From Azospirillum sp. B510 (GTDB lineage Bacteria > Pseudomonadota > Alphaproteobacteria > Azospirillales > Azospirillaceae), in contig NC_013858.1 of NCBI RefSeq assembly GCF_000010725.1, positions 124,001 through 188,000 on the forward strand: a stretch of 64,000 nt of DNA, given 5' to 3'. A program made the translations under genes and the position numbers. Positions within the stretch are counted from its first letter, which is position 1. Each line of letters begins with the position of its first letter. Below are positions 1 to 64,000 of the stretch, one piece after another. The notes under the pieces are model-generated. The model worked only from the letters and a program-made list of their open reading frames with translations. It made no database searches and was not told the origin of the DNA.

Positions 1-23
1 TAATCCAGGCGAGTTACCGTCCC

Positions 24-668
24 ATGCTGCTGCGCGCTTTCCGTTCGCTGATGCCGAAGGAGGAACGCTTCGTCGACCAGTTCGTCGAGCAGGCCCGCCA
101 CATCGCCGCCGCGGCGGCGGCCCTGGAGGCGGTGATGGACTCGGGACCGGACGACCGCGCACGGAAGATCGCCGCGCTGAAGCGGGTGGAAAAGGACGCC
201 GACCGCATCGCCCAGGACGCCGGGCGCGACCTGCACCGCGCCTTCATCACCCCGTTCGACCGGTCGGACATCCTGTCGCTGATCAACGCGCTGGACGACG
301 CCATCGACCTGATGGACGAAGTGCCGCGCCATGCCGGGCTCTATGGCATCGAGACCTTCGACGAGTCGATGCGCCGGTCCGTCGCCCTGATCCGCCAGCA
401 GGCCGACGTCCTGCTGGAGCTGATGCCGCTGCTGGGCGCCATCGCCCGCAACGCCGAGCGGATCGACCATCTCTGCGGCCGGCTGTCCGACCTGGAGGAT
501 GAGGCCGACGACGTGCTGCGCGATGCGCTGAAGGGGCTGATCGGGGAAAAGCCGGACATGATCGCCTTCCTCGGCCGGCGCGAACTCTACGAGATGCTGG
601 AGGCGGTGACAGACCGCTGCGACGATGTCGGCGACCTCGTCGCCGGCATCACCCTCGACCAGGTCTGA
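24..668 (+). CDS. DUF47 (PhoU-like) phosphate transport regulator
   Basis: A 214-residue cytoplasmic, all-helical protein of the DUF47/TIGR00153 family, a relative of PhoU. Members usually sit directly upstream of a low-affinity phosphate transporter and are thought to modulate its activity. The length is typical. Helical, acidic segments and a C-terminal region running LYEMLEAVTDRCDDVGDLVAG, with conserved Glu/Asp residues that in PhoU-like folds bind metal, support the call. The stop codon is 13 bases before the PiT start, so the two genes are almost certainly one operon. No Shine-Dalgarno sequence can be judged well because the gene starts near the window edge. Function rests on family and context. 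Confidence 0.9.
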   Translation: MLLRAFRSLMPKEERFVDQFVEQARHIAAAAAALEAVMDSGPDDRARKIAALKRVEKDADRIAQDAGRDLHRAFITPFDRSDILSLINALDDAIDLMDEVPRHAGLYGIETFDESMRRSVALIRQQADVLLELMPLLGAIARNAERIDHLCGRLSDLEDEADDVLRDALKGLIGEKPDMIAFLGRRELYEMLEAVTDRCDDVGDLVAGITLDQV

Positions 669-681
669 GGCGGCCGCGGTC

Positions 682-1695
682 ATGGAGGCCCTGCAACTCG
701 GCCTGCCGGCGATCGTCGTCATCATCCTGGTGGCGCTCGCCTTCGACTTCATCAACGGCCTGCACGACGCGGCGAACTCCATCGCCACCGTCGTGTCCAC
801 CCGCGTGCTGTCGCCCAAGCTGGCCGTCCTCTGGGCGGCCTTTTTCAATTTCATCGCCTTCCTGTTCTTCGGCCTGCATGTCGCCACCACCGTCGGCACC
901 GGACTGGTCGATCCGCTGGTGATGGACCCGGCGGTGATCCTGGCGGCGCTGATCGGCGCCATCGGCTGGAACCTGATCACCTGGTGGCTCGGGCTGCCCT
1001 CCTCCTCCTCGCACGCGCTGGTCGGCGGCATCGCCGGGGCCGGCATCGCCAAGGCGGGGTTCGGCGCCATCATCGCCAGCGGATTCACCAAGACGGCGGT
1101 CGCCATCGTGCTGTCGCCGGGCATCGGCCTGCTGCTGGCGCTTCTGCTGATGCTGGTGGCGTCCTGGGCGCTGCGCCGGACCACCCCCTTCGTGGTCGAC
1201 CGCCAGTTCCGCCATCTCCAACTGGTCTCGGCGGCGCTCTACAGCCTGGGCCATGGCGGCAACGACGCCCAGAAGACGATGGGCATCATCGCCGTCCTGC
1301 TGTTCAGCCAGGGCATGCTGGGCGACAGCTTCCATGTTCCCTTCTGGGTGATCATCGCCTGTCAGGCGGCGATGGGGCTGGGCACCATGATGGGTGGCTG
1401 GCGCATCGTCCGCACCATGGGGTCGCGCATCACCGACCTGAAGCCCTATCAGGGCTTCTGCGCCGAGACGGCGGGCGCCATCACGCTGTTCGGCGCGACC
1501 TGGCTCGGCATCCCCGTCTCGACCACCCACACCATCACCGGCGCCATCGTCGGCGTCGGGTCGGCCCGCCGCACCTCGGCGGTGCGCTGGGGGCTGGCGG
1601 GGCGGATCGTCTGGGCCTGGGTGCTGACGATTCCCGCCTCCGGCATCGTCGCCTGGCTGTCCTACCTGCTGGTCGCCGGGCTGCTGCGCCCCTAA
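682..1695 (+). CDS. Inorganic phosphate transporter, PiT family
   Basis: A 337-residue polytopic inner-membrane protein that imports phosphate, normally as a metal-phosphate complex with protons. It carries both halves of the PiT internal repeat: an N-terminal signature around GLHDAANS and a second around GHGGNDAQKTMGI, plus the SSSSHALVGG motif. The frame is open further upstream to 625, but that would overlap the DUF47 gene; ATG 682 leads straight into the first membrane helix and is preferred. It is paired with the DUF47 regulator, the usual alphaproteobacterial arrangement. A GC-rich hairpin follows the stop codon. Confidence 0.95.
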   Translation: MEALQLGLPAIVVIILVALAFDFINGLHDAANSIATVVSTRVLSPKLAVLWAAFFNFIAFLFFGLHVATTVGTGLVDPLVMDPAVILAALIGAIGWNLITWWLGLPSSSSHALVGGIAGAGIAKAGFGAIIASGFTKTAVAIVLSPGIGLLLALLLMLVASWALRRTTPFVVDRQFRHLQLVSAALYSLGHGGNDAQKTMGIIAVLLFSQGMLGDSFHVPFWVIIACQAAMGLGTMMGGWRIVRTMGSRITDLKPYQGFCAETAGAITLFGATWLGIPVSTTHTITGAIVGVGSARRTSAVRWGLAGRIVWAWVLTIPASGIVAWLSYLLVAGLLRP

Positions 1696-1703
1696 GGGGA
1701 TCG

Positions 1704-1727
1704 CCGCCCGCCGGAGTGTGCGGGCGG
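1704..1727 (+). terminator. Hairpin after the PiT gene
   Basis: An 8-bp perfect stem, CCGCCCGC pairing with GCGGGCGG, closes an 8-base loop 9 bases after the PiT stop. There is no T run afterwards, so it may be a weak terminator or an mRNA 3' end stabiliser. Confidence 0.5.
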
Positions 1728-1832
1728 AGGAGGAACGCCGGGCGAACGGATAAGCCCCTCTGGATGCAGCACGGCCTTGACCGGCAAGGGCGGGAACGGC
1801 AGGATCGCTTCTGTGGAGACAGGAAACCGGTC

Positions 1833-2246
1833 ATGCCGCATATCGAACGCACCGACCAAGGCGAGCAGTATGTGTTTCCCGGCACCGAACGCCGGACGGT
1901 CCCCGGCTTGCCCTATGCGGCGGAAGCCGACGGCCAGCTGACGCTGCATTTCTACGCTCCCCCCGAGAAGTCCGAGCGCCGCCCCCGGCCGACCTCGGCG
2001 CGCGCGCTCGCCTCCACGCCCCTGCCCGCCGCTCCGCTGAACAGCGCGGCTCTGAACGCCGCGTCCCTGAACGCCGCGCCGCTCAACACGGCACCGCTGA
2101 ACGCCGTGCCGTTGCCGGCCAATCCGGTGATGGACGCGGCGCAGGCGGTTCCGGCGATGTCGGCTCCGGCGGTGACCGACTCCACGCCGCAGGGCCTGTT
2201 CGGCCGCCGCCTCGCCCATTTCCCGCGGGTGTTCGAGCAGCCTTGA
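1833..2246 (+). CDS. Hypothetical protein with LNxAx repeats
   Basis: A 137-residue protein I do not recognise. The first 50 residues look globular (YVFPGTERRTVPGLPYAAEADGQ segment). The middle, roughly residues 65-95, is a run of five-residue repeats of the form L-N-x-A-x (SAALNAASLNAAPLNTAPLN), encoded by an imperfect 15-bp tandem repeat. The C-terminus ends RRLAHFPRVFEQP. ATG 1833 is chosen because AGGAAA lies about 8 bases upstream. It stands alone between the PiT gene and the convergent hybrid kinase. No signal peptide or membrane helix is visible. The order L then N differs from true pentapeptide repeats, which read N/D then L. Confidence 0.6.
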   Translation: MPHIERTDQGEQYVFPGTERRTVPGLPYAAEADGQLTLHFYAPPEKSERRPRPTSARALASTPLPAAPLNSAALNAASLNAAPLNTAPLNAVPLPANPVMDAAQAVPAMSAPAVTDSTPQGLFGRRLAHFPRVFEQP

Positions 2247-2297
2247 CGGAAGGGGCCCCGACAAGGGGGGGCCTGGCAAGGGGGCACCGACGGGCGG

Positions 2298-4946
2298 TCA
2301 GTCGGTGCCGGTCCGGTCGCGTCCGATGGCGGCCAGCAGGTCGGCGATCTGGCCCAGCAGGATGTCCCGCTGATAGGGTTTGCCGATATGCCCGGTCATC
2401 CCGGCGTCGCGGCATTCCCGCCGTTCCGCTTCGCTCGCTGCGGCGGTGAGCGCCATGATCGGCAGGTCGCCACGCGGCGGCGGCATCGCGCGGATGGCGC
2501 GGCAGGCCGCCAGCCCATCCATCCCCGGCATCTGGACATCCATCAGGACAAGGTCGTAATCGCCGGCCTCCACAGCCTTCACCGCCGCCGCGCCGTCGGC
2601 CACCAGATCGATGCTGTAGCCGCTGTCGCGGAACAGGGCGGTCAGCAGCTCGCGGTTGACCGCCAGATCCTCGGCGATCAGCAGGCGTGGCGGTCCGGGA
2701 GGACGGACGGAGGAAGACGGGAGGGCGGCTGTCTGACTGGCCGGTGCCGCCTTCTCCCCCCGCCGTCCGGCGATCCGGGCGAGCTGCCGGCGCAACTCGT
2801 CGATCGAGAAGGGCTTGGCGATCATCGCCACGTCGAATCCGGGGCCGAGGGCGGCCGGGGTGCCGGCGGCATGGGCGGCGAAGCCGGAGGCCAGCAGCAC
2901 CGGCAGGCCGGGGCGCATGCGGGCGGCGTGCCGCGCCAGTTCCATGCCGTCCATCCCCGGCGGCATGACGACGTCGCTCAGCAGCAGGTCCAGCCTTTCC
3001 GGCCCGTCCAGCACCACCAGCGCCTCGTTGGCGTTGGCCGCGGCGATCACGCGATGGCCCCAGCCGCGCAGCAGACCGGCCAGCATGTCGCGCACCGTCG
3101 GATCATCGTCCACCAGCAGGATCGACAGCGGGCTGGTGGGCGCGGGCGGCGGCGGCGGTGCCGGGGCGGGCTCGGCCGGCAGCAGGCGGCCGGCGGGCAG
3201 CCGCACCGTCACCGTGGTGCCGACGCCCAGCGTGCTGCGCAGGGTCAGGACGCCGCCATGCAGCTCGACCAGCCTCCTGGTCAGCGGCAGGCCCAGCCCC
3301 GCGCCCTCCACTGCGCGGTTGGCGGCGCTTTCGACCCGGGCGAAGGGCTCCAGCACGCGGTCGACATCCCCGGCCGGGATGCCCAGCCCGGTGTCGGTGA
3401 CGCGGATCACCGGCACGCCCTCCTCCAGCAGGACCGAGAGGGTGACCGAGCCGCCCGACGGCGTGTATTTCACCCCGTTGCCGATCAGATTCAGCAGGAT
3501 CTGCCGGATGCGGCGGTCGTCGCCGCGCAGCATCCGCGCCGCCGGCATCACCGCCGCCGTCAGCAGGACGCCGGCGCGCTCGGCCCGCGGGGTCAGCATG
3601 CGGACGGCGAAATCGGCGGCCGCCTCCAGGTCGCAGCGCCCCTCCTCGATGGTCAGCGCTCCGGCCTCCGCCCGCGCATGGTCGAGAATCTCGTTGATCA
3701 GCTCCAGGACATGCTGGCCGCTGTCGCGGACATTGGCGGCATACTGCCGGTAGGATGGCGTGCCGACCGGCCCCTCCGCCTCGCGGGCGATCAGGTCGGC
3801 GAAGCCGATCACGGCGTTGAGCGGGGTGCGCAGCTCATGGCTCAGCCCGGCCAGGAACTCGCCCTTGGCGTGGTTGGCGGCCTCGGCGGCTTGCCGCGCC
3901 GTCTCCGCCATGTCGCGGGCATGGTCGAGGGCGGTGGCGAGCCTGGCGCTCTCGTCGCGTTCGGCGCTGGTCCGTTCCACGGTGTTGCGCGCCTCGGCCA
4001 GCGCCAGCTGGGCCCGGCGTTCGCGGTCGATATAGCGCAGGCCCCAGGCCAGCGCCGCCAGGATCGCCAGCAGCCCGACCAGGCTTTCCAGCACCGTGTG
4101 CAGGGTGCGGGTCCGCCATTGCGCCATCGCCTCGTCCCAGCCGATGCCGGTGGTCACCACCAGCCCATAATCCTGGACCGTCCGGTAGGCGGAGATGCGC
4201 TCCACCCCGTCCAGCACCGAGGTCGACAGATATTGTCCCTCCGGCGCCTCGCGCAGCTTGGCCTGGAACAGGGGGCCGGCGGCGAGCGAACGGCCGGCCG
4301 ACGCTTCGGTCGCCGGCCTGCGGGCGACGACCTCGCCGGTCGAGCGGAAGACGCCGATCAGCGGATCGAACTCGAACCCCAGAAGGTTGTAGAAGTCCGT
4401 AAGATGATCCACCCGAATCGACACCGAGGCCACCCCGACGAAGCGCCCCTCGTCGTCATGCAGGGGGCGGGAGACCGGGAAGACCAGCGACTGGCTGGCG
4501 CCGCGGACCGGCGAGGCCGCGCCGACATGGAGGCGCGTCCCGCCCCGCAACGCCTCCAGCCCGGCCGGATCGGCGAAGCTGGCGATGCGGTTGGGGAAGC
4601 TGGCGGAGTCCAGCACGGCCCGCCCGTCGGCGTCGTATATCCAGATCGCCTCCGCGCCCTCGATCTGGGCGGCATATTCACGCAGCCTGGACCAGTGCTT
4701 CAGATCGCGCGCCTTCTGGGGGCCGCCGCCGTCCACCACCATGGCCGCGGTCTGGTCGAGCGCGATTTCGGCCGTGTGCACGGTGCGGTGGACGTGATCA
4801 TCGACCAGCCGGGCCATATCGCGCACCAGGGCGAAGCGGCGCTGCCGGGTGTCCTGGTAATCGTGATGGATCCTGTGGCCCGCGTTGCCCGCCAACGCGG
4901 CCAGCACGACGACGACGACCAGCGCGCCCCGTACGAAGCGTCCCAC
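2298..4946 (-). CDS. Membrane-bound hybrid sensor histidine kinase with two receiver domains
   Basis: An 882-residue sensor kinase. A first membrane helix lies at about residues 5-23, a periplasmic double-Cache-like sensor at about 30-280 and a second helix at about 284-303. Then come a coiled coil, a HisKA domain with the phospho-acceptor His in SHELRTPLN (about 370), an HATPase domain with N-box NLIGNGVKYTPSGG (about 485) and DTGLGIP G-box (about 518), and a proline-rich linker. Two receiver domains follow: the first with phospho-Asp about 658 (LSDVVMPPGMDG) and Lys 711, the second with phospho-Asp about 803 (MDVQMPGMDG) and Lys 856. Both receivers look functional. There is no HPt domain, so phosphotransfer must go to a separate protein. 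It is transcribed alone, and the ligand is not predictable. Confidence 0.93.
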   Translation of the reverse strand: MGRFVRGALVVVVVLAALAGNAGHRIHHDYQDTRQRRFALVRDMARLVDDHVHRTVHTAEIALDQTAAMVVDGGGPQKARDLKHWSRLREYAAQIEGAEAIWIYDADGRAVLDSASFPNRIASFADPAGLEALRGGTRLHVGAASPVRGASQSLVFPVSRPLHDDEGRFVGVASVSIRVDHLTDFYNLLGFEFDPLIGVFRSTGEVVARRPATEASAGRSLAAGPLFQAKLREAPEGQYLSTSVLDGVERISAYRTVQDYGLVVTTGIGWDEAMAQWRTRTLHTVLESLVGLLAILAALAWGLRYIDRERRAQLALAEARNTVERTSAERDESARLATALDHARDMAETARQAAEAANHAKGEFLAGLSHELRTPLNAVIGFADLIAREAEGPVGTPSYRQYAANVRDSGQHVLELINEILDHARAEAGALTIEEGRCDLEAAADFAVRMLTPRAERAGVLLTAAVMPAARMLRGDDRRIRQILLNLIGNGVKYTPSGGSVTLSVLLEEGVPVIRVTDTGLGIPAGDVDRVLEPFARVESAANRAVEGAGLGLPLTRRLVELHGGVLTLRSTLGVGTTVTVRLPAGRLLPAEPAPAPPPPPAPTSPLSILLVDDDPTVRDMLAGLLRGWGHRVIAAANANEALVVLDGPERLDLLLSDVVMPPGMDGMELARHAARMRPGLPVLLASGFAAHAAGTPAALGPGFDVAMIAKPFSIDELRRQLARIAGRRGEKAAPASQTAALPSSSVRPPGPPRLLIAEDLAVNRELLTALFRDSGYSIDLVADGAAAVKAVEAGDYDLVLMDVQMPGMDGLAACRAIRAMPPPRGDLPIMALTAAASEAERRECRDAGMTGHIGKPYQRDILLGQIADLLAAIGRDRTGTD

Positions 4947-5264
4947 AAATCCCCCCGACCCGTGCCGATGCGCGATGCCGCCCCATCAACGCTTCGGGGC
5001 CAAATTATCATGAATCATCGGGAGCCGGTGCGGCAATCGGCGGGGCTGACCCCAGGGGCATGGTGATTCACCTCATCATATGGCGAGAGCGCTTGGAGTG
5101 GGCTTGGGGGGTGAAGCAGGGGCGAGCCGGTGGTCCGGCGGAGTCCGGCGCGGGCGCGGGTCAGGTTTTGGACCTGTTCCGTACCTGGGTCGATCACGCC
5201 GTCTTGGCCGCCGCCCCGGTCGCCGTCTTGACCGGCTTTCTTCCGGCCGGCCCTGGCGGGGGCA
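4947..5264. other. Gene-free stretch upstream of the hybrid kinase
   Basis: About 318 bases between the start of the kinase gene and the stop of the next minus-strand gene. It must hold the kinase promoter, but I see no convincing -35/-10 pair, operator repeat or strong terminator. Open frames here have no recognisable protein character. Confidence 0.5.
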
Positions 5265-6047
5265 TCAGACCCTGTCGTCGAGCAGCGATCCCTGTTTGGA
5301 CGAGGCGCGATGGGCCTGGTCGATCTGCGCTTCGAGCCCTTTCGCCCAGGGCTGGCTCTTGAGGCTTTCCAGACTGTCGACACGGCCTTCGCTTCGCGCG
5401 CGGGCGGGGTCGCCCTTTGCCGCACTGAGCGCGGCCTTGATGACCTTCACCAGCGGATTGTCGCTGTCCAGGTTTTCGGCCGGCTGCCCGTCCCGTGCCG
5501 AGAGCATTTCATGGCTGTGCTGCATCGAGGCGCGGGACATGGCCCATGACACCGATTGCTTTTCCTCGTCGCTGACCGTGTCGAGGAATTTGGCTCCGGC
5601 CTTCATCGCGTTCGCCATGTTTCCCTGAAAGGCGGCGATGCTGGCGGGATTGGCGGAATCGATGCCCTGGGCCCGCTCCACCTGCTGTCCCATCAGGAAG
5701 TCGGCCGCGCCCTGCTCGTCCTTGCTGAACTGGCCGCCGGCGTTGCTGGCGACGGCATAGAGCGCGCGACGATCCATGCCTTGGAAGGCGGCCTCCCAGT
5801 CCTTGCCGGAGCTGTGCATGTCCATCGCCTTGCCGCGTTGCTGGTAAACGGCATCGAGCGCGGCGCGGGCGTCCTTGGCGACCGTGGCGAAGTTCGTCCC
5901 GGCCGCACCTCCCCCGGCGGATGTGGCGGCGGATGTGGCGGCGCCGGTTCCGCCGGCCGACGGTCCGGTCGCGCGTGCGTCCGAGGTGGGTTTCGCAGTC
6001 TTGACCGCAACGGTGGTGCTTGCCGCGCTCTGGCCGGAGATCATCAT
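5265..6047 (-). CDS. Hypothetical protein (260 aa)
   Basis: I do not recognise this protein. It is 260 residues: an Ala/Thr/Gly-rich low-complexity N-terminus (about residues 1-50), then a mostly helical, charged region (about 50-230) containing YQQRGKAMDMHSSGKDWEAA and repeated Met/Gln/Ala-rich helices, ending in a charged tail (SSKQGSLLDDRV). No signal peptide or membrane helix is seen. The frame is open to 6188, but ATG 6047 is preceded by a near-perfect Shine-Dalgarno AAGGAGGGA (6055-6063), which fixes the start. It lies downstream of, and in the same direction as, the secreted-protein gene at 6161-6596, with a 14-bp hairpin between, so joint transcription is uncertain. Confidence 0.65.
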   Translation of the reverse strand: MMISGQSAASTTVAVKTAKPTSDARATGPSAGGTGAATSAATSAGGGAAGTNFATVAKDARAALDAVYQQRGKAMDMHSSGKDWEAAFQGMDRRALYAVASNAGGQFSKDEQGAADFLMGQQVERAQGIDSANPASIAAFQGNMANAMKAGAKFLDTVSDEEKQSVSWAMSRASMQHSHEMLSARDGQPAENLDSDNPLVKVIKAALSAAKGDPARARSEGRVDSLESLKSQPWAKGLEAQIDQAHRASSKQGSLLDDRV

Positions 6048-6111
6048 CGCAACATCCCTCCTTGGAAAAGAGGGGCGTTCGGGCGCCCCGTTTGTCGGCC
6101 TCTTCGGTCCG

Positions 6112-6151
6112 GAGCGTCCGGCCGCCACGCGATGCTTGCGGCCGGACGCTC
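6112..6151 (-). terminator. Strong 14-bp hairpin between two minus-strand orphan genes
   Basis: GAGCGTCCGGCCGC (6112-6125) pairs perfectly with GCGGCCGGACGCTC (6138-6151) around a 12-base loop, starting about 10 bases after the stop of the gene at 6161-6596. The position fits a terminator for that gene. No T tract follows in the minus direction. Confidence 0.6.
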
Positions 6152-6160
6152 GGGCTGTGA

Positions 6161-6596
6161 TCAGTTCACGTTGAGCGTCACGGCCCAATCACCGTTCGAG
6201 CTGATGCTGGTGATGGTGTAGGTGCAGGTGATGCCGGTGCCGCTGGACGTCGTGTTGACCGTCGGATAATTCCACGGGCCGGTCAGCGAGCTGCGGATCC
6301 GCGTGGCGACGAAGCGACAGGACCGGCCGTTGTCGGTCCGCTTATAGGTGACGTTGCACCCGTTCGACGTCAACGCGCTGGTGGCCGTCCGAGTCGCGGC
6401 CGAACCCGTCGGGATCGTGGACGGCCACGACTGATCGAGGCTGCCGATACAGCTGCTGGTCTGATAGGTCAGCGACACGCTGGTGTTATCCTTCAGCGTG
6501 ATCGTCGCCGCGGACCGAGCCGAGGCCCGCGCCGGCCCCCAGCGATACCAACGACGCGACGGCGACTCCGATGGCACCCTTGAGAACGGCGTTCAT
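6161..6596 (-). pseudogene. Small secreted protein, signal peptide frameshifted at a G5 run
   Basis: ATG 6596, with AAAGGAA about 10 bases upstream, opens a classic signal peptide (MNAVLKGAIGVAVASLVSLG), but that frame stops after about 36 codons. The mature-type sequence lies in another frame: TITLKDNTSVSLTYQ through DWAVTLNVN, with four cysteines and Thr/Ser-rich beta-type composition. Removing one G from the five-G run (plus-strand C5 at 6536-6540) joins the two as a signal peptide ending in PARASA, directly followed by RSAATITL, with a good AxA cleavage site. The intact product would be about 144 residues and exported. The lesion may be a real mutation, phase variation or a sequencing error. 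The family is unknown. Confidence 0.7.
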
Positions 6597-7342
6597 TATC
6601 CTCAGTTCCTTTCGTCGTTATCGCGGCCTGTCCGACAGATCATTCCTTCGGCAGGCATGTCTCATGATTGTATTGAGGCGGTCATCGCACCGATGACCGC
6701 CCACGGGTCGGCTCAAGCGGTGAAATGCTTCGTCATCCAGGCAGATCCTCATCACCAGCGTGTCCGCGGAGCGTCGTTTCACCTGGGAAGGCGTCATGAC
6801 CATCATCCCCAGGACCGCCAAACCACGTTGTCATTGGGCGCCTCATGGGGTGCGCTTCTTGTCATCGCAAGACGCATCATGAAGCCGCGATGGTGGTGAC
6901 GTTTATAATTTATCCCTATAAAATTGCATATCTCATTTTTTATTAAACCTACTTCGGTTCCAAAGCTTTTTGCGCTCTTTCATGCGGAAGAATGAAGTAT
7001 TTAGAGAGATATGCATGATTTTCTTAGATGGATAATGGTATGATTTCTAATTTATTTTGAGTATGCATCGAGTCATAAATCGATTCTATCCGGACCATAA
7101 GATTTTGAAGTTCTGATAACGAGCGGACCGAAAGGAATGTGACCGAACGGCATGTCAACCTGGGAGCGGGAAATGGCCTGATCATCGATCATATCGGGCG
7201 TCCCCCCTTGTCGGTGTCTTCGGCAGGTGGAAGGCGGCTGGCCGCTGACGCCCGGCGGGAAAATGGCCCTTCTCCCCATCTTGCACGCCCCTCCCCATGG
7301 GCCCAAATGGGCTGGTGTCTGAACCATTGGGGAGATCGAACG
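6597..7342. other. 746-base gene-free region with an AT-rich core
   Basis: No credible protein is seen. The left part holds a perfect 11-bp hairpin (GGCGGTCATCG at 6677-6687 with CGATGACCGCC at 6691-6701). Bases about 6900-7110 are strikingly AT-rich (runs such as TTTATAATTTATCC and CATTTTTTATTAAACC) in a GC-rich genome, which suggests a promoter/regulatory zone, a small RNA or a remnant of acquired DNA. The right end leads to the TerB-like gene. Confidence 0.5.
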
Positions 7343-7768
7343 ATGGGTCTGTTCGATATGTTCAAGGGCAACGCGCCGCTGGAACTGAACCCGCGTCGCG
7401 CGCTGGTGGTGTCGCTGATCTATTGCATGGGGGCGGATGGCGAGATCGATCCCGAGGAGATCGGCCACCTCGTCTCGGTCCTCGGGCGTGGCTCCTCGCG
7501 CGAGGAGTTGGATGGCTGTCTGAAATACGCCCGCGGCACCACCCCGGACCGCTTCCTGGGCGAGGTCACGCCCAGGCTGAACCAGCAGCAGCGGCTGTGC
7601 ATCCTGCTGAACATGATCGACAGCGCCATGGCCGATGGCGAGGCGGAGCAGGGCGAGCGCGACCTGATCATCCGCTTCCAGCAGACCTTCGGCTTCGACG
7701 ACGCCACGCTGCGGCCCTATTTCGAGGCGCTGACGGCGAAGAACGGCCGTTTCGTCCTGGATGCCTGA
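7343..7768 (+). CDS. TerB-like (tellurite resistance family) protein
   Basis: A 141-residue cytoplasmic helical protein with a TerB/DjlA-N fold: acidic helix pairs around GADGEIDPEEIGHLVSVL (about residues 30-47) and DSAMADGEAEQGERDLII (about 95-112), which correspond to the family's paired metal-binding acidic motifs. ATG 7343 is used because GGGGAGAT lies 7-14 bases upstream; the frame is open to 7139, but that extension is low complexity. It is a single gene, convergent with lysA and separated from it by a strong hairpin. TerB-family proteins associate with membrane stress and metal handling; a specific tellurite role is not shown. Confidence 0.75.
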   Translation: MGLFDMFKGNAPLELNPRRALVVSLIYCMGADGEIDPEEIGHLVSVLGRGSSREELDGCLKYARGTTPDRFLGEVTPRLNQQQRLCILLNMIDSAMADGEAEQGERDLIIRFQQTFGFDDATLRPYFEALTAKNGRFVLDA

Positions 7769-7776
7769 CGACCCGC

Positions 7777-7805
7777 CCCCCTCCCATCTTTGCGATGGGA
7801 GGGGG
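7777..7805. terminator. Bidirectional hairpin between terB-like gene and lysA
   Basis: CCCCCTCCCATC (7777-7788) pairs perfectly over 12 bp with GATGGGAGGGGG (7794-7805) across a 5-base loop. It sits 9 bases past the terB-like stop and before the convergent lysA stop at 7844, as expected for a shared terminator. Confidence 0.7.
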
Positions 7806-7843
7806 CGATGGGACGGGGCGTCGGCCGTTTCAGGCGCCGCCGG

Positions 7844-9142
7844 TCACAGCCAGTCGGGCACGCGCTCGGCCGCCAGCATCTCCTCCACCGTCGGGCGCGG
7901 TCGGATGACGGCGAAGCGGTCGCCGTTGACCAGAACCTCCGGCACCAGCGGCCGGCTGTTGTAGGTCGAGGCCATCACCGCGCCATAGGCGCCGGCCGAC
8001 AGGAAGGCGACCAGCTCGTCGTCGGCCAGCGGCGGCAGCGGGCGCTGCACGGCGAAGGTGTCGCCGCTCTCGCACACCGGGCCGACGACGTCATAGGGTT
8101 CCTGCACGGCGTCGGCCGCCGGCTCCGCCACCGGGACGATGCCGTGATAGGCGTCGTAGAGCGATGGGCGGATCAGGTCGTTCATCGCCGCGTCGACGAT
8201 GGCGAAGCGGCGGTGCAGCCCCTGCTTCACATAGATGACGCGGCTGACCAGGATGCCGGCGTTGCCGACCAGCGAGCGGCCCGGCTCCAGCGTGATGGAA
8301 CAGCCGAGATTGCCGGTGATCGACCGCACCATCGCGGCGTAATCGGCCAGATCGGGCGGCGCCTCGTTCTTGTAGGTGATGCCGAGACCGCCGCCGAGAT
8401 CGAGGCGGTTGATGTCGAGCCCGTCCTCGCGCAGCTGGTGCAGCAGGGCCGCCACCCGCTCGTAGGCGGCGCGGAAGGGGGCGAGGTCGGTCAGCTGCGA
8501 GCCGATATGGACGGCGATGGCGACCGGCTTGACGCCCGGCATGGCCGCGGCGCGGCGGTAGATCTCGCGCGCGTGGTCATAGTCGATGCCGAACTTGTTC
8601 TCCTTCTTGCCGGTGGCGATCTTCGCATGCGTCTTGGCGTCGACGTCCGGGTTGACGCGCAACGCGATGGGGGCTTCCACCCTCATGGACGAGGCCACCT
8701 CGCTCAGCGCCTCCAGCTCCGGCACCGATTCGACGTTGATCTGGTGGATGCCGGCCTCAAGGGCGATGCGCAGATCCTCCCGCGTCTTGCCGACGCCGGA
8801 GAAGACGATGCGCCCGGCCGGGATGCCGCCGGCCAGCGCCCGCTTCATCTCGCCCACCGACACCACGTCGCCGCCGGCCCCCAGATTGGCCAGGGTGCGG
8901 ATGACGGCGAGGTTGGAATTGGCCTTCAGCGCATAGCACACACCGGCGTCCTGGCCGGCGAAGGCGCCGGCATAGGCGTTGTAGTGGGTTTCCAGCGCCG
9001 CGGTGGAATAGAGGTAGAAGGGGGTTCCCACCTCGCGCGCCACATCCTCCAGCGAGACGGATTCGGCATGCAGCACGCCGTTGCGGTAGGCGAAGACGCT
9101 CATTGGAGAACCATTGGGGGGGGCAGCATCGCGGCCGGTCAT
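7844..9142 (-). CDS. lysA: Diaminopimelate decarboxylase
   Basis: Converts meso-diaminopimelate to L-lysine with PLP, the last step of lysine synthesis. It is 432 residues from ATG 9142: an alanine-racemase-type barrel with the PLP lysine in CYALKANSNL (about residue 73), the GGGLGI phosphate loop, EPGRSLV, and the C-terminal CESGDTF motif with the substrate-binding Cys. The ATG at 9142 overlaps the lptM stop as ATGA, favouring translational coupling; an internal ATG at 9103 (MSVFAYRNG) is the alternative but lacks a visible Shine-Dalgarno. It is the last gene of argH-lptM-lysA. Confidence 0.95.
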   Translation of the reverse strand: MTGRDAAPPNGSPMSVFAYRNGVLHAESVSLEDVAREVGTPFYLYSTAALETHYNAYAGAFAGQDAGVCYALKANSNLAVIRTLANLGAGGDVVSVGEMKRALAGGIPAGRIVFSGVGKTREDLRIALEAGIHQINVESVPELEALSEVASSMRVEAPIALRVNPDVDAKTHAKIATGKKENKFGIDYDHAREIYRRAAAMPGVKPVAIAVHIGSQLTDLAPFRAAYERVAALLHQLREDGLDINRLDLGGGLGITYKNEAPPDLADYAAMVRSITGNLGCSITLEPGRSLVGNAGILVSRVIYVKQGLHRRFAIVDAAMNDLIRPSLYDAYHGIVPVAEPAADAVQEPYDVVGPVCESGDTFAVQRPLPPLADDELVAFLSAGAYGAVMASTYNSRPLVPEVLVNGDRFAVIRPRPTVEEMLAAERVPDWL

Positions 9143-9333
9143 GGGAACTGGACTCCGGAACCGGCCGGCTTGCCGGGCTTCGGGTCCAGCGAGGGGTTGG
9201 GATAGGGGCGGGGGAAGGGATCGGCCTGCCCCTCCGGAACCGGGCTGTCGACGAATTTCGGCTTCTTGCCGCAGCCGGCCAGTGCCAGCGCGCCGGCCAG
9301 GGCGATGACGGTCATCGTGACGCTACGGTTCAC
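9139..9333 (-). CDS. lptM: LptM/LppL-type small lipoprotein
   Basis: A 64-residue lipoprotein. From GTG 9333 the sequence begins with a short basic n-region, a hydrophobic stretch and the lipobox LAGC (about residues 17-20), followed by CGKKPKF and a proline-rich tail. This matches the YifL/LptM lipoproteins that assist LptD maturation and commonly sit next to lysA. The GTG overlaps the argH stop (GTGA) and its own stop overlaps lysA (ATGA), so all three genes are coupled. It is small enough to be easily missed. The symbol rests on family resemblance and synteny. Confidence 0.8.
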
Positions 9334-10775
9334 AGGAAACGCTCCCGGGCGGCCTTGACCGCCTCCTGCACGCGGATGGGGGCCGGGCCGCCGAAGCTGG
9401 TGCGGCTGTTCAGCGACGCCTCGATGCTCAGCGCCGGATAGACGGCCTGGGTGATGCGCGGCTCGATGGCCTGGAGTTCCTCCAGCGTCAGGTCGGTCAG
9501 GCCAACGCGGCGGTCCTCCGCCGCCTTCACGGCGCGGCCGGTGACGTGGTGCGCCTCGCGGAACGGCATGTTCAGCTCGCGCACCAGCCAGTCGGCGAGG
9601 TCGGTGGCGTTCAGGAAGCCGCGGTCGGCCGCCTCGCGCATCGCCGGGACATTGGGCTGCATGTCGCGCACCATGCCCTCCATGGCGGCGATGCACAGCG
9701 CCAGCGTGTCGTCGGCCTCGAACACCGGCTCCTTGTCCTCCTGCATGTCCTTGGAATAGGCCAGCGGCAGCCCCTTCATGGCGATCAGCAGGCTGTTCAG
9801 GCTGCCGATCACCCGGCCGGCCTTGGCGCGCACCAGTTCCGCCGCGTCGGGGTTCTTCTTCTGCGGCATGATCGAGGAGCCGGTGGTGAAGGCGTCCGAC
9901 AGCCTGATGAAGCGGAACTGCGCCGAGCACCAGATCACGATCTCCTCGGCGAAGCGCGACAGGTGCATGGCGCAGATCGACGCCGCCGACAGATATTCCA
10001 GCGCGAAGTCGCGGTCGGACACCGCGTCCAGCGAATTGGCGGTCGGCCGGTTGAAGCCCAGCGCCTCCGCCGTCATGAAGCGGTCGATGGGGTAGGGGGT
10101 GCCGGCCAGCGCCGCCGAGCCGAGCGGGCATTCGTTCAGCCGGCAACGGGCATCGCGGAAGCGGCCGCGGTCGCGCCCGAACATCTCGACATAGGCCAGC
10201 AGATGATGGGCGAAGCTGATCGGCTGCGCCGCCTGGAGATGGGTGAAGCCGGGCATCACCGTGCCGGTGTGCTGCTCCGCCAGATCGATCAGCGCGGTCT
10301 GCAACGCGGTCAGGCCGGCGATGCTCCGGTCGATGGCGTCGCGCACCCACAGCTTGAAGTCGGTCGCCACCTGGTCGTTGCGCGAGCGGCCGGTGTGCAG
10401 CCGCTTGGCCGGCTCACCGATCAGCTCGGCCAGCCGGGCCTCCACATTCATGTGGATGTCCTCCAGCTCCACCTTGAAGGTGAAGCCGCCGGCGTCAATC
10501 TCTGCCTTGACGCGGTCGAGTCCGGCGATGATGGCGTCGGCGTCGGCCTGGGTTATGATGCCCTGCTTGGCCAGCATCGCGGCATGGGCCTTCGACCCGG
10601 CGATGTCCTGGTCGGCGAGCCGCTTGTCGAAGCCGATGGAGGCGTTGATCTTCTCCATGATGGCGGCGGGACCGCGCGCGAAGCGCCCGCCCCACATCTG
10701 GCTGGCGGCGGGGGCTGCTGCGGTGGTGGCGGCGCCGGCGGTGGCGGCGTTCGGCGGGGTCTGATCGGCGCTCAT
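9330..10775 (-). CDS. argH: Argininosuccinate lyase
   Basis: Splits argininosuccinate into arginine and fumarate. It is 481 residues, an all-helical fumarase/aspartase superfamily enzyme. The signature [12 protein letters not shown] with its catalytic Ser loop is present, as are [13 protein letters not shown] and [16 protein letters not shown]. The N-terminus from ATG 10775 has an Ala/Thr-rich leader of about 25 residues before [10 protein letters not shown], longer than usual but common in related genomes. The open frame runs to 11090 on the minus strand, but that extension overlaps the divergent tlpA-like gene and is rejected. It heads the argH-lptM-lysA operon. Confidence 0.96.
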
Positions 10776-10818
10776 GGGGGCGGTTTTCGCGGCATTCGTG
10801 TGAAGGGAGCGAGGAAGC

Positions 10819-11493
10819 GTGAGTATGCGGACTTTGGCGGCTGTCGCAACGGTTTGTGTGTGCATGGCCGGGGCCGGCCTGTGGTGGAGCGCCGGTGCGG
10901 CGCCCAACCCCGGCGCCGCGGCGCCGGAGCTGGTGCGGCTGGGTACGCCGGACGCGCCGTCGGGAGCCGTTCCCGTCGCCTCAACCGGCATCGACAAGCT
11001 GGAGAGGTTCAGGGGGGCGGAGCCCAAGCCGATGCCGCCGCTGTCCTTCGTCGATGCCGAGGGGCGGCGGGTCGATCTGGCCGATTTCAAGGACCGGGTG
11101 ATCCTGCTGAACCTGTGGGCGACCTGGTGCGGGCCTTGCGTGAAGGAGATGCCGTCGCTCGACCGGTTGCAGGCCCAGCTGGGCGGCGACGCCTTCCAGG
11201 TGGTGGCGCTGTCGCTCGACCGTGGCGGGCGTGCGGCGGTGGAGCCCTTCTATAGGAAGACGGGGGTCGAGCATCTGACGGTCTTCCTCGACCCCGCGTC
11301 GGAGTCGATGAAGGCGCTGTCGCTGCGCGGCCTGCCCACCACGGTGCTGGTCGATCCCGAGGGCCGCGAGCTTGGCCGCGTCGAGGGGGCGGTGGAGTGG
11401 GACGCGCCGGAGGCCGTCGCCTTCCTGCGCCAGTATCTTGGGCGTGGCGGCGGGCCGGCGCGCGACCGGGGCGTGATGAAGACGGGCGGCTGA
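10819..11493 (+). CDS. TlpA-like membrane-anchored thiol-disulfide oxidoreductase
   Basis: A 224-residue periplasmic thioredoxin-fold protein. An N-terminal signal or anchor helix (about residues 4-28) is followed by a redoxin domain with the WCGPC active site (Cys about 104 and 107) and the cis-Pro loop [13 protein letters not shown]. Such proteins reduce apocytochrome or Cu-centre cysteines. The start is GTG 10819; ATG 10825 is a near alternative. It is divergent from argH, 43 bases apart, a neighbourhood common in Rhodospirillales. No cytochrome biogenesis partner is adjacent. Confidence 0.85.
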
Positions 11494-11553
11494 CGCTGCC
11501 GCCGCCATGGGGTAGAGTGGTGCTATGACCTTCCGCCTGACCCGAGCCGCCCA

Positions 11554-12345
11554 ATGACGCAAGCCGCCGCCTCCGGTCCCAAGCGCTACACCATCGGTCC
11601 CGGCATCGTGATGATGCGGCAGGGCGAACGCGCCGACCGGGCGTGGCTGATCGAATCGGGGGAGCTGGAGGTGCTGCTGACCGGCGCCGACGGCGGCACC
11701 CGGCGGCTGAGCGTGGTCGGCAAGGGGGCGGTGGTCGGCGAGATGGCGCTGATCGACGATGGCGAGCGCAGCGCCACCGTGCGCTCGCTGACCGAGGTCT
11801 CGTGCGTCGAGGTGACGCGCGACGCCTTCCGCGCCCTGCTGAAGCGCAGCCCGCCGCTGGCCTCCTATCTGTTGCAGAGCCTGATCGCCGCCATCCGCCG
11901 CGACTATGGCCTGCCGCCGACCGAGCGGATCGGCAACCCGGTGGATTTCCGCTCCACCAACTCGTTCCAGAAGGTGGTCGACCGCCGGATGATCCGCGAG
12001 GGGCATGTCTTCTTCAGCCCCAACGAGCCGGTCAACGCCGCCTACCTGATCCAGTCCGGCCGCGTGGCGCTCCGCCCCGGCCGCGGCACGTTGGGCGAGG
12101 AGATCGCGACGCTTGGTCCCGGCAGCCTGTTCGGCGAGATCTACCTGCTGACCGGCCGCCTGCCCGACGTCACCGCGATGGCGGTCGCCGGCGGCGTCTG
12201 CGAGGTGATCGACAAGCGCAGCTTCGACGATGCGGTGATGGCGATGCCGGCGATTTTGAAGTCGCTGGCGCGGATCTACATCACGCAGCTGATGAGGAAG
12301 GCGGCGGATCCCCTCTCCCCCGCCTCTGGCGGGAGAGGAGGCTGA
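11554..12345 (+). CDS. Protein with two cyclic-nucleotide-binding domains
   Basis: A 263-residue protein made of two cNMP-binding beta-roll domains (about residues 10-120 and 140-250). Each has a recognisable phosphate-binding cassette region: VVGEMALIDDGERSATV in the first and LFGEIYLLTGRLPDVTA in the second. There is no HTH, so it is not a Crp-type transcription factor; it may be a sensor or scaffold. The last residues (ADPLSPASGGRGG) are encoded by a copy of the dispersed CCCTCTCCC/GGGAGAGG palindrome, so the native C-terminus was probably extended by the repeat. It starts 60 bases after the tlpA-like gene in the same direction. Confidence 0.82.
   Translation: MTQAAASGPKRYTIGPGIVMMRQGERADRAWLIESGELEVLLTGADGGTRRLSVVGKGAVVGEMALIDDGERSATVRSLTEVSCVEVTRDAFRALLKRSPPLASYLLQSLIAAIRRDYGLPPTERIGNPVDFRSTNSFQKVVDRRMIREGHVFFSPNEPVNAAYLIQSGRVALRPGRGTLGEEIATLGPGSLFGEIYLLTGRLPDVTAMAVAGGVCEVIDKRSFDDAVMAMPAILKSLARIYITQLMRKAADPLSPASGGRGG
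12311..12339. repeat. Dispersed CCCTCTCCC palindrome copy, inside coding sequence
   Basis: CCCTCTCCC (12311-12319) and GGGAGAGGA (12331-12339) flank an 11-base loop, ending 3 bases before the stop codon of the double-cNMP gene. It belongs to the same family as copies at 26589, 28868, 38802, 38931 and 53889. Confidence 0.75.
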
Positions 12346-12841
12346 GGGGAGGCCCACGGCCGCGTTCCGGTCAAAATGGCGGTGACGGCGTTATATGCGG
12401 TCTTCGGTCCCTGACCTATTGGTTGTGGCGATCCGTCCAGTGATCGACAGAGTCATGACCGGAAGTGGAGTATAATAAGCGCTCTGGACGCTTTTGGAGC
12501 GAGGCTCGCGCTCAGATCCATATCATGGGTCGATTTCTGGTAATGAGCACTTCCAAATACTGTGTGCTGGTCAAGGGTATGCGCGGTAAAGATCAAGGAA
12601 AATTCAATTTCATTTGAAATTAACCAATGTAGTTCTTGATGTTACGTCGAATTTATGAAAATTGTCGATATTTTATTGGAGATTTCAGAACATCATATTC
12701 ATTAAAATCGCGAGAATGATATAAATTCTGAAATATGGTTGTTGATGAAACATCTTTTGGTTACAAAAAACTTCTTGAAAGTGCCTTTGTTGATTGCATG
12801 ATCAATTGACCGGGGGCGGCGATACGTCAGAGGGGGTGGCA
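12346..12841. other. 496-base AT-rich region upstream of the chemoreceptor gene
   Basis: No gene is seen. From about 12440 to 12800 the DNA is markedly AT-rich. An imperfect inverted repeat has 9-bp perfect outer arms ATTTCAGAA (12682-12690) and TTCTGAAAT (12726-12734), with further partial pairing inside (ATCATATTCATT against GAATGATAT). It probably carries the chemoreceptor promoter and possibly a structured leader. I could not pick a clear -35/-10 pair or sigma-28 site. Confidence 0.5.
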
Positions 12842-14530
12842 ATGAAAATTCTCGATAATTTTTCGATCTCGACGAAGATCATGGGTCTGCTGCTGTTTTT
12901 ATCGGCATTGACGGTTGGAACGAACTTGTTCTCGGCCTCACGCCTGATGCGGGTCGATACCCTCTATTCCAACATGATCGACAATGAGGTGAAGGGGGCG
13001 GTTGCCGCGCTCCGTGCCAGCCGTGCCATAAACGCCATCGGGGGGTTGGCCTATGCGCTTATCGTCGACCGCGATCCACAGCATCTGAAAAACACGACGA
13101 AGGAACTCGACATCCGGCTGCCGCGCGTTCGGCAGTTCCTGGCCGACGCCAGGGAGGCGATGCCCGGCACCGCTTCCAAAGTCGATGAGTTTCTCAAGGA
13201 TTTCAGCGTCTTGGAGGGGAAACTCCAGGATGTCAAGGCGGCGGTTCTGGCCAATGAGCATGACAAGGCGCTTGTCATCATGAAGCGGGATCTGGATCCC
13301 GGCCTGGTCAAACTGCGCGACGCCATGAACAAATACAGCGAAGCGGCGACCGCGATCGTCGACGAGGCCTCCCGCAACGCCACCGAGAGCAGCATCCATT
13401 CCTTCATCGTGGCCTTGTCGATCGCTGGAGGCGGTTGCGCGTTCTGTCTCCTCATCGCCTACGGCATGTCGCGGCACGGCATCAGCCTGCCGATCCGCCG
13501 CATCGTCGCGGTGCTGGAGCGCTTGGCGGCCGGCGAGACCGCGGTCGAGGTGACGGGGGACGGGAGGCGGGACGAGGTCGGCATCATCGCCCGCACGGCG
13601 AAGATCTTCAAAGAGAACGCCATCGCCAAGCAGGCGTTGGAGGCCGAGCAGGCCGCGCGGAAGGTGCTGGCCGAAACGGAGCGGCGGGCGGTGATGAACC
13701 ATATGGCCGAACGGTTCGAGAGCTCGGTCAAGAACGTCGTGAGCCGGGTTTCCGGAGCGGTGGCGCAGATGCAAGGCAACGCGGAGCAGCTTTCCGCGAT
13801 GGCCGGACAGAGCAAGGCCCAGGCGTCGGCCGTCTCGGGAGCGACCCGCGAGGCGTCGGCCAATGTTCAGACCGTCGCGGCCGCCACCGAGGAGATCTCC
13901 GGCTCCATCGCCGAGATCGGCCGTCAGGTCGCGCGGTCGTCCGAGGTCGCCCAGCTTGCCGTCGGCACGGCCGAGGGGGCCAGCGCCTCGATCCAGACGC
14001 TGGCCAACCAAGCCAGCAGCGTGGGGGAGGTGGTCAAGCTCATCACCAACATCGCCAGCCAGACCAACCTCCTGGCGCTCAACGCGACCATCGAGGCCGC
14101 TCGTGCGGGAGAAGCCGGCAAGGGCTTCGCCGTCGTCGCCAACGAGGTGAAGAATCTCGCGACCCAGACGGCGAAGGCGACGGAAGAGATCGCCGGACAG
14201 ATCGGCGGCATGCAGCAGGCCACCGGCCAAGCGGTGACCGCGATCCGCGAGGTCGCCGGCATCATCGGCGAATTGAGCGAGATCGCGACCAGCGTGGCGG
14301 CGGCCATGGAAGAGCAGGATGCCGCCACCAAGGAGATCGCCCGCAACGTGCAGGCGGCGGCGCAGGGGACCCAGAATGTGTCGACCAACATCGCCGGGGT
14401 CGAGCAGGCGGCCGGCGTGACGGGGCAGGCGGCGGCGGATTTGCTCGGTGCCGCCCGGGCCTTGACCGGGCAGGCGGACGCCCTGTCGCACGAGGTCGAA
14501 CGCTTCCTTTCCGAGGTGCGGGCGGCCTGA
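12842..14530 (+). CDS. Methyl-accepting chemotaxis protein
   Basis: A 562-residue transmembrane chemoreceptor. TM1 lies at about residues 11-30, a periplasmic four-helix-bundle sensor (4HB_MCP type) at about 31-185, TM2 at about 187-208, HAMP at about 207-262 and a coiled signalling domain to the end. The conserved hairpin tip is present (NLLALNATIEAARAGEAGKG, about 409-428). No CheR-docking pentapeptide is seen at the C-terminus. ATG 12842 is used because AGAGGGGGT lies just upstream and it leads directly into TM1. It is a single gene behind a long AT-rich leader, and the ligand is unknown. Confidence 0.93.
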   Translation: MKILDNFSISTKIMGLLLFLSALTVGTNLFSASRLMRVDTLYSNMIDNEVKGAVAALRASRAINAIGGLAYALIVDRDPQHLKNTTKELDIRLPRVRQFLADAREAMPGTASKVDEFLKDFSVLEGKLQDVKAAVLANEHDKALVIMKRDLDPGLVKLRDAMNKYSEAATAIVDEASRNATESSIHSFIVALSIAGGGCAFCLLIAYGMSRHGISLPIRRIVAVLERLAAGETAVEVTGDGRRDEVGIIARTAKIFKENAIAKQALEAEQAARKVLAETERRAVMNHMAERFESSVKNVVSRVSGAVAQMQGNAEQLSAMAGQSKAQASAVSGATREASANVQTVAAATEEISGSIAEIGRQVARSSEVAQLAVGTAEGASASIQTLANQASSVGEVVKLITNIASQTNLLALNATIEAARAGEAGKGFAVVANEVKNLATQTAKATEEIAGQIGGMQQATGQAVTAIREVAGIIGELSEIATSVAAAMEEQDAATKEIARNVQAAAQGTQNVSTNIAGVEQAAGVTGQAAADLLGAARALTGQADALSHEVERFLSEVRAA

Positions 14531-14547
14531 CCTTGGATCGCGGAACC

Positions 14548-14571
14548 GGGCGCCGTCGGTGGACGGCGCCC
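14548..14571. terminator. Hairpin between the chemoreceptor gene and glxR
   Basis: GGGCGCCGTC (14548-14557) pairs perfectly with GACGGCGCCC (14562-14571) across a GGTG tetraloop, between the convergent stops at 14530 and 14579. It is a likely bidirectional terminator. Confidence 0.7.
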
Positions 14572-14578
14572 CAGCCCC

Positions 14579-15463
14579 TCACTTCGCCCCGACCTCGTGA
14601 CCGGCCAGCAGTTCCAGCGCGCGGAGCATGCCGGAATGGTCCCAGGCGGCCCCGCCCTGGGCGGCGCAGGCGTTGAACAGCTGCTGGCAACTGGCGGTGT
14701 GCGGCAGCGACAGGTTCAGCGCCTTCGCCCCGCTCAGCGCCAGGTTGAGATCCTTCTGGTGCAGCTCGATGCGGAAGCCGGGGGTGAAGTTGCGGTTGAT
14801 CATCCGCTCGCCATGGACCTCCAGGATGCGCGAGGAGGCGAAGCCGCCCATCAGCGCCTGACGGACCTTGGCCGGATCGGCGCCGGCCTTGGAGGCGAAC
14901 AGCAGGGCCTCGGCCACCGCCTCGATCGTCAAAGCGACGATGATCTGGTTGGCGACCTTGGTGGTCTGGCCGTCGCCGTTGCCGCCGACCAGCGTGACGT
15001 TCTTGCCCATCTTCTCGAACAGCGGCTTGACCGTGTCGAAGGCTTCCTGCGGGCCGCCGACCATGATGGTCAGCGAGGCGGCCTTGGCTCCGACCTCGCC
15101 GCCCGAGACGGGGGCGTCGAGATAGGCGCAGCCGAGATCGTTGATGCGCTTGGCGTAGTCCTTGGTCTCGATCGGCGAGATCGAGGACATGTCGACGACG
15201 ATCTTGCCCGCCGACAGGCCGGCGGCGACCCCCTTGTCGCCGAACAGGGCGGCGCCGACATGGGGGGTGTCCGGCACCATGGTGATGATGACCTCGGCCG
15301 CCGCCGCGACCTCCTGGCCCGACGGGCAGGGAATGGCGCCCTTGGACGTCAGCTCGGCCGGGACCGGCTTGAGGTCGTGGACGTAGAGGGTGTGACCGGC
15401 GTCCAGCAGGTGCCCCGCCATCGGGGTGCCCATGATGCCGAGACCGATGAAACCGACCTTCAT
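14579..15463 (-). CDS. glxR: 2-hydroxy-3-oxopropionate (tartronate semialdehyde) reductase
   Basis: Reduces tartronate semialdehyde to D-glycerate with NAD(P)H. It is 294 residues. The N-terminal Rossmann motif GFIGLGIMGTPMAGHLLDAG, the DAPVSGGEVGA substrate loop (about residues 118-128) and the catalytic Lys in TKVANQIIV (about 170) identify the beta-hydroxyacid dehydrogenase family, GarR/GlxR branch. It lies 35 bases after hyi in the same direction, so the pair forms the hydroxypyruvate/tartronate semialdehyde interconversion module that routes glyoxylate-derived carbon to glycerate. Glyoxylate carboligase (gcl), the usual third gene, is not in the window. ATG 15463 is used, with AGAAGGACC upstream. 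Confidence 0.92.
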   Translation of the reverse strand: MKVGFIGLGIMGTPMAGHLLDAGHTLYVHDLKPVPAELTSKGAIPCPSGQEVAAAAEVIITMVPDTPHVGAALFGDKGVAAGLSAGKIVVDMSSISPIETKDYAKRINDLGCAYLDAPVSGGEVGAKAASLTIMVGGPQEAFDTVKPLFEKMGKNVTLVGGNGDGQTTKVANQIIVALTIEAVAEALLFASKAGADPAKVRQALMGGFASSRILEVHGERMINRNFTPGFRIELHQKDLNLALSGAKALNLSLPHTASCQQLFNACAAQGGAAWDHSGMLRALELLAGHEVGAK

Positions 15464-15498
15464 GACTATGGTCCTTCTCTTTGAATTTGGGGGGCGTC

Positions 15499-16293
15499 TC
15501 AGGCCTGCGCCGGTTCGGTCCTGTAGGGGGCGAGCCAGCCGAGCCCCTCGGTCGTCGTCGTCTTCGGCTTGTATTCGCAGCCGACCCAGCCGCCGTAGCC
15601 GATGGCGTCCAGATGCTTGAACAGGAAGGGATAATTGATCTCGCCGGTGCCGGGCTCGAAACGGCCGGGATTGTCGGCCAGCTGGACATGGGCGATGCGG
15701 GCGAGGTTGGCCTCGATGGTGCGGGCCAGATCGCCTTCCATGATCTGCATGTGGTAGATGTCGTATTGCAGGAACAGGTTGCCGGAGCCGACCTGATCGA
15801 TCAGGTCGAGCGCCTGTTTCGTCCGGTTCAGGTGGAAGCCGGGGATGTCGCGGGTGTTGATCGGCTCGACCAGCAGCTTGATCCCGGCCCCGGCCAGCGC
15901 GTCGGCGGCATAGGCGAGGTTGCCGACCAGCGTGCTCTGCGCCGTGGCGGCGTCGGCGCCTTGCGGCAGGATGCCGACCAGGCAGTTGACCTGTTTGCAT
16001 CCCAGCGTGCCGGCATAGTCGATGGCGCGGGCGACGCCGTCGCGGAATTCCTGCACACGGTCGGGCAGGATGGCGATGCCGCGTTCGCCGCCGCCCCAAT
16101 TGCCGGCGGGCAGATTGTGCAGGACCTGGGTCAGGCCATGCCGGCGCAGCTTCTCGGCCAGCGCATCGGCGGCGAAATCATAGGGGAACAGGTACTCGAC
16201 CCCACGGAAGCCGGCATCGGCCGCCGCGGCGAATCGGTCGAGGAAGGGATGCTCGTTGTAGAGCATCGTCAGGTTGGCGGCGAATTGCACCAT
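15499..16293 (-). CDS. hyi: Hydroxypyruvate isomerase
   Basis: Isomerises hydroxypyruvate and tartronate semialdehyde. It is 264 residues, a xylose-isomerase-type TIM barrel. Family features include the MVQFAANLTMLYNEHPFLDR start, LVEPINTRDIPGFHL and LQYDIYHMQIMEGDL with acidic and His metal ligands, and HVQLADNPGRFEPGTGEI. The length equals E. coli Hyi closely. ATG 16293 is chosen because homologous proteins begin at this point; the frame is open upstream to 16473. First gene of hyi-glxR, divergent from the fadH-like gene. Confidence 0.92.
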   Translation of the reverse strand: MVQFAANLTMLYNEHPFLDRFAAAADAGFRGVEYLFPYDFAADALAEKLRRHGLTQVLHNLPAGNWGGGERGIAILPDRVQEFRDGVARAIDYAGTLGCKQVNCLVGILPQGADAATAQSTLVGNLAYAADALAGAGIKLLVEPINTRDIPGFHLNRTKQALDLIDQVGSGNLFLQYDIYHMQIMEGDLARTIEANLARIAHVQLADNPGRFEPGTGEINYPFLFKHLDAIGYGGWVGCEYKPKTTTTEGLGWLAPYRTEPAQA

Positions 16294-16380
16294 GACCGAA
16301 CTCCGGGTTACGCGACTTGGCCGCCGGGAATGGCGGGGCGGCCCTTGGGGTGGGAGCTTGACCGCCGCGCAGGCCCTTGA

Positions 16381-18615
<2,235 letters not shown>

Positions 18616-18671
18616 GGACTTTCCGAGTCAGGCGGACTGTCCGGCCTCTGTTTCGGCCCGCTCCGGTAGAC

Positions 18672-19877
18672 TCACCGGCCGAACAGCGGGACACGGGCGA
18701 GATGGCGCTCGATGGTCTCGCGCGCCTGCGCGTCATAGCCGAAATCGCCCTTGTTCACCCGCCAAGCGTCAAGAATGGTGGTCCGGGCTTGGTCCACCCA
18801 CGAGGCCATCAGGCTTTCCTCGACCCCGACCTTCCGGGCCATGCTCCGGAAGGTGGCGTCGGTCACATCCTCCCACCGCTTCGATCCGCCGAGATTCAGG
18901 GCCAGCTTGTCTTCAGGGTGATACTGGATGGTGGAGACCAGATCATAGGCAGGGGAAAGAGTGGCGTTGATGCCATCTGGATAGATCAGGGTCCAATTCT
19001 TATGGTGCATGTCGCCATTGCCGGAGGCGATCATGAACATGACGCGGCGGACATATTGTGGAAGGTCTTTGTTTTTTCCTAGGGCATTGATCAGTCTTGC
19101 CAAGGTCTCGTAATTGTATTTCGAGTATTTCTGATCCGGGTACAAATCCAGAATTTGGGCGAAATCCTCCATATGGACCCGCGAGCCTGGGGCCGGGCGG
19201 TCGAAACGGCGGATCGCCAGGGCGAAGGGTTCGGCGAAATCGCGATAGGACGACGGCAGACCCGTTATGTCGGCAATCGGAACGAGGTCGATTTCGGGGA
19301 TGGCGATTCCGCTGGCCTCGGCCCATCGCATGGTCGCGTATTCGGTCTGCGGAACAGTGCGGAAGCGGCTGTCCGGCAGCTTGACGATCCAATCGCCGCC
19401 GCGACCGGTAACCGGGATCGTCAATCCGCGTTCGGAACGGCGGGCGGAAAACTTCAATTGCACTCCGGCCAGAGAGAAATGCCAAGTCTCGCCGCTTTCC
19501 GTCCCTTCCTGCTCCATCGGATTCCCATCGTCCGACCATGCGCCTTCGCTGCCGTCAGGGACGATGCGCACCGCACCTGGCAAATCCTCACCGAGATGAC
19601 GCAGCAGCGGAAACTGCCGTGTGGCGGGCACACCCGCCTGTTTCGCGATCAAATCGCGCAGAACGCCTTCGGGAAGCAGGTTGGAGAACCAGGGAGGTAC
19701 CCGGGCGCGGGTGCTCCAGACCTTGTCGGGGTCGTCCAGGAAGATCTGGCCCAGCACCGGCCGGGGATAGGCCTGCTTGTAGGTCTCCAGCAGGCGGAAC
19801 TCGCTGCCGTCGGTGGCGCCGAGTGTGAGCCGGCCGACCGGCAGGTCGCCGAGCAGAACACTGAGAGACCTGACCAT
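18672..19877 (-). CDS. HipA-family serine/threonine kinase
   Basis: A 401-residue HipA-like kinase. An N-terminal HipA_N domain (about residues 1-105) precedes the kinase core. The autophosphorylation/ejected-loop region is FSLAGVQLKFS (Ser about 135), the ATP Lys is in WIVKLPDS (about 166), the catalytic loop is GNGDMHHKN (Asp about 289) and the metal-binding Asp is in SPAYDLVS (about 312). All key residues look intact. HipA of E. coli phosphorylates GltX and causes dormancy. No HipB-like HTH gene is adjacent; instead its ATG shares one base with the stop of a DUF262 gene (TGATG), so the two are translationally coupled. It converges on fadH. Confidence 0.87.
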   Translation of the reverse strand: MVRSLSVLLGDLPVGRLTLGATDGSEFRLLETYKQAYPRPVLGQIFLDDPDKVWSTRARVPPWFSNLLPEGVLRDLIAKQAGVPATRQFPLLRHLGEDLPGAVRIVPDGSEGAWSDDGNPMEQEGTESGETWHFSLAGVQLKFSARRSERGLTIPVTGRGGDWIVKLPDSRFRTVPQTEYATMRWAEASGIAIPEIDLVPIADITGLPSSYRDFAEPFALAIRRFDRPAPGSRVHMEDFAQILDLYPDQKYSKYNYETLARLINALGKNKDLPQYVRRVMFMIASGNGDMHHKNWTLIYPDGINATLSPAYDLVSTIQYHPEDKLALNLGGSKRWEDVTDATFRSMARKVGVEESLMASWVDQARTTILDAWRVNKGDFGYDAQARETIERHLARVPLFGR

Positions 19878-21541
19878 CACGCGTCCTCGTCTTCCGCCAC
19901 CAGCGCCGCGATGGATGGCCGGTCGCTCTCTTCCCAGCGGGCGTGCCGGGCGAAGAACAGGTCGCAATGGCGTTGCAGGAAGGCGGTCCTCGTCCTCAGG
20001 AAGCCGTCGCTGTCGCCGTCGCGCAATGCCCGAGCGGCAGCTTCCGGGACGCCATGGGAAGCCAGCACGTCCGGATCCCGCATCTCGGTCAACCGTTGAC
20101 GCAGCCTGGGGCGATGGGGATGAATCAGGCGATTGGCGAGGGATTGGAAGGCTTGGTTTGCCGCACCATTCCGCAAGAAAATCGGAGGCATGGAGAAGTC
20201 CACTTCCTCCGCCCCGGCCTCCTGATCAATACTGATGAGTTGGCCGTTGTCCAAATCCCGTGGCCTCAAGTCCAGCATGGCGAGCGCCAGCAGCTTGCCG
20301 GCGGCGAAGCGGAAATTGAAAGAGCCATCGACATTCGGTAAAGCGTCGGGGCGGCCCGTCATCAACTCCAGCAGCCTCTGCACGGAGGCCTCTTCGTTCC
20401 CTTCCATGATCAGGTCCAAGGTCGCTCTGGTGGACACGGTGTCCCCGCGGTGGGTGCCGGTCAGGGCTCCGCGCCATACCCAGCGTTCAAGCAGCTGCCT
20501 GGATCGGGTTCCGGGATCCGGGTAGAGATGGAAGAACTTGCCCAGCAATACGAAGGGCTGCTTGTAAGGCATGAGGTCGTAGCGTGGAATTCCAACATCA
20601 TTCTTCAGGAACTGGATGACCCGTCGCGCAACGTCAGCCGTGGTCCGGTAGGCCCGTTCCGCATCGGCATCGTCCAAGCGGATCGGTCCCTCGCCCTTGC
20701 CCTCGATCACGTCCCTGCCTTGCAGCACGCGCAACAAGCGGTACAGCAACTTTTCCTCGACCAACCCGAACCCCATGGGAGCCAATTCCAAAACGATCTG
20801 CCGGAGAGAGGCGGGACGACCTTGGCTGCGCGCTCCATTCAGGGCGTCGAACACCTGTTCCTGTCCGAGCGGATGGCCGCTGGAGTTGGTACGGCCGAAG
20901 ATTTCCCGCAGGGTTTGCTCTTGGTTGGTGCGCACCAGATAGGCTGGGATTTCATAGTCGCGAATCCGCCTGCCCACGGTAATGGCTCTCTCGCGCCGTT
21001 CGGGCTGATCGGATGTGTGTTGGAACAGCCACTGCATCAACCGTTCCGGGTCGAGCACCTCGGTCATCGGAAGGTAGCGGGAGGGATCCGCCGCACGATC
21101 CTTAGGGGGGGCTAAAAACGTCCGCTCATCCAGATCGAAATACAGAGCGAAATCATCCCGGTCCGGTTCCGGAGCCAGCAGCACCCGGGCCAGGGACATC
21201 AATCGCTGTTGTCCGTCCACGACCCACAGGGCGTCGCTGCGCGCCCCTCCCCCGACGCGAACCGTCCCGAAGGTCACCTCGCCCGCTTCGGCACTGGTCT
21301 CCCAGAACAGCAGGTTGCCGATGGGGTAGCCACGCCAAAGGCTGTCCAACAGTTTGGCCGCGTCGCTCCGGTCCCAGCGGAGGCCGCGCTGAAACGAGGG
21401 AATGCGCATCCGGCCCCGCCGCAACTCCCCTAGAAGATCCTCCACCTTGAATGCCCGCGCCTCGGGGCGGCGATCAAGGGATTCGATGTCATCTCCGGCC
21501 ATGGAGTTGCGATTGTCGACCATGCGGACCTCGATCTTCAA
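19877..21541 (-). CDS. DUF262 (GmrSD N-terminal type) protein coupled to the HipA kinase
   Basis: A 554-residue protein. The DUF262 signature is clear: IPSFQRGLRW (about residues 47-56), YPIGNLLFWE, then VVDGQQRLMSL (about 107-117) and FGRTNSSGHPL (about 215). DUF262 is a ParB/Srx-like NTPase or nuclease fold found in GmrS/BrxU/SspE defence nucleases. I do not see the C-terminal DUF1524 HNH motif that makes those proteins cut DNA; the C-terminal half is helical and charged. The gene overlaps the HipA-like gene by one base. ATG 21541 is used; ATG at residue 7 is an alternative. Its role is unknown: regulator or antitoxin of the kinase, or a DNA-sensing defence partner. Confidence 0.82.
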   Translation of the reverse strand: MKIEVRMVDNRNSMAGDDIESLDRRPEARAFKVEDLLGELRRGRMRIPSFQRGLRWDRSDAAKLLDSLWRGYPIGNLLFWETSAEAGEVTFGTVRVGGGARSDALWVVDGQQRLMSLARVLLAPEPDRDDFALYFDLDERTFLAPPKDRAADPSRYLPMTEVLDPERLMQWLFQHTSDQPERRERAITVGRRIRDYEIPAYLVRTNQEQTLREIFGRTNSSGHPLGQEQVFDALNGARSQGRPASLRQIVLELAPMGFGLVEEKLLYRLLRVLQGRDVIEGKGEGPIRLDDADAERAYRTTADVARRVIQFLKNDVGIPRYDLMPYKQPFVLLGKFFHLYPDPGTRSRQLLERWVWRGALTGTHRGDTVSTRATLDLIMEGNEEASVQRLLELMTGRPDALPNVDGSFNFRFAAGKLLALAMLDLRPRDLDNGQLISIDQEAGAEEVDFSMPPIFLRNGAANQAFQSLANRLIHPHRPRLRQRLTEMRDPDVLASHGVPEAAARALRDGDSDGFLRTRTAFLQRHCDLFFARHARWEESDRPSIAALVAEDEDA

Positions 21542-21799
21542 ACCGGTGCGCCTGTCGATGTCCGCGGCTGTCCCGCATGATGGTGGCTGCGGAGCCGACA
21601 GGCGCAGAGTTTACCTTTTTCCGATGTCGGGCGGAGCACCCGGAGCGCGGGGAGTCTATATCATCCAAATGGAAGACGGAATTTCCCTGCTATTGGGGCT
21701 TCCTCTTTCCCTTCCTCTCCCGTCGGGCGTCCCACAGCCCCCACGGGAGTGCGGGCGCCTTTGTCACACCCGCGCCGGAGGGGCAGGGAGCGAAACCGC
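21542..21799. other. Divergent spacer between the DUF262 gene and gntR-1
   Basis: The gene-free interval runs to 21860. It must carry the DUF262-hipA promoter on the minus strand; I see no confident -35/-10. Its right part (21800-21829) is the gntR-1 promoter described separately. Confidence 0.45.
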
Positions 21800-21829
21800 T
21801 TGCCGCTTAAGCTGATATATTAGTATTCT
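21800..21829 (+). promoter_or_regulatory. gntR-1 promoter with the AT-rich GntR box
   Basis: TTGCCG (21800-21805), an 18-base spacer and TATTCT (21824-21829) form a sigma-70-like promoter. The box CTGATATATTAGTAT (21812-21826) overlaps the -10. It is 14/15 identical to the box upstream of kduI in reverse orientation, implying autoregulation of this GntR gene within the uronate regulon. Confidence 0.7.
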
Positions 21830-21860
21830 AAGGCATTCGCTTCTGAGGAGGCTGGACGCC

Positions 21861-22685
21861 ATGCCATCGGGCACCCCGCCGGCCAAAACCGGTTCCATCG
21901 CCGTCCCCTCGACACCGACCTCCCCCCAGGTGTCGGCCAGGACCGCTCCGCTCCAGGTCCGTCCGCCGGCACGGCGGGACATGCGACGCGGCCCGACCGC
22001 CGCCGATGCCATCCATCGCGATCTTCGGGCGGAGATCGTGTCGCTGAAACGCAAGCCGGGCGAGCCCATCGTCGAAAAGCAGATCGCCGAGGCCTATGGC
22101 GTCAGCCGCACCCCGGTGCGCGAGGCGGTGCTGCGGCTGGCCGACGAGGGGTTGATCGAGATCTTCCCGCAATCCGGCACCTTCGTCTCGCGCATTCCGC
22201 TGGAGGCGCTGCCGGAGGCCGGGGTGATCCGCAAGGTGCTGGAGCGGGCGACGGTGCGCTTCGCCGCCGAGCGCGCCACCCGCAGCCAGATCGCGGCGTT
22301 GCGCGCCTGCCTGGAACGCCAGCGCGAGGTCGATGGCGCCGGCGACGCCGACGGCTTCCATCAGGCCGACGAGGCCTTTCATGCCCAGATCACCGAGATG
22401 GCGGGCTATCCCGGCTTCTGGACGGTCATCCAGCAGGCCAAGGTTCAGCTCGACCGCTGCCGCCGGCTGACTCTGCCGGTGCCCGGCCGCATGCGCACCG
22501 TCATCGCCGAGCATGAGGCGATCGTCGACGCCATCGCCAGCCATGATCCGGATCGGGCCGAACAAAGCCTGGTCAGCCATCTCGACAATCTTCAGATCAC
22601 GGTGGACGACGTGCGCAACGCCGCCCCGCTCTATTTCTCCGGCAGCTTGGCCGACGATAGGGCTGTCGGGGCCGGCCCCCTGTGA
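21861..22685 (+). CDS. GntR-family (FCD domain) regulator, paralogue 1
   Basis: A 274-residue regulator: a variable N-terminal tail of about 50 residues, a winged HTH (EKQIAEAYGVSRTPVREAVL, then DEGLIEIFPQSGTFVSRIPL) and a C-terminal FCD effector domain with metal-binding residues (FHQADEAFHAQI and later His residues). It is highly similar to the regulators at 40664 and 46134, especially in the recognition helix, so all three probably read the same operator. FCD regulators of this type control uronate and related sugar-acid genes. GAGGAG lies 10 bases before ATG 21861. No catabolic gene is directly adjacent. Confidence 0.9.
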   Translation: MPSGTPPAKTGSIAVPSTPTSPQVSARTAPLQVRPPARRDMRRGPTAADAIHRDLRAEIVSLKRKPGEPIVEKQIAEAYGVSRTPVREAVLRLADEGLIEIFPQSGTFVSRIPLEALPEAGVIRKVLERATVRFAAERATRSQIAALRACLERQREVDGAGDADGFHQADEAFHAQITEMAGYPGFWTVIQQAKVQLDRCRRLTLPVPGRMRTVIAEHEAIVDAIASHDPDRAEQSLVSHLDNLQITVDDVRNAAPLYFSGSLADDRAVGAGPL

Positions 22686-22863
22686 CGGAAAGGCTTCATC
22701 CGCGGCCATCCCCGCTCACCGTTCCGCCAGGCCGGCAGCGCGGCCTTGCGGAATCCGTCACTTTGGCGTAAAGCGCCAGGACCAGGCCGGGCCCCTCTGG
22801 CAACCCTCACCGGTTGCGATGTCGGACTGGGAACATGAAGGAGCGGCCCGCGCCTCGTGCCCC

Positions 22864-22910
22864 TGACCGGGGGCTTCCGTCCGACGCCTTCGGCGCCACC
22901 CGACCGGTCA
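22864..22910 (+). promoter_or_regulatory. Structured leader hairpin upstream of the TerC gene
   Basis: TGACCGG (22864-22870) pairs with CCGGTCA (22904-22910), enclosing a GC-rich inner hairpin (GACGCCTTCGGCG region). It lies about 60 bases before the TerC start. TerC-family genes often have metal- or pH-responsive leaders (yybP-ykoY class), but I cannot match that consensus here, so it is reported only as structure. Confidence 0.35.
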
Positions 22911-22969
22911 GCACACCGCCGCGCGGTTCCTCCTCCCACATTCATCGTGACGTGAGGACTCGTGCCCAA

Positions 22970-23608
22970 ATGACCGAACTCTTTACCACCGAGGCGCTTG
23001 TCGCCCTGCTTCAGGTCATCATGATCGATCTGGTGCTGGCCGGCGACAACGCCATCGTCATCGGCCTCGCCGCCGCCGGGCTGCCGCGTGAACAGCGCGG
23101 CAAGGCGATCCTGATCGGCATCCTGGCCGCCACCGTGCTGCGCATCGCCTTCGCCGCCGTCACCGCCCAGCTGCTCCAGATCATCGGGCTGCTGCTGGCC
23201 GGCGGCGTGCTGCTGCTGTGGGTCTGCTGGAAGATGTGGCGCGAGCTGCGCCAGTCCCAGGACGAGGACGAGGCGGTCGCGGCGCTGGAGGAGGGGGGGG
23301 CCGACCAGGCCGGTTCGCGCAAGACGCTGGGGCAGGCGGTCTGGCAGATCGTCGTCGCCGACGTGTCGATGTCGCTCGACAATGTGCTGGCCGTCGCGGG
23401 TGCCGCGCGCGAGCATCTGGGGGTGCTGGTCATCGGCCTGACCCTGTCCATCGCCCTGATGGGGCTGGCCGCCAGCCTGATCGCCCGCATCCTGCACAGG
23501 CACCGCTGGCTGGCCTATGTCGGCCTCGCCATCATCCTCTATGTCGCCCTGCACATGATCTACCGCGGCGCCCTGGAAGTGTGGCCGCTGGTGAACGGCC
23601 ACGCCTGA
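22970..23608 (+). CDS. TerC-family integral membrane protein (YjbE type)
   Basis: A 212-residue protein with about six membrane helices. It carries the TerC signatures VIMIDLVLAGDNAIVIGLA (about residues 17-35) and VVADVSMSLDNVLAVAGAA (about 128-146), the two acidic intramembrane motifs typical of the family. Relatives export manganese or support metal loading of secreted proteins. An acidic cytoplasmic loop (SQDEDEAVAALEEGG) separates the two halves. ATG 22970 is used as the point where family similarity begins. A 12-bp-stem terminator follows. Confidence 0.9.
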   Translation: MTELFTTEALVALLQVIMIDLVLAGDNAIVIGLAAAGLPREQRGKAILIGILAATVLRIAFAAVTAQLLQIIGLLLAGGVLLLWVCWKMWRELRQSQDEDEAVAALEEGGADQAGSRKTLGQAVWQIVVADVSMSLDNVLAVAGAAREHLGVLVIGLTLSIALMGLAASLIARILHRHRWLAYVGLAIILYVALHMIYRGALEVWPLVNGHA

Positions 23609-23670
23609 ACCGCCGGCGGGACGATGCCGGCGCCAGGTTCGCGCTTCCTCGGCGACAGCTCTTCCGACTG

Positions 23671-23696
23671 GGCCATCGGGACGGGTCCCGATGGCC
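23671..23696 (+). terminator. Rho-independent terminator of the TerC gene
   Basis: GGCCATCGGGAC (23671-23682) pairs perfectly over 12 bp with GTCCCGATGGCC (23685-23696) across a 2-base gap, followed by TATTCTTT. This is the most canonical terminator in the window. Confidence 0.85.
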
Positions 23697-23994
23697 TATT
23701 CTTTATGCGCCGCGCGGTTCGCGGCGATCTCCGAATTGGAGGTAACCAACGCCGATCCTTCCCAATTGGGGAAAAAGAGTGGCAAGCCGGCCCAATGTAG
23801 CGGGACAGCCGGATGGCGTCTGAATCGAAAGAAACCGTACCCCTTTCGATGATCCGGAGAAAACAGGTCGCCCGGCCGGAGCGGAGGCGTCCCAAGGAAT
23901 GATGGGCTTATTGGATGTTGTTTGGTGGATATGATCCCGTACATGACGGAAAGCGGAAACGACTTCCAACAACTCCCCAGAAAGGGGCTTTTTC
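23697..23994. other. Spacer between TerC terminator and the RTX gene
   Basis: This stretch carries no credible gene. It contains scattered AT-richer sequence and two imperfect CCAATT/AATTGG elements near 23730-23780. The RTX gene promoter should lie here, but no confident site is seen. AAAGGGGCT lies just before the RTX start. Confidence 0.4.
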
Positions 23995-26571
23995 ATGCAC
24001 GGGATCATTCTTGCTGACGCCGGTCTCGCCGACATCGACGCGCTGATCGGCCGGCAGGCGCCGGATGTGACGGTGGTCCGGGTCGCCGCCGACGAGGACG
24101 CCCTCGGTCTGCTCGCCGACGCCCTGGAGATGGCCGGCAAGATGGCCGGCGAGACCGGGGACGGGGCGGGAGGGGCCTGCGCCGTCCATCTGGTCGCCCA
24201 TGGCGCGCCGGGCGTGGTGAAGCTTGGGGCGATGCCGCTCGACGCCGGCGCCCTGTTGGACCGCCGCTGGCCCGACGCGACCGGCTGCGAGATCCTGATC
24301 CACGCCTGCGACGTCGGCGCCGGCGACAGGGGCCGCCATTTCGTCGAGCGTCTGGCCGCGGTCACCGGCGCGCGCGTCGCCGCCGCCAGCCATCCGGTCG
24401 GCCATGCCGGGCAGGGCGGTTCCTGGGATCTCGATGTCGTGACCGGCCCGATCCGGGCGTCGCGTCCCTTCGCCGGGGCGGAAGCCTGGCCGCACCGTCT
24501 GGCCTACCGCGGGACGGCGACCAGCGGCAACGACACGCTGATCGGCGACAATGGCGGCAACACCATCAACGGGCTGGCCGGCAATGACAGCATCGTCGGC
24601 GGCACCGGGAACGACAGCCTGATCGGCGGGCTGGGCGACGACACGCTGGTCGGCGGCGGCAACAGCGGCCAGTCGGCCGGCGACACGCTGAATGGCGGGT
24701 TGGGCGCCGACCATTATATCGGCGGCAACGGCTTCACCATCGTCACCTACGAGAACGCCACCACCGGCATCACGCTGGATTTGACCAACGGCGCCAACAA
24801 CACCGGCGAGGCGGCCGGCGATAGCTTCGTCGACATCCAGCGCTGGGTCGGTTCCGAACATGCCGACAGCCTGACCGCCGGAGACACCGCCGTGTGGTTC
24901 TGGGGGCATGGCGGCGACGATGTCGAGCATGGCGGGGCCGGCAACGACACGCTGGAAGCCGGCGACGGCAACGACAGCGTCTTCGGCGGCGGCGGCAACG
25001 ACCTGATCTATGGCCGCGCCGACAATGACCAGCTGCACGGGCAGACCGGCAACGACACGGTGGCCGGCGGCGGCGGCGCCGACCTGATCTATGGCGATGC
25101 CGGCAACGACCTGCTGAAGGGCGATTGGGAGCGCGACACCGTTCATGGCGGCGACGGCGACGACACCATCCTGGCCGGCATCGTCACCTCCGGCAGCTAT
25201 GCCCAGACCCAGAATGATCTGGTCTATGGCGATGCCGGCAACGACCGCTACATCGTGGTCAGCCAGTATGACGCCGGCACCGTCAGCTTCGATGGCGGCA
25301 CCGGGGCCGATACGCTGGAACTGCGGTCGGACGATCTGACCAGCTACAACGGCTACAATCTCGAATATTACACCGACGTCGCCTCGCCGAAGATCGATAT
25401 CAGCGGCATGACGCTGACCAGCGTCGAGACGCTGGCCCTGACCGGCAGCCGGCGCCACAGCGTGACGATGACGGCGGCCCAGGCCAACGGTTTCGATAGC
25501 ATCACCGGGGCCGCCACCGGCGACGCCTTCGCCATCGTCGGGGCGTCGCTCTCCGGGACGGTCGGCAGTGGCGGCGGCGGCGCGTTGCAGGCCGGTCAGG
25601 TCCAGGCGGAGACGGTGAACGGCGTCACCCTGGTCCATGTCGGGCTCGACGCGGCCGCCGGGGCGGACATGACCCTGCGCATCGCCGGCAGCTTCGCCGC
25701 GTCGGACATCCACCTGTCCGGCAACACCATCACGCTGGGCCAACCCGGCACCGGCGGCCCGGGGGATGGCGGCGGCGGCGGTCCGGGAGGCACGGCCGGC
25801 CAGATCCTGACCGGCACCGACGGCCAGGATTATCTGGCCGGCGGCAGCGGCAACGACACCATCATCAGCGGTGCCGGCAACGATTACATGACCGGCGGCG
25901 GCGGCAGCGACGTCTTCGTCTTCAAGCCGGGCGACGGCTGGGATTACGTCGGCGATTTCCAGGCGGGCAACGGCGGCGACGTGCTGAACGTCGCCGGCTG
26001 GAGCGGGTTGAAGGACTTCGCGTCGGTGATGGCGGTCACCGTTCAGGACGGCGCCAACACCGTCGTCAATTTCGACAACGGCAACAGCGCCATTCTGGCC
26101 AACACCAGCCGCGGCAGCCTGACCGCCGCCAACTTCTCCTTCACGGCGATCGCGGGGACGGCTGGATCCGGGGGGGCCGGGGGAACGGGGGGAGGCGGCA
26201 CCAGCCCGGGCCGGACCGTCACCGGCACCTCGGCCGGCGACTATCTGGCCGGCGGCGGCGGCGACGACACCATCATCGGCGGCGCCGGCAACGACTACAT
26301 GGTCGGCGGGGCCGGGCGGGACATTTTCGTCCAGCATGCCGGCGATGGCTGGGACTGCATTGGCGACTTCCAGGCCGGCACCGGCGGCGATGTGATCGAC
26401 ATCCGCGGCATCGCCGGCTTCACCAGCCTGAACGACGTGCTGACCCACTCGGCCCAGGAGGGCGCCGACCTGTCCATCGATTTCGGCGGCACCAGCACGA
26501 TCAAGCTGATGAGCGTCGACCGCAACAGCCTGACGGCGGAGAACTTCCTGTTCGCCAGCCTGGTGGGGTGA
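23995..26571 (+). CDS. DUF4347 / RTX calcium-binding repeat protein, probably type I secreted
   Basis: An 858-residue acidic, glycine-rich protein. Residues about 1-165 form a DUF4347 domain (HLVAHGAPGVVKLG, then EILIHACDVGAGDRG). Nonapeptide RTX repeats of the GGxGNDxLx type start at about 174 and recur at about 275-370, folding as calcium-bound beta-rolls outside the cell. The C-terminal third is two related modules of about 118 residues (about 602-720 and 740-858), each with GxDYLAGGxGxDTI, GNDYM and GDFQAG motifs, separated by poly-Gly linkers. There is no N-terminal signal peptide; the C-terminus would carry the type I secretion signal. The secretion ABC system is not in the window. ATG 23995 has AAAGGGGCT upstream. 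Confidence 0.9.
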   Translation: MHGIILADAGLADIDALIGRQAPDVTVVRVAADEDALGLLADALEMAGKMAGETGDGAGGACAVHLVAHGAPGVVKLGAMPLDAGALLDRRWPDATGCEILIHACDVGAGDRGRHFVERLAAVTGARVAAASHPVGHAGQGGSWDLDVVTGPIRASRPFAGAEAWPHRLAYRGTATSGNDTLIGDNGGNTINGLAGNDSIVGGTGNDSLIGGLGDDTLVGGGNSGQSAGDTLNGGLGADHYIGGNGFTIVTYENATTGITLDLTNGANNTGEAAGDSFVDIQRWVGSEHADSLTAGDTAVWFWGHGGDDVEHGGAGNDTLEAGDGNDSVFGGGGNDLIYGRADNDQLHGQTGNDTVAGGGGADLIYGDAGNDLLKGDWERDTVHGGDGDDTILAGIVTSGSYAQTQNDLVYGDAGNDRYIVVSQYDAGTVSFDGGTGADTLELRSDDLTSYNGYNLEYYTDVASPKIDISGMTLTSVETLALTGSRRHSVTMTAAQANGFDSITGAATGDAFAIVGASLSGTVGSGGGGALQAGQVQAETVNGVTLVHVGLDAAAGADMTLRIAGSFAASDIHLSGNTITLGQPGTGGPGDGGGGGPGGTAGQILTGTDGQDYLAGGSGNDTIISGAGNDYMTGGGGSDVFVFKPGDGWDYVGDFQAGNGGDVLNVAGWSGLKDFASVMAVTVQDGANTVVNFDNGNSAILANTSRGSLTAANFSFTAIAGTAGSGGAGGTGGGGTSPGRTVTGTSAGDYLAGGGGDDTIIGGAGNDYMVGGAGRDIFVQHAGDGWDCIGDFQAGTGGDVIDIRGIAGFTSLNDVLTHSAQEGADLSIDFGGTSTIKLMSVDRNSLTAENFLFASLVG

Positions 26572-26588
26572 TCGGGAGGGGTAAAGCT

Positions 26589-26611
26589 CCCTCTCCCATT
26601 CCGGGAGAGGG
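26589..26611. repeat. Dispersed CCCTCTCCC palindrome copy
   Basis: CCCTCTCCC (26589-26597) and GGGAGAGGG (26603-26611) form a perfect 9-bp stem with a 5-base loop between the convergent stops of the RTX gene and hydA. It probably serves as a shared terminator. Confidence 0.8.
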
Positions 26612-26632
26612 AGGGAGAAGGGATTGGATTTC

Positions 26633-28854
<2,222 letters not shown>

Positions 28855-28867
28855 CGCTGTTGCTGTG

Positions 28868-28950
28868 CCCTCTCCCGCCTCTCGCACAAACTTCGTTTGT
28901 GCTGACGGCGTCAGGCGGATCGAAGATCCGCTGAGAGCCCCGGGAGAGGG
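28868..28950. repeat. Composite palindromic element with two nested hairpins
   Basis: The outer arms are the dispersed repeat: CCCTCTCCC (28868-28876) and GGGAGAGGG (28942-28950). Inside are two perfect hairpins, GCACAAAC/GTTTGTGC (28884-28902, TTC loop) and GCGGATC/GATCCGC (28915-28931, GAA loop). It occupies the whole gap between the carbamoylase stop and the tetR start within an operon. Confidence 0.75.
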
Positions 28951-28956
28951 AGAGTA

Positions 28957-30225
28957 TCACGCAGATGTTTTCACCTGCTCCGCCATCGCGTCGGCGCGGT
29001 CGAGCACGGCGTGCAGCAGCACCTCGCAGCCGGCGGTCGACCATTCCGGGGTCGTCTCCTCGATCTCATTGTGGCTGATGCCGTCGATGCAGGGGATGAA
29101 GACCATGCCCGTGGGCGCGACCTTCGACAGGTAGCAGGCGTCGTGCCCGGCCCCCGACACGATGTCGCGGAAGCTGTGGCCGGTGCGCTCCACCCCCTTG
29201 CGGACGGCGGCGACGCAGGCGGCGTCGAAGGCGATCGGGGCGTAGTACCAGATCTGCTTGAAATCGCTCTCCAACCCGATCTCCCCGGCGATGCGTTCCA
29301 CCTCGGTCCGCAGTTCGCCGTCCATGGCGGCGAGGATGCTGTCGTCGGGATGGCGGAAATCGACGGTGAAGAAGACCCGGCCGGGGATGACGTTGCGGCT
29401 GTTGGGATGGATCTGCATCAGCCCCACCGTGGCGCAGGCCAGCGGGCCGTATTTCAGGCCGATGCGGTTCACCGCATCCACCACGCGGGCGGCGCCCAGC
29501 AGGGCGTCCTTGCGGCGCACCATCGGGGTCGGGCCGGCATGGGCCTCCTGGCCGGTGAAGGTGATCTCGTACCAGCGCTGGCCCTGGCAATCGGTGACGA
29601 CGCCGATGGTCTTGCCCTCGGCCTCCAGGATCGGACCCTGTTCGATATGGGCCTCGAAATAGGCGCCGACCTTGCGCCCGCCGACCTCCCGATCGCCGGC
29701 ATAGCCGATGCGGGCCAGCTCGTCGCCCATCGTCTTGCCGTCGAGGTCGGCGCGCGACAGGCCGTAGTCCAGATCGAACACCCCGGCGAAGACGCCGGAC
29801 GCCACCATGGCCGGGGCGAAGCGCGACCCCTCCTCGTTGGTCCAGACCGCGACCTCCACCGGCGCCTCGGTGACATAGTTCATGTCGTTCAGGCTGCGCA
29901 CCACCTCCAGCCCGGCCAGCACGCCATAGACGCCGTCATATTTGCCGCCGGTCGGCTGGCTGTCGAGATGGCTGCCCATGATCACCGGGGGCAGACTGTC
30001 GTCGCGGCCGGGGCGGCGGGCGAAGATGTTGCCCATCTTGTCGACGGAGACCGTGCAGCCGGCCTCCTCGCACCAGCGCACGAACAGGTCGCGGCCCTGT
30101 TTGTCGAGGTCGGTCAGCGCCAGCCGGCACACGCCGCCCTTGGGCGTGGCGCCGATCCGCGCCATGTCCATCAGGCTCTGCCACAGGCGCGAGCCGTTCA
30201 CGGCGACATTCTGCGGGGTGGACAT
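28957..30225 (-). CDS. Zn-dependent N-carbamoyl-beta-amino-acid hydrolase (beta-ureidopropionase type)
   Basis: Releases beta-alanine (or beta-aminoisobutyrate), CO2 and ammonia from the carbamoyl product of hydA, step three of the pathway. It is 422 residues of the M20 hydantoinase/carbamoylase family, with metal-ligand motifs GSHLDSQPTGGKYDGVYG, TNEEGSRF, EAHIEQGPILE, GAGHDACYL and the C-terminal GISHNEIE. Family members also include allantoate and L-carbamoyl-amino-acid hydrolases; placement between preA and hydA decides the substrate. ATG 30225 is used. A 39-base gap separates it from preA. Confidence 0.9.
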   Translation of the reverse strand: MSTPQNVAVNGSRLWQSLMDMARIGATPKGGVCRLALTDLDKQGRDLFVRWCEEAGCTVSVDKMGNIFARRPGRDDSLPPVIMGSHLDSQPTGGKYDGVYGVLAGLEVVRSLNDMNYVTEAPVEVAVWTNEEGSRFAPAMVASGVFAGVFDLDYGLSRADLDGKTMGDELARIGYAGDREVGGRKVGAYFEAHIEQGPILEAEGKTIGVVTDCQGQRWYEITFTGQEAHAGPTPMVRRKDALLGAARVVDAVNRIGLKYGPLACATVGLMQIHPNSRNVIPGRVFFTVDFRHPDDSILAAMDGELRTEVERIAGEIGLESDFKQIWYYAPIAFDAACVAAVRKGVERTGHSFRDIVSGAGHDACYLSKVAPTGMVFIPCIDGISHNEIEETTPEWSTAGCEVLLHAVLDRADAMAEQVKTSA

Positions 30226-30264
30226 GTTGCTCTCTCCTGAACGTCGTTCTTGTTCGGCGGCTGA

Positions 30265-31548
30265 CTATTCAGCGGCTTCCGGGACGCGCATCGGGTTGCG
30301 GGCGTCGTTGGGCCAGGTGACGTAGGGCAGGCCGGTCTGTTCCGGCACCATGGTGATGCAGTCCGGCACCGGGCAGACATGGCTGCACAGGTTGCAGCCG
30401 ACGCACTCCTCGTCGACCACGGTGAAGACGCGGCGCCCTTCCCCTTGGTCGATGCGGATCGCCTGGTGCGAGGTGTCCTCGCAGACGACGTGGCAGCGGC
30501 CGCAATCGATGCACAAGGCGGGGTCGATCACCGCCTTGGTCGAGAAGTTCATGTTCAGGTCGTTCCAGTTGACGACGTTGCGCACCGCCCGGCCGCTCAG
30601 CTCGTCCAGCGTCCGGTATCCCTTCCCGTCCATCCAGTTTGACAGGCCGCCGATCATGTCCTCGACGATCTTGAAGCCGTAGGTCATCGCCGCGGTGCAG
30701 ACCTGGACATTGGTGGCGCCAAGCGCCAGGAACTCCGCCGCGTCGCGCCAGGTGGTGATGCCGCCGATGCCGCTGACCGGCAGGCCGCTCGTGTCGGGAT
30801 TGCGGGCGATCTCCGCCACCATGTTGAGCGCGATCGGCTTCACCGCCGGGCCGCAATAGCCGCCATGGCTGCCCTTGCCGTCGACCACCGGGGTCGGCGC
30901 CATGGCGTCGAGATCGACCGCGACGATGGAGTTCACCGTGTTGATCAGCGAGATGGCGTCGGCGCCGCCGCGCTTCGCCGCTTCCGCCGACCACAGGATG
31001 TTGGTGATGTTGGGGGTCAGCTTGACGATCACCGGCAGGTTGACGGCGTTCTTCACCCAGCGGGTGACCTGCTCCACCATCTCCGGCACCTGCCCGATGG
31101 CGGAGCCCATGCCGCGCTCGCACATGCCGTGCGGGCAGCCGAGGTTCAGTTCCAGCCCGTCCGCCGCCCCCGTCTCGGCGACGCGGCGGGCCAGCCCGGC
31201 CCAGGCCGCCTCCGTCATGGTCGCCATCAGCGAGACGACCATGGCGCGGTCGGGCCAGTCGCGCTTGACCTCGATGATCTCGCGCAGATTGACCTCCAGC
31301 GGCCGGTCGGAGATCAGCTCGATGTTGTTGAAGCCGATCATCCGGCGGTCGGTGTCGAGATGCGCGCCATAGCGGCTGGAGACGTTGACCACCGGCGGGT
31401 CCTCGCCCAGCGTCTTCCAGACGACGCCGCCCCAGCCGGCCTTGAAGGCGCGGACGACGTTGTAGGCCTTGTCGGTCGGCGGGGCCGAGGCCAGCCAGAA
31501 GGGGTTGGGGGAGCGGATGCCGGCGATGGTGCTGCGAAGATCGGCCAT
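30265..31548 (-). CDS. preA: NAD-dependent dihydropyrimidine dehydrogenase subunit PreA
   Basis: Catalytic subunit that reduces uracil and thymine to the dihydro forms. It is 427 residues: a dihydroorotate-dehydrogenase-like FMN barrel (about 1-310; LELNLGCPHGM, NTVNSIVAVDLD, SGIGGI) followed by a two-cluster ferredoxin domain with CIDCGRCHVVC (about 335) and CVGCNLCSHVC (about 370). It works with PreT, which lies 17 bases upstream. ATG 31548 is used. The product acts in the cytoplasm. Confidence 0.95.
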   Translation of the reverse strand: MADLRSTIAGIRSPNPFWLASAPPTDKAYNVVRAFKAGWGGVVWKTLGEDPPVVNVSSRYGAHLDTDRRMIGFNNIELISDRPLEVNLREIIEVKRDWPDRAMVVSLMATMTEAAWAGLARRVAETGAADGLELNLGCPHGMCERGMGSAIGQVPEMVEQVTRWVKNAVNLPVIVKLTPNITNILWSAEAAKRGGADAISLINTVNSIVAVDLDAMAPTPVVDGKGSHGGYCGPAVKPIALNMVAEIARNPDTSGLPVSGIGGITTWRDAAEFLALGATNVQVCTAAMTYGFKIVEDMIGGLSNWMDGKGYRTLDELSGRAVRNVVNWNDLNMNFSTKAVIDPALCIDCGRCHVVCEDTSHQAIRIDQGEGRRVFTVVDEECVGCNLCSHVCPVPDCITMVPEQTGLPYVTWPNDARNPMRVPEAAE

Positions 31549-31565
31549 GATGTGGCTCCCTTTCC

Positions 31566-32888
31566 TCAGGCGGTCAGGTGGCTGTGGATGGCGAGGGCGG
31601 CGCGCTTGCCGTCCTGCACGGACTGGACCGTCAGATCCTCGCCCGTGGCGACGCAGTCGCCGCCGGCCCAGACCTTGGGCAGGGTGGTGCGATAGGAATC
31701 GTCGATGGCGATCTTGCCGCCGGTGACCTCCAGCCCGTCGAGCGCCTCGGCCGACAGCGTCTGCCCGACCGCCTTCAGCACCATGTCGGCCTGGAGGGTG
31801 AAGGTCTCGCCGGTGGCGGCGAGCTTGCCGTCGCTCAGGCGGGTGCGCTCGAAGGTGATGGTGGTCTCGCCGATCTCCTTCGGGGCGGCGAAGGTCTTGA
31901 GGACCACGCCTTCGGTCTGGGCCAGCTTCTGCTCCCAGGCGGTGGCGCCCATCTGGGCCCGGCCGCGGCGGTAGACCAGGGTGACGTCCTCGGCACCCAG
32001 GCGCTTGGCCTGGATGGCGGCGTCCACCCCGGTGTTGCCGCCGCCGATCACCACGACCTTGCTGCCGACGGCCGGCGGCTGGCCGGGGGGAGCCTGACGC
32101 ACCCGCTCGATGAAGGCGGTGGCGTCCTCCACGCCCGCGCGCTCCTCGCCGGGGATGCCCAGGCGGTTGTTGGACCCGAGGCCGAGCCCAAGGAACACCG
32201 CGTCATAATCGGCGCGCAGCTTCTCCAGCGACAGGTGGGCGCCCAGCTTGCGGCCATGCTCCACGGTGATGCCGCCGACGCCGAGGATGAAGGCGACCTC
32301 GCGCTGGGCGAAATCATCGGCCATCTTGTAGGGGGCGAGGCCGTATTCGTTGAGGCCGCCGGACTTGGCCTTGGCCTCGAACACCGTCACCTCATGGCCG
32401 AGCGTGGCGAGGCGGTGGGCGCAGGACAGGCCGGCCGGGCCGGATCCCACCACGGCGACGCGCTTGCCGGTGGCGGCGGCGCGGGCGAAGGGGTGGGCGG
32501 GTTCGCCATCGATGAGGCGGTCGGTGGCGTGGCGTTGCAGCCGGCCGATGGCGACGGGGCGATCCTCCGCCCGGTTGCGGACGCAAGCCTGCTCGCACAG
32601 GGTCTCGGTCGGGCAGACGCGGCCGCAGGTGCCGCCCATGATGTTCTCCGACAGGATCGTCGTCGCCGCGCCCTTCAGGTTGCCGGTGGCGATCGAGCGG
32701 ATGAAGGCCGGGATGTCGATCCCGGTCGGGCAGGCCCTGATGCAGGGGGCGTCATAGCAGAACAGGCAGCGGTTCGATTCGGCCAGCGCCTGGACCGGCG
32801 TCATCGCCGGGGTCAGGTCGGCGTAGGGGGAGGCCGGCTGGTCCGCGTCGGGGGTCGGGCTGTTGGCAAGCGTAGCGATCAGGGTCAT
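31566..32888 (-). CDS. preT: NAD-dependent dihydropyrimidine dehydrogenase subunit PreT
   Basis: Electron-input subunit. It is 440 residues: an N-terminal Fe-S region with CLFCYDAPCIRACPTGIDIP and MGGTCGRVCPTETLCEQAC, then FAD (VVGSGPAGLSCAHRL) and NAD (VVIGGGNTGVDAA) Rossmann folds as in the GltD/PreT family. First gene of the pyrimidine operon, so the regulatory region at 32889-33243 governs the whole pathway. ATG 32888 is used. A GltD-like protein would look similar, but pairing with preA settles the assignment. Confidence 0.94.
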   Translation of the reverse strand: MTLIATLANSPTPDADQPASPYADLTPAMTPVQALAESNRCLFCYDAPCIRACPTGIDIPAFIRSIATGNLKGAATTILSENIMGGTCGRVCPTETLCEQACVRNRAEDRPVAIGRLQRHATDRLIDGEPAHPFARAAATGKRVAVVGSGPAGLSCAHRLATLGHEVTVFEAKAKSGGLNEYGLAPYKMADDFAQREVAFILGVGGITVEHGRKLGAHLSLEKLRADYDAVFLGLGLGSNNRLGIPGEERAGVEDATAFIERVRQAPPGQPPAVGSKVVVIGGGNTGVDAAIQAKRLGAEDVTLVYRRGRAQMGATAWEQKLAQTEGVVLKTFAAPKEIGETTITFERTRLSDGKLAATGETFTLQADMVLKAVGQTLSAEALDGLEVTGGKIAIDDSYRTTLPKVWAGGDCVATGEDLTVQSVQDGKRAALAIHSHLTA

Positions 32889-33009
32889 GGCGGATGGCTT
32901 CCCTTCGGTCGCAAAGCGGCGTATCCACGCAAGGCGTCAGCAACCCGCGTGCCAAGAGAAGCAAGCGGTCCCGCCCCGGCTTCGCCAAGGGCGGAGGGCG
33001 GCGGAAAAG

Positions 33010-33025
33010 CTGACTGTTCGGTCAA
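33010..33025 (-). promoter_or_regulatory. RutR-like box upstream of preT
   Basis: On the minus strand the site reads TTGACCGAACAGTCAG, 10 of 14 defined positions of the RutR palindrome TTGACCAnnTGGTCAA. It lies about 122 bases before preT, in an intergenic region (32889-33243) otherwise without genes. It is a candidate operator for the TetR regulator of this operon. Confidence 0.45.
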
Positions 33026-33044
33026 GAACTGACGGTATGGACAG
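33026..33044. promoter_or_regulatory. 19-bp motif shared with the ABC importer operon
   Basis: GAACTGACGGTATGGACAG differs by one base from the motif at 51088-51106. The distance to the downstream gene start (138 bases) and the orientation nearly match the other copy (131 bases). A 10-bp palindrome ATGGCGCCAT lies just to the right, near 33050. Confidence 0.65.
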
Positions 33045-33243
33045 GCATGGCGCCATCATGCCAGCCATGCGGATTGCACGCAACACGGCCTTTTGGTGCC
33101 TCTTTTATCGGCGATACGCAAGAAACACATGGAAAATGGCGAAGGTGGAGACGGGAGATTGCGCCGGATCAAGGACTTGCCTGATGGTGGCGTTGCCTTC
33201 AGTTTCGGCAGGTCGCCTATGCGACAGGGTTAGGGAGCCTGTC

Positions 33244-33765
33244 ATGACCGGTCCGTCCAGCCTGCTGATCGACCGCACCGCCACGCCCATCGGCGAGCTG
33301 ATCGTCGTCGCCGATGGCGACGGCGCCCTGCGCGCGGTGGACTGGACCGACCATGAGGACCGGCTCCACCGGCTTTTGCGCCTGCATCATCCCGCCGGCT
33401 ACGCGTTGCGGGCGGTGCCGGATCCGGGTGGGCTGACGCGGGCGATGGACGCCTATTTCGCCGGCGATCTCGCCATCATCGACCGGCTGCCGGTGAAGAC
33501 CGGCGGCACGCCGTTCCAGCGCGCGGTGTGGGCGGCGCTGCGCGGCATCCCCTGTGGCGCCACCGTCACCTATCGCGCGCTTGCGGCGCTGGCCGGACGG
33601 CCGGCGGCGGTGCGGGCGGCGGGCCATGCCAACGGCGCCAACCCGGTCGGCATCGTCGTGCCCTGTCACCGGGTGATCGGGTCGGACGGAACGCTGACCG
33701 GCTATGGCGGCGGGGTGGAGCGCAAGCGCTGGCTGCTGGCGCATGAGGGGGCGCGTCAACCATGA
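33244..33765 (+). CDS. ogt: Methylated-DNA-protein cysteine methyltransferase
   Basis: Removes methyl groups from O6-methylguanine by transferring them to its own cysteine. It is 173 residues with a short N-terminal domain and the C-terminal active-site segment GIVVPCHRVIGSDGTLTGYG, Cys about 141; the HTH-like region GATVTYRALAALAG is also present. ATG 33244 is chosen because similarity begins there (SSLLIDRTATPIGELI). It is divergent from preT and convergent with bdcA. No AdaA partner is in the window. Confidence 0.92.
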   Translation: MTGPSSLLIDRTATPIGELIVVADGDGALRAVDWTDHEDRLHRLLRLHHPAGYALRAVPDPGGLTRAMDAYFAGDLAIIDRLPVKTGGTPFQRAVWAALRGIPCGATVTYRALAALAGRPAAVRAAGHANGANPVGIVVPCHRVIGSDGTLTGYGGGVERKRWLLAHEGARQP

Positions 33766-33793
33766 CGCCCCCCTTGGTTCCGTCGATCGGCCG

Positions 33794-34507
33794 TCAGGCG
33801 CCGAAGCCGCCGTCGATGGTCTGGAACGAACCGGTGATCATCGCCGCATGCGGACCGGCGACATAGGCGGTCAGTTCGGCGACCTCGTCGGCATGGACGT
33901 GGCGCTTGATCGCCATGAAGCCATGCATGGTGGCCGCCATCGGCCCATCGGCCGGGTTCATGTCGCTGTCGGTCGGCCCCGGCTGGATGGCGTTCACGGT
34001 GATGCCGCGATGGCCGAAATCGCGGGCGAGACCGCGCACCATGCCCTGGACCGCCGCCTTGGTCAGGGCGTAGGCGGCCCCGCCGGCAAACGGCATGCGG
34101 TCGCCGTTGACCGACCCGATGACGATGATGCGGCCGCCGTCGCTCATGCGCCGGGCCGCCTCCACCGCCGCGTGGTAGGGCGCCCGGACATTGACGTCGA
34201 TCATCCGGTCAACCGCATCGGGATCGAGCGTGAGCGGATCGCCCAGCACCAGCGTGCCGGCATTGACGACCAGCACGTCCAGCGCGCCGCGGTCCGCCAC
34301 CGTGGCGATCAGGGCGTCGCGGTCGGCGCTGTCGGTGCGGAAGGCTTGCGCGCCGGTCTCGGCGGCGAGAGCCTCGGCGGCGTCCTTCGACCCGGCATAG
34401 GTGAAGGCGACGGTGCCGCCGGCCTTGGCGAAGCGGCGGACGATGGCCTTGCCGATGCCGCGGCTGCCGCCGAGGACCAGGATCTTGCGGCCGGTGAACT
34501 CGCTCAT
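33794..34507 (-). CDS. bdcA: SDR-family oxidoreductase, BdcA-like
   Basis: A 237-residue Rossmann-fold short-chain dehydrogenase with the cofactor motif LVLGGSRGIGKAIVRRF, the NAG motif (VVNAGTLVLGD) and the catalytic Ser/Tyr/Lys (IGSVNGDRM, AAYALTKAAVQG). FTYAGSKDAAEALAAETGA, IQPGPTDSDMNP and AIKRH closely resemble E. coli BdcA, reported to bind cyclic di-GMP and promote biofilm dispersal. It is divergent from a TetR gene exactly as bdcA/bdcR are in E. coli. Whether it binds c-di-GMP here is not shown. Confidence 0.85.
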   Translation of the reverse strand: MSEFTGRKILVLGGSRGIGKAIVRRFAKAGGTVAFTYAGSKDAAEALAAETGAQAFRTDSADRDALIATVADRGALDVLVVNAGTLVLGDPLTLDPDAVDRMIDVNVRAPYHAAVEAARRMSDGGRIIVIGSVNGDRMPFAGGAAYALTKAAVQGMVRGLARDFGHRGITVNAIQPGPTDSDMNPADGPMAATMHGFMAIKRHVHADEVAELTAYVAGPHAAMITGSFQTIDGGFGA

Positions 34508-34517
34508 GATGGGCTCC

Positions 34518-34546
34518 TTGAAGAAATGTAGTGACCGCTATATAAA
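34518..34546 (+). promoter_or_regulatory. bdcR promoter with operator in the spacer
   Basis: TTGAAG (34518-34523), exactly 17 bases, then TATAAA (34541-34546). The last 12 bases of the spacer are TAGTGACCGCTA (34529-34540), an imperfect palindrome that recurs at 34579-34590. It also lies 22 bases before the bdcA start, so one repressor could silence both divergent genes. Confidence 0.75.
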
Positions 34547-34578
34547 TCCAGGCAAGGGATTTGCGCAAGGAGAAAGTA

Positions 34579-34590
34579 TAGTGACCGCTA
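34579..34590 (+). promoter_or_regulatory. Second operator-like 12-mer at the bdcR start codon
   Basis: TAGTGACCGCTA is repeated exactly 50 bases from the first copy. It overlaps the GTG start codon at 34581. Confidence 0.65.
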
Positions 34591-35183
34591 CAGAAATGTC
34601 GGGATCACGGGGACGGCGGCGGTCCTTCGATGTGGACGAGGCCGTCGAAACCGCGATGAGGCTGTTCCATGCGCGCGGCTACGACGCGGTGGGCGTCGCC
34701 GAGCTGGGAGCCGAACTGGGGATCAAGCCGCCGAGCTTCTATGCCGCCTTCGGCAGCAAGGCCGGGCTGTTCGAGCGGGCGCTGCACCGCTATGCGGCGG
34801 GAGAGGCGAACATCTTCGCCCGCGCGCAGGCCGAGGGCGGCGGTGTGGCCGAGGTGATCGGGCGCACGCTGCTGCTGGCGGCGCGGCTCTATCCGCGGCG
34901 GAACGGGGTGGCGGGCTGCCTCGTGCTCGACGGCGCGCGCAACAGCGCCGATCCGGAAGCGGCCGCGCTGGCGGAGGCGATGAGGAAGGCCGGCGCGGCG
35001 GCGATCCGCGACTTCATCGCCACGCGGGAGCCCGAGCGGGCCGCCGCGCTGGCGGATTTCGTGATGATCACGATGCGGGGAATGTCGGCGGCGGCGCGCG
35101 ACGGCGCCGACGAGGCGGCGCTGACCGCCTTCGCCGAAATGGCGGGCCGCGCCTTCCGCCGCGAACTGGCGGCGGAAGGCTGA
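34581..35183 (+). CDS. bdcR: TetR-family regulator, BdcR-like
   Basis: A 200-residue repressor with an N-terminal HTH (VAELGAELGIKPPSFYAAFGSKAGLF) and a helical ligand domain. GTG 34581 has AAGGAG 7 bases upstream; ATG 34596 is in frame but lacks a Shine-Dalgarno. It is divergent from bdcA, and the direct-repeat operators in the shared spacer argue that it represses itself and bdcA. The gene symbol follows the E. coli pair and is an inference. Confidence 0.82.
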   Translation: MTATEMSGSRGRRRSFDVDEAVETAMRLFHARGYDAVGVAELGAELGIKPPSFYAAFGSKAGLFERALHRYAAGEANIFARAQAEGGGVAEVIGRTLLLAARLYPRRNGVAGCLVLDGARNSADPEAAALAEAMRKAGAAAIRDFIATREPERAAALADFVMITMRGMSAAARDGADEAALTAFAEMAGRAFRRELAAEG

Positions 35184-35215
35184 CGCAGGAGTGGCTAACG
35201 GGCTCGGACCGGCGG

Positions 35216-36136
35216 TCAGGCCGGCATGGCGTCGCGCGGGATGATGGCGCCACGGTGCTGGATGACGGCGGCGGCCAGCTTGTGGGCGGCGCGGGCGGCG
35301 TCGGCCACACCCTCGCCGCGCAGGCGGGATGCCAGATAGCCGGCGCTGAAGCTGTCGCCGGCCGCCGTGGTGTCGACCACCGAGGCGACCTTCTGCGCCG
35401 GCACCTCGACCGCCTCGCCATTCTCGATCACGACGCAGCCGGGCTGTTCCAGCTTCAGGACGATCTCGCCCACCCCGGCGGCGCGCACGCGGGCGAGCAC
35501 GGCGTCGGCATCGGCGTCGCCATAGAGGTCGCGCAGGTCGGTGACGCCGGGCAGGGCGATGTCGGTCAGCCGCAGCATGCGGTCGAAGGCGGCTCGCGCG
35601 GTCGCGAGGTCCGGCCACAGGCGCGGGCGCCAGTTGGTGTCGAAGGCGACCTTGCCGCCGCGCGCCCGTACCCGCTCCAGCAGCGCGAACAGCCGCTCGC
35701 GGCCTTCCTCGCCGAGGATGGCGATGCTGATGCCGGACAGATAGACGATGCCGTAGCCTTCCAGCGCCGCGCACAGGTCGGGCGTCTGCGGCAGGGCGAA
35801 CAGCTCGCGCGCCGGGGCCTTGTCGCGCCAATAGAGGAAGCGGCGCTCGCCGCTGGCGTCGGTTTCGATCAGGTACAGGCCGGGCAGGCGGTTCGGCACG
35901 CGCAGGACATGGCCGGTGCCCACCCCTTCGGCCGCCCAGGCCGTCACCATGTCCTCGCTGATGCCGTCGTCGCCCAGCGCCGTGACGTAATCGACCGGCG
36001 TGCCCAGCCGCGCCAGATAGACCGCGGTGTTCAGCGTGTCGCCGCCGAACCCCATGGTCAGCGATCCGTCGGGCCGCCGGAACATCTCGATCATGCATTC
36101 GCCGATGGCGGCGATGCGGTTGGGCCTGTCGGTCAT
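35216..36136 (-). CDS. kdgK: 2-dehydro-3-deoxygluconokinase (PfkB family)
   Basis: Phosphorylates KDG to KDPG, the common end point of galacturonate, glucuronate and unsaturated uronate breakdown. It is 306 residues of ribokinase fold: GECMIEMF start, GFGGDTLNTAVYLARLG, YLIETDASGERRFLYWRDKAPAR, and the C-terminal signature DTTAAGDSFSAGYLA with the catalytic Asp. It is downstream of the transporter, uxaA and uxaC in the same direction. KDPG aldolase is not in the window. Confidence 0.92.
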   Translation of the reverse strand: MTDRPNRIAAIGECMIEMFRRPDGSLTMGFGGDTLNTAVYLARLGTPVDYVTALGDDGISEDMVTAWAAEGVGTGHVLRVPNRLPGLYLIETDASGERRFLYWRDKAPARELFALPQTPDLCAALEGYGIVYLSGISIAILGEEGRERLFALLERVRARGGKVAFDTNWRPRLWPDLATARAAFDRMLRLTDIALPGVTDLRDLYGDADADAVLARVRAAGVGEIVLKLEQPGCVVIENGEAVEVPAQKVASVVDTTAAGDSFSAGYLASRLRGEGVADAARAAHKLAAAVIQHRGAIIPRDAMPA

Positions 36137-36180
36137 GCTTCATTCTCCCCAAGCCGGGGGACGCCCCGGCGAAAGCTTTC

Positions 36181-37209
36181 TCATGCCGCCAGCCGGCGTT
36201 GCCGCGCCCGCATCCGTTCGCGGTGCGCGGTGTAGAGGCCGCTGGCGATGATCACGCCGGTGCCGGCGAAGGTCCACTGGTCGGGCACCGCGCCGAAGAC
36301 GAGGAAGCCCAGCGCCGTGGACCAGATCAGCTGGACATAGGTGAAGGGCGCCAGCACCGACGCCTCGCCCTGGCGGTAGGCCAGGATCAACAGCCATTGC
36401 GCCGCCGTGTAGACCAGCCCGATGAAGGCCCCCAGCAGCATCTCCCACGGCGTCGGCCACACCGCGTGCAGCGGCAGCAGCGCCGTCAGCGCGATCAGGC
36501 CGGTGAGCGCGCTCCACACCATGGTGGTCAGCGGGCTTTCCCGCACCGTCATCTTGCGCGTCGCCACCAGCCCCAGAGCCCAGCTGAAGGCGGTGAGCAC
36601 CGGCAGCAGCACGGCGGGCTGGAAGCCGTCGGCGCCCGGCCGGATGACGATGACGACGCCGGCCAGCCCGACCAGCAGCGCCACCCAGCGGCGGAAGCCG
36701 ACCTTCTCGTTCAGCAGCAGGATCGACAGCACGGTGACGAAGACGGGCGAGACGAAGCTGATCGCCGCGGCCTCCGCCAGCGGCAGATGCCGCATCGCCA
36801 TGATGAAGAACAGCGCCGAGCCCAGCATGCCCAGGCCGCGCAGGATTTGCAGCCCCGGCCGCATCGTCCGCAGCACCCGCAGCGGGCCGCCGCGCAGCGC
36901 CAGCGGCATCACCAGTGCTGTGAAGACGACATAGCGCATCCAGGCGATCTCGGCCGGCGGCAGGGTGCGGGCGAGATATTTCGCCGTGGCGTCGGAGCAG
37001 GACAGGCAAGCCACCGCCAGCACCACCAGCAGGATCGCCCGCATCGGCTCCATGCCCTTGGCGGCAGGTCCCTTGGGCGCCGGACCTGTCAAGGCTCCGG
37101 CAACCGGCTTGAAGGGCGGCCTGAAGGGCGGCTGGATCGGGGGCTGCGGGGCGTTCACCGGCTCGGGGTCGGTTTCGGCACCGGAGCGCGGTATGGAGCT
37201 GTCTGGCAT
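36181..37209 (-). CDS. DMT-superfamily (EamA) transporter
   Basis: A 342-residue inner-membrane protein with about ten helices in two EamA repeats after a proline-rich cytoplasmic N-terminus of about 55 residues. The first helix begins near AILLVVLAVACLSCSDATAKYL; the second repeat is near VLTAFSWALGLVATRKM. The long proline-rich leader is unusual. An internal Met (MEPMRAILL) is an alternative start. Placement between kdgK and uxaA suggests movement of a sugar acid or metabolite, but DMT specificity cannot be read from sequence. Confidence 0.85.
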   Translation of the reverse strand: MPDSSIPRSGAETDPEPVNAPQPPIQPPFRPPFKPVAGALTGPAPKGPAAKGMEPMRAILLVVLAVACLSCSDATAKYLARTLPPAEIAWMRYVVFTALVMPLALRGGPLRVLRTMRPGLQILRGLGMLGSALFFIMAMRHLPLAEAAAISFVSPVFVTVLSILLLNEKVGFRRWVALLVGLAGVVIVIRPGADGFQPAVLLPVLTAFSWALGLVATRKMTVRESPLTTMVWSALTGLIALTALLPLHAVWPTPWEMLLGAFIGLVYTAAQWLLILAYRQGEASVLAPFTYVQLIWSTALGFLVFGAVPDQWTFAGTGVIIASGLYTAHRERMRARQRRLAA

Positions 37210-37250
37210 GGCGCCGGCTCGTCATCGGTCATGGGAAGGGGGCGGACCCT

Positions 37251-38774
37251 TCACATGACCGCTCCCATCTGCCAAGGCGCGAATTCATCGGCGCCGACGC
37301 CGAGTTCCTCGCTCTTGGTCTTGCGGCCCGACGCGGTGTCGAGCACCAGCTGGAAGATGGCGCGGCCGACCTCCTCGATCGAGGCGTCGCCGGTGGCGAT
37401 GGCGCCGCAATCGATGTCCATGTCGTCCGGCATCCGGCGGAACAGCGTGCTGTTGGTCGCCAGCTTCAGGCTGGGCGTCGGCTTGCAGCCGAAGACCGAG
37501 CCGCGGCCGGTGGTGAAGCACAGCACGTTGGCGCCGCCCGCCACCTGCCCCGTCGCCGACACCGGGTCGTAGCCGGGGGTGTCCATGAAGACGAAGCCCT
37601 TGTCGGCGATCGGCTCGGCATAGCGGTAGACGGCGGTCAGCGGGGTGGTGCCGCCCTTGGCGACCGCGCCCAGCGACTTCTCCAGGATGGTGGTCAGGCC
37701 GCCCTTCTTGTTGCCGGGCGACGGGTTGTTGTTCATCTCCCCGCCGGTGCGGCTGGTGTAGTCCTCCCACCAGCCGATGCGCTCGACCAGCGCCTCGCCG
37801 ACCTCGCGGCGGACGGCGCGGCGGGTCAGCAGATGCTCGGCGCCATAGACCTCCGGCGTCTCGCTCAGCACCGCGGTGCCGCCGTTGCGCACCAGCAGGT
37901 CGACGGCGTAGCCCAGCGCCGGGTTGGCGGTGATGCCCGAATAGCCGTCGGAGCCGCCGCATTGCAGCGCCAGCGTCAAATGGCTGGCCGGCAGGGGCTG
38001 GCGGGTGACGTCGTTGATCTCCGGCAGCAGCGCCTCGATCCGGCGGATGCCCTCGCGGGCCGCCGCCGCGGTGCCGCCCATATCCTGGATGCCGATGGGG
38101 ATGACGCGGGCGCCCGCCTCGAGCCTGGTGGCCTCCATCAGCTTGTCGATCTGGTTCACCTCGCAGCCGAGGCCGAGCAGGATCACCGCGGCGAAGTTCG
38201 GATGGCGGGCGTAGCCGGCGATGGTGCGGCGCAGCGTGTCCATCACCTCGCCGCTGCCGGCCATGCCGCAGCCATAGCCGTGGGTCAGGGCGACGACGCC
38301 GTCGATGTTGGGGTAGGCGGCCAGCGCGGAGCCGCGGAAATGGTCGGCGATCATCCGCGCCGCGGTGGCGGAGCAGTTCACCGAGGTCAGCACGCCGATG
38401 TAGTTGCGGGTGGCGACGCGGCCGTCGGCGCGCAGGATGCCCTGGAAGGTGGCGCGCTCGGCCTCCGGGATCGGCTCGACCGGGTGGACGTCGGCGCCGA
38501 AGGCGTAATCGCGCTCGAAATCGTCGCCCATGCCCATGTTGTGGACATGGACATGCTCGCCGGGCTGGATCGCCGTGGTGGCGAAGCCGATGACCTGATT
38601 GTATTTGCGCACCGGCTCGCCGGGCGCGATGGCGCGCACCGCGACCTTGTGCCCGGCAGGCACCGGTCCGGCGGTCGCCAGGTCAGTACCGGGCAGGGCG
38701 GTGCCGGGCTCCAGATCGGCGCCGGTGACGACGACATTGTCGGCGGGGTGCAGGCGGATGGTCAGCGATGCCAT
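37251..38774 (-). CDS. uxaA: Altronate dehydratase
   Basis: Converts D-altronate to KDG. It is 507 residues, full-length UxaA with an N-terminal SAF domain (about 1-100; VHVHNMGMGDDF) and the catalytic C-terminal domain (RNYIGVLTSVNCSATAARMI, ALTHGYGCGMAG, LQCGGSDGYSGITANPALG, SETPEVYGAEHLL). Cys and His metal-ligand positions are present. ATG 38774 starts MASLTIRLHPADN. It lies after uxaC, but a structured repeat fills the 192-base gap. A galactarate dehydratase is the main alternative. Tagaturonate reductase (uxaB), which would make altronate, is not in the window. Confidence 0.92.
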   Translation of the reverse strand: MASLTIRLHPADNVVVTGADLEPGTALPGTDLATAGPVPAGHKVAVRAIAPGEPVRKYNQVIGFATTAIQPGEHVHVHNMGMGDDFERDYAFGADVHPVEPIPEAERATFQGILRADGRVATRNYIGVLTSVNCSATAARMIADHFRGSALAAYPNIDGVVALTHGYGCGMAGSGEVMDTLRRTIAGYARHPNFAAVILLGLGCEVNQIDKLMEATRLEAGARVIPIGIQDMGGTAAAAREGIRRIEALLPEINDVTRQPLPASHLTLALQCGGSDGYSGITANPALGYAVDLLVRNGGTAVLSETPEVYGAEHLLTRRAVRREVGEALVERIGWWEDYTSRTGGEMNNNPSPGNKKGGLTTILEKSLGAVAKGGTTPLTAVYRYAEPIADKGFVFMDTPGYDPVSATGQVAGGANVLCFTTGRGSVFGCKPTPSLKLATNSTLFRRMPDDMDIDCGAIATGDASIEEVGRAIFQLVLDTASGRKTKSEELGVGADEFAPWQMGAVM

Positions 38775-38801
38775 GGGCAGATGTCCTTGAGACCAGATGT
38801 T

Positions 38802-38953
38802 CCCTCTCCCGTCCCGGGAGAGGGAGGGGACCCGCCGAAGGCGGGGAGGGTGAGGGGTAGGGCAAAAATCCAGAACCGCATGGTTCCTTGGATCACCCCT
38901 CACCCTTCCCATACTGCGCATGGGCCCCTTCCCTCTCCCGGGGCGGGAGAGGG
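38802..38953. repeat. Composite inverted-repeat element between uxaC and uxaA
   Basis: Two perfect copies of the CCCTCTCCC/GGGAGAGGG palindrome (38802-38824 and 38931-38953) flank complementary GGGAGGGTGAGGGGT-like and ACCCCTCACCC arms, so the whole 150 bases can fold on itself. Such elements within an operon often alter mRNA stability. Confidence 0.75.
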
Positions 38954-38966
38954 GGGATTCAACCAA

Positions 38967-40367
38967 TCAAAGCTTGTAGGCGGTCTTGGCGAGGCGGTAG
39001 GCGAGGTCGACCGCCAGTTCCGCCGCCTCGTCCTCCTCCAGCCGGTGTTCGGCGACCAGACGGGCGAGGAAGCCGCAATCGACGCGGCGCGACACGTCGT
39101 GGCGGGCCGGGATCGAGCAGAAGGCGCGGGTGTCGTCGTTGAAGCCCACCGTGTTGTAGAAGCCGGCGGTCTCGGTGATCATCTCGCGGTAGCGGCGCAT
39201 GCCCTCGGGGCTGTCGTGGAACCACCAGGCCGGGCCGACGCGCAACGCCGGGTAATGGCCGGCCAGCGGCGCCAGCTCGCGGGAATAGCTGTCCTCGTCC
39301 AGCGTGAACAGGATGATGGTCAGGTCGCGTTCGTTGCCGAAACGGTCGAGCAGCGGCTTCAGCGCCCGCACATATTCGGTGCCGCTCGGGATGTCGGCGC
39401 CCTTGTCGCGGCCGAAGCGCTCGAACACCAGGCTGTTGTGGTTGCGGAAGCTGCCGGGATGGATCTGCATGACCAGACCGTCCTCCAGGCTCATCCGCGC
39501 CATTTCGGTCAGCATCTGGGCGCGGAACAGCTCCGCCTCCTCGGCGGTGGCGCCGCCGCGACGGACGATGTCGAACAGCGTCCCGGCCTCGGCGCGGGCC
39601 AGGTCGGCGGTCGCCGCCGTCGGGTGGCCATGGTCGGTCGAGGTGGCGCCGTGGCTCTTGAAATACAGGCGGCGGTCGGCGAGCGCCGCGAGATAGCCGT
39701 CCCAGGTCGCGGTGTCCTGTCCGGTGATGCGGCCCAGCTCGGCGAGGTTGTCGCGGAAGCCCTCGAACTCCGGATCGACGACCGGATCGGGACGGAAGGC
39801 GGTGATGACCCGGCCCTTCCAGCTGCTCTCGCGGATCGCCTTGTGGTGGACCAGCGGGTCGAGCGGCGATTCGGTGGTCGCCAGCACTTCCAGGTTGAAG
39901 CGCTCGAACAGGGCGCGCGGGCGGAATTCCGGCTTGCCCAGGCACGCCTCGATCTGGTCATAGATGCGGTCGGCGCTGGCCGCACTCAGCCGCTCGGTGA
40001 CGCCGAACACCGTCTCGAAGGCATGGGTCAGCCACATCGAGGTCGGCGTGCCGCGGAACAGGTGCCAGTTGGAGGCCAGCAGGCGCCAGATGGCGCGCGA
40101 ATCGGTCGAGGTCTCCCCGCCATCCTTGCGCGGAACGCCGAGCTGCTCCAGCGGAATTCCCTGGCTGTACAGCATGCGGAAGGCATAATGATCGGGCTTG
40201 ACGAACAGGCTCGCCGGGTCGGGGAACGCCTCGTCCTTCGCGAACCAGGACGGATCGGTGTGGCCGTGCGGGCTGATGATCGGCAGGGCGCTGACCTCGC
40301 CATACAGGCGCCGCGCGATGGCGCGCTGGGTCGGGTCGCTCGGGAACAGACGGTCGGGGTGAAGCAT
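38967..40367 (-). CDS. uxaC: Uronate isomerase
   Basis: Isomerises glucuronate to fructuronate and galacturonate to tagaturonate. It is 466 residues of amidohydrolase fold with metal motif ISPHGHTDPSWF (about residue 35) and the family segments TWLLASNWHLF-like, TTESPLDPLVHH, ITAFRPDPVVDPEF and MQIHPGSFRNHN. ATG 40367 is used. First gene of the uxaC-uxaA-transporter-kdgK block; the promoter with a GntR box sits about 90 bases upstream and a GntR regulator is divergent. Confidence 0.94.
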   Translation of the reverse strand: MLHPDRLFPSDPTQRAIARRLYGEVSALPIISPHGHTDPSWFAKDEAFPDPASLFVKPDHYAFRMLYSQGIPLEQLGVPRKDGGETSTDSRAIWRLLASNWHLFRGTPTSMWLTHAFETVFGVTERLSAASADRIYDQIEACLGKPEFRPRALFERFNLEVLATTESPLDPLVHHKAIRESSWKGRVITAFRPDPVVDPEFEGFRDNLAELGRITGQDTATWDGYLAALADRRLYFKSHGATSTDHGHPTAATADLARAEAGTLFDIVRRGGATAEEAELFRAQMLTEMARMSLEDGLVMQIHPGSFRNHNSLVFERFGRDKGADIPSGTEYVRALKPLLDRFGNERDLTIILFTLDEDSYSRELAPLAGHYPALRVGPAWWFHDSPEGMRRYREMITETAGFYNTVGFNDDTRAFCSIPARHDVSRRVDCGFLARLVAEHRLEEDEAAELAVDLAYRLAKTAYKL

Positions 40368-40454
40368 CGGAAGCCTCTACGCTGCAAAAAGGGGTCAAGC
40401 AGGGTGGGGAAAAGGCGGGGTCCGTGCGGGGGACCGTCCCTACCGGCTGGCTGT

Positions 40455-40484
40455 ATAATATTAATATATTAGATTCGATTGCAA
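40455..40484 (-). promoter_or_regulatory. uxaC promoter with the GntR box
   Basis: On the minus strand TTGCAA (40484-40479), an 18-base spacer and TATTAT (40460-40455). The spacer holds the ATATATTAG box (plus strand TTAATATATTAGATT at 40461-40475). The layout equals that of the kduI and gntR-1 promoters. It also lies between uxaC and the divergent gntR-2, so both may be controlled. Confidence 0.72.
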
Positions 40485-40663
40485 GCCCAATCCCTCTCCC
40501 GGAGCGGCTCCGGCACCCGGAAAGGCTGCGCCCAGTCGCCGCACCCGGTTCCCGCGGCGGGCCGGGGATGGATTTGACCTTGATGAAGGGTGACGATTAG
40601 ATTGCGGGGTATGACGAACATCACCGGGATGACGGAGCGCCGTCTCCCGACCCGCCTGCCGGA

Positions 40664-41446
40664 ATGGAGCCATCGGTGAAGAAGGTCGCGACGAGTGTGG
40701 ATGAGGGCGGCCTGGACGCCGAGCCCGTGCGCCGCGCCGTGGTTCCGGCGGCGACGGTCCGTCCGCCGCGCCGCGCCGCCACCGTGGCCGCGCGCATCTA
40801 CCGCGATTTGCGGGCGGAGATCGTGTCGCTGAAGCGCAAGCCCGGCGACGCCATCGCCGAGAAGCAGATCGCCGAATCCTATGGCGTCAGCCGCACCCCG
40901 GTGCGCGAGGCGGTGCTGAAGCTGGCGGATGAGGGGCTGATCGAGATCTTCCCGCAATCCGGCACCTTCGTCGCCCGCATCCCGCTCGACGCCCTGCCGG
41001 AGGCCTTCGCCATCCGCAAGGCGCTGGAGGAGGCGACGGTGCGCTATGCCGCGACGCGGGCGACGCGCAGTCAGATCGCGGCACTGCGGGCCAATCTGGA
41101 ATTGCAGCGGGAGATGCAGGAGGCCGCCGATTTCGCCGGCTTCCACCAGGCCGACGAGGCGTTCCACGCGTTGGTGGCGGAGATCGCCGGCTATCCCGGA
41201 TTCTGGACGCTGATCCAGCAGACCAAGGTCCAGATCGACCGCTACCGCCTGCTGACCCTGCCGGTCCTGGGCCGCGTCGCCGAGGTGATCGCCGAGCATA
41301 CCGCCATCGTCGATGCGATCGCGGCCAAGGATCCGGCGGCGGCGATCGGGGCGCTGGACGAACATCTGGACGATCTCCAGATCTCGGTCCCCGACATCCG
41401 CCGCGACTATCCGCGCTATTTCACCGCGCCGGGCGACCCGGTTTAA
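40664..41446 (+). CDS. GntR-family (FCD domain) regulator, paralogue 2
   Basis: A 260-residue regulator: winged HTH (EKQIAESYGVSRTPVREAVL, DEGLIEIFPQSGTFVARIPL) and FCD domain (FHQADEAFHALVAEIAGYPGFW, His residues in the later helices). It is divergent from uxaC across a 296-base spacer holding the AT-rich box, so it is the best candidate for the local uronate repressor. It is very similar to the regulators at 21861 and 46134. ATG 40664 is used; GTG 40676 is an in-frame alternative. Confidence 0.9.
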   Translation: MEPSVKKVATSVDEGGLDAEPVRRAVVPAATVRPPRRAATVAARIYRDLRAEIVSLKRKPGDAIAEKQIAESYGVSRTPVREAVLKLADEGLIEIFPQSGTFVARIPLDALPEAFAIRKALEEATVRYAATRATRSQIAALRANLELQREMQEAADFAGFHQADEAFHALVAEIAGYPGFWTLIQQTKVQIDRYRLLTLPVLGRVAEVIAEHTAIVDAIAAKDPAAAIGALDEHLDDLQISVPDIRRDYPRYFTAPGDPV

Positions 41447-41715
41447 GGGAGGATCGCTCCACCGCGGCCTTCGAGGCCCGCGTTCGCCGGGAACCGCCGC
41501 TCAGGTGCCGAGGGTTTTCCGGTACTCCGCGACGGGAAGACCGCCAACCCCCCAACCCCCCAATCCTCCATATCCACCTCGTCGATGACGACGAAGGTGG
41601 TCGCGGGGGTCTTGTCCAGCACCTCCACCAGAAGACCGGTCACGCCCCTGATGAGTTCGGCCTTCTGGTCCGGCGTCGCGCCTTCGCGGGTGATCTTGAT
41701 GTTCACATACGGCAT
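41443..41715 (-). pseudogene. 4-oxalocrotonate tautomerase family protein, C-terminus frameshifted
   Basis: The first 57 residues are a normal tautomerase: MPYVNIKITREGATPDQKAE with catalytic Pro after the Met, the DKTPATTFVVIDEV segment and DWGVGG. After that the frame reads unrelated sequence to residue 90. An 8-bp unit AACCCCCC is tandemly duplicated at 41546-41561; removing one copy restores GGLPVAEYRKTLGT and a stop at 41501, giving 68 residues, the usual family length. So the gene carries a slippage-type duplication. It is the third gene after gst and an NTF2-like gene. The enzyme core may still fold. Confidence 0.8.
41546..41561. repeat. Tandem 8-bp duplication in the tautomerase gene
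   Basis: AACCCCCC occurs twice in direct tandem (41546-41553, 41554-41561), each with a C6 run. It is the exact cause of the frameshift. Confidence 0.9.
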
Positions 41716-41727
41716 ATCGATCGCAAC

Positions 41728-42105
41728 CTAAGGTTGGCGTTCGATGATCTGAAAAACCTTGGCGATGATCCGCCACCGGCCATCCGTGCGCACCAGGGTG
41801 AGGAAATCGACGAAATCGCGCTGGCCGATCGAACAGCGCACGCGGGCGGCCGCGGTGTTTTCGCCGGCCAGATCGATGGCGTCGATATGGTCGCGTCGAG
41901 CCTCGTTGCGCGAGGCCGGCGACTGGCGGGCGGCGATGACCTGCACATAGTCTTCCATGGTGCGATAAAGCAGCGGTGTCTCGTCGGCGGTCGCGTAGAT
42001 CGCCTTCGGGTGAAAGACGGCCTGAAGCTTGTCGACGTCGCAGAAATGAAGCGCGTCGAAATAGTCGCGGAGGACGTCGGCGATGTCGTTCAGGATCCGG
42101 GTCAT
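41728..42105 (-). CDS. NTF2-like (SnoaL/DUF4440 type) protein
   Basis: A 125-residue cone-shaped NTF2-fold protein: an opening helix (ILNDIADVLRDYFDALHFCD), VFHPKAIYATADETPLL, then beta strands ending DGRWRIIAKVFQIIER. Such proteins are often small enzymes or binding modules with nuclear-transport-factor-2 fold. ATG 42105 overlaps the gst stop as ATGA, so translation is coupled. The stop lies 12 bases before the tautomerase start, and the three form one operon of likely detoxification function. Confidence 0.82.
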   Translation of the reverse strand: MTRILNDIADVLRDYFDALHFCDVDKLQAVFHPKAIYATADETPLLYRTMEDYVQVIAARQSPASRNEARRDHIDAIDLAGENTAAARVRCSIGQRDFVDFLTLVRTDGRWRIIAKVFQIIERQP

Positions 42106-42743
42106 TCCGCCGCCTCTTCCGCGATCTTGTCGGTGATCAGCCCTTCCCGACGCATGGCGTCGCGAACGGATGGCCGGGTGGCGATGCGCGTCACATAGGC
42201 CGCGACATGCGGCCAGCGGGCAAGATCGAGCCCGATGAAACCCGACCAGTTCAGGACGACGAACAGATACGCGTCCGCCACGGTGAAGCCGCCGCCGAGG
42301 ATGAAGTCCCGGCCATCGGCAAGGCCACGCTCCACATCTCCCACGCGCCGGGCCAAGCGCCCTTCGACCTGTTCCTTTTCCGCCTCTCCGAGCGGATATC
42401 CCCTGAAATAGGGGCTGAATGACTTGTGCAGCTCGGACGAGGTGAAGTTGAGCCATTCCTGCAGGCGCGCACGCTCCACAGTGCCATAGGCAGGTGCCAG
42501 AGCCGCCTGGGGATGGCCGTCGGCGAGAAATTGAAGGATCGCCGGGTTCTCGGTCAGAACGGAGCCATCATCCAGTTCGAGGGCCGGCACATAGCCCTTG
42601 GGATTGACGGCGTGATAGGCGTCCCCGGTTTCGGTCAGGCCGGTTTCGGTGTCGACCCGGATGGCATCATGAGCCAGTCCGATCTCGATAAGCGCGATCC
42701 GCGACGACAGCGAGCAGGAGCCGGGTTTGAAGTAGAGCCGCAC
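42102..42743 (-). CDS. gst: Glutathione S-transferase, beta-class-like
   Basis: A 213-residue GST. The N-terminal thioredoxin-like domain begins MRLYFKPGSCSLSSRIALIE, with the Cys10/Ser11 pair typical of bacterial beta-class enzymes, followed by the GSH-binding VPALELDDGSVLTENPAIL (about residues 52-70) and a helical C-terminal domain with FTVADAYLFVVLNW. It conjugates or reduces electrophiles with glutathione. First gene of gst-NTF2-tautomerase, divergent from an HxlR regulator. Confidence 0.93.
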   Translation of the reverse strand: MRLYFKPGSCSLSSRIALIEIGLAHDAIRVDTETGLTETGDAYHAVNPKGYVPALELDDGSVLTENPAILQFLADGHPQAALAPAYGTVERARLQEWLNFTSSELHKSFSPYFRGYPLGEAEKEQVEGRLARRVGDVERGLADGRDFILGGGFTVADAYLFVVLNWSGFIGLDLARWPHVAAYVTRIATRPSVRDAMRREGLITDKIAEEAAE

Positions 42744-42787
42744 GGAAGCCTCCTTGATTGTGGGGATGGCCGGACTCTATGGAGCGG

Positions 42788-42849
42788 AGTTACCCTTGCC
42801 AATCAAGTTTCCATCGGTTACTTCGTATTCAGGTTTCCCCGCAGTAACC
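42788..42849. promoter_or_regulatory. GTTACT/AGTAAC repeats between gst and hxlR
   Basis: GGTTACT (42816-42822) and AGTAACC (42843-42849) are a perfect 7-bp inverted repeat, with a related AGTTACC at 42788-42794. They fill the divergent promoter region and are candidate sites for the HxlR regulator. Confidence 0.5.
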
Positions 42850-42860
42850 TGATCGCGCCC

Positions 42861-43229
42861 ATGAGCTTGAAAGTCCGGAAGAACCGAAGCGCGCCTCCGC
42901 CGCAGACCTGCGCTTTGACCGAGTGCATGGCGGTCATCGCCGGAGCCTGGGCGCCGAACGTCATCTGGCACCTGCGTGCCGGTCCAAGGCGATTCAGCGA
43001 GTTGCGCCTCGACATCCCGCCGATTTCGGCCAAGGTGCTGTCGCAGCGGCTGCGTGAACTGGAAAGCCGCGGCGTCATCACCCGCAGCGTCCAACCAACG
43101 ACGCCGCCTTCGGTGGAATATACCCTTACGCCCCTCGGCCAGGAACTGGTGCCGGCCCTCGATGCCATCGTCGAGGTTGGCCACAAGCTCAAGGCCATTG
43201 CACGGCAACAGGGGGCGAGCGGCGGTTGA
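42861..43229 (+). CDS. HxlR-family transcriptional regulator
   Basis: A 122-residue winged-HTH protein: CALTECMAVIAGAWAPNVIWHL, RFSELRLDIPPISAKVLSQRLRELESRGVI and the wing VEYTLTPLGQEL. HxlR proteins typically respond to aldehydes, quinones or redox stress through an N-terminal Cys; here Cys lies at about residue 17 in QTCALTEC. ATG 42861 is used. It is divergent from the gst operon, which it most likely controls. Confidence 0.9.
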   Translation: MSLKVRKNRSAPPPQTCALTECMAVIAGAWAPNVIWHLRAGPRRFSELRLDIPPISAKVLSQRLRELESRGVITRSVQPTTPPSVEYTLTPLGQELVPALDAIVEVGHKLKAIARQQGASGG

Positions 43230-43355
43230 ACGATCGGCCACCGGGACAAAGAGCACCCTCGGGGTGCTCGCGACAATCGCAAGGCGGCGATTTCCAGGAC
43301 GCGGTCCGCTTTGGACGAGCGGAGCGTGCGGGGGCACTCATTCAGAAGGGCGGCG

Positions 43356-43718
43356 TCAGGCCGAGGGGGCGTCGGCCGCCGGCTCGCCGAGGAAATCCTC
43401 GCGGATCGGCGTGAAGATGTCGAGCAGCACGCCCGGTTCCAGCGCCACCACCCCATGCAGGACATTGGACGGCACCATATAGCCGTCGCCCTCGTTCAGG
43501 CGCCGGGTGCGGCCGTCGATGGTGACGTCGAAGGACCCCTTCTCCACCACGGCGGACTGGACATGGGGATGGCGGTGCTGCGCGCCGATGGCGCCGGCCT
43601 CGAACTCCACCCGCACCATCATCATCATGTCGTTGTGGCCGAGGATCCTGCGGCGCACCCCGCCGCCCAGATCCTGCCACGGGATCTCGCCGGCGGTCAC
43701 GAACATGCCCGTGGCCAT
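43356..43718 (-). CDS. kdgF: Cupin protein, KdgF-like
   Basis: A 120-residue single cupin. It begins with FVTAGEIPWQDLGGGVRRRILGHND and has the metal motif GAQHRHPHVQSAVVEKG (two His and the Glu), both typical of KdgF. KdgF linearises 4,5-unsaturated uronates (from pectin or alginate) to 4-deoxy-5-keto-uronate, the substrate of KduI. It lies directly downstream of kduI-kduD, which supports the assignment. ATG 43718 is used. Confidence 0.87.
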   Translation of the reverse strand: MATGMFVTAGEIPWQDLGGGVRRRILGHNDMMMMVRVEFEAGAIGAQHRHPHVQSAVVEKGSFDVTIDGRTRRLNEGDGYMVPSNVLHGVVALEPGVLLDIFTPIREDFLGEPAADAPSA

Positions 43719-43740
43719 CTCTGCCCCCCTCCCTGTCGAC

Positions 43741-43761
43741 CCCCCTTCCCCAAGAAGGGGG
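43741..43761 (-). terminator. Hairpin between kduD and kdgF
   Basis: CCCCCTT (43741-43747) pairs with AAGGGGG (43755-43761) across a 7-base loop, in the short gap between kduD and kdgF. It may attenuate or stabilise the transcript rather than end it. Confidence 0.45.
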
Positions 43762-43773
43762 TGTTGTTTCGGA

Positions 43774-44571
43774 TCAGCGCGCCAGCCAGCCGCCATCGAC
43801 CGGCAGGATGGTGCCGTGGACATAGTCCGAGGCGTCGGAGGCCAGGAACACCGCCGGGCCGGCCAGGTCCGCCGGCAGGCTCCAGCGCCCGGCCGGGATG
43901 CGGGCCAGGATCTCGGCGCTGCGCTTCTCGTCGGCGCGCAGGGCCGTGGTGTTGTTGGTCTCGACATAGCCCGGCGCGATGGCGTTCACATTGATGCCCT
44001 TGCCCGCCCATTCGCAGGCCAGGAGCTTGGTGAGGCCGGCGACGCCGCTCTTGGACGCCGTGTAGGACGGCACCCGGATGCCGCCCTGGAAGGACAGCAT
44101 CGACGCGATGTTGATGATCTTGCCCTTGGCCTCGCTCTTGCCCCCGCCCTCGGCGGGCTGGCCCCGCGCCTGGCGGTCGAAGACGTGACGGCCGAAGGCC
44201 TGGCACAGGAAGAAGGTCGACTTGAGGTTGACCGTCATCACCTCGTCCCAATCGGCCTCGGTGAAGTCGACGGACTCGGCGCGGCGGATGATGCCGGCAT
44301 TGTTGACCAGGATGTCGACCTGGCCCAGCCCGGCGATCGCCTCCGCCATGATGCGGGGGATCGGCTCGATGCTGGTGAAGTCGGCGGCGATGGAGACGAA
44401 GCGCCGGCCGGTCTCCTCCACCAGCGCCCGGGTCTCGTCGGGCGGGGTGCGGCCGGCGACCGCGACATCGGCGCCGGCCCGCGCCAGCGCCACGGCGATG
44501 GCCTGCCCGATGCCGGTATTGGCGCCGGTGACCAGCGCCGTCCGGCCGGAAAGATCGAAGGGGTTGATCAT
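43774..44571 (-). CDS. kduD: 2-dehydro-3-deoxy-D-gluconate 5-dehydrogenase (KduD)
   Basis: Oxidoreductase that turns 2,5-diketo-3-deoxygluconate (the KduI product) into KDG. It is 265 residues of SDR fold: ALVTGANTGIGQAIAVAL, NNAGIIRRAE, and the KduD-like active site IASMLSFQGGIRVPSYTASKSG. An insertion of about 15 residues (QARGQPAEGGGKSEAKG) before IINIAS is unusual. ATG 44571 (MINPFDLSG) has AAGGA about 11 bases upstream; ATG 44583 is in frame but lies too close to it. It follows kduI by 15 bases. Confidence 0.92.
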   Translation of the reverse strand: MINPFDLSGRTALVTGANTGIGQAIAVALARAGADVAVAGRTPPDETRALVEETGRRFVSIAADFTSIEPIPRIMAEAIAGLGQVDILVNNAGIIRRAESVDFTEADWDEVMTVNLKSTFFLCQAFGRHVFDRQARGQPAEGGGKSEAKGKIINIASMLSFQGGIRVPSYTASKSGVAGLTKLLACEWAGKGINVNAIAPGYVETNNTTALRADEKRSAEILARIPAGRWSLPADLAGPAVFLASDASDYVHGTILPVDGGWLAR

Positions 44572-44586
44572 GGTGGCGGGCATCCT

Positions 44587-45423
44587 TCAGCGCAGGCGGT
44601 CGATGGCGACGAAGTCCATGTCGGTGAAGTCCTGGTTGTCGCCACCCATCGCCCAGATGAAGCTGTAGTTGCGGGTGCCGACGCCGGAATGGATCGACCA
44701 GGGCGGGGAGATCACCGCCTGCTCGTTGGCGACGACGATATGGCGGGTCTGCTCCGGCTCGCCCATCAGATGGATGACGCGGGCATCGTCCGGCAGGTCG
44801 AAATAGAAATACACCTCGCAGCGCCGGTCATGGGTGTGGCACGGCATGGTATTCCACATGTTGTTCGGCTTCAGCACCGTCAGGCCCAGCACCAGCTGCG
44901 CCGTGCGCACCACGTCCGGGTGGATGATCTGGTGGATGGTGCGCTCGTTCGACTGGGCCGGATCGCCCATATGCACCGCCTTGGCCTGGCCGATCGAGAT
45001 CCTCATCGTCTCGAACCGGGCATGGGCGGGGGTGCTGTTCAGGTAGAATTTGGCCGGCTCGCGGCGGTCCAGGCTTTCGAAGGCGACGTCCTTGCTGCCC
45101 ATCGCGACATAGAGGGCGTCGCGCGGCGCCAACTCGTACACCGCGCCATCGACCGTCACCCGGCCGGCGCCACCGACATTGACCACGCCCAGCTCGCGCC
45201 GGTCGAGGAAGTTCGGCGAGCCGATCTCCTTGGACGACTCCAGCCTGACCGGGCCGGCGACCGGCATGGCGCCGCCGACGACGAAGCGGTCGACCTGGCT
45301 GTAGGTGAAGACCGTCTCGTCCGCCTCGAACAGGGTGGGGACCAGGAAATGGTCGCGCAGGGTCCCGGTGTCGAAGCCGCGCACCGCATCGGGGTGGGAG
45401 GCGTGCCGGACGGAGATCTTCAT
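44587..45423 (-). CDS. kduI: 4-deoxy-L-threo-5-hexosulose-uronate ketol-isomerase
   Basis: Isomerises 4-deoxy-5-keto-uronate to 2,5-diketo-3-deoxygluconate. It is 278 residues, exactly the E. coli length. The cupin zinc-site motif MPCHTHDRRCEVYFYF (about residues 193-208) and a late His near PPWSIHSGVGT are intact. ATG 45423 starts MKISVRHASHPDAV. First gene of kduI-kduD-kdgF, with its own GntR-box promoter (45479-45508); divergent from mgsA. Confidence 0.95.
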   Translation of the reverse strand: MKISVRHASHPDAVRGFDTGTLRDHFLVPTLFEADETVFTYSQVDRFVVGGAMPVAGPVRLESSKEIGSPNFLDRRELGVVNVGGAGRVTVDGAVYELAPRDALYVAMGSKDVAFESLDRREPAKFYLNSTPAHARFETMRISIGQAKAVHMGDPAQSNERTIHQIIHPDVVRTAQLVLGLTVLKPNNMWNTMPCHTHDRRCEVYFYFDLPDDARVIHLMGEPEQTRHIVVANEQAVISPPWSIHSGVGTRNYSFIWAMGGDNQDFTDMDFVAIDRLR

Positions 45424-45478
45424 GGCGGAGGTCCTTCGGAACTGTGCGGCGCCGGGGCGGCCGGCGTGATCCGGCGCC

Positions 45479-45508
45479 ATAATACTAATATACCAGTAAG
45501 CCGGGCAA
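45479..45508 (-). promoter_or_regulatory. kduI promoter with the GntR box
   Basis: Minus strand: TTGCCC (45508-45503), 18 bases, TATTAT (45484-45479). The box CTGGTATATTAGTAT (plus-strand 45482-45496) abuts and overlaps the -10, differing by one base from the gntR-1 box. AT-rich sequence in a GC-rich context makes this stand out. Confidence 0.78.
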
Positions 45509-45616
45509 GGACTTATGGTTGAGGTCGGGACATTTCACCGGACGGAGGGTGCGACAAAGTCGTCCGCGATGGATGGGGGCGCGGCCATGGCTGGCGGCGC
45601 GTTGCGTTGCACGCTG

Positions 45617-45629
45617 TAGTAATATACTA
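45617..45629 (+). promoter_or_regulatory. GntR-type palindrome upstream of mgsA
   Basis: TAGTAATATACTA is a perfect palindrome (TAGTA-ATA-TACTA). In reverse orientation CTAGTATATTACTAC matches the kduI/gntR-1 box at 12 of 15 bases. It lies 30 bases before the mgsA start, where a TTGCGT (45602-45607) upstream could be a -35. Confidence 0.65.
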
Positions 45630-45659
45630 GGGAGCGGTCCTTGACCGGAGTGTCCGTCC

Positions 45660-46121
45660 ATGACCAGCCAGCAGACGAGCGGCCCGCAATCCCGCAAGCG
45701 CATCGCCCTTGTCGCCCACGATGCCCGCAAGGCGGATCTCATCGCCTGGATCGGCGCCAACATCGGGGTGCTGGACGGTCACGCCTTCTGGGCGACCGGC
45801 ACCACCGGCAAGAAGGTGAAGGATGCCCATCCCGGCCTGGAGGTGACGCCGCTGAAGAGCGGCCCGCTGGGCGGCGACCAGCAGATCGGCGCGATGATCG
45901 CCGAGGGGCGGATCGACCTGCTGGTCTTCTTCGTCGATCCGATGACCGCCCAGCCGCATGATGTGGACGTGAAGGCGCTGACCCGGCTGGCGACGCTCTA
46001 CAACATCCCAATGGCCTGCAACGAGGCCACCGCCGACATGATCGTCTCCTCCGCCCATTTCGCCAGCGGCTACGCCCCGCGCGCCACCAGCTTCACCGAC
46101 TATGAGACGCGCAAGGTCTGA
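45660..46121 (+). CDS. mgsA: Methylglyoxal synthase
   Basis: Converts dihydroxyacetone phosphate to methylglyoxal and phosphate. It is 153 residues with [16 protein letters not shown] at the start, TGTTGKK phosphate loop, [16 protein letters not shown] and the catalytic [18 protein letters not shown]. The length equals E. coli MgsA (152). It is divergent from kduI with a GntR-type box of its own, and convergent with gntR-3. The location in a uronate locus suggests a safety valve when KDPG-derived triose phosphate accumulates; that link is inference. Confidence 0.95.
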
Positions 46122-46133
46122 ACCGATCGCGCT

Positions 46134-46925
46134 CTACGCCGTGAAATACTGCGGATAGCTGCGCTGGACGTCGGCGATGCCCAGTTGCAGGTCGGTCAAA
46201 TGGTGGCGCAGTTCGCCGACGGCGCGGTCGGGGTCGCGGGCGGCGACGGCCTCGACGATGGCGGCATGCTCGCCCAGCGCCTTGTCCATCCGCCCGGCCG
46301 CCGGCAGCGTCAGATGGCGGTAGCGGTCGACCTGCCGCTTGACCTGCTGGGTCACCGCCCAGAAGCCGGGATAGCCGGAGATCTCGGCCAGCAGCGCGTG
46401 GAACGCCTCGTCGGCCTCGTGGAAGCCGTCGAGAGCGCCGGCCTCCTTCATCTCGCGCTGAAGCTCCAGATTGGCGCGCAGCCGGGCGATCTGGCTGCCG
46501 GTCGCCTGTTCGGCGGCATAGCGCACCGTCGCCTCCTCCAGCGCGCGGCGGATGACGATGGCCTCCGGCAGGGCGCTGACGGGGATGCGGGCGACGAAGG
46601 TGCCGGACTGCGGGAACACCTCGACCAGACCTTCGTCGGCCAGCTTCAGCATCGCCTCGCGCACGGGGGTGCGGCTGACGCCATAGCTCTCCGCCACCTC
46701 CTTCTCGATCACCGGCTCGCCCGGCTTGCGGCGCAGGGAAACGATGTCGTCGCGCAGATCGCGATAGATGGCGCCCGACACGGTGGCGCCGCGACTGGCG
46801 GGCCTTGCGCTGGCGCTGGCGGGCTGGCGGCGCCGGCGGCGGCGCGCCGGTGCGGCCACCCTGTTCGAATCGCCCGCGTTGGAATCCATGCTCGTCCCAT
46901 TCATCTCGTGGGCGGCCGGTACCAT
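46134..46925 (-). CDS. GntR-family (FCD domain) regulator, paralogue 3
   Basis: A 263-residue regulator: an Arg-rich disordered N-terminus (PARRRRRRQPAS), winged HTH (EKEVAESYGVSRTPVREAML, DEGLVEVFPQSGTFVARIPV) and FCD domain (FHEADEAFHALLAEISGYPGFW). It resembles the regulators at 21861 and 40664. Starts at 46925, 46904 or 46889 are possible; none has a strong Shine-Dalgarno. Its own upstream sequence (46935-46949) carries the AT-rich box. It is convergent with mgsA, stops 12 bases apart. Confidence 0.88.
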   Translation of the reverse strand: MVPAAHEMNGTSMDSNAGDSNRVAAPARRRRRRQPASASARPASRGATVSGAIYRDLRDDIVSLRRKPGEPVIEKEVAESYGVSRTPVREAMLKLADEGLVEVFPQSGTFVARIPVSALPEAIVIRRALEEATVRYAAEQATGSQIARLRANLELQREMKEAGALDGFHEADEAFHALLAEISGYPGFWAVTQQVKRQVDRYRHLTLPAAGRMDKALGEHAAIVEAVAARDPDRAVGELRHHLTDLQLGIADVQRSYPQYFTA

Positions 46926-46934
46926 CGGCCCTGA

Positions 46935-46949
46935 GCGCTAATATATCGC
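46935..46949. promoter_or_regulatory. GntR box upstream of gntR-3
   Basis: GCGCTAATATATCGC; reverse complement GCGATATATTAGCGC contains the shared ATATATTAG core. AGCG and CGCT flanks make it palindromic. It lies 10 bases from the start, so bound protein would block transcription or initiation. I see no clean -35/-10 pair. Confidence 0.6.
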
Positions 46950-47008
46950 TGGGGTTTCGCGGGCGGGAAGCTTTTTGCCGTGGGCATTTCCGGGCGGCGG
47001 CGGCGGTT

Positions 47009-47034
47009 CCCTCCCCCGCGGGAGCGGGGGAGGG
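47009..47034 (-). terminator. Terminator of the ABC importer operon
   Basis: CCCTCCCCCGC (47009-47019) pairs perfectly over 11 bp with GCGGGGGAGGG (47024-47034) across a 4-base loop, 24 bases after the substrate-binding-protein stop. It is related to the dispersed palindrome family. Confidence 0.65.
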
Positions 47035-47057
47035 TTAGGGTGGGGGCGATACCCCCC

Positions 47058-48074
47058 TTACAGCTTCGCCGCCGCGTCGAACACCGCGTGGCTGTAGGCG
47101 CCTTCCGGCTTCTTGGAGATCACCGGGGCCGAGGCGCCCGACATCAGGATGCCGACGGTGCGGTCGAAATCGGCCGGGTCGAGATAGCCGGTGCCCTTGG
47201 CCCCGCCCTCGATCAGCTTGGCGACCTCCTGCATCATGGTGGTCTGGTGCTCCTCGGTCTGGGCGCCGGTGGTGTCGTTCTCCAGCACGATCTTCACCGC
47301 TTCGGCCTGGTTCTTGGCGGCGTACTCCCAGCCCTTGGCCGAGGCCTTGACGAACTTCGCCAGCTTCTCGACGGTCGTGGGGTCGGACAGCGCCTTCTCC
47401 GTCGCGTAGAGGCCGTCCTCCAGGGTGGCGACGCCCTGGTCCTGATATTTGAAGACGGTCAGCTCGGCCGGCTTCATCCCGGCCTCGATCAGCTGCCAAT
47501 ACTCGTTGTAGGTCATGGTGGAGATGCAGGCCGCCTGCTTCTGCAACAGCGGATCGACGTTGAAGCCCTGCTTCAGCACCTTGACGTCGGGAGTGGAGCC
47601 GGAGGTGGAGTAGCCCAGCTTGCTCATCCAGGACAGGAACGGATATTCATTGCCGGAGAACCAGACGCCCAGCGTGTTGCCCTTGAAATCCTTCGGATCC
47701 TTGATGTTGGCGTCCTTGCGGCAGGTCAGCATCATGCCCGACTTCTGGAAGATCTGGGCGATGTTGACCAGCGGCACGCCCTTCTCCCGGCTGGCCAGCG
47801 CCGACGGCATCCAGTCGACGATCACGTCGGCGCCGCCGGCGGCGATGACCTGGGTCGGGTTGATGTCGGGGCCGCCGGCCTTGATGGTGACGTCCAGCCC
47901 GGCGTCCTTGTAGAAGCCCTTGGCCGCCGCGACGTAATAGCCGGCGAACTGGGCCTGGGTGACCCATTTCAGCTGGAGCGTCAGCGCATCGGCGGCGGCG
48001 GCCGGACCCGCCCAGCCGGCGAGGCCGGTGAGCGCGGTGGCGGCGAGCAGGACGGCGGAGGCAAGGGTCTTCAT
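47058..48074 (-). CDS. NMT1/THI5-type ABC transporter substrate-binding protein
   Basis: A 338-residue periplasmic protein with a Sec signal peptide (about residues 1-27, ending AGPAAAA). The mature part opens ALTLQLKWVTQAQFAGYYVAAAKGFYKDAGLDV, the classic NMT1/SsuA-like fold for pyrimidine precursors, nitrate/sulfonate or riboflavin. NEYPFLSWMSKLGY lies in the ligand cleft. It is the last gene of ATPase-permease-permease-SBP. A shared 19-bp upstream motif with preT points to a pyrimidine or pyrimidine-derived ligand. ATG 48074 is used. Confidence 0.9.
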   Translation of the reverse strand: MKTLASAVLLAATALTGLAGWAGPAAAADALTLQLKWVTQAQFAGYYVAAAKGFYKDAGLDVTIKAGGPDINPTQVIAAGGADVIVDWMPSALASREKGVPLVNIAQIFQKSGMMLTCRKDANIKDPKDFKGNTLGVWFSGNEYPFLSWMSKLGYSTSGSTPDVKVLKQGFNVDPLLQKQAACISTMTYNEYWQLIEAGMKPAELTVFKYQDQGVATLEDGLYATEKALSDPTTVEKLAKFVKASAKGWEYAAKNQAEAVKIVLENDTTGAQTEEHQTTMMQEVAKLIEGGAKGTGYLDPADFDRTVGILMSGASAPVISKKPEGAYSHAVFDAAAKL

Positions 48075-48128
48075 CGCGTTCGATCCTCTTCTGGCTGGGT
48101 TTTGTTTGGCTTGAAGGACTGGAGGTGG

Positions 48129-49244
48129 TCAGCGTTTCCGGAAGGACGGGTGCCAGGCGGTGACATGCCGCTCCGCCAGTGCGAGCGCACCGTAGAGCAG
48201 CGATCCTGTCAGGGCGGCGACGGCGATGGTCGCCCACACGACGTCCAGATTCATCCGGGCGACCTGGGTGGAGATGCGGAAACCCATCCCCACCACCGGC
48301 GTCCCGAAGAACTCGGCGACAATGGCCCCGATCAGAGCCAGGGTGGAGTTGATTTTCAGTCCGTTGAACAAAAAGGGCAAGGCGCAGGGCAGCCGCAGCA
48401 TCGCCAGCGTGCGCCAATGGCCGGCAGCATAGGACCGCATCAGGTCGAGCTGGATGCGCTCCGCACTCTGTAGACCGGCCAAGCTATTGATCAGCATGGG
48501 GAAGAAAGTCATCACCACGATGACGGCGGCCTTGGATTGCCAGTCGAAGCCGAACCACATCACCATGATCGGCGCGATGCCGACCACCGGCACGGCGCTG
48601 GCGAGATTGCCGAGCGGCAGCAGCCCGCGCGCCAGGAAGGGTAGGCGGTCGGCCAGGATCGCCACCAGAAAGCCGGCGCCGCAGCCCATCAGATAGCCGC
48701 GCAGGACGGAGACGAGGACCGTCTGGCGGAAATCGTCCCACAGGTCGGCGGCGTTGGCGGCGAAGGCGGTCAGCACCGCGCTGGGCGGCGGCAGCAGGAT
48801 GCTCGGCACCTGGAAGCCGCGGGTCAGGATCTCCCACAGCAGCACCAGCGCCAGCCCGAACAGCGCCGGTCCGGCCAGACGCACCGGGCCGGTGAAGCCC
48901 GCCAGCAGGGCCAGCACCCGCCACAGCAGCAGCGTGCCGCCGGCGAGATAGAGCCAAAGCCCGCCGGCCTGGGCGAGGGCGTAGCCCTGGTTCAGCAGGA
49001 TCAGCGGCGCGGCATAGGCGGCGATGACTCCGGCCAGCAGCAGCAGGGCCTCGCCCAGGGCGGAGCCGGGCAGGCGGCGGGCGAGGATCGCCGCGACGCT
49101 CAGGGCGAACAGGGCCGGCGCCAGGGGAAGCTGCGGCAGGAACAGGGCGGCGCCGTCCTGAGCGGCGAAGGGCAGGAGCGGGGCGGCCAGCATCACCAGC
49201 GGCCAGGGGGCCATGGTGGGGGGCGCCATGGTTGAGCGATTCAT
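48129..49244 (-). CDS. ABC transporter permease (second)
   Basis: A 371-residue permease, long for the family because of an extra N-terminal block of about four helices (residues about 15-140) before the standard BPD_transp_1 core. The core has the EAA-type loop SAERIQLDLMRSYAAGHWRTLAMLRLPCALP. ATG 49244 overlaps the stop of the upstream permease (ATGA). The two permeases probably form a heterodimer. Confidence 0.9.
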   Translation of the reverse strand: MNRSTMAPPTMAPWPLVMLAAPLLPFAAQDGAALFLPQLPLAPALFALSVAAILARRLPGSALGEALLLLAGVIAAYAAPLILLNQGYALAQAGGLWLYLAGGTLLLWRVLALLAGFTGPVRLAGPALFGLALVLLWEILTRGFQVPSILLPPPSAVLTAFAANAADLWDDFRQTVLVSVLRGYLMGCGAGFLVAILADRLPFLARGLLPLGNLASAVPVVGIAPIMVMWFGFDWQSKAAVIVVMTFFPMLINSLAGLQSAERIQLDLMRSYAAGHWRTLAMLRLPCALPFLFNGLKINSTLALIGAIVAEFFGTPVVGMGFRISTQVARMNLDVVWATIAVAALTGSLLYGALALAERHVTAWHPSFRKR

Positions 49245-50125
49245 CGCGCGCCTCCCCGGCCGCCCGGCACCAGCGCCCGTTCGGCGAGGCCGACGGCGGC
49301 GACCAGCGTGACGCCCAACAGGGCGGCCATCACCAGGGCGCTCCAGATCTGCACGGTCTGGCCGTAATAGGAGCCGGACAGCAGGCGGGCGCCCAGTCCC
49401 GCCTGCCCGCCGGTCGGCAGCTCGGCGACGATGGCGCCGACGACGCTGGCGGCGACCGCGATCTTCAGGCTGGTGAACAGGTAGGGCAGCGAGGCCGGCA
49501 GGCGCAGCAGGCGGAAGGTCTGGGCGGTGCCGGCGCTGTAGGTGCGCATCAGGTCCAGCGTCAGCGGATCGGCGGAGCGCAGCCCCTTCACCATGCCGAT
49601 GGTGATCGGGAAGAAGCACAGATACATGGCGATGATCGCCTTGGGCAGCAGGCCGGTGAAGCCCAGATTGCCGAGGATCACGACGATCATCGGCGCGATC
49701 GCCAGGATCGGCACGGTCTGCGAGGCGATGACCCAGGGCATCAGGCTCGATTCCAGCGTGCGCGCCTGGACGATTCCCGCCGCCAGCGCCACCCCCAGCA
49801 CCACCCCCATGGCGAAGCCGGCCAGCGCCGCCCCGGCGGTGACGCCGGTGTGGTAGAGCAGGTTGCGGATGCTGGTCACCGGGTAACCGGTCAGGGAGTT
49901 GTAGAGGTCGAGCGCCACCTGATCCGGCGTCGGCAGGATCGGGCGCTTCATCGCCAGCGTGGCGCGGATCAGGTCGGCGGTGGTCCAGCCCTGGCCGGCA
50001 CGGTTCAGCGCGTCGGCCGCCGTCGGCGCGTTCAGCCAGATGGCACCGGCGTACCACAGCGCCAGCACCGCCACCGCCATCACGGCGACGGGCACGGCGA
50101 CGGGGAGAGCGGTCCTAGTCGTCAT
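49241..50125 (-). CDS. ABC transporter permease (first)
   Basis: A 294-residue permease: one N-terminal helix, then a BPD_transp_1 core with SADPLTLDLMRTYSAGTAQTFRLLRLPASLP as the ATPase-docking loop. Its C-terminus overlaps the second permease start by 4 bases, and its start overlaps the ATPase end by 11 bases, so the operon is tightly coupled. Confidence 0.92.
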   Translation of the reverse strand: MTTRTALPVAVPVAVMAVAVLALWYAGAIWLNAPTAADALNRAGQGWTTADLIRATLAMKRPILPTPDQVALDLYNSLTGYPVTSIRNLLYHTGVTAGAALAGFAMGVVLGVALAAGIVQARTLESSLMPWVIASQTVPILAIAPMIVVILGNLGFTGLLPKAIIAMYLCFFPITIGMVKGLRSADPLTLDLMRTYSAGTAQTFRLLRLPASLPYLFTSLKIAVAASVVGAIVAELPTGGQAGLGARLLSGSYYGQTVQIWSALVMAALLGVTLVAAVGLAERALVPGGRGGAR

Positions 50126-50957
50126 AGCTGTGGCCCTCCATCAGCCCTTCGCGGACGCGGTGGGCGATGCGCTGGAACTCCGGCGATTCGCGGATGTCGA
50201 GCGTGCGCTCGCGCGGCAGGTCGCGGTCGCAGTCGATGATGTCGAGGATGCGGCCGGGCCGCGGGCTCATCACCACGATTCTGGTCGAGAGGAACACCGC
50301 CTCGGCGATCGAGTGGGTGACGAAGATGCAGGTCTTGCGCGTCTCCAGCCACAGGCGGGTGAGCTGCAAATTCAGATGGTCGCGGGTGATCTCGTCGAGC
50401 GCGCCGAAGGGTTCGTCCATCAGCAGCAGGTCGGGGTTGAAGGCGAGCGCGCGGGCGATGGAGACGCGCTGTTGCATGCCGCCCGACAGCTGCCAGGGAA
50501 ACTTGCGCTCGAAGCCCGACAGGCCGACGAGGTCCAGCTGTTCACGGGCGCGCTGCCGCCGTTCCGCCTTGGGCAGCCCCATGATCTCCAGCGGCAGCAT
50601 GACGTTGCGCTCCACCGTGCGCCAGGGATAGAGCGCCGGGGCCTGGAAGACATAGCCGTAGGCGCGCTTCAGCCGTGCCTGCTCCGGCGTCATGCCGTTG
50701 ACCGTCACCTCGCCGGAGGTCGGCTGTTCCAGGTCGGCGACCACCCGCATCAGCGTGGTCTTGCCGCAGCCGCTGGGGCCGATCAGCGAGATGAAATCGC
50801 CCTTGGATATGGCCAGGCTGACGTCGCTCAGCGCGTAGACCGGCTGGTCGGCGGCCTGATAGGTCAAGGTCAGGTTGCGGATGTCGACGATGGTGCGCGG
50901 CGCCGGTTCCACGGCCGGCGGAACCAGAGTGAGCGGTGCGGGCTGGGCGGCTGGCAC
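50115..50957 (-). CDS. ABC transporter ATP-binding protein
   Basis: A 280-residue nitrate/taurine-type ATPase. Walker A GPSGCGKTT (about residues 61-69), Q-loop YVFQAPALYPWRT, signature LSGGMQQR, Walker B LLLMDEPFGALDE and H-loop FVTHSIAEA are all intact. An N-terminal proline-rich tail of about 20 residues is extra. First gene of the importer operon; its promoter region 50958-51322 carries the motif shared with preT. Confidence 0.95.
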   Translation of the reverse strand: MPAAQPAPLTLVPPAVEPAPRTIVDIRNLTLTYQAADQPVYALSDVSLAISKGDFISLIGPSGCGKTTLMRVVADLEQPTSGEVTVNGMTPEQARLKRAYGYVFQAPALYPWRTVERNVMLPLEIMGLPKAERRQRAREQLDLVGLSGFERKFPWQLSGGMQQRVSIARALAFNPDLLLMDEPFGALDEITRDHLNLQLTRLWLETRKTCIFVTHSIAEAVFLSTRIVVMSPRPGRILDIIDCDRDLPRERTLDIRESPEFQRIAHRVREGLMEGHSYDD

Positions 50958-51071
50958 GGCGGTCGTCCCTTCGCGTTGCGTCTGTCGGATGAAACGGGAG
51001 CAAGAAGCGAGCCAGACGGGTGTGGGGTCGGGAGATCGCCGATCAGAGCGTTGTTATTACTTGGAGAAAAC

Positions 51072-51106
51072 CTGTCCATGAAGACAGGAACTGACGGGAT
51101 GGACAG
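51072..51106. promoter_or_regulatory. Inverted repeat and shared 19-bp motif upstream of the ABC importer
   Basis: CTGTCCAT (51072-51079) and ATGGACAG (51099-51106) are perfect 8-bp inverted arms. The right arm ends the 19-mer GAACTGACGGGATGGACAG (51088-51106), 18/19 identical to 33026-33044 upstream of preT. The rest of the 365-base gap (50958-51322) contains no gene; an imperfect CTCCTTCTCCCC/GGGGGGAGAGGGG palindrome lies near 51192-51216. Confidence 0.7.
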
Positions 51107-51322
51107 CGTTCCGGCCTGTGCGCTTTTCGATAGGCGCACAAATTCCGGGCTGAGTCCGGGTGGGTGGTGAATTTTCGGGCAGGGTTGGGGGCTCCTTCTC
51201 CCCAGGGGGGAGAGGGGACTCGGTGGCTGGGAAAGGGAAGCTATGCCCTTGCCAGTCCGGCCCCGTCCCCGCTAACTGTTCGGGCGGCCGACGCCCCCAC
51301 GGCCGACCAACGCGCGGATGCC

Positions 51323-51976
51323 ATGTTCGACAGTTTCCTGCTCGCCTTCACCGCTTTGTTCTCGATCGTCAATCCGCTGGCGATGGCGCTGATCTTCAGC
51401 CAGGTGACGGCGGACAGCAGTCCGCGCGACCGGGCTCGGCTGGCCGGGCTGGTCGGCCTCTATTCGGCGGTGGTCATGCTGACCGCCTTGTGGGCCGGCG
51501 CCTATGTGCTGAATTTCTTCGGCGTGTCGATGGCGGCCCTGCGCATCGCCGGCGGCTTCGTCGTGGCCGAGCGTGCCTGGGCATTGTTGACCGCCCCGGA
51601 GCGGCATGAGGCGCGCAAGCAGGAACAGGCCGCCGGCGATGGCGACGCGCTGGCGGAATCGGCCTTCTTCCCGATGACGATCCCCTTCACCACCGGGCCG
51701 GGCACCATCTCGGTCGCCATCGCGCTCGGCTCCACCCGGCCGACGCGGGGCGACGGGCTGATGGAGTTCTTTCTTGGCATGTCGGGGGCGGCGCTGGCGA
51801 TCGCGGCACTGGTCTGGCTGTCCTACCGCTCCGCCGACCGCATCGTCGCCCTCCTGGGGCCGACGCGGGTGCGGGTGCTGACGCGGCTGTTCGCCTTCCT
51901 GCTGTTCTGCGTCGGCGTCCAGATCCTGCTGACCGGTGTCCTGGACGCCTTCCCGCTGCTGTCGCAGAAGGGCTGA
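51323..51976 (+). CDS. MarC-family integral membrane protein
   Basis: A 217-residue protein with six membrane helices in two halves: FTALFSIVNPLAMALIF at the first and PMTIPFTTGPGTISVAIALG at the second, the family's conserved Asn/Pro/Gly motifs. The central loop (ERHEARKQEQAAGDGDAL) is cytoplasmic. Function of the family is poorly known despite older links to multiple antibiotic resistance. ATG 51323 starts MFDSFLLAF; no strong Shine-Dalgarno. It converges on paaK. Confidence 0.88.
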   Translation: MFDSFLLAFTALFSIVNPLAMALIFSQVTADSSPRDRARLAGLVGLYSAVVMLTALWAGAYVLNFFGVSMAALRIAGGFVVAERAWALLTAPERHEARKQEQAAGDGDALAESAFFPMTIPFTTGPGTISVAIALGSTRPTRGDGLMEFFLGMSGAALAIAALVWLSYRSADRIVALLGPTRVRVLTRLFAFLLFCVGVQILLTGVLDAFPLLSQKG

Positions 51977-51988
51977 GTTCAGCCCTTC
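51967..51988. terminator. Hairpin formed by the 3' ends of marC and paaK
   Basis: GAAGGGCTGA (51967-51976) pairs perfectly with TCAGCCCTTC (51979-51988) across a 2-base gap. The arms are the last codons and stop of each convergent gene, so it is likely a bidirectional terminator built from coding sequence. Confidence 0.65.
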
Positions 51989-53349
51989 GGACGAAGGTCC
52001 CGCACCCGCTTGGCCTTGCCGATGGACCGCGCGATGCCGCCGGGGTCGGCGACCTCGACGCGGGTGCTGATGCCGATCAGCGACTTGATCGAATGCCGGA
52101 GCTGGCGGGCATGGCCGTCCCACTCCGACGGGTGGACGCCGTCATGCATCTCGACCCGGACGGCGAGGTTGTCCATATGGCCGTCGCGCGTCACCACGAG
52201 CTCGTAATGCGGGGCCAGCGCCGGGATCTTGCAGATCAGTTCCTCGATCTGGGTCGGGAAGACATTCACGCCGCGGATGATGAGCATGTCGTCGGAGCGG
52301 CCGGTGATCTTGTCCATCCGCCGCATGCCGCGCGCCGTCGGCGGCAGCAGCCGGGTCAGGTCGCGGGTGCGGTAACGGATGACCGGCATGCCCCGCTTGG
52401 TCAGCGTGGTGAAGACCAGCTCGCCGTAGGAGCCGTCGGGCAGGACCTCGCCGCTGTCGGGATCGATGATCTCGGGATAGAAATGATCCTCCCACACCAC
52501 CGGGCCGTCCTTGGTCTCGACGCATTCCGACGCGACCCCCGGTCCCATCACCTCCGACAGGCCGTAGATGTCCACCGCATGGATGTCGAAGGTGCGCTCG
52601 ATCTCCTCGCGCAGCGCGCCGGTCCAGGGTTCGGCGCCGAAGATGCCGACGCGCAGGCTGGTGCCGCGCGGGTCGACGCCCTGGCGGCGCATCTCGTCGG
52701 CGATGTTCAGCATGTAGGAGGGTGTGACCATGATGATGGTCGGCTTGAAGTCCTGGATCAGCTGCACCTGCTTCTCGGTCTGGCCGCCCGACATCGGGAT
52801 GACGGTGCAGCCCAGCCGCTCCGCCCCGTAATGGGCGCCGAGCCCGCCGGTGAACAGGCCGTAGCCATAGGCGATGTGCACCCGGTCGCCGCGATGGCCG
52901 CCGGCGGCGCGGATGGAGCGGGCGACCACCTCCGCCCAGACATCGATGTCGCCCTGGGTGTAGCCGACCACCGTCGGTCGCCCGGTGGTGCCGCTGGAGG
53001 CATGGACGCGCACGATGTCCTCCATCGGCACGGCGACCATGCCGAAGGGATAGGCCCGGCGCAGATCGTCCTTCACGGTGAAGGGAAACAGCGCCAGATC
53101 CTTCAGGTCCCTGAAGTCGTCGGGATGGACGCCCTTGGCTTCGCATTTGGCGCGGAAGGGGGCGACGTTGGCGTAGGAGTGGCGCAGCGACCATGCCAGC
53201 CGCTCCGTCTGCATCGCCGTGATCTCGTCACGGCTGGCGAACTCGTAGCGGTCCATGCCGGCTTCGTTCACGCCGGCTTCGTTCCTGCCGGCTTTGGCGC
53301 CCTGGCTGACGGCACCCCGGCCGACAGCGGCGTCGGTCATGATGGACAT
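51979..53349 (-). CDS. paaK: Phenylacetate-CoA ligase
   Basis: Activates phenylacetate with ATP and CoA, the entry step of the pathway. It is 456 residues of the ANL family with VHASSGTTGRPTVVGYT (AMP loop), YGLSEVMGPGVASEC, YRTRDLTRLL and the C-terminal hinge Lys region near GKAKRVRDL. The N-terminal 30 residues (about 20 more than E. coli) include small repeats (NEAGVNEAGMD) before DRYEFASRDEIT; ATG at residue 32 would give the usual length. Last gene of the paa operon. Confidence 0.95.
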   Translation of the reverse strand: MSIMTDAAVGRGAVSQGAKAGRNEAGVNEAGMDRYEFASRDEITAMQTERLAWSLRHSYANVAPFRAKCEAKGVHPDDFRDLKDLALFPFTVKDDLRRAYPFGMVAVPMEDIVRVHASSGTTGRPTVVGYTQGDIDVWAEVVARSIRAAGGHRGDRVHIAYGYGLFTGGLGAHYGAERLGCTVIPMSGGQTEKQVQLIQDFKPTIIMVTPSYMLNIADEMRRQGVDPRGTSLRVGIFGAEPWTGALREEIERTFDIHAVDIYGLSEVMGPGVASECVETKDGPVVWEDHFYPEIIDPDSGEVLPDGSYGELVFTTLTKRGMPVIRYRTRDLTRLLPPTARGMRRMDKITGRSDDMLIIRGVNVFPTQIEELICKIPALAPHYELVVTRDGHMDNLAVRVEMHDGVHPSEWDGHARQLRHSIKSLIGISTRVEVADPGGIARSIGKAKRVRDLRPKG

Positions 53350-53420
53350 GGTGCGCTCCTCCCCTTCGTTCCGATGCCCGGCGCTTGGCGGCCGGTGATG
53401 CGGGTGTTGTGGTCAGGCGG

Positions 53421-53867
53421 TCACGGGGACGCCTCGGGAACCGGGATCACGTTGCCGCGCAGGCGCGCCGACTGGCCGCGGAACAGGCCGACGACCGTGC
53501 CGTCCTGGTTGGTGACGGTGACGTCATAGACGCCGGAGCGGCCGCGCTTGTGCACCTCGCGGCATTCGGCGGTCAGCAGGTCGCCGAGCTTCGCCGGGGC
53601 CGGAAAGGTGATGGAGCAGCCCGCCGCCACCGTCACCTCGTTCGCCGCGTTGCAGGCATAGGCGAAGGCGGTGTCGGCCAGGGTGAAGGTCATGCCGCCA
53701 TGGCCGATGTCGTGGCCGTTCACCATGTCCTGGCGCACGGTCATCGCCATGCGCGCATAGCCGGGGGCGATCGCCAGCAGCTCGATGCCATGGGCCCGGG
53801 CGCAATGGTCGCGCTCGTACATGCCGCGGCCGACCGCCTCGGCCAGGGATTGCGGGGTGTCGGTCAT
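53421..53867 (-). CDS. paaI: Acyl-CoA thioesterase PaaI
   Basis: Hydrolyses ring-hydroxylated or stalled phenylacetyl-CoA intermediates and so rescues CoA. It is 148 residues of hot-dog fold with the PaaI motif MVNGHDIGHGGMTFTLADTAFAYACN (catalytic Asp/His region). ATG 53867 overlaps the paaH stop (ATGA). The 71-base gap to paaK has no notable feature. Confidence 0.93.
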   Translation of the reverse strand: MTDTPQSLAEAVGRGMYERDHCARAHGIELLAIAPGYARMAMTVRQDMVNGHDIGHGGMTFTLADTAFAYACNAANEVTVAAGCSITFPAPAKLGDLLTAECREVHKRGRSGVYDVTVTNQDGTVVGLFRGQSARLRGNVIPVPEASP

Positions 53868-55420
53868 GCGGGCAGGTCCTGGCTTCCCCCCTCTCCCCGG
53901 GCGGGAGAGGGGAGCCGGGAGGCGGCGATCCTTCTGCGCAGAAGCGCCGAGGCGCGGTAGCGGTCCTCGCCATAGGTGCGGGCCAGCGCGTCGAGCACGC
54001 CCAGCACATGGGGCAGCCCGATCCGATCGGCCCAGGCCAGCGGCCCCAGCGGGTAGTTCACCCCCCTGGTCATCGCGATGTCGATGTCGGCGGCGCTGGC
54101 GACCCCCTGCATCGCCGCGTCCGCCGCCTCGTTGGCGAGCATGGCGACGCTGCGCATCACCACCAGACCGGGGGCGTCGTCGATCACCGACACCGCCTTG
54201 CCCAATGCCTGGAACAGCCCGGCTGCGGCGGCGAGCGCCTCGGCCGGGGTGCCGTCGGCGGGGGCCAGCGCGATGCGGGTCGCCTTGGCATAGTCCAGCG
54301 CGAGGTCGAACAGAACCAACGGGGTGATGCCGTCCTCGGCCGCGCGGGCGGTGGCGCCGCGGCCATCGGTCAGCGCCAGCGTGACGCCGTCCACCAGCAG
54401 GACGCCGGGGCCGGGCGCTTCATCCACGGCGATTCCGGCCTCGCAGAGAAGCCCGACCAGAGATGCGGCGGTGCCGAGGCCGCCCTGGACGACCACCCGC
54501 CGCGGCCTCGCACCCGGCTCGGCGTCGCGCGGCGCCGGCCCGGCGGGGCCGGGGCCGTGCTCGTAGAAGCCGCGCCCGGTCTTGCGGCCGAGCCGTCCGG
54601 CCTCGACCAGCTCCTGCTGGATCAGCGAGGGCTGGAAGCGCGGGTCGCCGAAATAGGCGGCATGGACCGAGCGGGTGACGGCGAAATTCACGTCATGGCC
54701 GATCAGGTCCATCAGCTCGAACGGCCCCATGCGGAAGCCGCCGGCCTCGCGCATCACCGCGTCGATGGTGGCGGGGTCGGCCGCCCGCTCCTGCACCAGC
54801 CGCAGCCCTTCGGCGTAGAAGGGGCGGGCGACCCGGTTGACGATGAAGCCGGGGGTGGAGCGGCAGCGCACCGGGCTCTTGCCCCAGGCCGTCGCGGTGT
54901 CGACCAGCGTGTCGAGCACAGCCGCGTCGGTGGCGAGCCCGCTGACGATCTCCACCAGCGCCATCACCGGGGCCGGGTTGAAGAAATGCAGGCCCGCCAG
55001 CCGTTCCGGCCGCCGCACCCCGGCGCCGATGGCGGTGACCGACAGCGATGACGTGTTGGTGGCGAGGATGGCCTCGGGGTTGACGATGCCCTCAAGCTCG
55101 GCGAACAGGCGGCGCTTGACCTCGAGATCCTCGATGATGGCCTCGACCACCAGACCGGCGGGGGCGAGGTCCGACAGGCCATCGACGGCGCGCAGCCGGT
55201 CGATCGTGGCGTCGCACTCCGCCGCCGTCCGCTTGCCCTTCCCGACCAGCGCGGTCAGCGCCTGGGCGATGGACTCGATGGCGGCTTGCGCTGCGCCGGG
55301 GCGGCTGTCGACCAGCAGGACCGGATGGCCGGCCTGCGCCGCGACCTGGGCGATGCCCTGGCCCATGGCGCCGCACCCGACCACCGCGACGGTGACGGAG
55401 GGAGGGAGCGCCGCCATCAC
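53864..55420 (-). CDS. paaH: 3-hydroxyacyl-CoA dehydrogenase PaaH
   Basis: Oxidises 3-hydroxyadipyl-CoA to 3-oxoadipyl-CoA. It is 518 residues: NAD motif VAVVGCGAMGQGIAQVAAQAG, catalytic HFFNPAPVMALVEIV, and a second HCDH domain in the C-terminal half (about 390-480). The last 17 residues (LPSPARGEGGSQDLPA region) are encoded by the dispersed palindrome and are probably a late extension. The start overlaps the paaG stop; the stop overlaps the paaI start. Confidence 0.94.
   Translation of the reverse strand: MMAALPPSVTVAVVGCGAMGQGIAQVAAQAGHPVLLVDSRPGAAQAAIESIAQALTALVGKGKRTAAECDATIDRLRAVDGLSDLAPAGLVVEAIIEDLEVKRRLFAELEGIVNPEAILATNTSSLSVTAIGAGVRRPERLAGLHFFNPAPVMALVEIVSGLATDAAVLDTLVDTATAWGKSPVRCRSTPGFIVNRVARPFYAEGLRLVQERAADPATIDAVMREAGGFRMGPFELMDLIGHDVNFAVTRSVHAAYFGDPRFQPSLIQQELVEAGRLGRKTGRGFYEHGPGPAGPAPRDAEPGARPRRVVVQGGLGTAASLVGLLCEAGIAVDEAPGPGVLLVDGVTLALTDGRGATARAAEDGITPLVLFDLALDYAKATRIALAPADGTPAEALAAAAGLFQALGKAVSVIDDAPGLVVMRSVAMLANEAADAAMQGVASAADIDIAMTRGVNYPLGPLAWADRIGLPHVLGVLDALARTYGEDRYRASALLRRRIAASRLPSPARGEGGSQDLPA
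53889..53911. repeat. Dispersed CCCTCTCCC palindrome copy inside paaH
   Basis: CCCTCTCCC (53889-53897) and GGGAGAGGG (53903-53911), a perfect 9-bp stem with a 5-base loop, lies in the last codons of paaH, about 20 bases before the paaI start. Confidence 0.8.
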
Positions 55421-56211
55421 CGCCCCTCGAATGTCGGGGGGCGCTTGGCGACGAAGGCGGCCACACCCTCGAGGTAGTCCCGGCTGCGGCCGGCCTCGCG
55501 CTGGAGATCGCGTTCGAGGTCGAGCTGGCTGTCCAGATCATTGTCCAGCGAGACGTTCAGCGCCCGCTTGATCAGCGCGAGGCCATGCGTCGGCTGGGTG
55601 GCGAGCTGGCGGGCGAGCGCGCCGGCCTCTTCCGCCAGCTTGTCGTCGTCGACCGCCTTCCAGATCATGCCCCAAGCCTCCGCCCGCTCGGCCGGGATCT
55701 TGTCGCCCAGCATGGCGAGGCCCATGGCGCGGGCATGGCCGACCAGGCGCGGCAGGGTCCAGGTGCCGCCGCTGTCGGGGATCAGCCCGATCTTGCAGAA
55801 GGCCTGGATGAAGCTGGCCGAGCGCGCCGCCAGCACGATGTCGCAGGCCAGCGCGAGGTTGGCGCCGGCCCCGGCGGCGACGCCGTTCACCGCACAGACC
55901 ACCGGCATCGGCAGCTCGCGCAAGCAACGGACCAGCGGGTTGTAGTTGGTCTCGATCGAGGCGCCGAGGTCCGGCGCCTCCTGTCCCGGTGCGACCGCGC
56001 GGTCGGACAGATCCTGCCCGGCGCAGAAGCCGCGCCCGGCGCCGGTCAGAAGCAGGCAGCGGACGGAGCTGTCCGCGCGCACGACGGCCAGCGCCGCGCG
56101 CAGCTCCTCATGCATCGCCGTGGTGAAGCTGTTCAGCCGGTCCGGCCGGTTCAGCGTGATGGTGGCGACGCCATCGGCGATGTCGAGCAGGATGGTCTTT
56201 TCCGTGGTCAT
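55417..56211 (-). CDS. paaG: Phenylacetate enoyl-CoA isomerase/hydratase PaaG
   Basis: Crotonase that isomerises ring-1,2-epoxyphenylacetyl-CoA to the oxepin form. It is 264 residues (E. coli 262): TITLNRPDRLNSFTTAMHEEL, oxyanion loops AGRGFCAGQDLSDR and NGVAAGAGANLALACD, and SFIQAFCKIGLIPDSGGTWTLPR. The acid residue for isomerase chemistry lies near GLIPDSGG. ATG 56211 overlaps the paaN stop (ATGA). An upstream in-frame extension to 56283 lies inside paaN and is rejected. Confidence 0.94.
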   Translation of the reverse strand: MTTEKTILLDIADGVATITLNRPDRLNSFTTAMHEELRAALAVVRADSSVRCLLLTGAGRGFCAGQDLSDRAVAPGQEAPDLGASIETNYNPLVRCLRELPMPVVCAVNGVAAGAGANLALACDIVLAARSASFIQAFCKIGLIPDSGGTWTLPRLVGHARAMGLAMLGDKIPAERAEAWGMIWKAVDDDKLAEEAGALARQLATQPTHGLALIKRALNVSLDNDLDSQLDLERDLQREAGRSRDYLEGVAAFVAKRPPTFEGR

Positions 56212-57887
56212 TGCGCCGCCTCCAGCACCGGAACGCGGCTCTGCACCACGCGGAAGCGGCTGGCGACGAAGGCGAGGTCGCACAGCGCCGCGTTGGCCGC
56301 CGGGTTGGCGCCGGTGCCGTGGAAGTCGCTGAAGGCCGCCGACTGGTTGACGAAGACGCCGCCGGTCAGGTTCACCGACAGGGCGACGCCGGCCTCGACG
56401 AACAGGTCGGTTGCCCGCTCGATCAGTTGCGGGTCGGTGCTGTAGAGGCCGGCGGTGAGCGCCCCCTTGGTCCGGGTCAGGCGGGCGGCGCGTTCCAGGC
56501 TGTCGGCGGTGCCGTCGGTCTTGACGATGATGGCGATCGGGCCGAACAGCTCATGGCCGTACTTGTCCTCCTCGGCCGCATCCATGGTCAGGAGCAGCGG
56601 CGTACGGATGCGGGCCTCGGGGAACTTGGGATGGGCGATGGCGCGCGACGGCAGCGCGACGGTGCCGAGCGTCGCCGCCTCGTCGATGCGGGCGAGCGTG
56701 GCGTCGGACTGGATGGCGCCCAGCACCTCGACCGCGCGGTCCGGGTCGGACAGGAACCTGTCGACGCCGCCGGCCAGCGCCGAGACCACCTGATCGAAGC
56801 CCATATGTTCGCCGCCGGCCTGGATGCCGTCCTTGGGGACGAAGATGACCTGGGTCGTCGTGCACATCTGGCCGGAATAGAGGCTGAGCGTGAAGGCGAG
56901 GTTGCGCACCATGCCCTTGGGGTCGTCGGTGCCGTCGATCACCACGCTGTTGACGCCGGCCTTCTCGGTGTAGACCTGGGCGTGGCGGGCGTTCCGCTCC
57001 AGCCAGTCGCCGAAGCCGGTCGAGCCGGTATAGTCGATCACCGCCACCTCGGGCCGCAGGGCCAGATCCCTGGCGATGCCGTCGCCGATGGCCAGGGTGA
57101 CGAGGTTGGGGTCGAGCCCGCACTCCGCCAGCACCTCGCGCGCGGTCTTCACGGTGATGGCGAGCGGCAGGATGGCGGTCGGGCCGGGCTTGACGATCAC
57201 CGCGTTGCCGGTGACGAGGCTGGCGAACAGGCCGGGATAGCCGTTCCAGGTCGGGAAGGTGGCGCAGCCGATGACCAGCCCGACGCCGCGCCCGACCACC
57301 TCGAAGCGCTTGTCCATCACCAGCGGCGGGTTCTTGCCCTGCGGCTTCTCCCAGCGCGCCGCCGGGGCCTGGTCGGTCATCGCCTTCCAGCCATAGGCGA
57401 CGGCTTCCAGCCCGCGGTCCTGGGCGTGCGGGCCGCCTGCCTGGAAGGCCATCATGAAGGCCTGACCGGTGGTGTGCATCACCGCGTTGGCGATCTCGAA
57501 GGAGCGCGCGTTCAGCCTTTTCAGGATTTCCAGGCAGACGCCGGCCCGGCCGTTCGGCCCGGCCTTGCGCCAGCCCGGCATCGCCGCCCTGGCCGCCGTC
57601 ACCAGCGCCTCGGCGTCCGACACCGGATAGGTGATGCCGAGGTCGAAGCCGAAGGGCGAGCGTTCGCCCCCCACCCTGCCGGTGACGCCCGGCTGGTCCA
57701 GCGCGAAAGGCTTGTCGCGGTGGCCGGCGAAGGCCGCCTCGCCATCCGCCGCCGCCGTCTCGCCATAGGCGCGCGGGCTCGGCATTTCGGGGAAGGCCGA
57801 CCAGTAGGCGCGGCTGCGGCTGGCCTCGACGGCTTTCCGCAGCATCGCCTCGTGCGTCTCGAACAGCGCTTGCGGGGTGGTGGTCAT
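56208..57887 (-). CDS. paaN: Phenylacetate degradation protein PaaN (aldehyde dehydrogenase)
   Basis: A 559-residue aldehyde-dehydrogenase-fold protein of the PaaN family. It carries IDYTGSTGFGDWLERNA, a Cys in LYSGQMCTTTQVIF (likely nucleophile) and HELFGPIAIIVKT. In organisms such as Pseudomonas and Azospirillum PaaN does the dehydrogenase step for which E. coli uses the C-terminal half of PaaZ. It lacks the MaoC hydratase domain of PaaZ, so a separate ring-opening hydratase must be encoded elsewhere. ATG 57887 is used. Confidence 0.92.
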   Translation of the reverse strand: MTTTPQALFETHEAMLRKAVEASRSRAYWSAFPEMPSPRAYGETAAADGEAAFAGHRDKPFALDQPGVTGRVGGERSPFGFDLGITYPVSDAEALVTAARAAMPGWRKAGPNGRAGVCLEILKRLNARSFEIANAVMHTTGQAFMMAFQAGGPHAQDRGLEAVAYGWKAMTDQAPAARWEKPQGKNPPLVMDKRFEVVGRGVGLVIGCATFPTWNGYPGLFASLVTGNAVIVKPGPTAILPLAITVKTAREVLAECGLDPNLVTLAIGDGIARDLALRPEVAVIDYTGSTGFGDWLERNARHAQVYTEKAGVNSVVIDGTDDPKGMVRNLAFTLSLYSGQMCTTTQVIFVPKDGIQAGGEHMGFDQVVSALAGGVDRFLSDPDRAVEVLGAIQSDATLARIDEAATLGTVALPSRAIAHPKFPEARIRTPLLLTMDAAEEDKYGHELFGPIAIIVKTDGTADSLERAARLTRTKGALTAGLYSTDPQLIERATDLFVEAGVALSVNLTGGVFVNQSAAFSDFHGTGANPAANAALCDLAFVASRFRVVQSRVPVLEAAQ

Positions 57888-57913
57888 GGCTGGCGTTCCC
57901 TCATTGTCGTTGG

Positions 57914-58993
57914 TCAGGCGGCGTCGAAATCGATGACGACCCGTTCCGTCAGCGGGCGCGACTGGCAGGTCAGGACATAGCCGGCCTCGACCTCCCACGG
58001 TTCCAGTGAGTAGTTCTCGGCCATCTCGACCTTGCCTTCGCGGACCCTGGCGCGGCAGGTGCAGCAGACGCCGGACTTGCAGGAATAGGGCAGGTCGGCG
58101 CCATGCCGGTGGGCGGCGTCGAGGATGCTCTCGCCGCCAAGGGCCAGCGTGAATTCCTTGCGCTTGCCGTCCTGGAGGATGGCGATGGTCGCGGCGTCGG
58201 TGGGGGTGTCGATCGCCGCCGTCCTCGCGGCGGGGCGGGCGGCGGTCGCGGTGCCGAACAGCTCGACATGGATGTTGGCGGCGGGCGTGCCGCAATCGGC
58301 CAGCGCATCGCGCACCTCCTCCACCATCGGCTGGGGGCCGCAGAGGAAGGCGGCGTCGATATCCTCGGCTTTGAGAGACCCGGCGCAGAGTTCGCGCACC
58401 AGGGCGGCGCCGATGCGCCCGCCCAGCAGCCCGGCCTCTTCCGGCTCGCGGCTCAGCACATGGTGGATGGCCAGCCGGCCGATATGGCGGTTCTTCAGGT
58501 CCTCCAGCTCTTCCCGGAAGATGATGGAGGAGACGGTGCGGTTGCCGTAGACCAGGACGAAGCGGCTCTTCGGCTCCCGCGCCAGCACGGTCTTCAGGAT
58601 CGACATCACCGGGGTGATGCCGCTGCCGGCGGCGAAGGCGACATAGGTGCGGGATGCCGCCGGGTCGATGGGGGTGTGGAAGCGCCCCATCGGCGTCATC
58701 ACCTCCAGCACGGCGCCCGGCGCCAGCGACTGGTTGGCATGGGTGGAGAACAGCCCGCCGTCCACCGTCTTCACCGCCACCCGCAGCTCGCCCTCGCCCA
58801 CGCCGGAGCAGATGGAGTAGGAGCGCCGGACCTCCTCGCCGCCGATGCGGGTCTTGAGGGTGAGATACTGGCCCTGGACGAAGCGGAAACGGTCGGCGAG
58901 ATCGGCCGGCACGTCGAAGGCGATCGACACGGTGTCCGCCGTTTCCCGCCGGCACTCGCGGATGGTCAGCGGGTGGAAGCTGGGGCTGGTCAT
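57914..58993 (-). CDS. paaE: Phenylacetyl-CoA epoxidase reductase PaaE
   Basis: NADPH-dependent reductase that feeds electrons to the PaaABC oxygenase. It is 359 residues: FAD domain (RRSYSICSG), NAD domain (FAAGSGITPVMSIL, FLCGPQPMVEEV) and a C-terminal plant-type 2Fe-2S domain (YSCKSGVCCTCRARV then LTCQSRP). The linker between the NAD and Fe-S parts is Ala-rich. ATG 58993 is used. Confidence 0.95.
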   Translation of the reverse strand: MTSPSFHPLTIRECRRETADTVSIAFDVPADLADRFRFVQGQYLTLKTRIGGEEVRRSYSICSGVGEGELRVAVKTVDGGLFSTHANQSLAPGAVLEVMTPMGRFHTPIDPAASRTYVAFAAGSGITPVMSILKTVLAREPKSRFVLVYGNRTVSSIIFREELEDLKNRHIGRLAIHHVLSREPEEAGLLGGRIGAALVRELCAGSLKAEDIDAAFLCGPQPMVEEVRDALADCGTPAANIHVELFGTATAARPAARTAAIDTPTDAATIAILQDGKRKEFTLALGGESILDAAHRHGADLPYSCKSGVCCTCRARVREGKVEMAENYSLEPWEVEAGYVLTCQSRPLTERVVIDFDAA

Positions 58994-59043
58994 GGGGGGT
59001 CCTTGGTCGGGCCGGTTGGGGAGGGGGCCTTTGCCGAAGCCAC

Positions 59044-59565
59044 TCAATGGCATTTGAACAGGTCGAACGGTTCGAGGCAGGCGTTGCAGGCGTGCAGAGC
59101 CTTGCAGGCGGTCGAGCCGAAGCGGCTGATCTGGCGGGTGTCCTCCGAGCCGCAGCGCGGGCAGGCGATCCCCTCGTCCGGTGCCGTCAGCGCCCGCTTG
59201 CCGGCGTGCGGCGGCGGGACGATGCCGACCTTGGCCAGCTTGTCCCGGCCGGTGTCGCTGATCCAGTCGGTCGTCCAGGGCGGGGCGATCACCACCGAGA
59301 CGCGGGCGTCGAGCCCGGCACGGGCCAGCGCGGTTTCCGCCTCCAGCACGATGACGCCGGTGGCCGGGCAGCCGGAATAGGTCGGGGTCAGCGCCACCGA
59401 CAGCCGGCCCTCGGCGTCGGCCGACACCGCGCGGACGATGCCGAGATCGACGATGCTCAACACCGGGATCTCCGGATCCATCACCCCGGCCAGCGCGTCC
59501 CAGGCGGCCTTCACCACCGCATCGGCGTCCGGTTCCGGTCCCCAGCGGCCCGCTGCCTCCGGCAT
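59044..59565 (-). CDS. paaD: Phenylacetyl-CoA epoxidase assembly protein PaaD
   Basis: A 173-residue protein: a MIP18/DUF59 domain (AAWDALAGVMDPEIPVLSIVDLGIVR) for Fe-S or diiron-centre assembly and a C-terminal Zn-ribbon with CPRCGSEDTR and CNACLEPFDLFKCH cysteines. It is needed for active epoxidase in vivo. It lies 7 bases after paaC. Confidence 0.94.
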   Translation of the reverse strand: MPEAAGRWGPEPDADAVVKAAWDALAGVMDPEIPVLSIVDLGIVRAVSADAEGRLSVALTPTYSGCPATGVIVLEAETALARAGLDARVSVVIAPPWTTDWISDTGRDKLAKVGIVPPPHAGKRALTAPDEGIACPRCGSEDTRQISRFGSTACKALHACNACLEPFDLFKCH

Positions 59566-59572
59566 TTCGCCC

Positions 59573-60337
59573 TCACCAGCTCGCGTCGGGATAGGCGCGC
59601 GGCAGGAACTGCATCTCGGCCAGCAGATAGCCGAGATGCTCGCTGTGCTCGCCGCGGCGGCCGCCCTTCTGCATCCAGCCGTCGGCCGGGCGGTCGAGCG
59701 TCGCCTCTTCCAGCACCGCCGCGACGCGGGTGGTCCAGGCTGCCTTCAGCTCGGCCGGGTCGGGGGCGATGCCGGCGGCGACCAGCGCCTGTTCGGCCTC
59801 GTCACGCTCGAACAGCTCGCCGGTGTAGGGCCAGAGCCGGCCGAGAGCGTCGGCCACCCTGGCATGGCTGACGTCGGTGCCGTCGCCCAGCCGGACCAGC
59901 CAGTCGCCGCTGTGGCGGACATGATAGCGCACCTCCTTGACCGCCTTGGCGGCGATGCCGGCCAGCGTGGCGTCCGTCGAGGCGCCGAGCCGCTCATACA
60001 GCTCCACCGCCCAGGAATCATGCAGGAACTGGCGGACGATGGTGTGGCCGAAATCGCGGTTGGGTTGTTCGACCAGCAGAGGGTTGCGGTAGTCGAAGAC
60101 ATCGCGCCGGAAGGCGAGACGGTCCTCGTCGCGGCCCTTGCCCTCCAGCTCGCCGGCATAGGTCAGCAGCAGGCGGGCATGGCCGACGAGGTCGAGCGCG
60201 ACATTGGTCAGCGCGATGTCCTCCTCCAGCTCCGGCGCATGGCCGCACCATTCCGACAGCCGGTGCCCCAGCACCAGCGACGTGTCGCCCAGTCGCAGCG
60301 CGTAGCCGAACAGGGCCTCCTTGAGATCCGTGCTCAT
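59573..60337 (-). CDS. paaC: Phenylacetyl-CoA epoxidase structural subunit PaaC
   Basis: A 254-residue ferritin-like helical subunit that holds PaaA in the complex. YALRLGDTSLVLGHRLSEWCGHAPELEEDIALTN and EVRYHVRHSGDWLVRLGDG match the family. It lacks a complete diiron set, as expected. ATG 60337 is used. Confidence 0.94.
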   Translation of the reverse strand: MSTDLKEALFGYALRLGDTSLVLGHRLSEWCGHAPELEEDIALTNVALDLVGHARLLLTYAGELEGKGRDEDRLAFRRDVFDYRNPLLVEQPNRDFGHTIVRQFLHDSWAVELYERLGASTDATLAGIAAKAVKEVRYHVRHSGDWLVRLGDGTDVSHARVADALGRLWPYTGELFERDEAEQALVAAGIAPDPAELKAAWTTRVAAVLEEATLDRPADGWMQKGGRRGEHSEHLGYLLAEMQFLPRAYPDASW

Positions 60338-60353
60338 CGGGTGGTCTTCCGGC

Positions 60354-60641
60354 CTAGATGTTTTTGACGTCGGCGGGGATGTCGTAGAAGGTCGGGTGGC
60401 GGTAGATTTTGTCGTCGGCCGGGTCGAACAGGCTGGCCTTCTCCGACGGGTCGGACGCCGCGATGTTGGATGCCGGAACCGCCCAGATGCTGACTCCCTC
60501 GCCGCGGCGGGTGTAGACGTCGCGGGCATTGTCCAGCGCCATGCGGACGTCGGCGGCATGCAGGCTGCCGACATGCTTGTGCGACAACCCGTTCTTCGGC
60601 CGGATGAAGATCTCGAACAGCGGCCAATCCTTGCGGTCCAT
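60354..60641 (-). CDS. paaB: Phenylacetyl-CoA epoxidase subunit PaaB
   Basis: A 95-residue small subunit: WPLFEIFIRPKNGLSHKHVGSLHAADVRMALDNARDVYTRRGEGVSIW is almost invariant in the family. It bridges PaaAC dimers. It lies 16 bases before paaC and 40 bases after paaA. Confidence 0.96.
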   Translation of the reverse strand: MDRKDWPLFEIFIRPKNGLSHKHVGSLHAADVRMALDNARDVYTRRGEGVSIWAVPASNIAASDPSEKASLFDPADDKIYRHPTFYDIPADVKNI

Positions 60642-60681
60642 GGTCGGAACCTTCCTATCTCGTCCCCGCGGAATTCTTTGG

Positions 60682-61683
60682 TCAGCCGGCCTTCTTCAGG
60701 GCGCGCTGCTTGCGTTTGGCGGCATGGGCGACGGCGGCCTCGCGGACCCAGGCGCCGTCGTCCCACGCCTTGCGGCGGGCCTCGATGCGCTCGCGGTTGC
60801 AGGGGCCGTTGCCTTTCAGGATCTCGGTGAACTCGGTCCAGTCGATGGCGCCGAATTCGTAATGGCCGGTCCCGGCGTTGAAGCGCAGGTCGGGGTCGGG
60901 GATGGTCAGCCCCAGGAACTCGGCCTGCGGCACGGTGGCGTCGACGAAGCGCCGGCGCAGCTCGTCATTGGAGAAGCGCTTGATCTTCCAGGCCATGTTC
61001 TGGGCGGAGTGGGCGGACTGCTCGTCCGACGGGCCGAACATCATCAGCGACGGCCACCACCAGCGGTTCAGCGCGTCCTGCGCCATCCGTTTCTGGTCGT
61101 CCGTGCCCCGGGCCAGCGCCAGCATCAGCTCGTAGCCCTGGCGCTGGTGGAAGCTCTCCTCGCGGCAGATGCGGACCATGGCGCGGGCATAGGGGCCGTA
61201 GGAGCAGCGGCAGAGCGGCACCTGGTTCATGATCGCCGCACCGTCCACCAGCCAGCCGATGGCGCCGATGTCGGCCCAGGTCGGGGTCGGGTAGTTGAAG
61301 ATGCTGGAATATTTGGCCTTGCCCGACAGCAGTTGGCCGATCAGCGCGTCGCGCGACACGCCCAGCGTCTCCGCGGCGCTGTAGAGGTAGAGGCCGTGCC
61401 CGCCCTCGTCCTGCACCTTGGCCAGCAGGGCCACCTTGCGGCGCAGGGTCGGCGCGCGGGTGATCCAGTTCCCTTCCGGCAGCATGCCGACGATTTCCGA
61501 ATGGGCGTGCTGCGCGATCTGGCGGACCAGCGTGCGGCGATACCCCTCGGGCATCCAGTCGCGCGGTTCGATCTTCTCCTCGGCGTCGATGCGCTCCTGG
61601 AAAAGCCTGTCCTCCTCCGTCACCAGCCGGGGGGATGATTGAGCGGCTTGCTCGGTCTTGGCATCCAGGCCCTGCGTGTACAT
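60682..61683 (-). CDS. paaA: Phenylacetyl-CoA epoxidase catalytic subunit PaaA
   Basis: The diiron monooxygenase that epoxidises the aromatic ring of phenylacetyl-CoA. It is 333 residues from ATG 61683 (MYTQGLDAK); a GTG at 61707 adds 8. Ferritin-like helices carry the iron ligands: [12 protein letters not shown] and [20 protein letters not shown]. First gene of the operon. Confidence 0.96.
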
Positions 61684-61736
61684 CGGCGCCCCCGAGATGG
61701 ATTGCACGTCCAGCGAACAGTCTGTGATGGAAAAAT

Positions 61737-61750
61737 ATGATACATGTCAA
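61737..61750 (-). promoter_or_regulatory. FNR/Crp-like box upstream of paaA
   Basis: Minus strand TTGACATGTATCAT matches the FNR consensus TTGAT-N4-ATCAA at 8 of 10 positions. It lies 54 bases before the paaA start, in a 362-base gene-free region (61684-62045) whose middle is AT-rich. The adjacent Crp/Fnr gene is the obvious candidate regulator. Confidence 0.5.
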
Positions 61751-62045
61751 AGACTGTAAAGATAATTTGTGTGTCGCTTTGGCGGCGGGGTAGGGTATGT
61801 GGAAAAAATAATTCAATGTCAGATATTTAACTGGTTTTATGGTGGCTATTCCTCGGCCGGAACTTGCTGGAAATATGCGCGACCAGGCAATCCGCGATAC
61901 ATAGCATGTGCGGGTATGCGGATTTTTTGCAATGCGGAATCGGCAGGCTGAAGCGGGGGAGGCGCTGCCGTGGGCTTGATTGATCGAAGCGGTCGGAGAC
62001 TCCCCTTCCCCTGGGCGGGAGGAAGGTTGGGCCGGGGCTGAAACC

Positions 62046-62876
62046 CTACGCCTTGGCCCGGTCTTCGCCGCGGCCCAGCCCTGCGCCGTTCCGGTGGTGG
62101 TGCGTGCCGGAGAAGGCGCGTTCCAGGCGGCGGGGCGCGCGGATCAGGTGGAGATACAACTCGTCGAACTGGCCGACGGAGGCGAGTTGGCGGACATCGT
62201 TGACGGTGATGCGCTGGCCGTTCAGTTCGATCAGGCCGCTGTCACGCAGCCGCCGCAGGGTGCGGTTGATGTGGACGATGCTCAGCCCCAGCGCGTCGGC
62301 CAGGATTTCCTGCGTCACCGGCAGGACGAAATGCCCGTCGGTCACCATGTTGACGATGCTGAGGCGGCGCAGAAGCTCGACGATCAGATGGGCGGTGCGT
62401 TCCAGCGCGGTGCGGCGTCCGAGGCTGAGCAGGCGCTCGGCGACGATGGCCTCCTCGCGTGCGCCCGACCAGGCCAGCGCCGCGGCAAGGCGCGGAAAGG
62501 ACCGGAACAATTCGCCGATCCGTTCCGGCGGGAAGCTCGCCACCTCCACCGGGGTCAGGGTGGTGACGCTGTGGTCGGCCGATTCGAACAGGGTGCAGGA
62601 CATGCCGATGATGTCGCCGGGCAGGACGAAGTTCACGACCTGACGGCGACCGTCGGGCAAGGCCTTGTGTCGGATCGCCCAGCCGTCCCGCATGATCCGC
62701 ACGTCGCGATACCGTTCCCCTTGCTGGAGAAGATCGGTGCGGGGGGCTTCGCGGGAGGTTGTGCTCTCCAAATCCGCAAGGTAGGCCTTTTCCTCCTCCG
62801 AAAGGATGAGATAGCTGCTTAATTTGAGCCACAGTGGAGTTGGGTCAAGCACGCGGCTCGCCAGGGCGCGAGTCAT
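62046..62876 (-). CDS. Crp/Fnr-family transcriptional regulator
   Basis: A 276-residue regulator: cNMP-like sensor domain (about residues 45-160; VVNFVLPGDIIGMSCTLFES) and a Crp-type winged HTH with PVTQEILADALGLSIVHINRTLRRLRDSGLI. The sensor lacks the N-terminal Cys cluster of FNR, so it is not an Fe-S oxygen sensor. ATG 62876 is used; the frame is open to a TTG at 62978. It is upstream of, and in the same direction as, paaA. No PaaX or PaaR regulator is seen, so it may regulate the paa operon. Confidence 0.87.
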   Translation of the reverse strand: MTRALASRVLDPTPLWLKLSSYLILSEEEKAYLADLESTTSREAPRTDLLQQGERYRDVRIMRDGWAIRHKALPDGRRQVVNFVLPGDIIGMSCTLFESADHSVTTLTPVEVASFPPERIGELFRSFPRLAAALAWSGAREEAIVAERLLSLGRRTALERTAHLIVELLRRLSIVNMVTDGHFVLPVTQEILADALGLSIVHINRTLRRLRDSGLIELNGQRITVNDVRQLASVGQFDELYLHLIRAPRRLERAFSGTHHHRNGAGLGRGEDRAKA

Positions 62877-63127
62877 GATCGTCTCTTTGCCTTCTTCATC
62901 AAAATATTGGCGATCCGATAAACGGGCGCGCAGATACACGAGTTCCGCGTGATCTCGAACGTTCAGGGGTTTCGGCAAAGAGGGCTACAACATAAGTTAA
63001 TCGGCGAAATATTTTTCTCGAACGGGCTGTGACGCGCAGCCGGCCCGGATGTTGTTCCCTATGCAATTGGGTGTACTGGCGGGACTGGAAAGGGCCGGGC
63101 CGGAAAACCGATCAGACGGGGGGTGGG

Positions 63128-63373
63128 ATGATGGCGCAGGATGGGGCGGCGGGTCTGGCCGCTCTCTCGATTTGTGAATCGCTGGTGATCGCCATGGTGG
63201 AGAAAGGGCTGTTCACGGCGGAGGAGGCGCGTGGCGTGCTGGAGGATGCCGCCGCCGCCCATCGGCGGCAGGAATCCCCCGAACCTACGGCGCTGCGGCA
63301 GGAAATGGCGGCGCGCGTCATCGAACGGCTGGTTCTGCAGGTCGACGCCGCCGGTCAGAGCCAGCGCGGGTGA
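63128..63373 (+). CDS. Hypothetical small protein (81 aa)
   Basis: I do not recognise it. It is 81 residues, helical and charged: LAALSICESLVIAMVEKGLFTAEEARGVLEDAAAAHRR, then EMAARVIERLVLQ. ATG 63128 (or 63131) follows GGGGTGGG. The frame extends to 63029, but the added sequence is Cys/Trp-rich and unlike coding DNA of the window. It lies between the Crp/Fnr gene and the truncated kinase, on the opposite strand. Confidence 0.6.
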   Translation: MMAQDGAAGLAALSICESLVIAMVEKGLFTAEEARGVLEDAAAAHRRQESPEPTALRQEMAARVIERLVLQVDAAGQSQRG

Positions 63374-63431
63374 CGCATCGCGGCTGACGGGGCGGCTGAC
63401 AGGGCGGCTGCCGGGGGCCGGGCCGGCGCGC

Positions 63432-64000
63432 TCAGCCGCGCAGGCGGGTCGGGCTGCGCCGGGCGCCGCCGGTTGGAGCTTGGCCGGTCCGCTCCAGAAG
63501 GGCGTCGCTCAACAGTTGCGCGACTTCCTTGGCGGCGATGGGCTTGTGCAGGATGCGATAGCCGCTGGCCTCGGCATCGGCGATGCGTTCCGGTGCGGTG
63601 TCACCGGTCAGCACCACGCAGGCCGGAGCCGGGAGGCCACGGTCCGCCAGCGCGGTCTCGACCGCCCGCAGCGCCTCCAGCCCGGTGGCGCCGGCCTCCA
63701 GCCGATAGTCGGCGATCACCAGATCGGGCGCCTGCCCCTGGTCGCGCAGCAGGCGGAGCGCATGGCCGGCGCTGTCGGCGGCGGTCGCCCGCCAGCCGAA
63801 ATCCTCGATCAGCAGGGTCAGCCCCTCGCGGACCAGCGGATCGTCATCGATCACCAGGGCGATGCCGCGTCCGGGCTCCGGCGCCAGCGCCACCGGTTCC
63901 ACCGCCGATGGCGTGGCGACGGCCGGCGAGACCGGGGTCGGGATCTCCAGCGTGAAGCAGGATCCCTTGTTCGGCCAGGAGGCGACCTGGACGCGGTAGC
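63432..64000 (-). CDS. Hybrid histidine kinase, C-terminal part (cut by window edge)
   Basis: The visible 188 residues begin within the end of an HATPase domain (VASWPNKGSCFTLEIP), cross a short Ala/Pro linker and form a receiver domain: IALVIDDDPLVREG (acidic pocket), phospho-Asp in LVIADYRLEAG and Lys in ILHKPIAAKEV. An Arg/Gly-rich tail follows. The N-terminal sensor and His box lie beyond base 64000. A GTG near 63902 could look like the start of a stand-alone receiver, but the frame continues unbroken into kinase sequence. Confidence 0.85.
   Translation of the reverse strand, partial: YRVQVASWPNKGSCFTLEIPTPVSPAVATPSAVEPVALAPEPGRGIALVIDDDPLVREGLTLLIEDFGWRATAADSAGHALRLLRDQGQAPDLVIADYRLEAGATGLEALRAVETALADRGLPAPACVVLTGDTAPERIADAEASGYRILHKPIAAKEVAQLLSDALLERTGQAPTGGARRSPTRLRG

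Follow-up and report, generated by a model that had tools for sequence, protein, structure and literature searches.

Uronate genes and GntR regulators in the window

The window, that is, the whole 64,000-nt stretch of Azospirillum sp. B510 DNA analyzed here, encodes three FCD-domain GntR regulators (FadR subfamily) with both PF00392 and PF07729 above cut-off, several enzymes of uronate catabolism, and methylglyoxal synthase (Table 1). A preliminary description had named these gene types as the neighbors of five intergenic sites; Pfam and NCBIfam assignments agree with it, and every one of the sites was found at its given coordinates. The orientation of the kdgK-like gene and uxaC-uxaA suggests a single operon. 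The uxaA-like protein reaches 406.7 bits against TIGR03248, below the cut-off of 730.85. Based on codon usage, kduI may start at 45423. The solved chain nearest in sequence to GntR-2 is 7u5q_A (E 6.4e-59).

Table 1. Genes, putative promoters (inferred from sequence), and operator-like boxes in the window
Feature	Coordinates	Strand	Basis or position
gntR-1 promoter, TTGCCG-N18-TATTCT	21800..21829	+	TTGCCG 21800-21805, TATTCT 21824-21829
Operator-like box CTGATATATTAG	21812..21823	+	inside gntR-1 promoter spacer
gntR-1, FCD-domain GntR regulator, 274 aa	21861..22685	+	PF07729, PF00392 above cut-off
kdgK-like 2-dehydro-3-deoxygluconokinase	35216..36136	-	NF052444 386.7 bits, slightly below cut-off of 400; PfkB
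EamA-type transporter, between kdgK and uxaA	36181..37044	-	PF00892
uxaA-like altronate/galactarate dehydratase	37251..38774	-	PF20629, PF04295, SAF on longer ORF 37251-38966
uxaC, glucuronate isomerase	38967..40367	-	NF002794 599.2 bits, cut-off 387
uxaC promoter, TTGCAA-N18-TATTAT	40455..40484	-	elements 40479-40484 and 40455-40460
Operator-like box TTAATATATTAG	40461..40472	.	uxaC promoter spacer, between uxaC and gntR-2
gntR-2, FCD-domain GntR regulator, 260 aa	40664..41446	+	PF00392, PF07729 above cut-off
kduD, 2-dehydro-3-deoxy-D-gluconate 5-dehydrogenase	43774..44583	-	TIGR01832 393.8 bits, cut-off 338.85
kduI, 5-dehydro-4-deoxy-D-glucuronate isomerase	44587..45480	-	NF002091 439.5 bits, cut-off 250
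kduI promoter, TTGCCC-N18-TATTAT	45479..45508	-	elements 45503-45508 and 45479-45484
Operator-like box CTAATATACCAG	45485..45496	.	kduI promoter spacer
Operator-like box GTAATATACTAG	45619..45630	.	upstream of mgsA
mgsA, methylglyoxal synthase	45660..46121	+	NF003559 195.8 bits, cut-off 84
gntR-3, FCD-domain GntR regulator, 263 aa	46134..46925	-	PF00392, PF07729 above cut-off
Asymmetric operator-like site AGCGATATATTAG	46938..46950	-	upstream of gntR-3

A conserved AT-rich box

With up to one mismatch, ATATATTAG has eight matches in the window against an expectation of 0.30 ± 0.59, and none of 100 shuffles reaches eight. One degenerate palindrome, TRRTATAYYA, covers four of the five sites, the gntR-3 site being an asymmetric exception, and forms the core of a fuller box near ATACTAATATATTAGTAT. 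The claim that two sites are identical at 14 of 15 positions was borne out by reading the gntR-1 site, CTGATATATTAGTAT, against the kduI site in reverse complement, CTGGTATATTAGTAT. The FNR-type motif is TTGAT-N4-ATCAA, and an FNR-type site was rejected on this spacing.

All five sites are kept in aligned relatives of the A. lipoferum group. The gntR-1 box precedes all 10 lipoferum-group GntR1 genes (L122, L124, L125, L147, L149, L150, L152-L154, and L156), the box upstream of GntR2 is present at 11 of 11 lipoferum-group loci (L119-L129), and the kduI and mgsA boxes are each kept in 15/15 aligned rows, with two of the kduI rows repeating a strain. At gntR-3, GATATATTAG occurs in 14/14 aligned rows and AGCGATATATTAG in 13/14.

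Raw genome-wide counts alone are unremarkable. In the 7.6 Mb genome, ATATATTAG has six exact matches and TRRTATAYYA 23 sites, each equal to its reversed control (6 and 23), and enrichment of the exact 9-mer or of the palindrome was consequently rejected as proof. What is distinctive is the clustering in the window and on contig C4, which holds a cluster of five palindromes, and the conservation of the box at promoters of orthologous genes. Also distinctive is the excess of TAATATATTA across the genus, with 118 matches compared with 8 for the reversed control among 45 Azospirillum genomes (37/45 versus 7/45 genomes), these being close relatives and partly identical assemblies from two collections. 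Three of the six exact 9-mers fall within the 25 kb of the preliminary description, and the sixth (C3:167521) lies outside any TRRTATAYYA, some 0.3 kb ahead of a minus-strand gene call (L037:2983-4224). Occurrence before unrelated genes had been named as an argument against a network; in a partial check, 12 of the 23 palindromes lie at described targets, five are the canonical variant TGGTATACCA, and six are without an assigned target, which counts against it. Among the relatives, lone boxes likewise occur before unrelated genes (YagK/Rep-like in L190, RNB ribonuclease in L191) or without a clear gene or downstream target (L195, L201, L211, L212, L214, L220, L224, and L229). We found no open-licence PMC paper joining GntR with TAATATATTA.

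Targets on other contigs and promoter layout

On contigs C2-C5, the palindrome also precedes uxaB, PFOR, an MFS transporter gene, pta-ackA, galM, and an aldo-keto reductase (AKR) gene. In the best 30 loci for each, the box is upstream of galM in 28, AKR in 30, pta in 29, and uxaB in 18, with the reversed pattern at 0/30 in every set; for PFOR the counts are 16/20 and 0/20 (L306-L325, the partial matches L326-L335 being set aside). Nine of the 12 uxaB genes without their own box (L387-L395) are located directly behind galM on the same strand, and the six of these nine galM genes that were scanned all have the box. A pyruvate kinase gene (pyk) also lies behind galM. In the uronate isomerase pathway, the box is found at uxaC, uxaB, kduI, and galM.

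The TTGCNN-N18-TATTNT promoters proposed earlier for gntR-1, uxaC, and kduI are exact, the box fills the spacer in all three, and the promoters of uxaB, MFS, galM, and pta resemble this layout. In strain B510, 9 nt separate TTGC from the 10-mer at gntR-1, uxaC, kduI, mgsA, uxaB, and MFS, 10 nt at pta, and 8 nt at galM, while the box lies 5 nt from TTGC at PFOR and 16 nt from it at the candidate RNA gene described below. There is no conserved TTGC in the AKR upstream regions and no clear -10 element after the mgsA box.

The regulator clade

Identity among the three paralogs is 57-65% overall and rises to 87-93% for the recognition helix and 83-92% for the wing. The preliminary description had proposed one network read by three near-identical helices; the shared box does link the GntR genes, the uronate genes, and mgsA, and the helices are indeed this similar, but the proposed network was incomplete since it reaches further contigs. 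In a protein-anchored scan of 97 clade regulator genes (GntR3 of L127 was left out because its upstream DNA was too short), the box is upstream of 60 and the reversed pattern of none. In L135, a single box between divergent genes was counted twice. The regulator's own gene is preceded by the box in both Azospirillum and Bradyrhizobium; in the latter, the box lies before the clade ortholog at 14/14 loci, which we count as a tie between the box and the regulator clade. At L170, the sole annotated Bradyrhizobium locus, a TRAP solute-binding protein gene comes next.

The 37 clade genes without the exact box comprise 10 gntR-3 rows, nine with the asymmetric form as best match; eight A. brasilense-type GntR2 rows with one mismatch; 17 GntR1-type rows (one with one mismatch and 16 with two or more); one Inquilinus row with one mismatch; and one Skermanella row that has two mismatches yet adjoins DctP, KduI, and SDR genes. 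Across the genus, TAATATATTA occurs in 29 of 32 genomes with a clade regulator of >60% identity compared with 0 of 5 without (Fisher 1.3e-4), where the 60% cut was picked post hoc and genomes G061-G068 were left out.

At the slot of FadR Gly66, all 92 clade proteins read (rows with stops or <180 aa removed) have Gln, and none has Arg at the Arg35 slot. Arg and Gly at these slots accompany G/C in FadR-subfamily operators (PMC4494728). A clade that lacks the base-reading Arg and carries Gln in the wing fits an operator change from TGGT to TAAT. Among the genome's own FCD proteins, the winged helix-turn-helix was readable at 11 of 22 FCD loci.

A candidate small RNA gene

A terminator-ended element of ~100 nt occurs in 15/45 genomes with the box ahead of it in 15/15 (a partial second copy in G066, L245, was missed by the anchor), and box and terminator are both conserved. 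No Rfam family matched at gathering score in the three element-bearing loci scanned (L022, L213, and L216), and the element is a candidate small RNA gene, apparently undescribed. Fold z-scores are -4.3, -3.6, and -3.2, and compensatory changes are confined to two of the 30 base pairs, each in the stem of the terminator. A coding reading was rejected, as rows differ by a 1-nt indel within a near-invariant body. When the unpaired stretch was screened against 172 gene starts in loci of the own genome, the best duplex (-26.6 kcal/mol, L029:8067-8537) exceeded the top of each of 20 shuffled seeds only just, the strongest shuffled value being -25.7, and no target is claimed. The sRNAs of A. brasilense Sp245 are the subject of PMC7685610, and no open-licence PMC paper combining Azospirillum lipoferum, sRNA, and regulon was found.

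A putative uronate-to-pyruvate regulon

The conserved box marks the candidate small RNA gene, the regulator genes, and genes for pyruvate handling and for the use of uronic acids from plant cell walls. This AT-rich palindrome, present in the majority of Azospirillum genomes searched, is therefore probably where one common circuit is switched. Given the observed sites, their conservation, gene context, promoter layout, and co-occurrence with the regulator clade, it is very likely a repressor operator of the FCD-domain GntR clade, which has three paralogs in strain B510. Since the box fills the spacer between the TTGC-type -35 and the -10 element at several targets, a bound dimer would block RNA polymerase there, which points to a repressor. 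A uronate-derived metabolite may free the operator, and this would switch on uronate uptake together with the isomerase-pathway enzymes (galM, uxaC, uxaB, uxaA, kdgK, kduID, and the MFS transporter), C3/acetyl-CoA outflow (pyruvate kinase behind galM, PFOR/nifJ, pta-ackA, mgsA, and AKR), and the regulator genes and small RNA. We infer the binding, repression, inducer, assignment of paralogs to sites, operon extents, and RNA transcription from these patterns.

Instead of a dedicated operator, the palindrome could be no more than a core promoter feature, such as an extended -10 region. It adjoins or overlaps -10 elements, a GC-rich genome can be expected to have AT-rich promoters, and its raw counts do not differ from those of the reversed control. 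However, the reversed pattern, which has equal composition, is absent upstream of the same genes (0/97, 0/30 in four sets, and 0/20), and the palindrome marks functionally coherent genes and is kept at varied offsets from TTGC (5, 8-10, or 16 nt, or without a conserved TTGC), and we regard this explanation as highly improbable. It is also improbable, if less so, that another transcription factor reads the box and the GntR genes are mere targets. Candidates are a LacI-family gene adjoining uxaB (L022:8066-9130) and a fourth FCD regulator near pta (L026:8252-8914), but in those two loci no TRRTATAYYA site accompanies either gene, the base-reading positions of the fourth FCD protein hold other residues (Gln and Arg), and the box accompanies the clade gene in all 14 Bradyrhizobium loci.

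The GntR proteins might be repressors solely at the spacer sites and activators or dual regulators at others (PFOR, the RNA gene, and AKR), considering the several layouts in which the box is found. In eight promoter layouts, no box lies upstream of the -35 element, where a class I/II activator would be expected (the PFOR and AKR promoters are undefined), and this reading seems unlikely, although less so than those above. As for the RNA element, in the first six aligned genomes it directly follows the MFS gene and might be a 3'-UTR or terminator element of that gene; this is rather doubtful, as the element has its own box in 15/15 genomes. Moreover, in A. ramasamyi its neighbors are nifJ and a HAD hydrolase gene; no MFS gene is listed there, the nifJ side has no room for one, and the blastn match covers the box and element only.

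Under the repressor-operator reading, the same box marks PFOR, pta-ackA, AKR, and galM followed by pyk. These genes would carry off uronate-derived pyruvate and triose phosphate, which suggests why mgsA is located among uronate genes. More tentatively, and with slightly less than even confidence, we propose a two-layer uronate circuit in which the shift from TGGT/ACCA to TAAT/ATTA would insulate the clade from the genome's canonical FCD operators, the clade would control uptake, catabolism, and the outflow through pyruvate, acetyl phosphate, and methylglyoxal, and a new small RNA that carries an anti-Shine-Dalgarno-like loop may adjust other mRNAs when plant uronates arrive. For a genus of plant-growth bacteria, what began as a hand-spotted motif becomes a multi-contig regulon that can be tested. 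The analysis also offers a residue-level hypothesis for operator change in an FCD-GntR clade, with a natural contrast within the same genome, and a conserved element without an Rfam match, the expression of which should track uronate.

Comparison with known systems

Conventional sugar-responsive sRNAs are standalone and have an intrinsic terminator and a sugar-responsive promoter. The RNA element resembles them in its ~100 nt length, intrinsic terminator, and unpaired CU-rich stretch, and differs in having no Rfam family at gathering score. KdgR, an IclR-family regulator in pectinolytic enterobacteria, ties uronate catabolism to lower glycolysis genes through one regulator; the proposed circuit would work alike, while its protein family and operator are unrelated to those of KdgR.

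A parallel in protein family is UxuR/ExuR, the gammaproteobacterial FCD-GntR hexuronate repressors, with which the Azospirillum system shares the fold, paralogous regulators, and uronate genes. The three GntR proteins score only 43.1, 39.9, and 39 bits against the UxuR equivalog (NF007588, cut-off 442) and 38, 40.6, and 24.4 bits against that of ExuR (NF008571, cut-off 396). The operator half is TAAT/ATTA as opposed to TKGT/ACMA in UxuR/ExuR, and among the Azospirillum targets are PFOR, pta-ackA, mgsA, AKR, and the RNA gene. The UxuR operator has a 2-nt center like the Azospirillum box (PMC4494728). Relative to the canonical FadR-subfamily class (TKGT/ACMA, boxes 2 or 3 nt apart), the 2-nt geometry is present, but GT/AC is mostly AT/AT. 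The subfamily has exceptions such as BioR (PMC4494728), and a non-canonical operator thus says nothing on the protein fold. BioR, a FadR-subfamily regulator of alphaproteobacteria, also has an AT-rich palindrome off the common consensus (PMC4494728, PMC4554459), although its palindrome is TTATMKATAA and it is linked to biotin genes rather than uronate genes.

Position and distribution of the box

The preliminary description had placed AT-rich sites with one common core before gntR-1, uxaC/gntR-2, kduI, mgsA and gntR-3, and all five are present at the sequence level. Four of them fit the palindrome TRRTATAYYA (the box); the site before gntR-3 is asymmetric. Family profile matches bore out the genes that had been named (three FCD-GntR regulators, UxaC, KduI and MgsA), and KduD is encoded in the window as well. 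In the 7.6 Mb genome (seven contigs; window at C5:124001-188000), the motif is not significant by number alone, since the counts of TRRTATAYYA (23) and ATATATTAG (6) are equalled by those of their reversed controls (likewise 23 and 6). The case for the box rests on position and conservation. Three of the six exact ATATATTAG copies fall within the 25 kb that the five sites span, and the window holds eight matches with at most one mismatch against 0.30 expected. The strict form TAATATATTA occurs at four sites in this genome against one control match, and 118 times against eight across 45 genomes of the genus (37/45 versus 7/45 genomes).

The 23 palindromes include four in the window, five within 6.7 kb of contig C4 (549159-555868) and single sites at C3:345434, C2:1176845 and C5:565611. 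Gene calls and family profiles identified the genes at palindromes outside the window (see the table). The genes of the isomerase pathway are divided, with uxaC, uxaA and kdgK on C5 and uxaB on C4, and the box is found at pathway genes of both contigs, thus joining the split pathway. The canonical TGGTATACCA accounts for five more palindromes, and six (C1:297616, C2:349075, C2:783092, C3:312665, C3:515241 and C4:416828) lie outside the described targets.

Box sites, genes at palindromes outside the window, and neighboring features
Feature	Location	Sequence or profile	Remarks
Palindrome site	window 21813	TGATATATTA	
Palindrome site	window 40462	TAATATATTA	
Palindrome site	window 45486	TAATATACCA	
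Palindrome site	window 45620	TAATATACTA	
Asymmetric site	upstream of gntR-3	AGCGATATATTAG	read toward the gene
UxaB, tagaturonate reductase	palindrome locus	NF002969	600 bits, cut-off 359
Pyruvate:ferredoxin oxidoreductase (PFOR)	palindrome locus	TIGR02176	
MFS transporter	palindrome locus		
Chemotaxis protein	palindrome locus		
Phosphotransacetylase (pta)	palindrome locus		enoyl-CoA hydratase fusion; acetate kinase behind
Aldose-1-epimerase, galM type	palindrome locus		below NCBIfam galM cut-offs; pyruvate kinase next
Aldo-keto reductase (AKR)	palindrome locus	NF007388	L-glyceraldehyde 3-phosphate reductase
Conserved RNA-like element	G000:C4:555216-555315 (extracted locus L022, 17217-17316)		intrinsic terminator; box in front
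terC RNA	window 22779-22834 (+)	Rfam RF03067	51.2 bits against a gathering score of 39.9; flanked by gntR-1 and TerC-family gene at 22970
Amidohydrolase, TetR_C_3 regulator, M20 peptidase family, DHO_dh/Fer4, Fer4_20/pyridine-nucleotide oxidoreductase	window 26633-32888 (-)		separates gntR-1 from uxa cluster
"TLA beta-lactamase" entry	A. lipoferum 4B plasmid AZO_p3 (L396, 1826-1924)		99 bp; between PFOR and MFS genes

Two of the neighboring features invite comment. The gene block at 26633-32888 resembles one for reductive pyrimidine breakdown, and the "TLA beta-lactamase" entry looks like a prediction artefact because it is only 99 bp long.

Conservation at orthologous genes

The relatives are Azospirillum; the top plasmid match is a plasmid of A. 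lipoferum 4B (89.1% identity over 95% of 38900-47000). When loci were anchored on proteins rather than on the motif, the 400 bp upstream contained the box in 28/30 galM, 30/30 AKR, 29/30 pta and 18/30 uxaB loci (the best 30 listed for each), 16/20 PFOR loci and 60/97 GntR clade genes, and the reversed pattern was found in none of these sets. Nine of the 12 box-less uxaB genes sit directly behind galM on the same strand, and six of these nine galM genes were scanned, all of them with a box. Within the lipoferum group, the box was found at GntR1 in 10/10 loci and at uxaC/GntR2 in 11/11. The kduI and mgsA boxes are kept in 15/15 aligned rows, and GATATATTAG before gntR-3 in 14/14, within intergenic DNA that has diverged around them; rows L105/L128 and L106/L126 are apparently the same strains.

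Further targets in other Azospirillum include PEP carboxylase, a TRAP solute-binding protein, TRAP DctQ/DctM, KduD, a MocR-type regulator and P450, with single boxes before a Rep-like gene and an RNB ribonuclease gene, in a survey that is biased because it was motif-anchored. Six A. brasilense-type loci (L193, L196, L197, L199, L202 and L208) have a PEP carboxylase box 265-267 bp before the called start and a second box at the adjoining MocR-type or P450 gene. Locus L229 (G020:C1) has boxes at 3501 and 3648, 147 bp apart, with no clear gene downstream in the gene call, and is possibly another unannotated target.

Link to the GntR regulators

Outside Azospirillum, all 14 of the 14 Bradyrhizobium loci have the box at the orthologous GntR gene; that of L185 falls 31 bp within the tblastn match. 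A TRAP solute-binding protein gene is next in L170, the only one of these loci with annotated neighbors. The upstream scan found no exact box at the Skermanella ortholog, which lies beside DctP, KduI and SDR genes. Among genus genomes, TAATATATTA is present in 29/32 with a clade regulator of >60% identity versus 0/5 without (Fisher 1.3e-4, at a cut picked after the data were seen).

The near-identical recognition helices attributed to the three paralogs were confirmed at 87-93% identity, with wings 83-92% and FCD domains 63-71% identical. In the FadR subfamily, G/C in TKGT/ACMA is accompanied by Arg at position 28 of the HTH and by Gly at position 59 (PMC4494728). We infer that these positions correspond to the Arg35 and Gly66 slots of E. 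coli FadR, to which the clade proteins were aligned. Among the 92 clade proteins read, the Gly66 slot is Gln in all, and the Arg35 slot is never Arg (Lys in 78; Thr, Ala or Ser in 14), which fits an operator change from TGGT to TAAT. Only the three window paralogs have Gln at the Gly66 slot among the 11 FCD proteins read from this genome. Another regulator of this genome, which retains Arg at the base-reading slot, has its FCD-domain match at C2:1225432, and one TGGTATACCA copy (C2:1224893; L032 4894) is found 0.54 kb upstream of that match, offering a natural same-genome contrast for operator specificity. GntR-1 is probably an old paralog, since its lineage in a 96-row tree includes A. brasilense-type genes (forks supported at 92/93 and 87/71, without a star).

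Promoter layout

Read gene-ward, the gap from TTGC to the 10-mer palindrome is 9 nt at gntR-1, uxaC, kduI, mgsA, uxaB and MFS, 10 nt at pta and 8 nt at galM. A -10-like hexamer directly follows the box at all of these except mgsA, where no clear -10 was found in that position. The order TTGC, box, TATAAT recurs in 14/16 galM rows (L246-L261). The layout differs at PFOR (gap 5) and at the candidate RNA gene (gap 16), and also at AKR, where the gap is 10 in this genome but orthologs do not conserve the TTGC. Repression is the natural interpretation, as a dimer sitting on the promoter spacer would keep RNA polymerase out.

A candidate RNA gene

Behind the box at C4:555202 come a near-invariant block of 60-70 nt and then an intrinsic terminator, which together span about 100 nt. 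The block was found in 15/45 genus genomes, one of which holds a second, partial match, and the box is present at 15/15 full copies. In A. ramasamyi, nifJ and a HAD hydrolase gene flank the element, beneath which no feature is annotated, and the plasmid gene tables, themselves incomplete, list no MFS gene at this locus. Fold z-scores of three examples were -4.3, -3.6 and -3.2. Compensatory changes occurred in 2/30 pairs, both within the terminator stem, so the 5' structure lacks covariation support. Rfam returned nothing at gathering score. The unpaired GUUCCUCUCGG stretch suggests a putative anti-Shine-Dalgarno seed; a limited target screen with it scored barely above shuffled seeds.

Comparison with known systems

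Most likely, the box belongs to an FCD-GntR repressor circuit that responds to uronates and has an altered operator and three paralogs; its output would extend to pyruvate and acetyl-phosphate metabolism and one candidate RNA. Searches of the open-licence PMC literature found no paper that mentions GntR together with TAATATATTA, nor any that combines Azospirillum lipoferum, sRNA and regulon. The proposed circuit would work like that of UxuR/ExuR, although the three regulators are neither by NCBIfam thresholds. BioR is a precedent for this operator type, so the kind is known and this variant is new.
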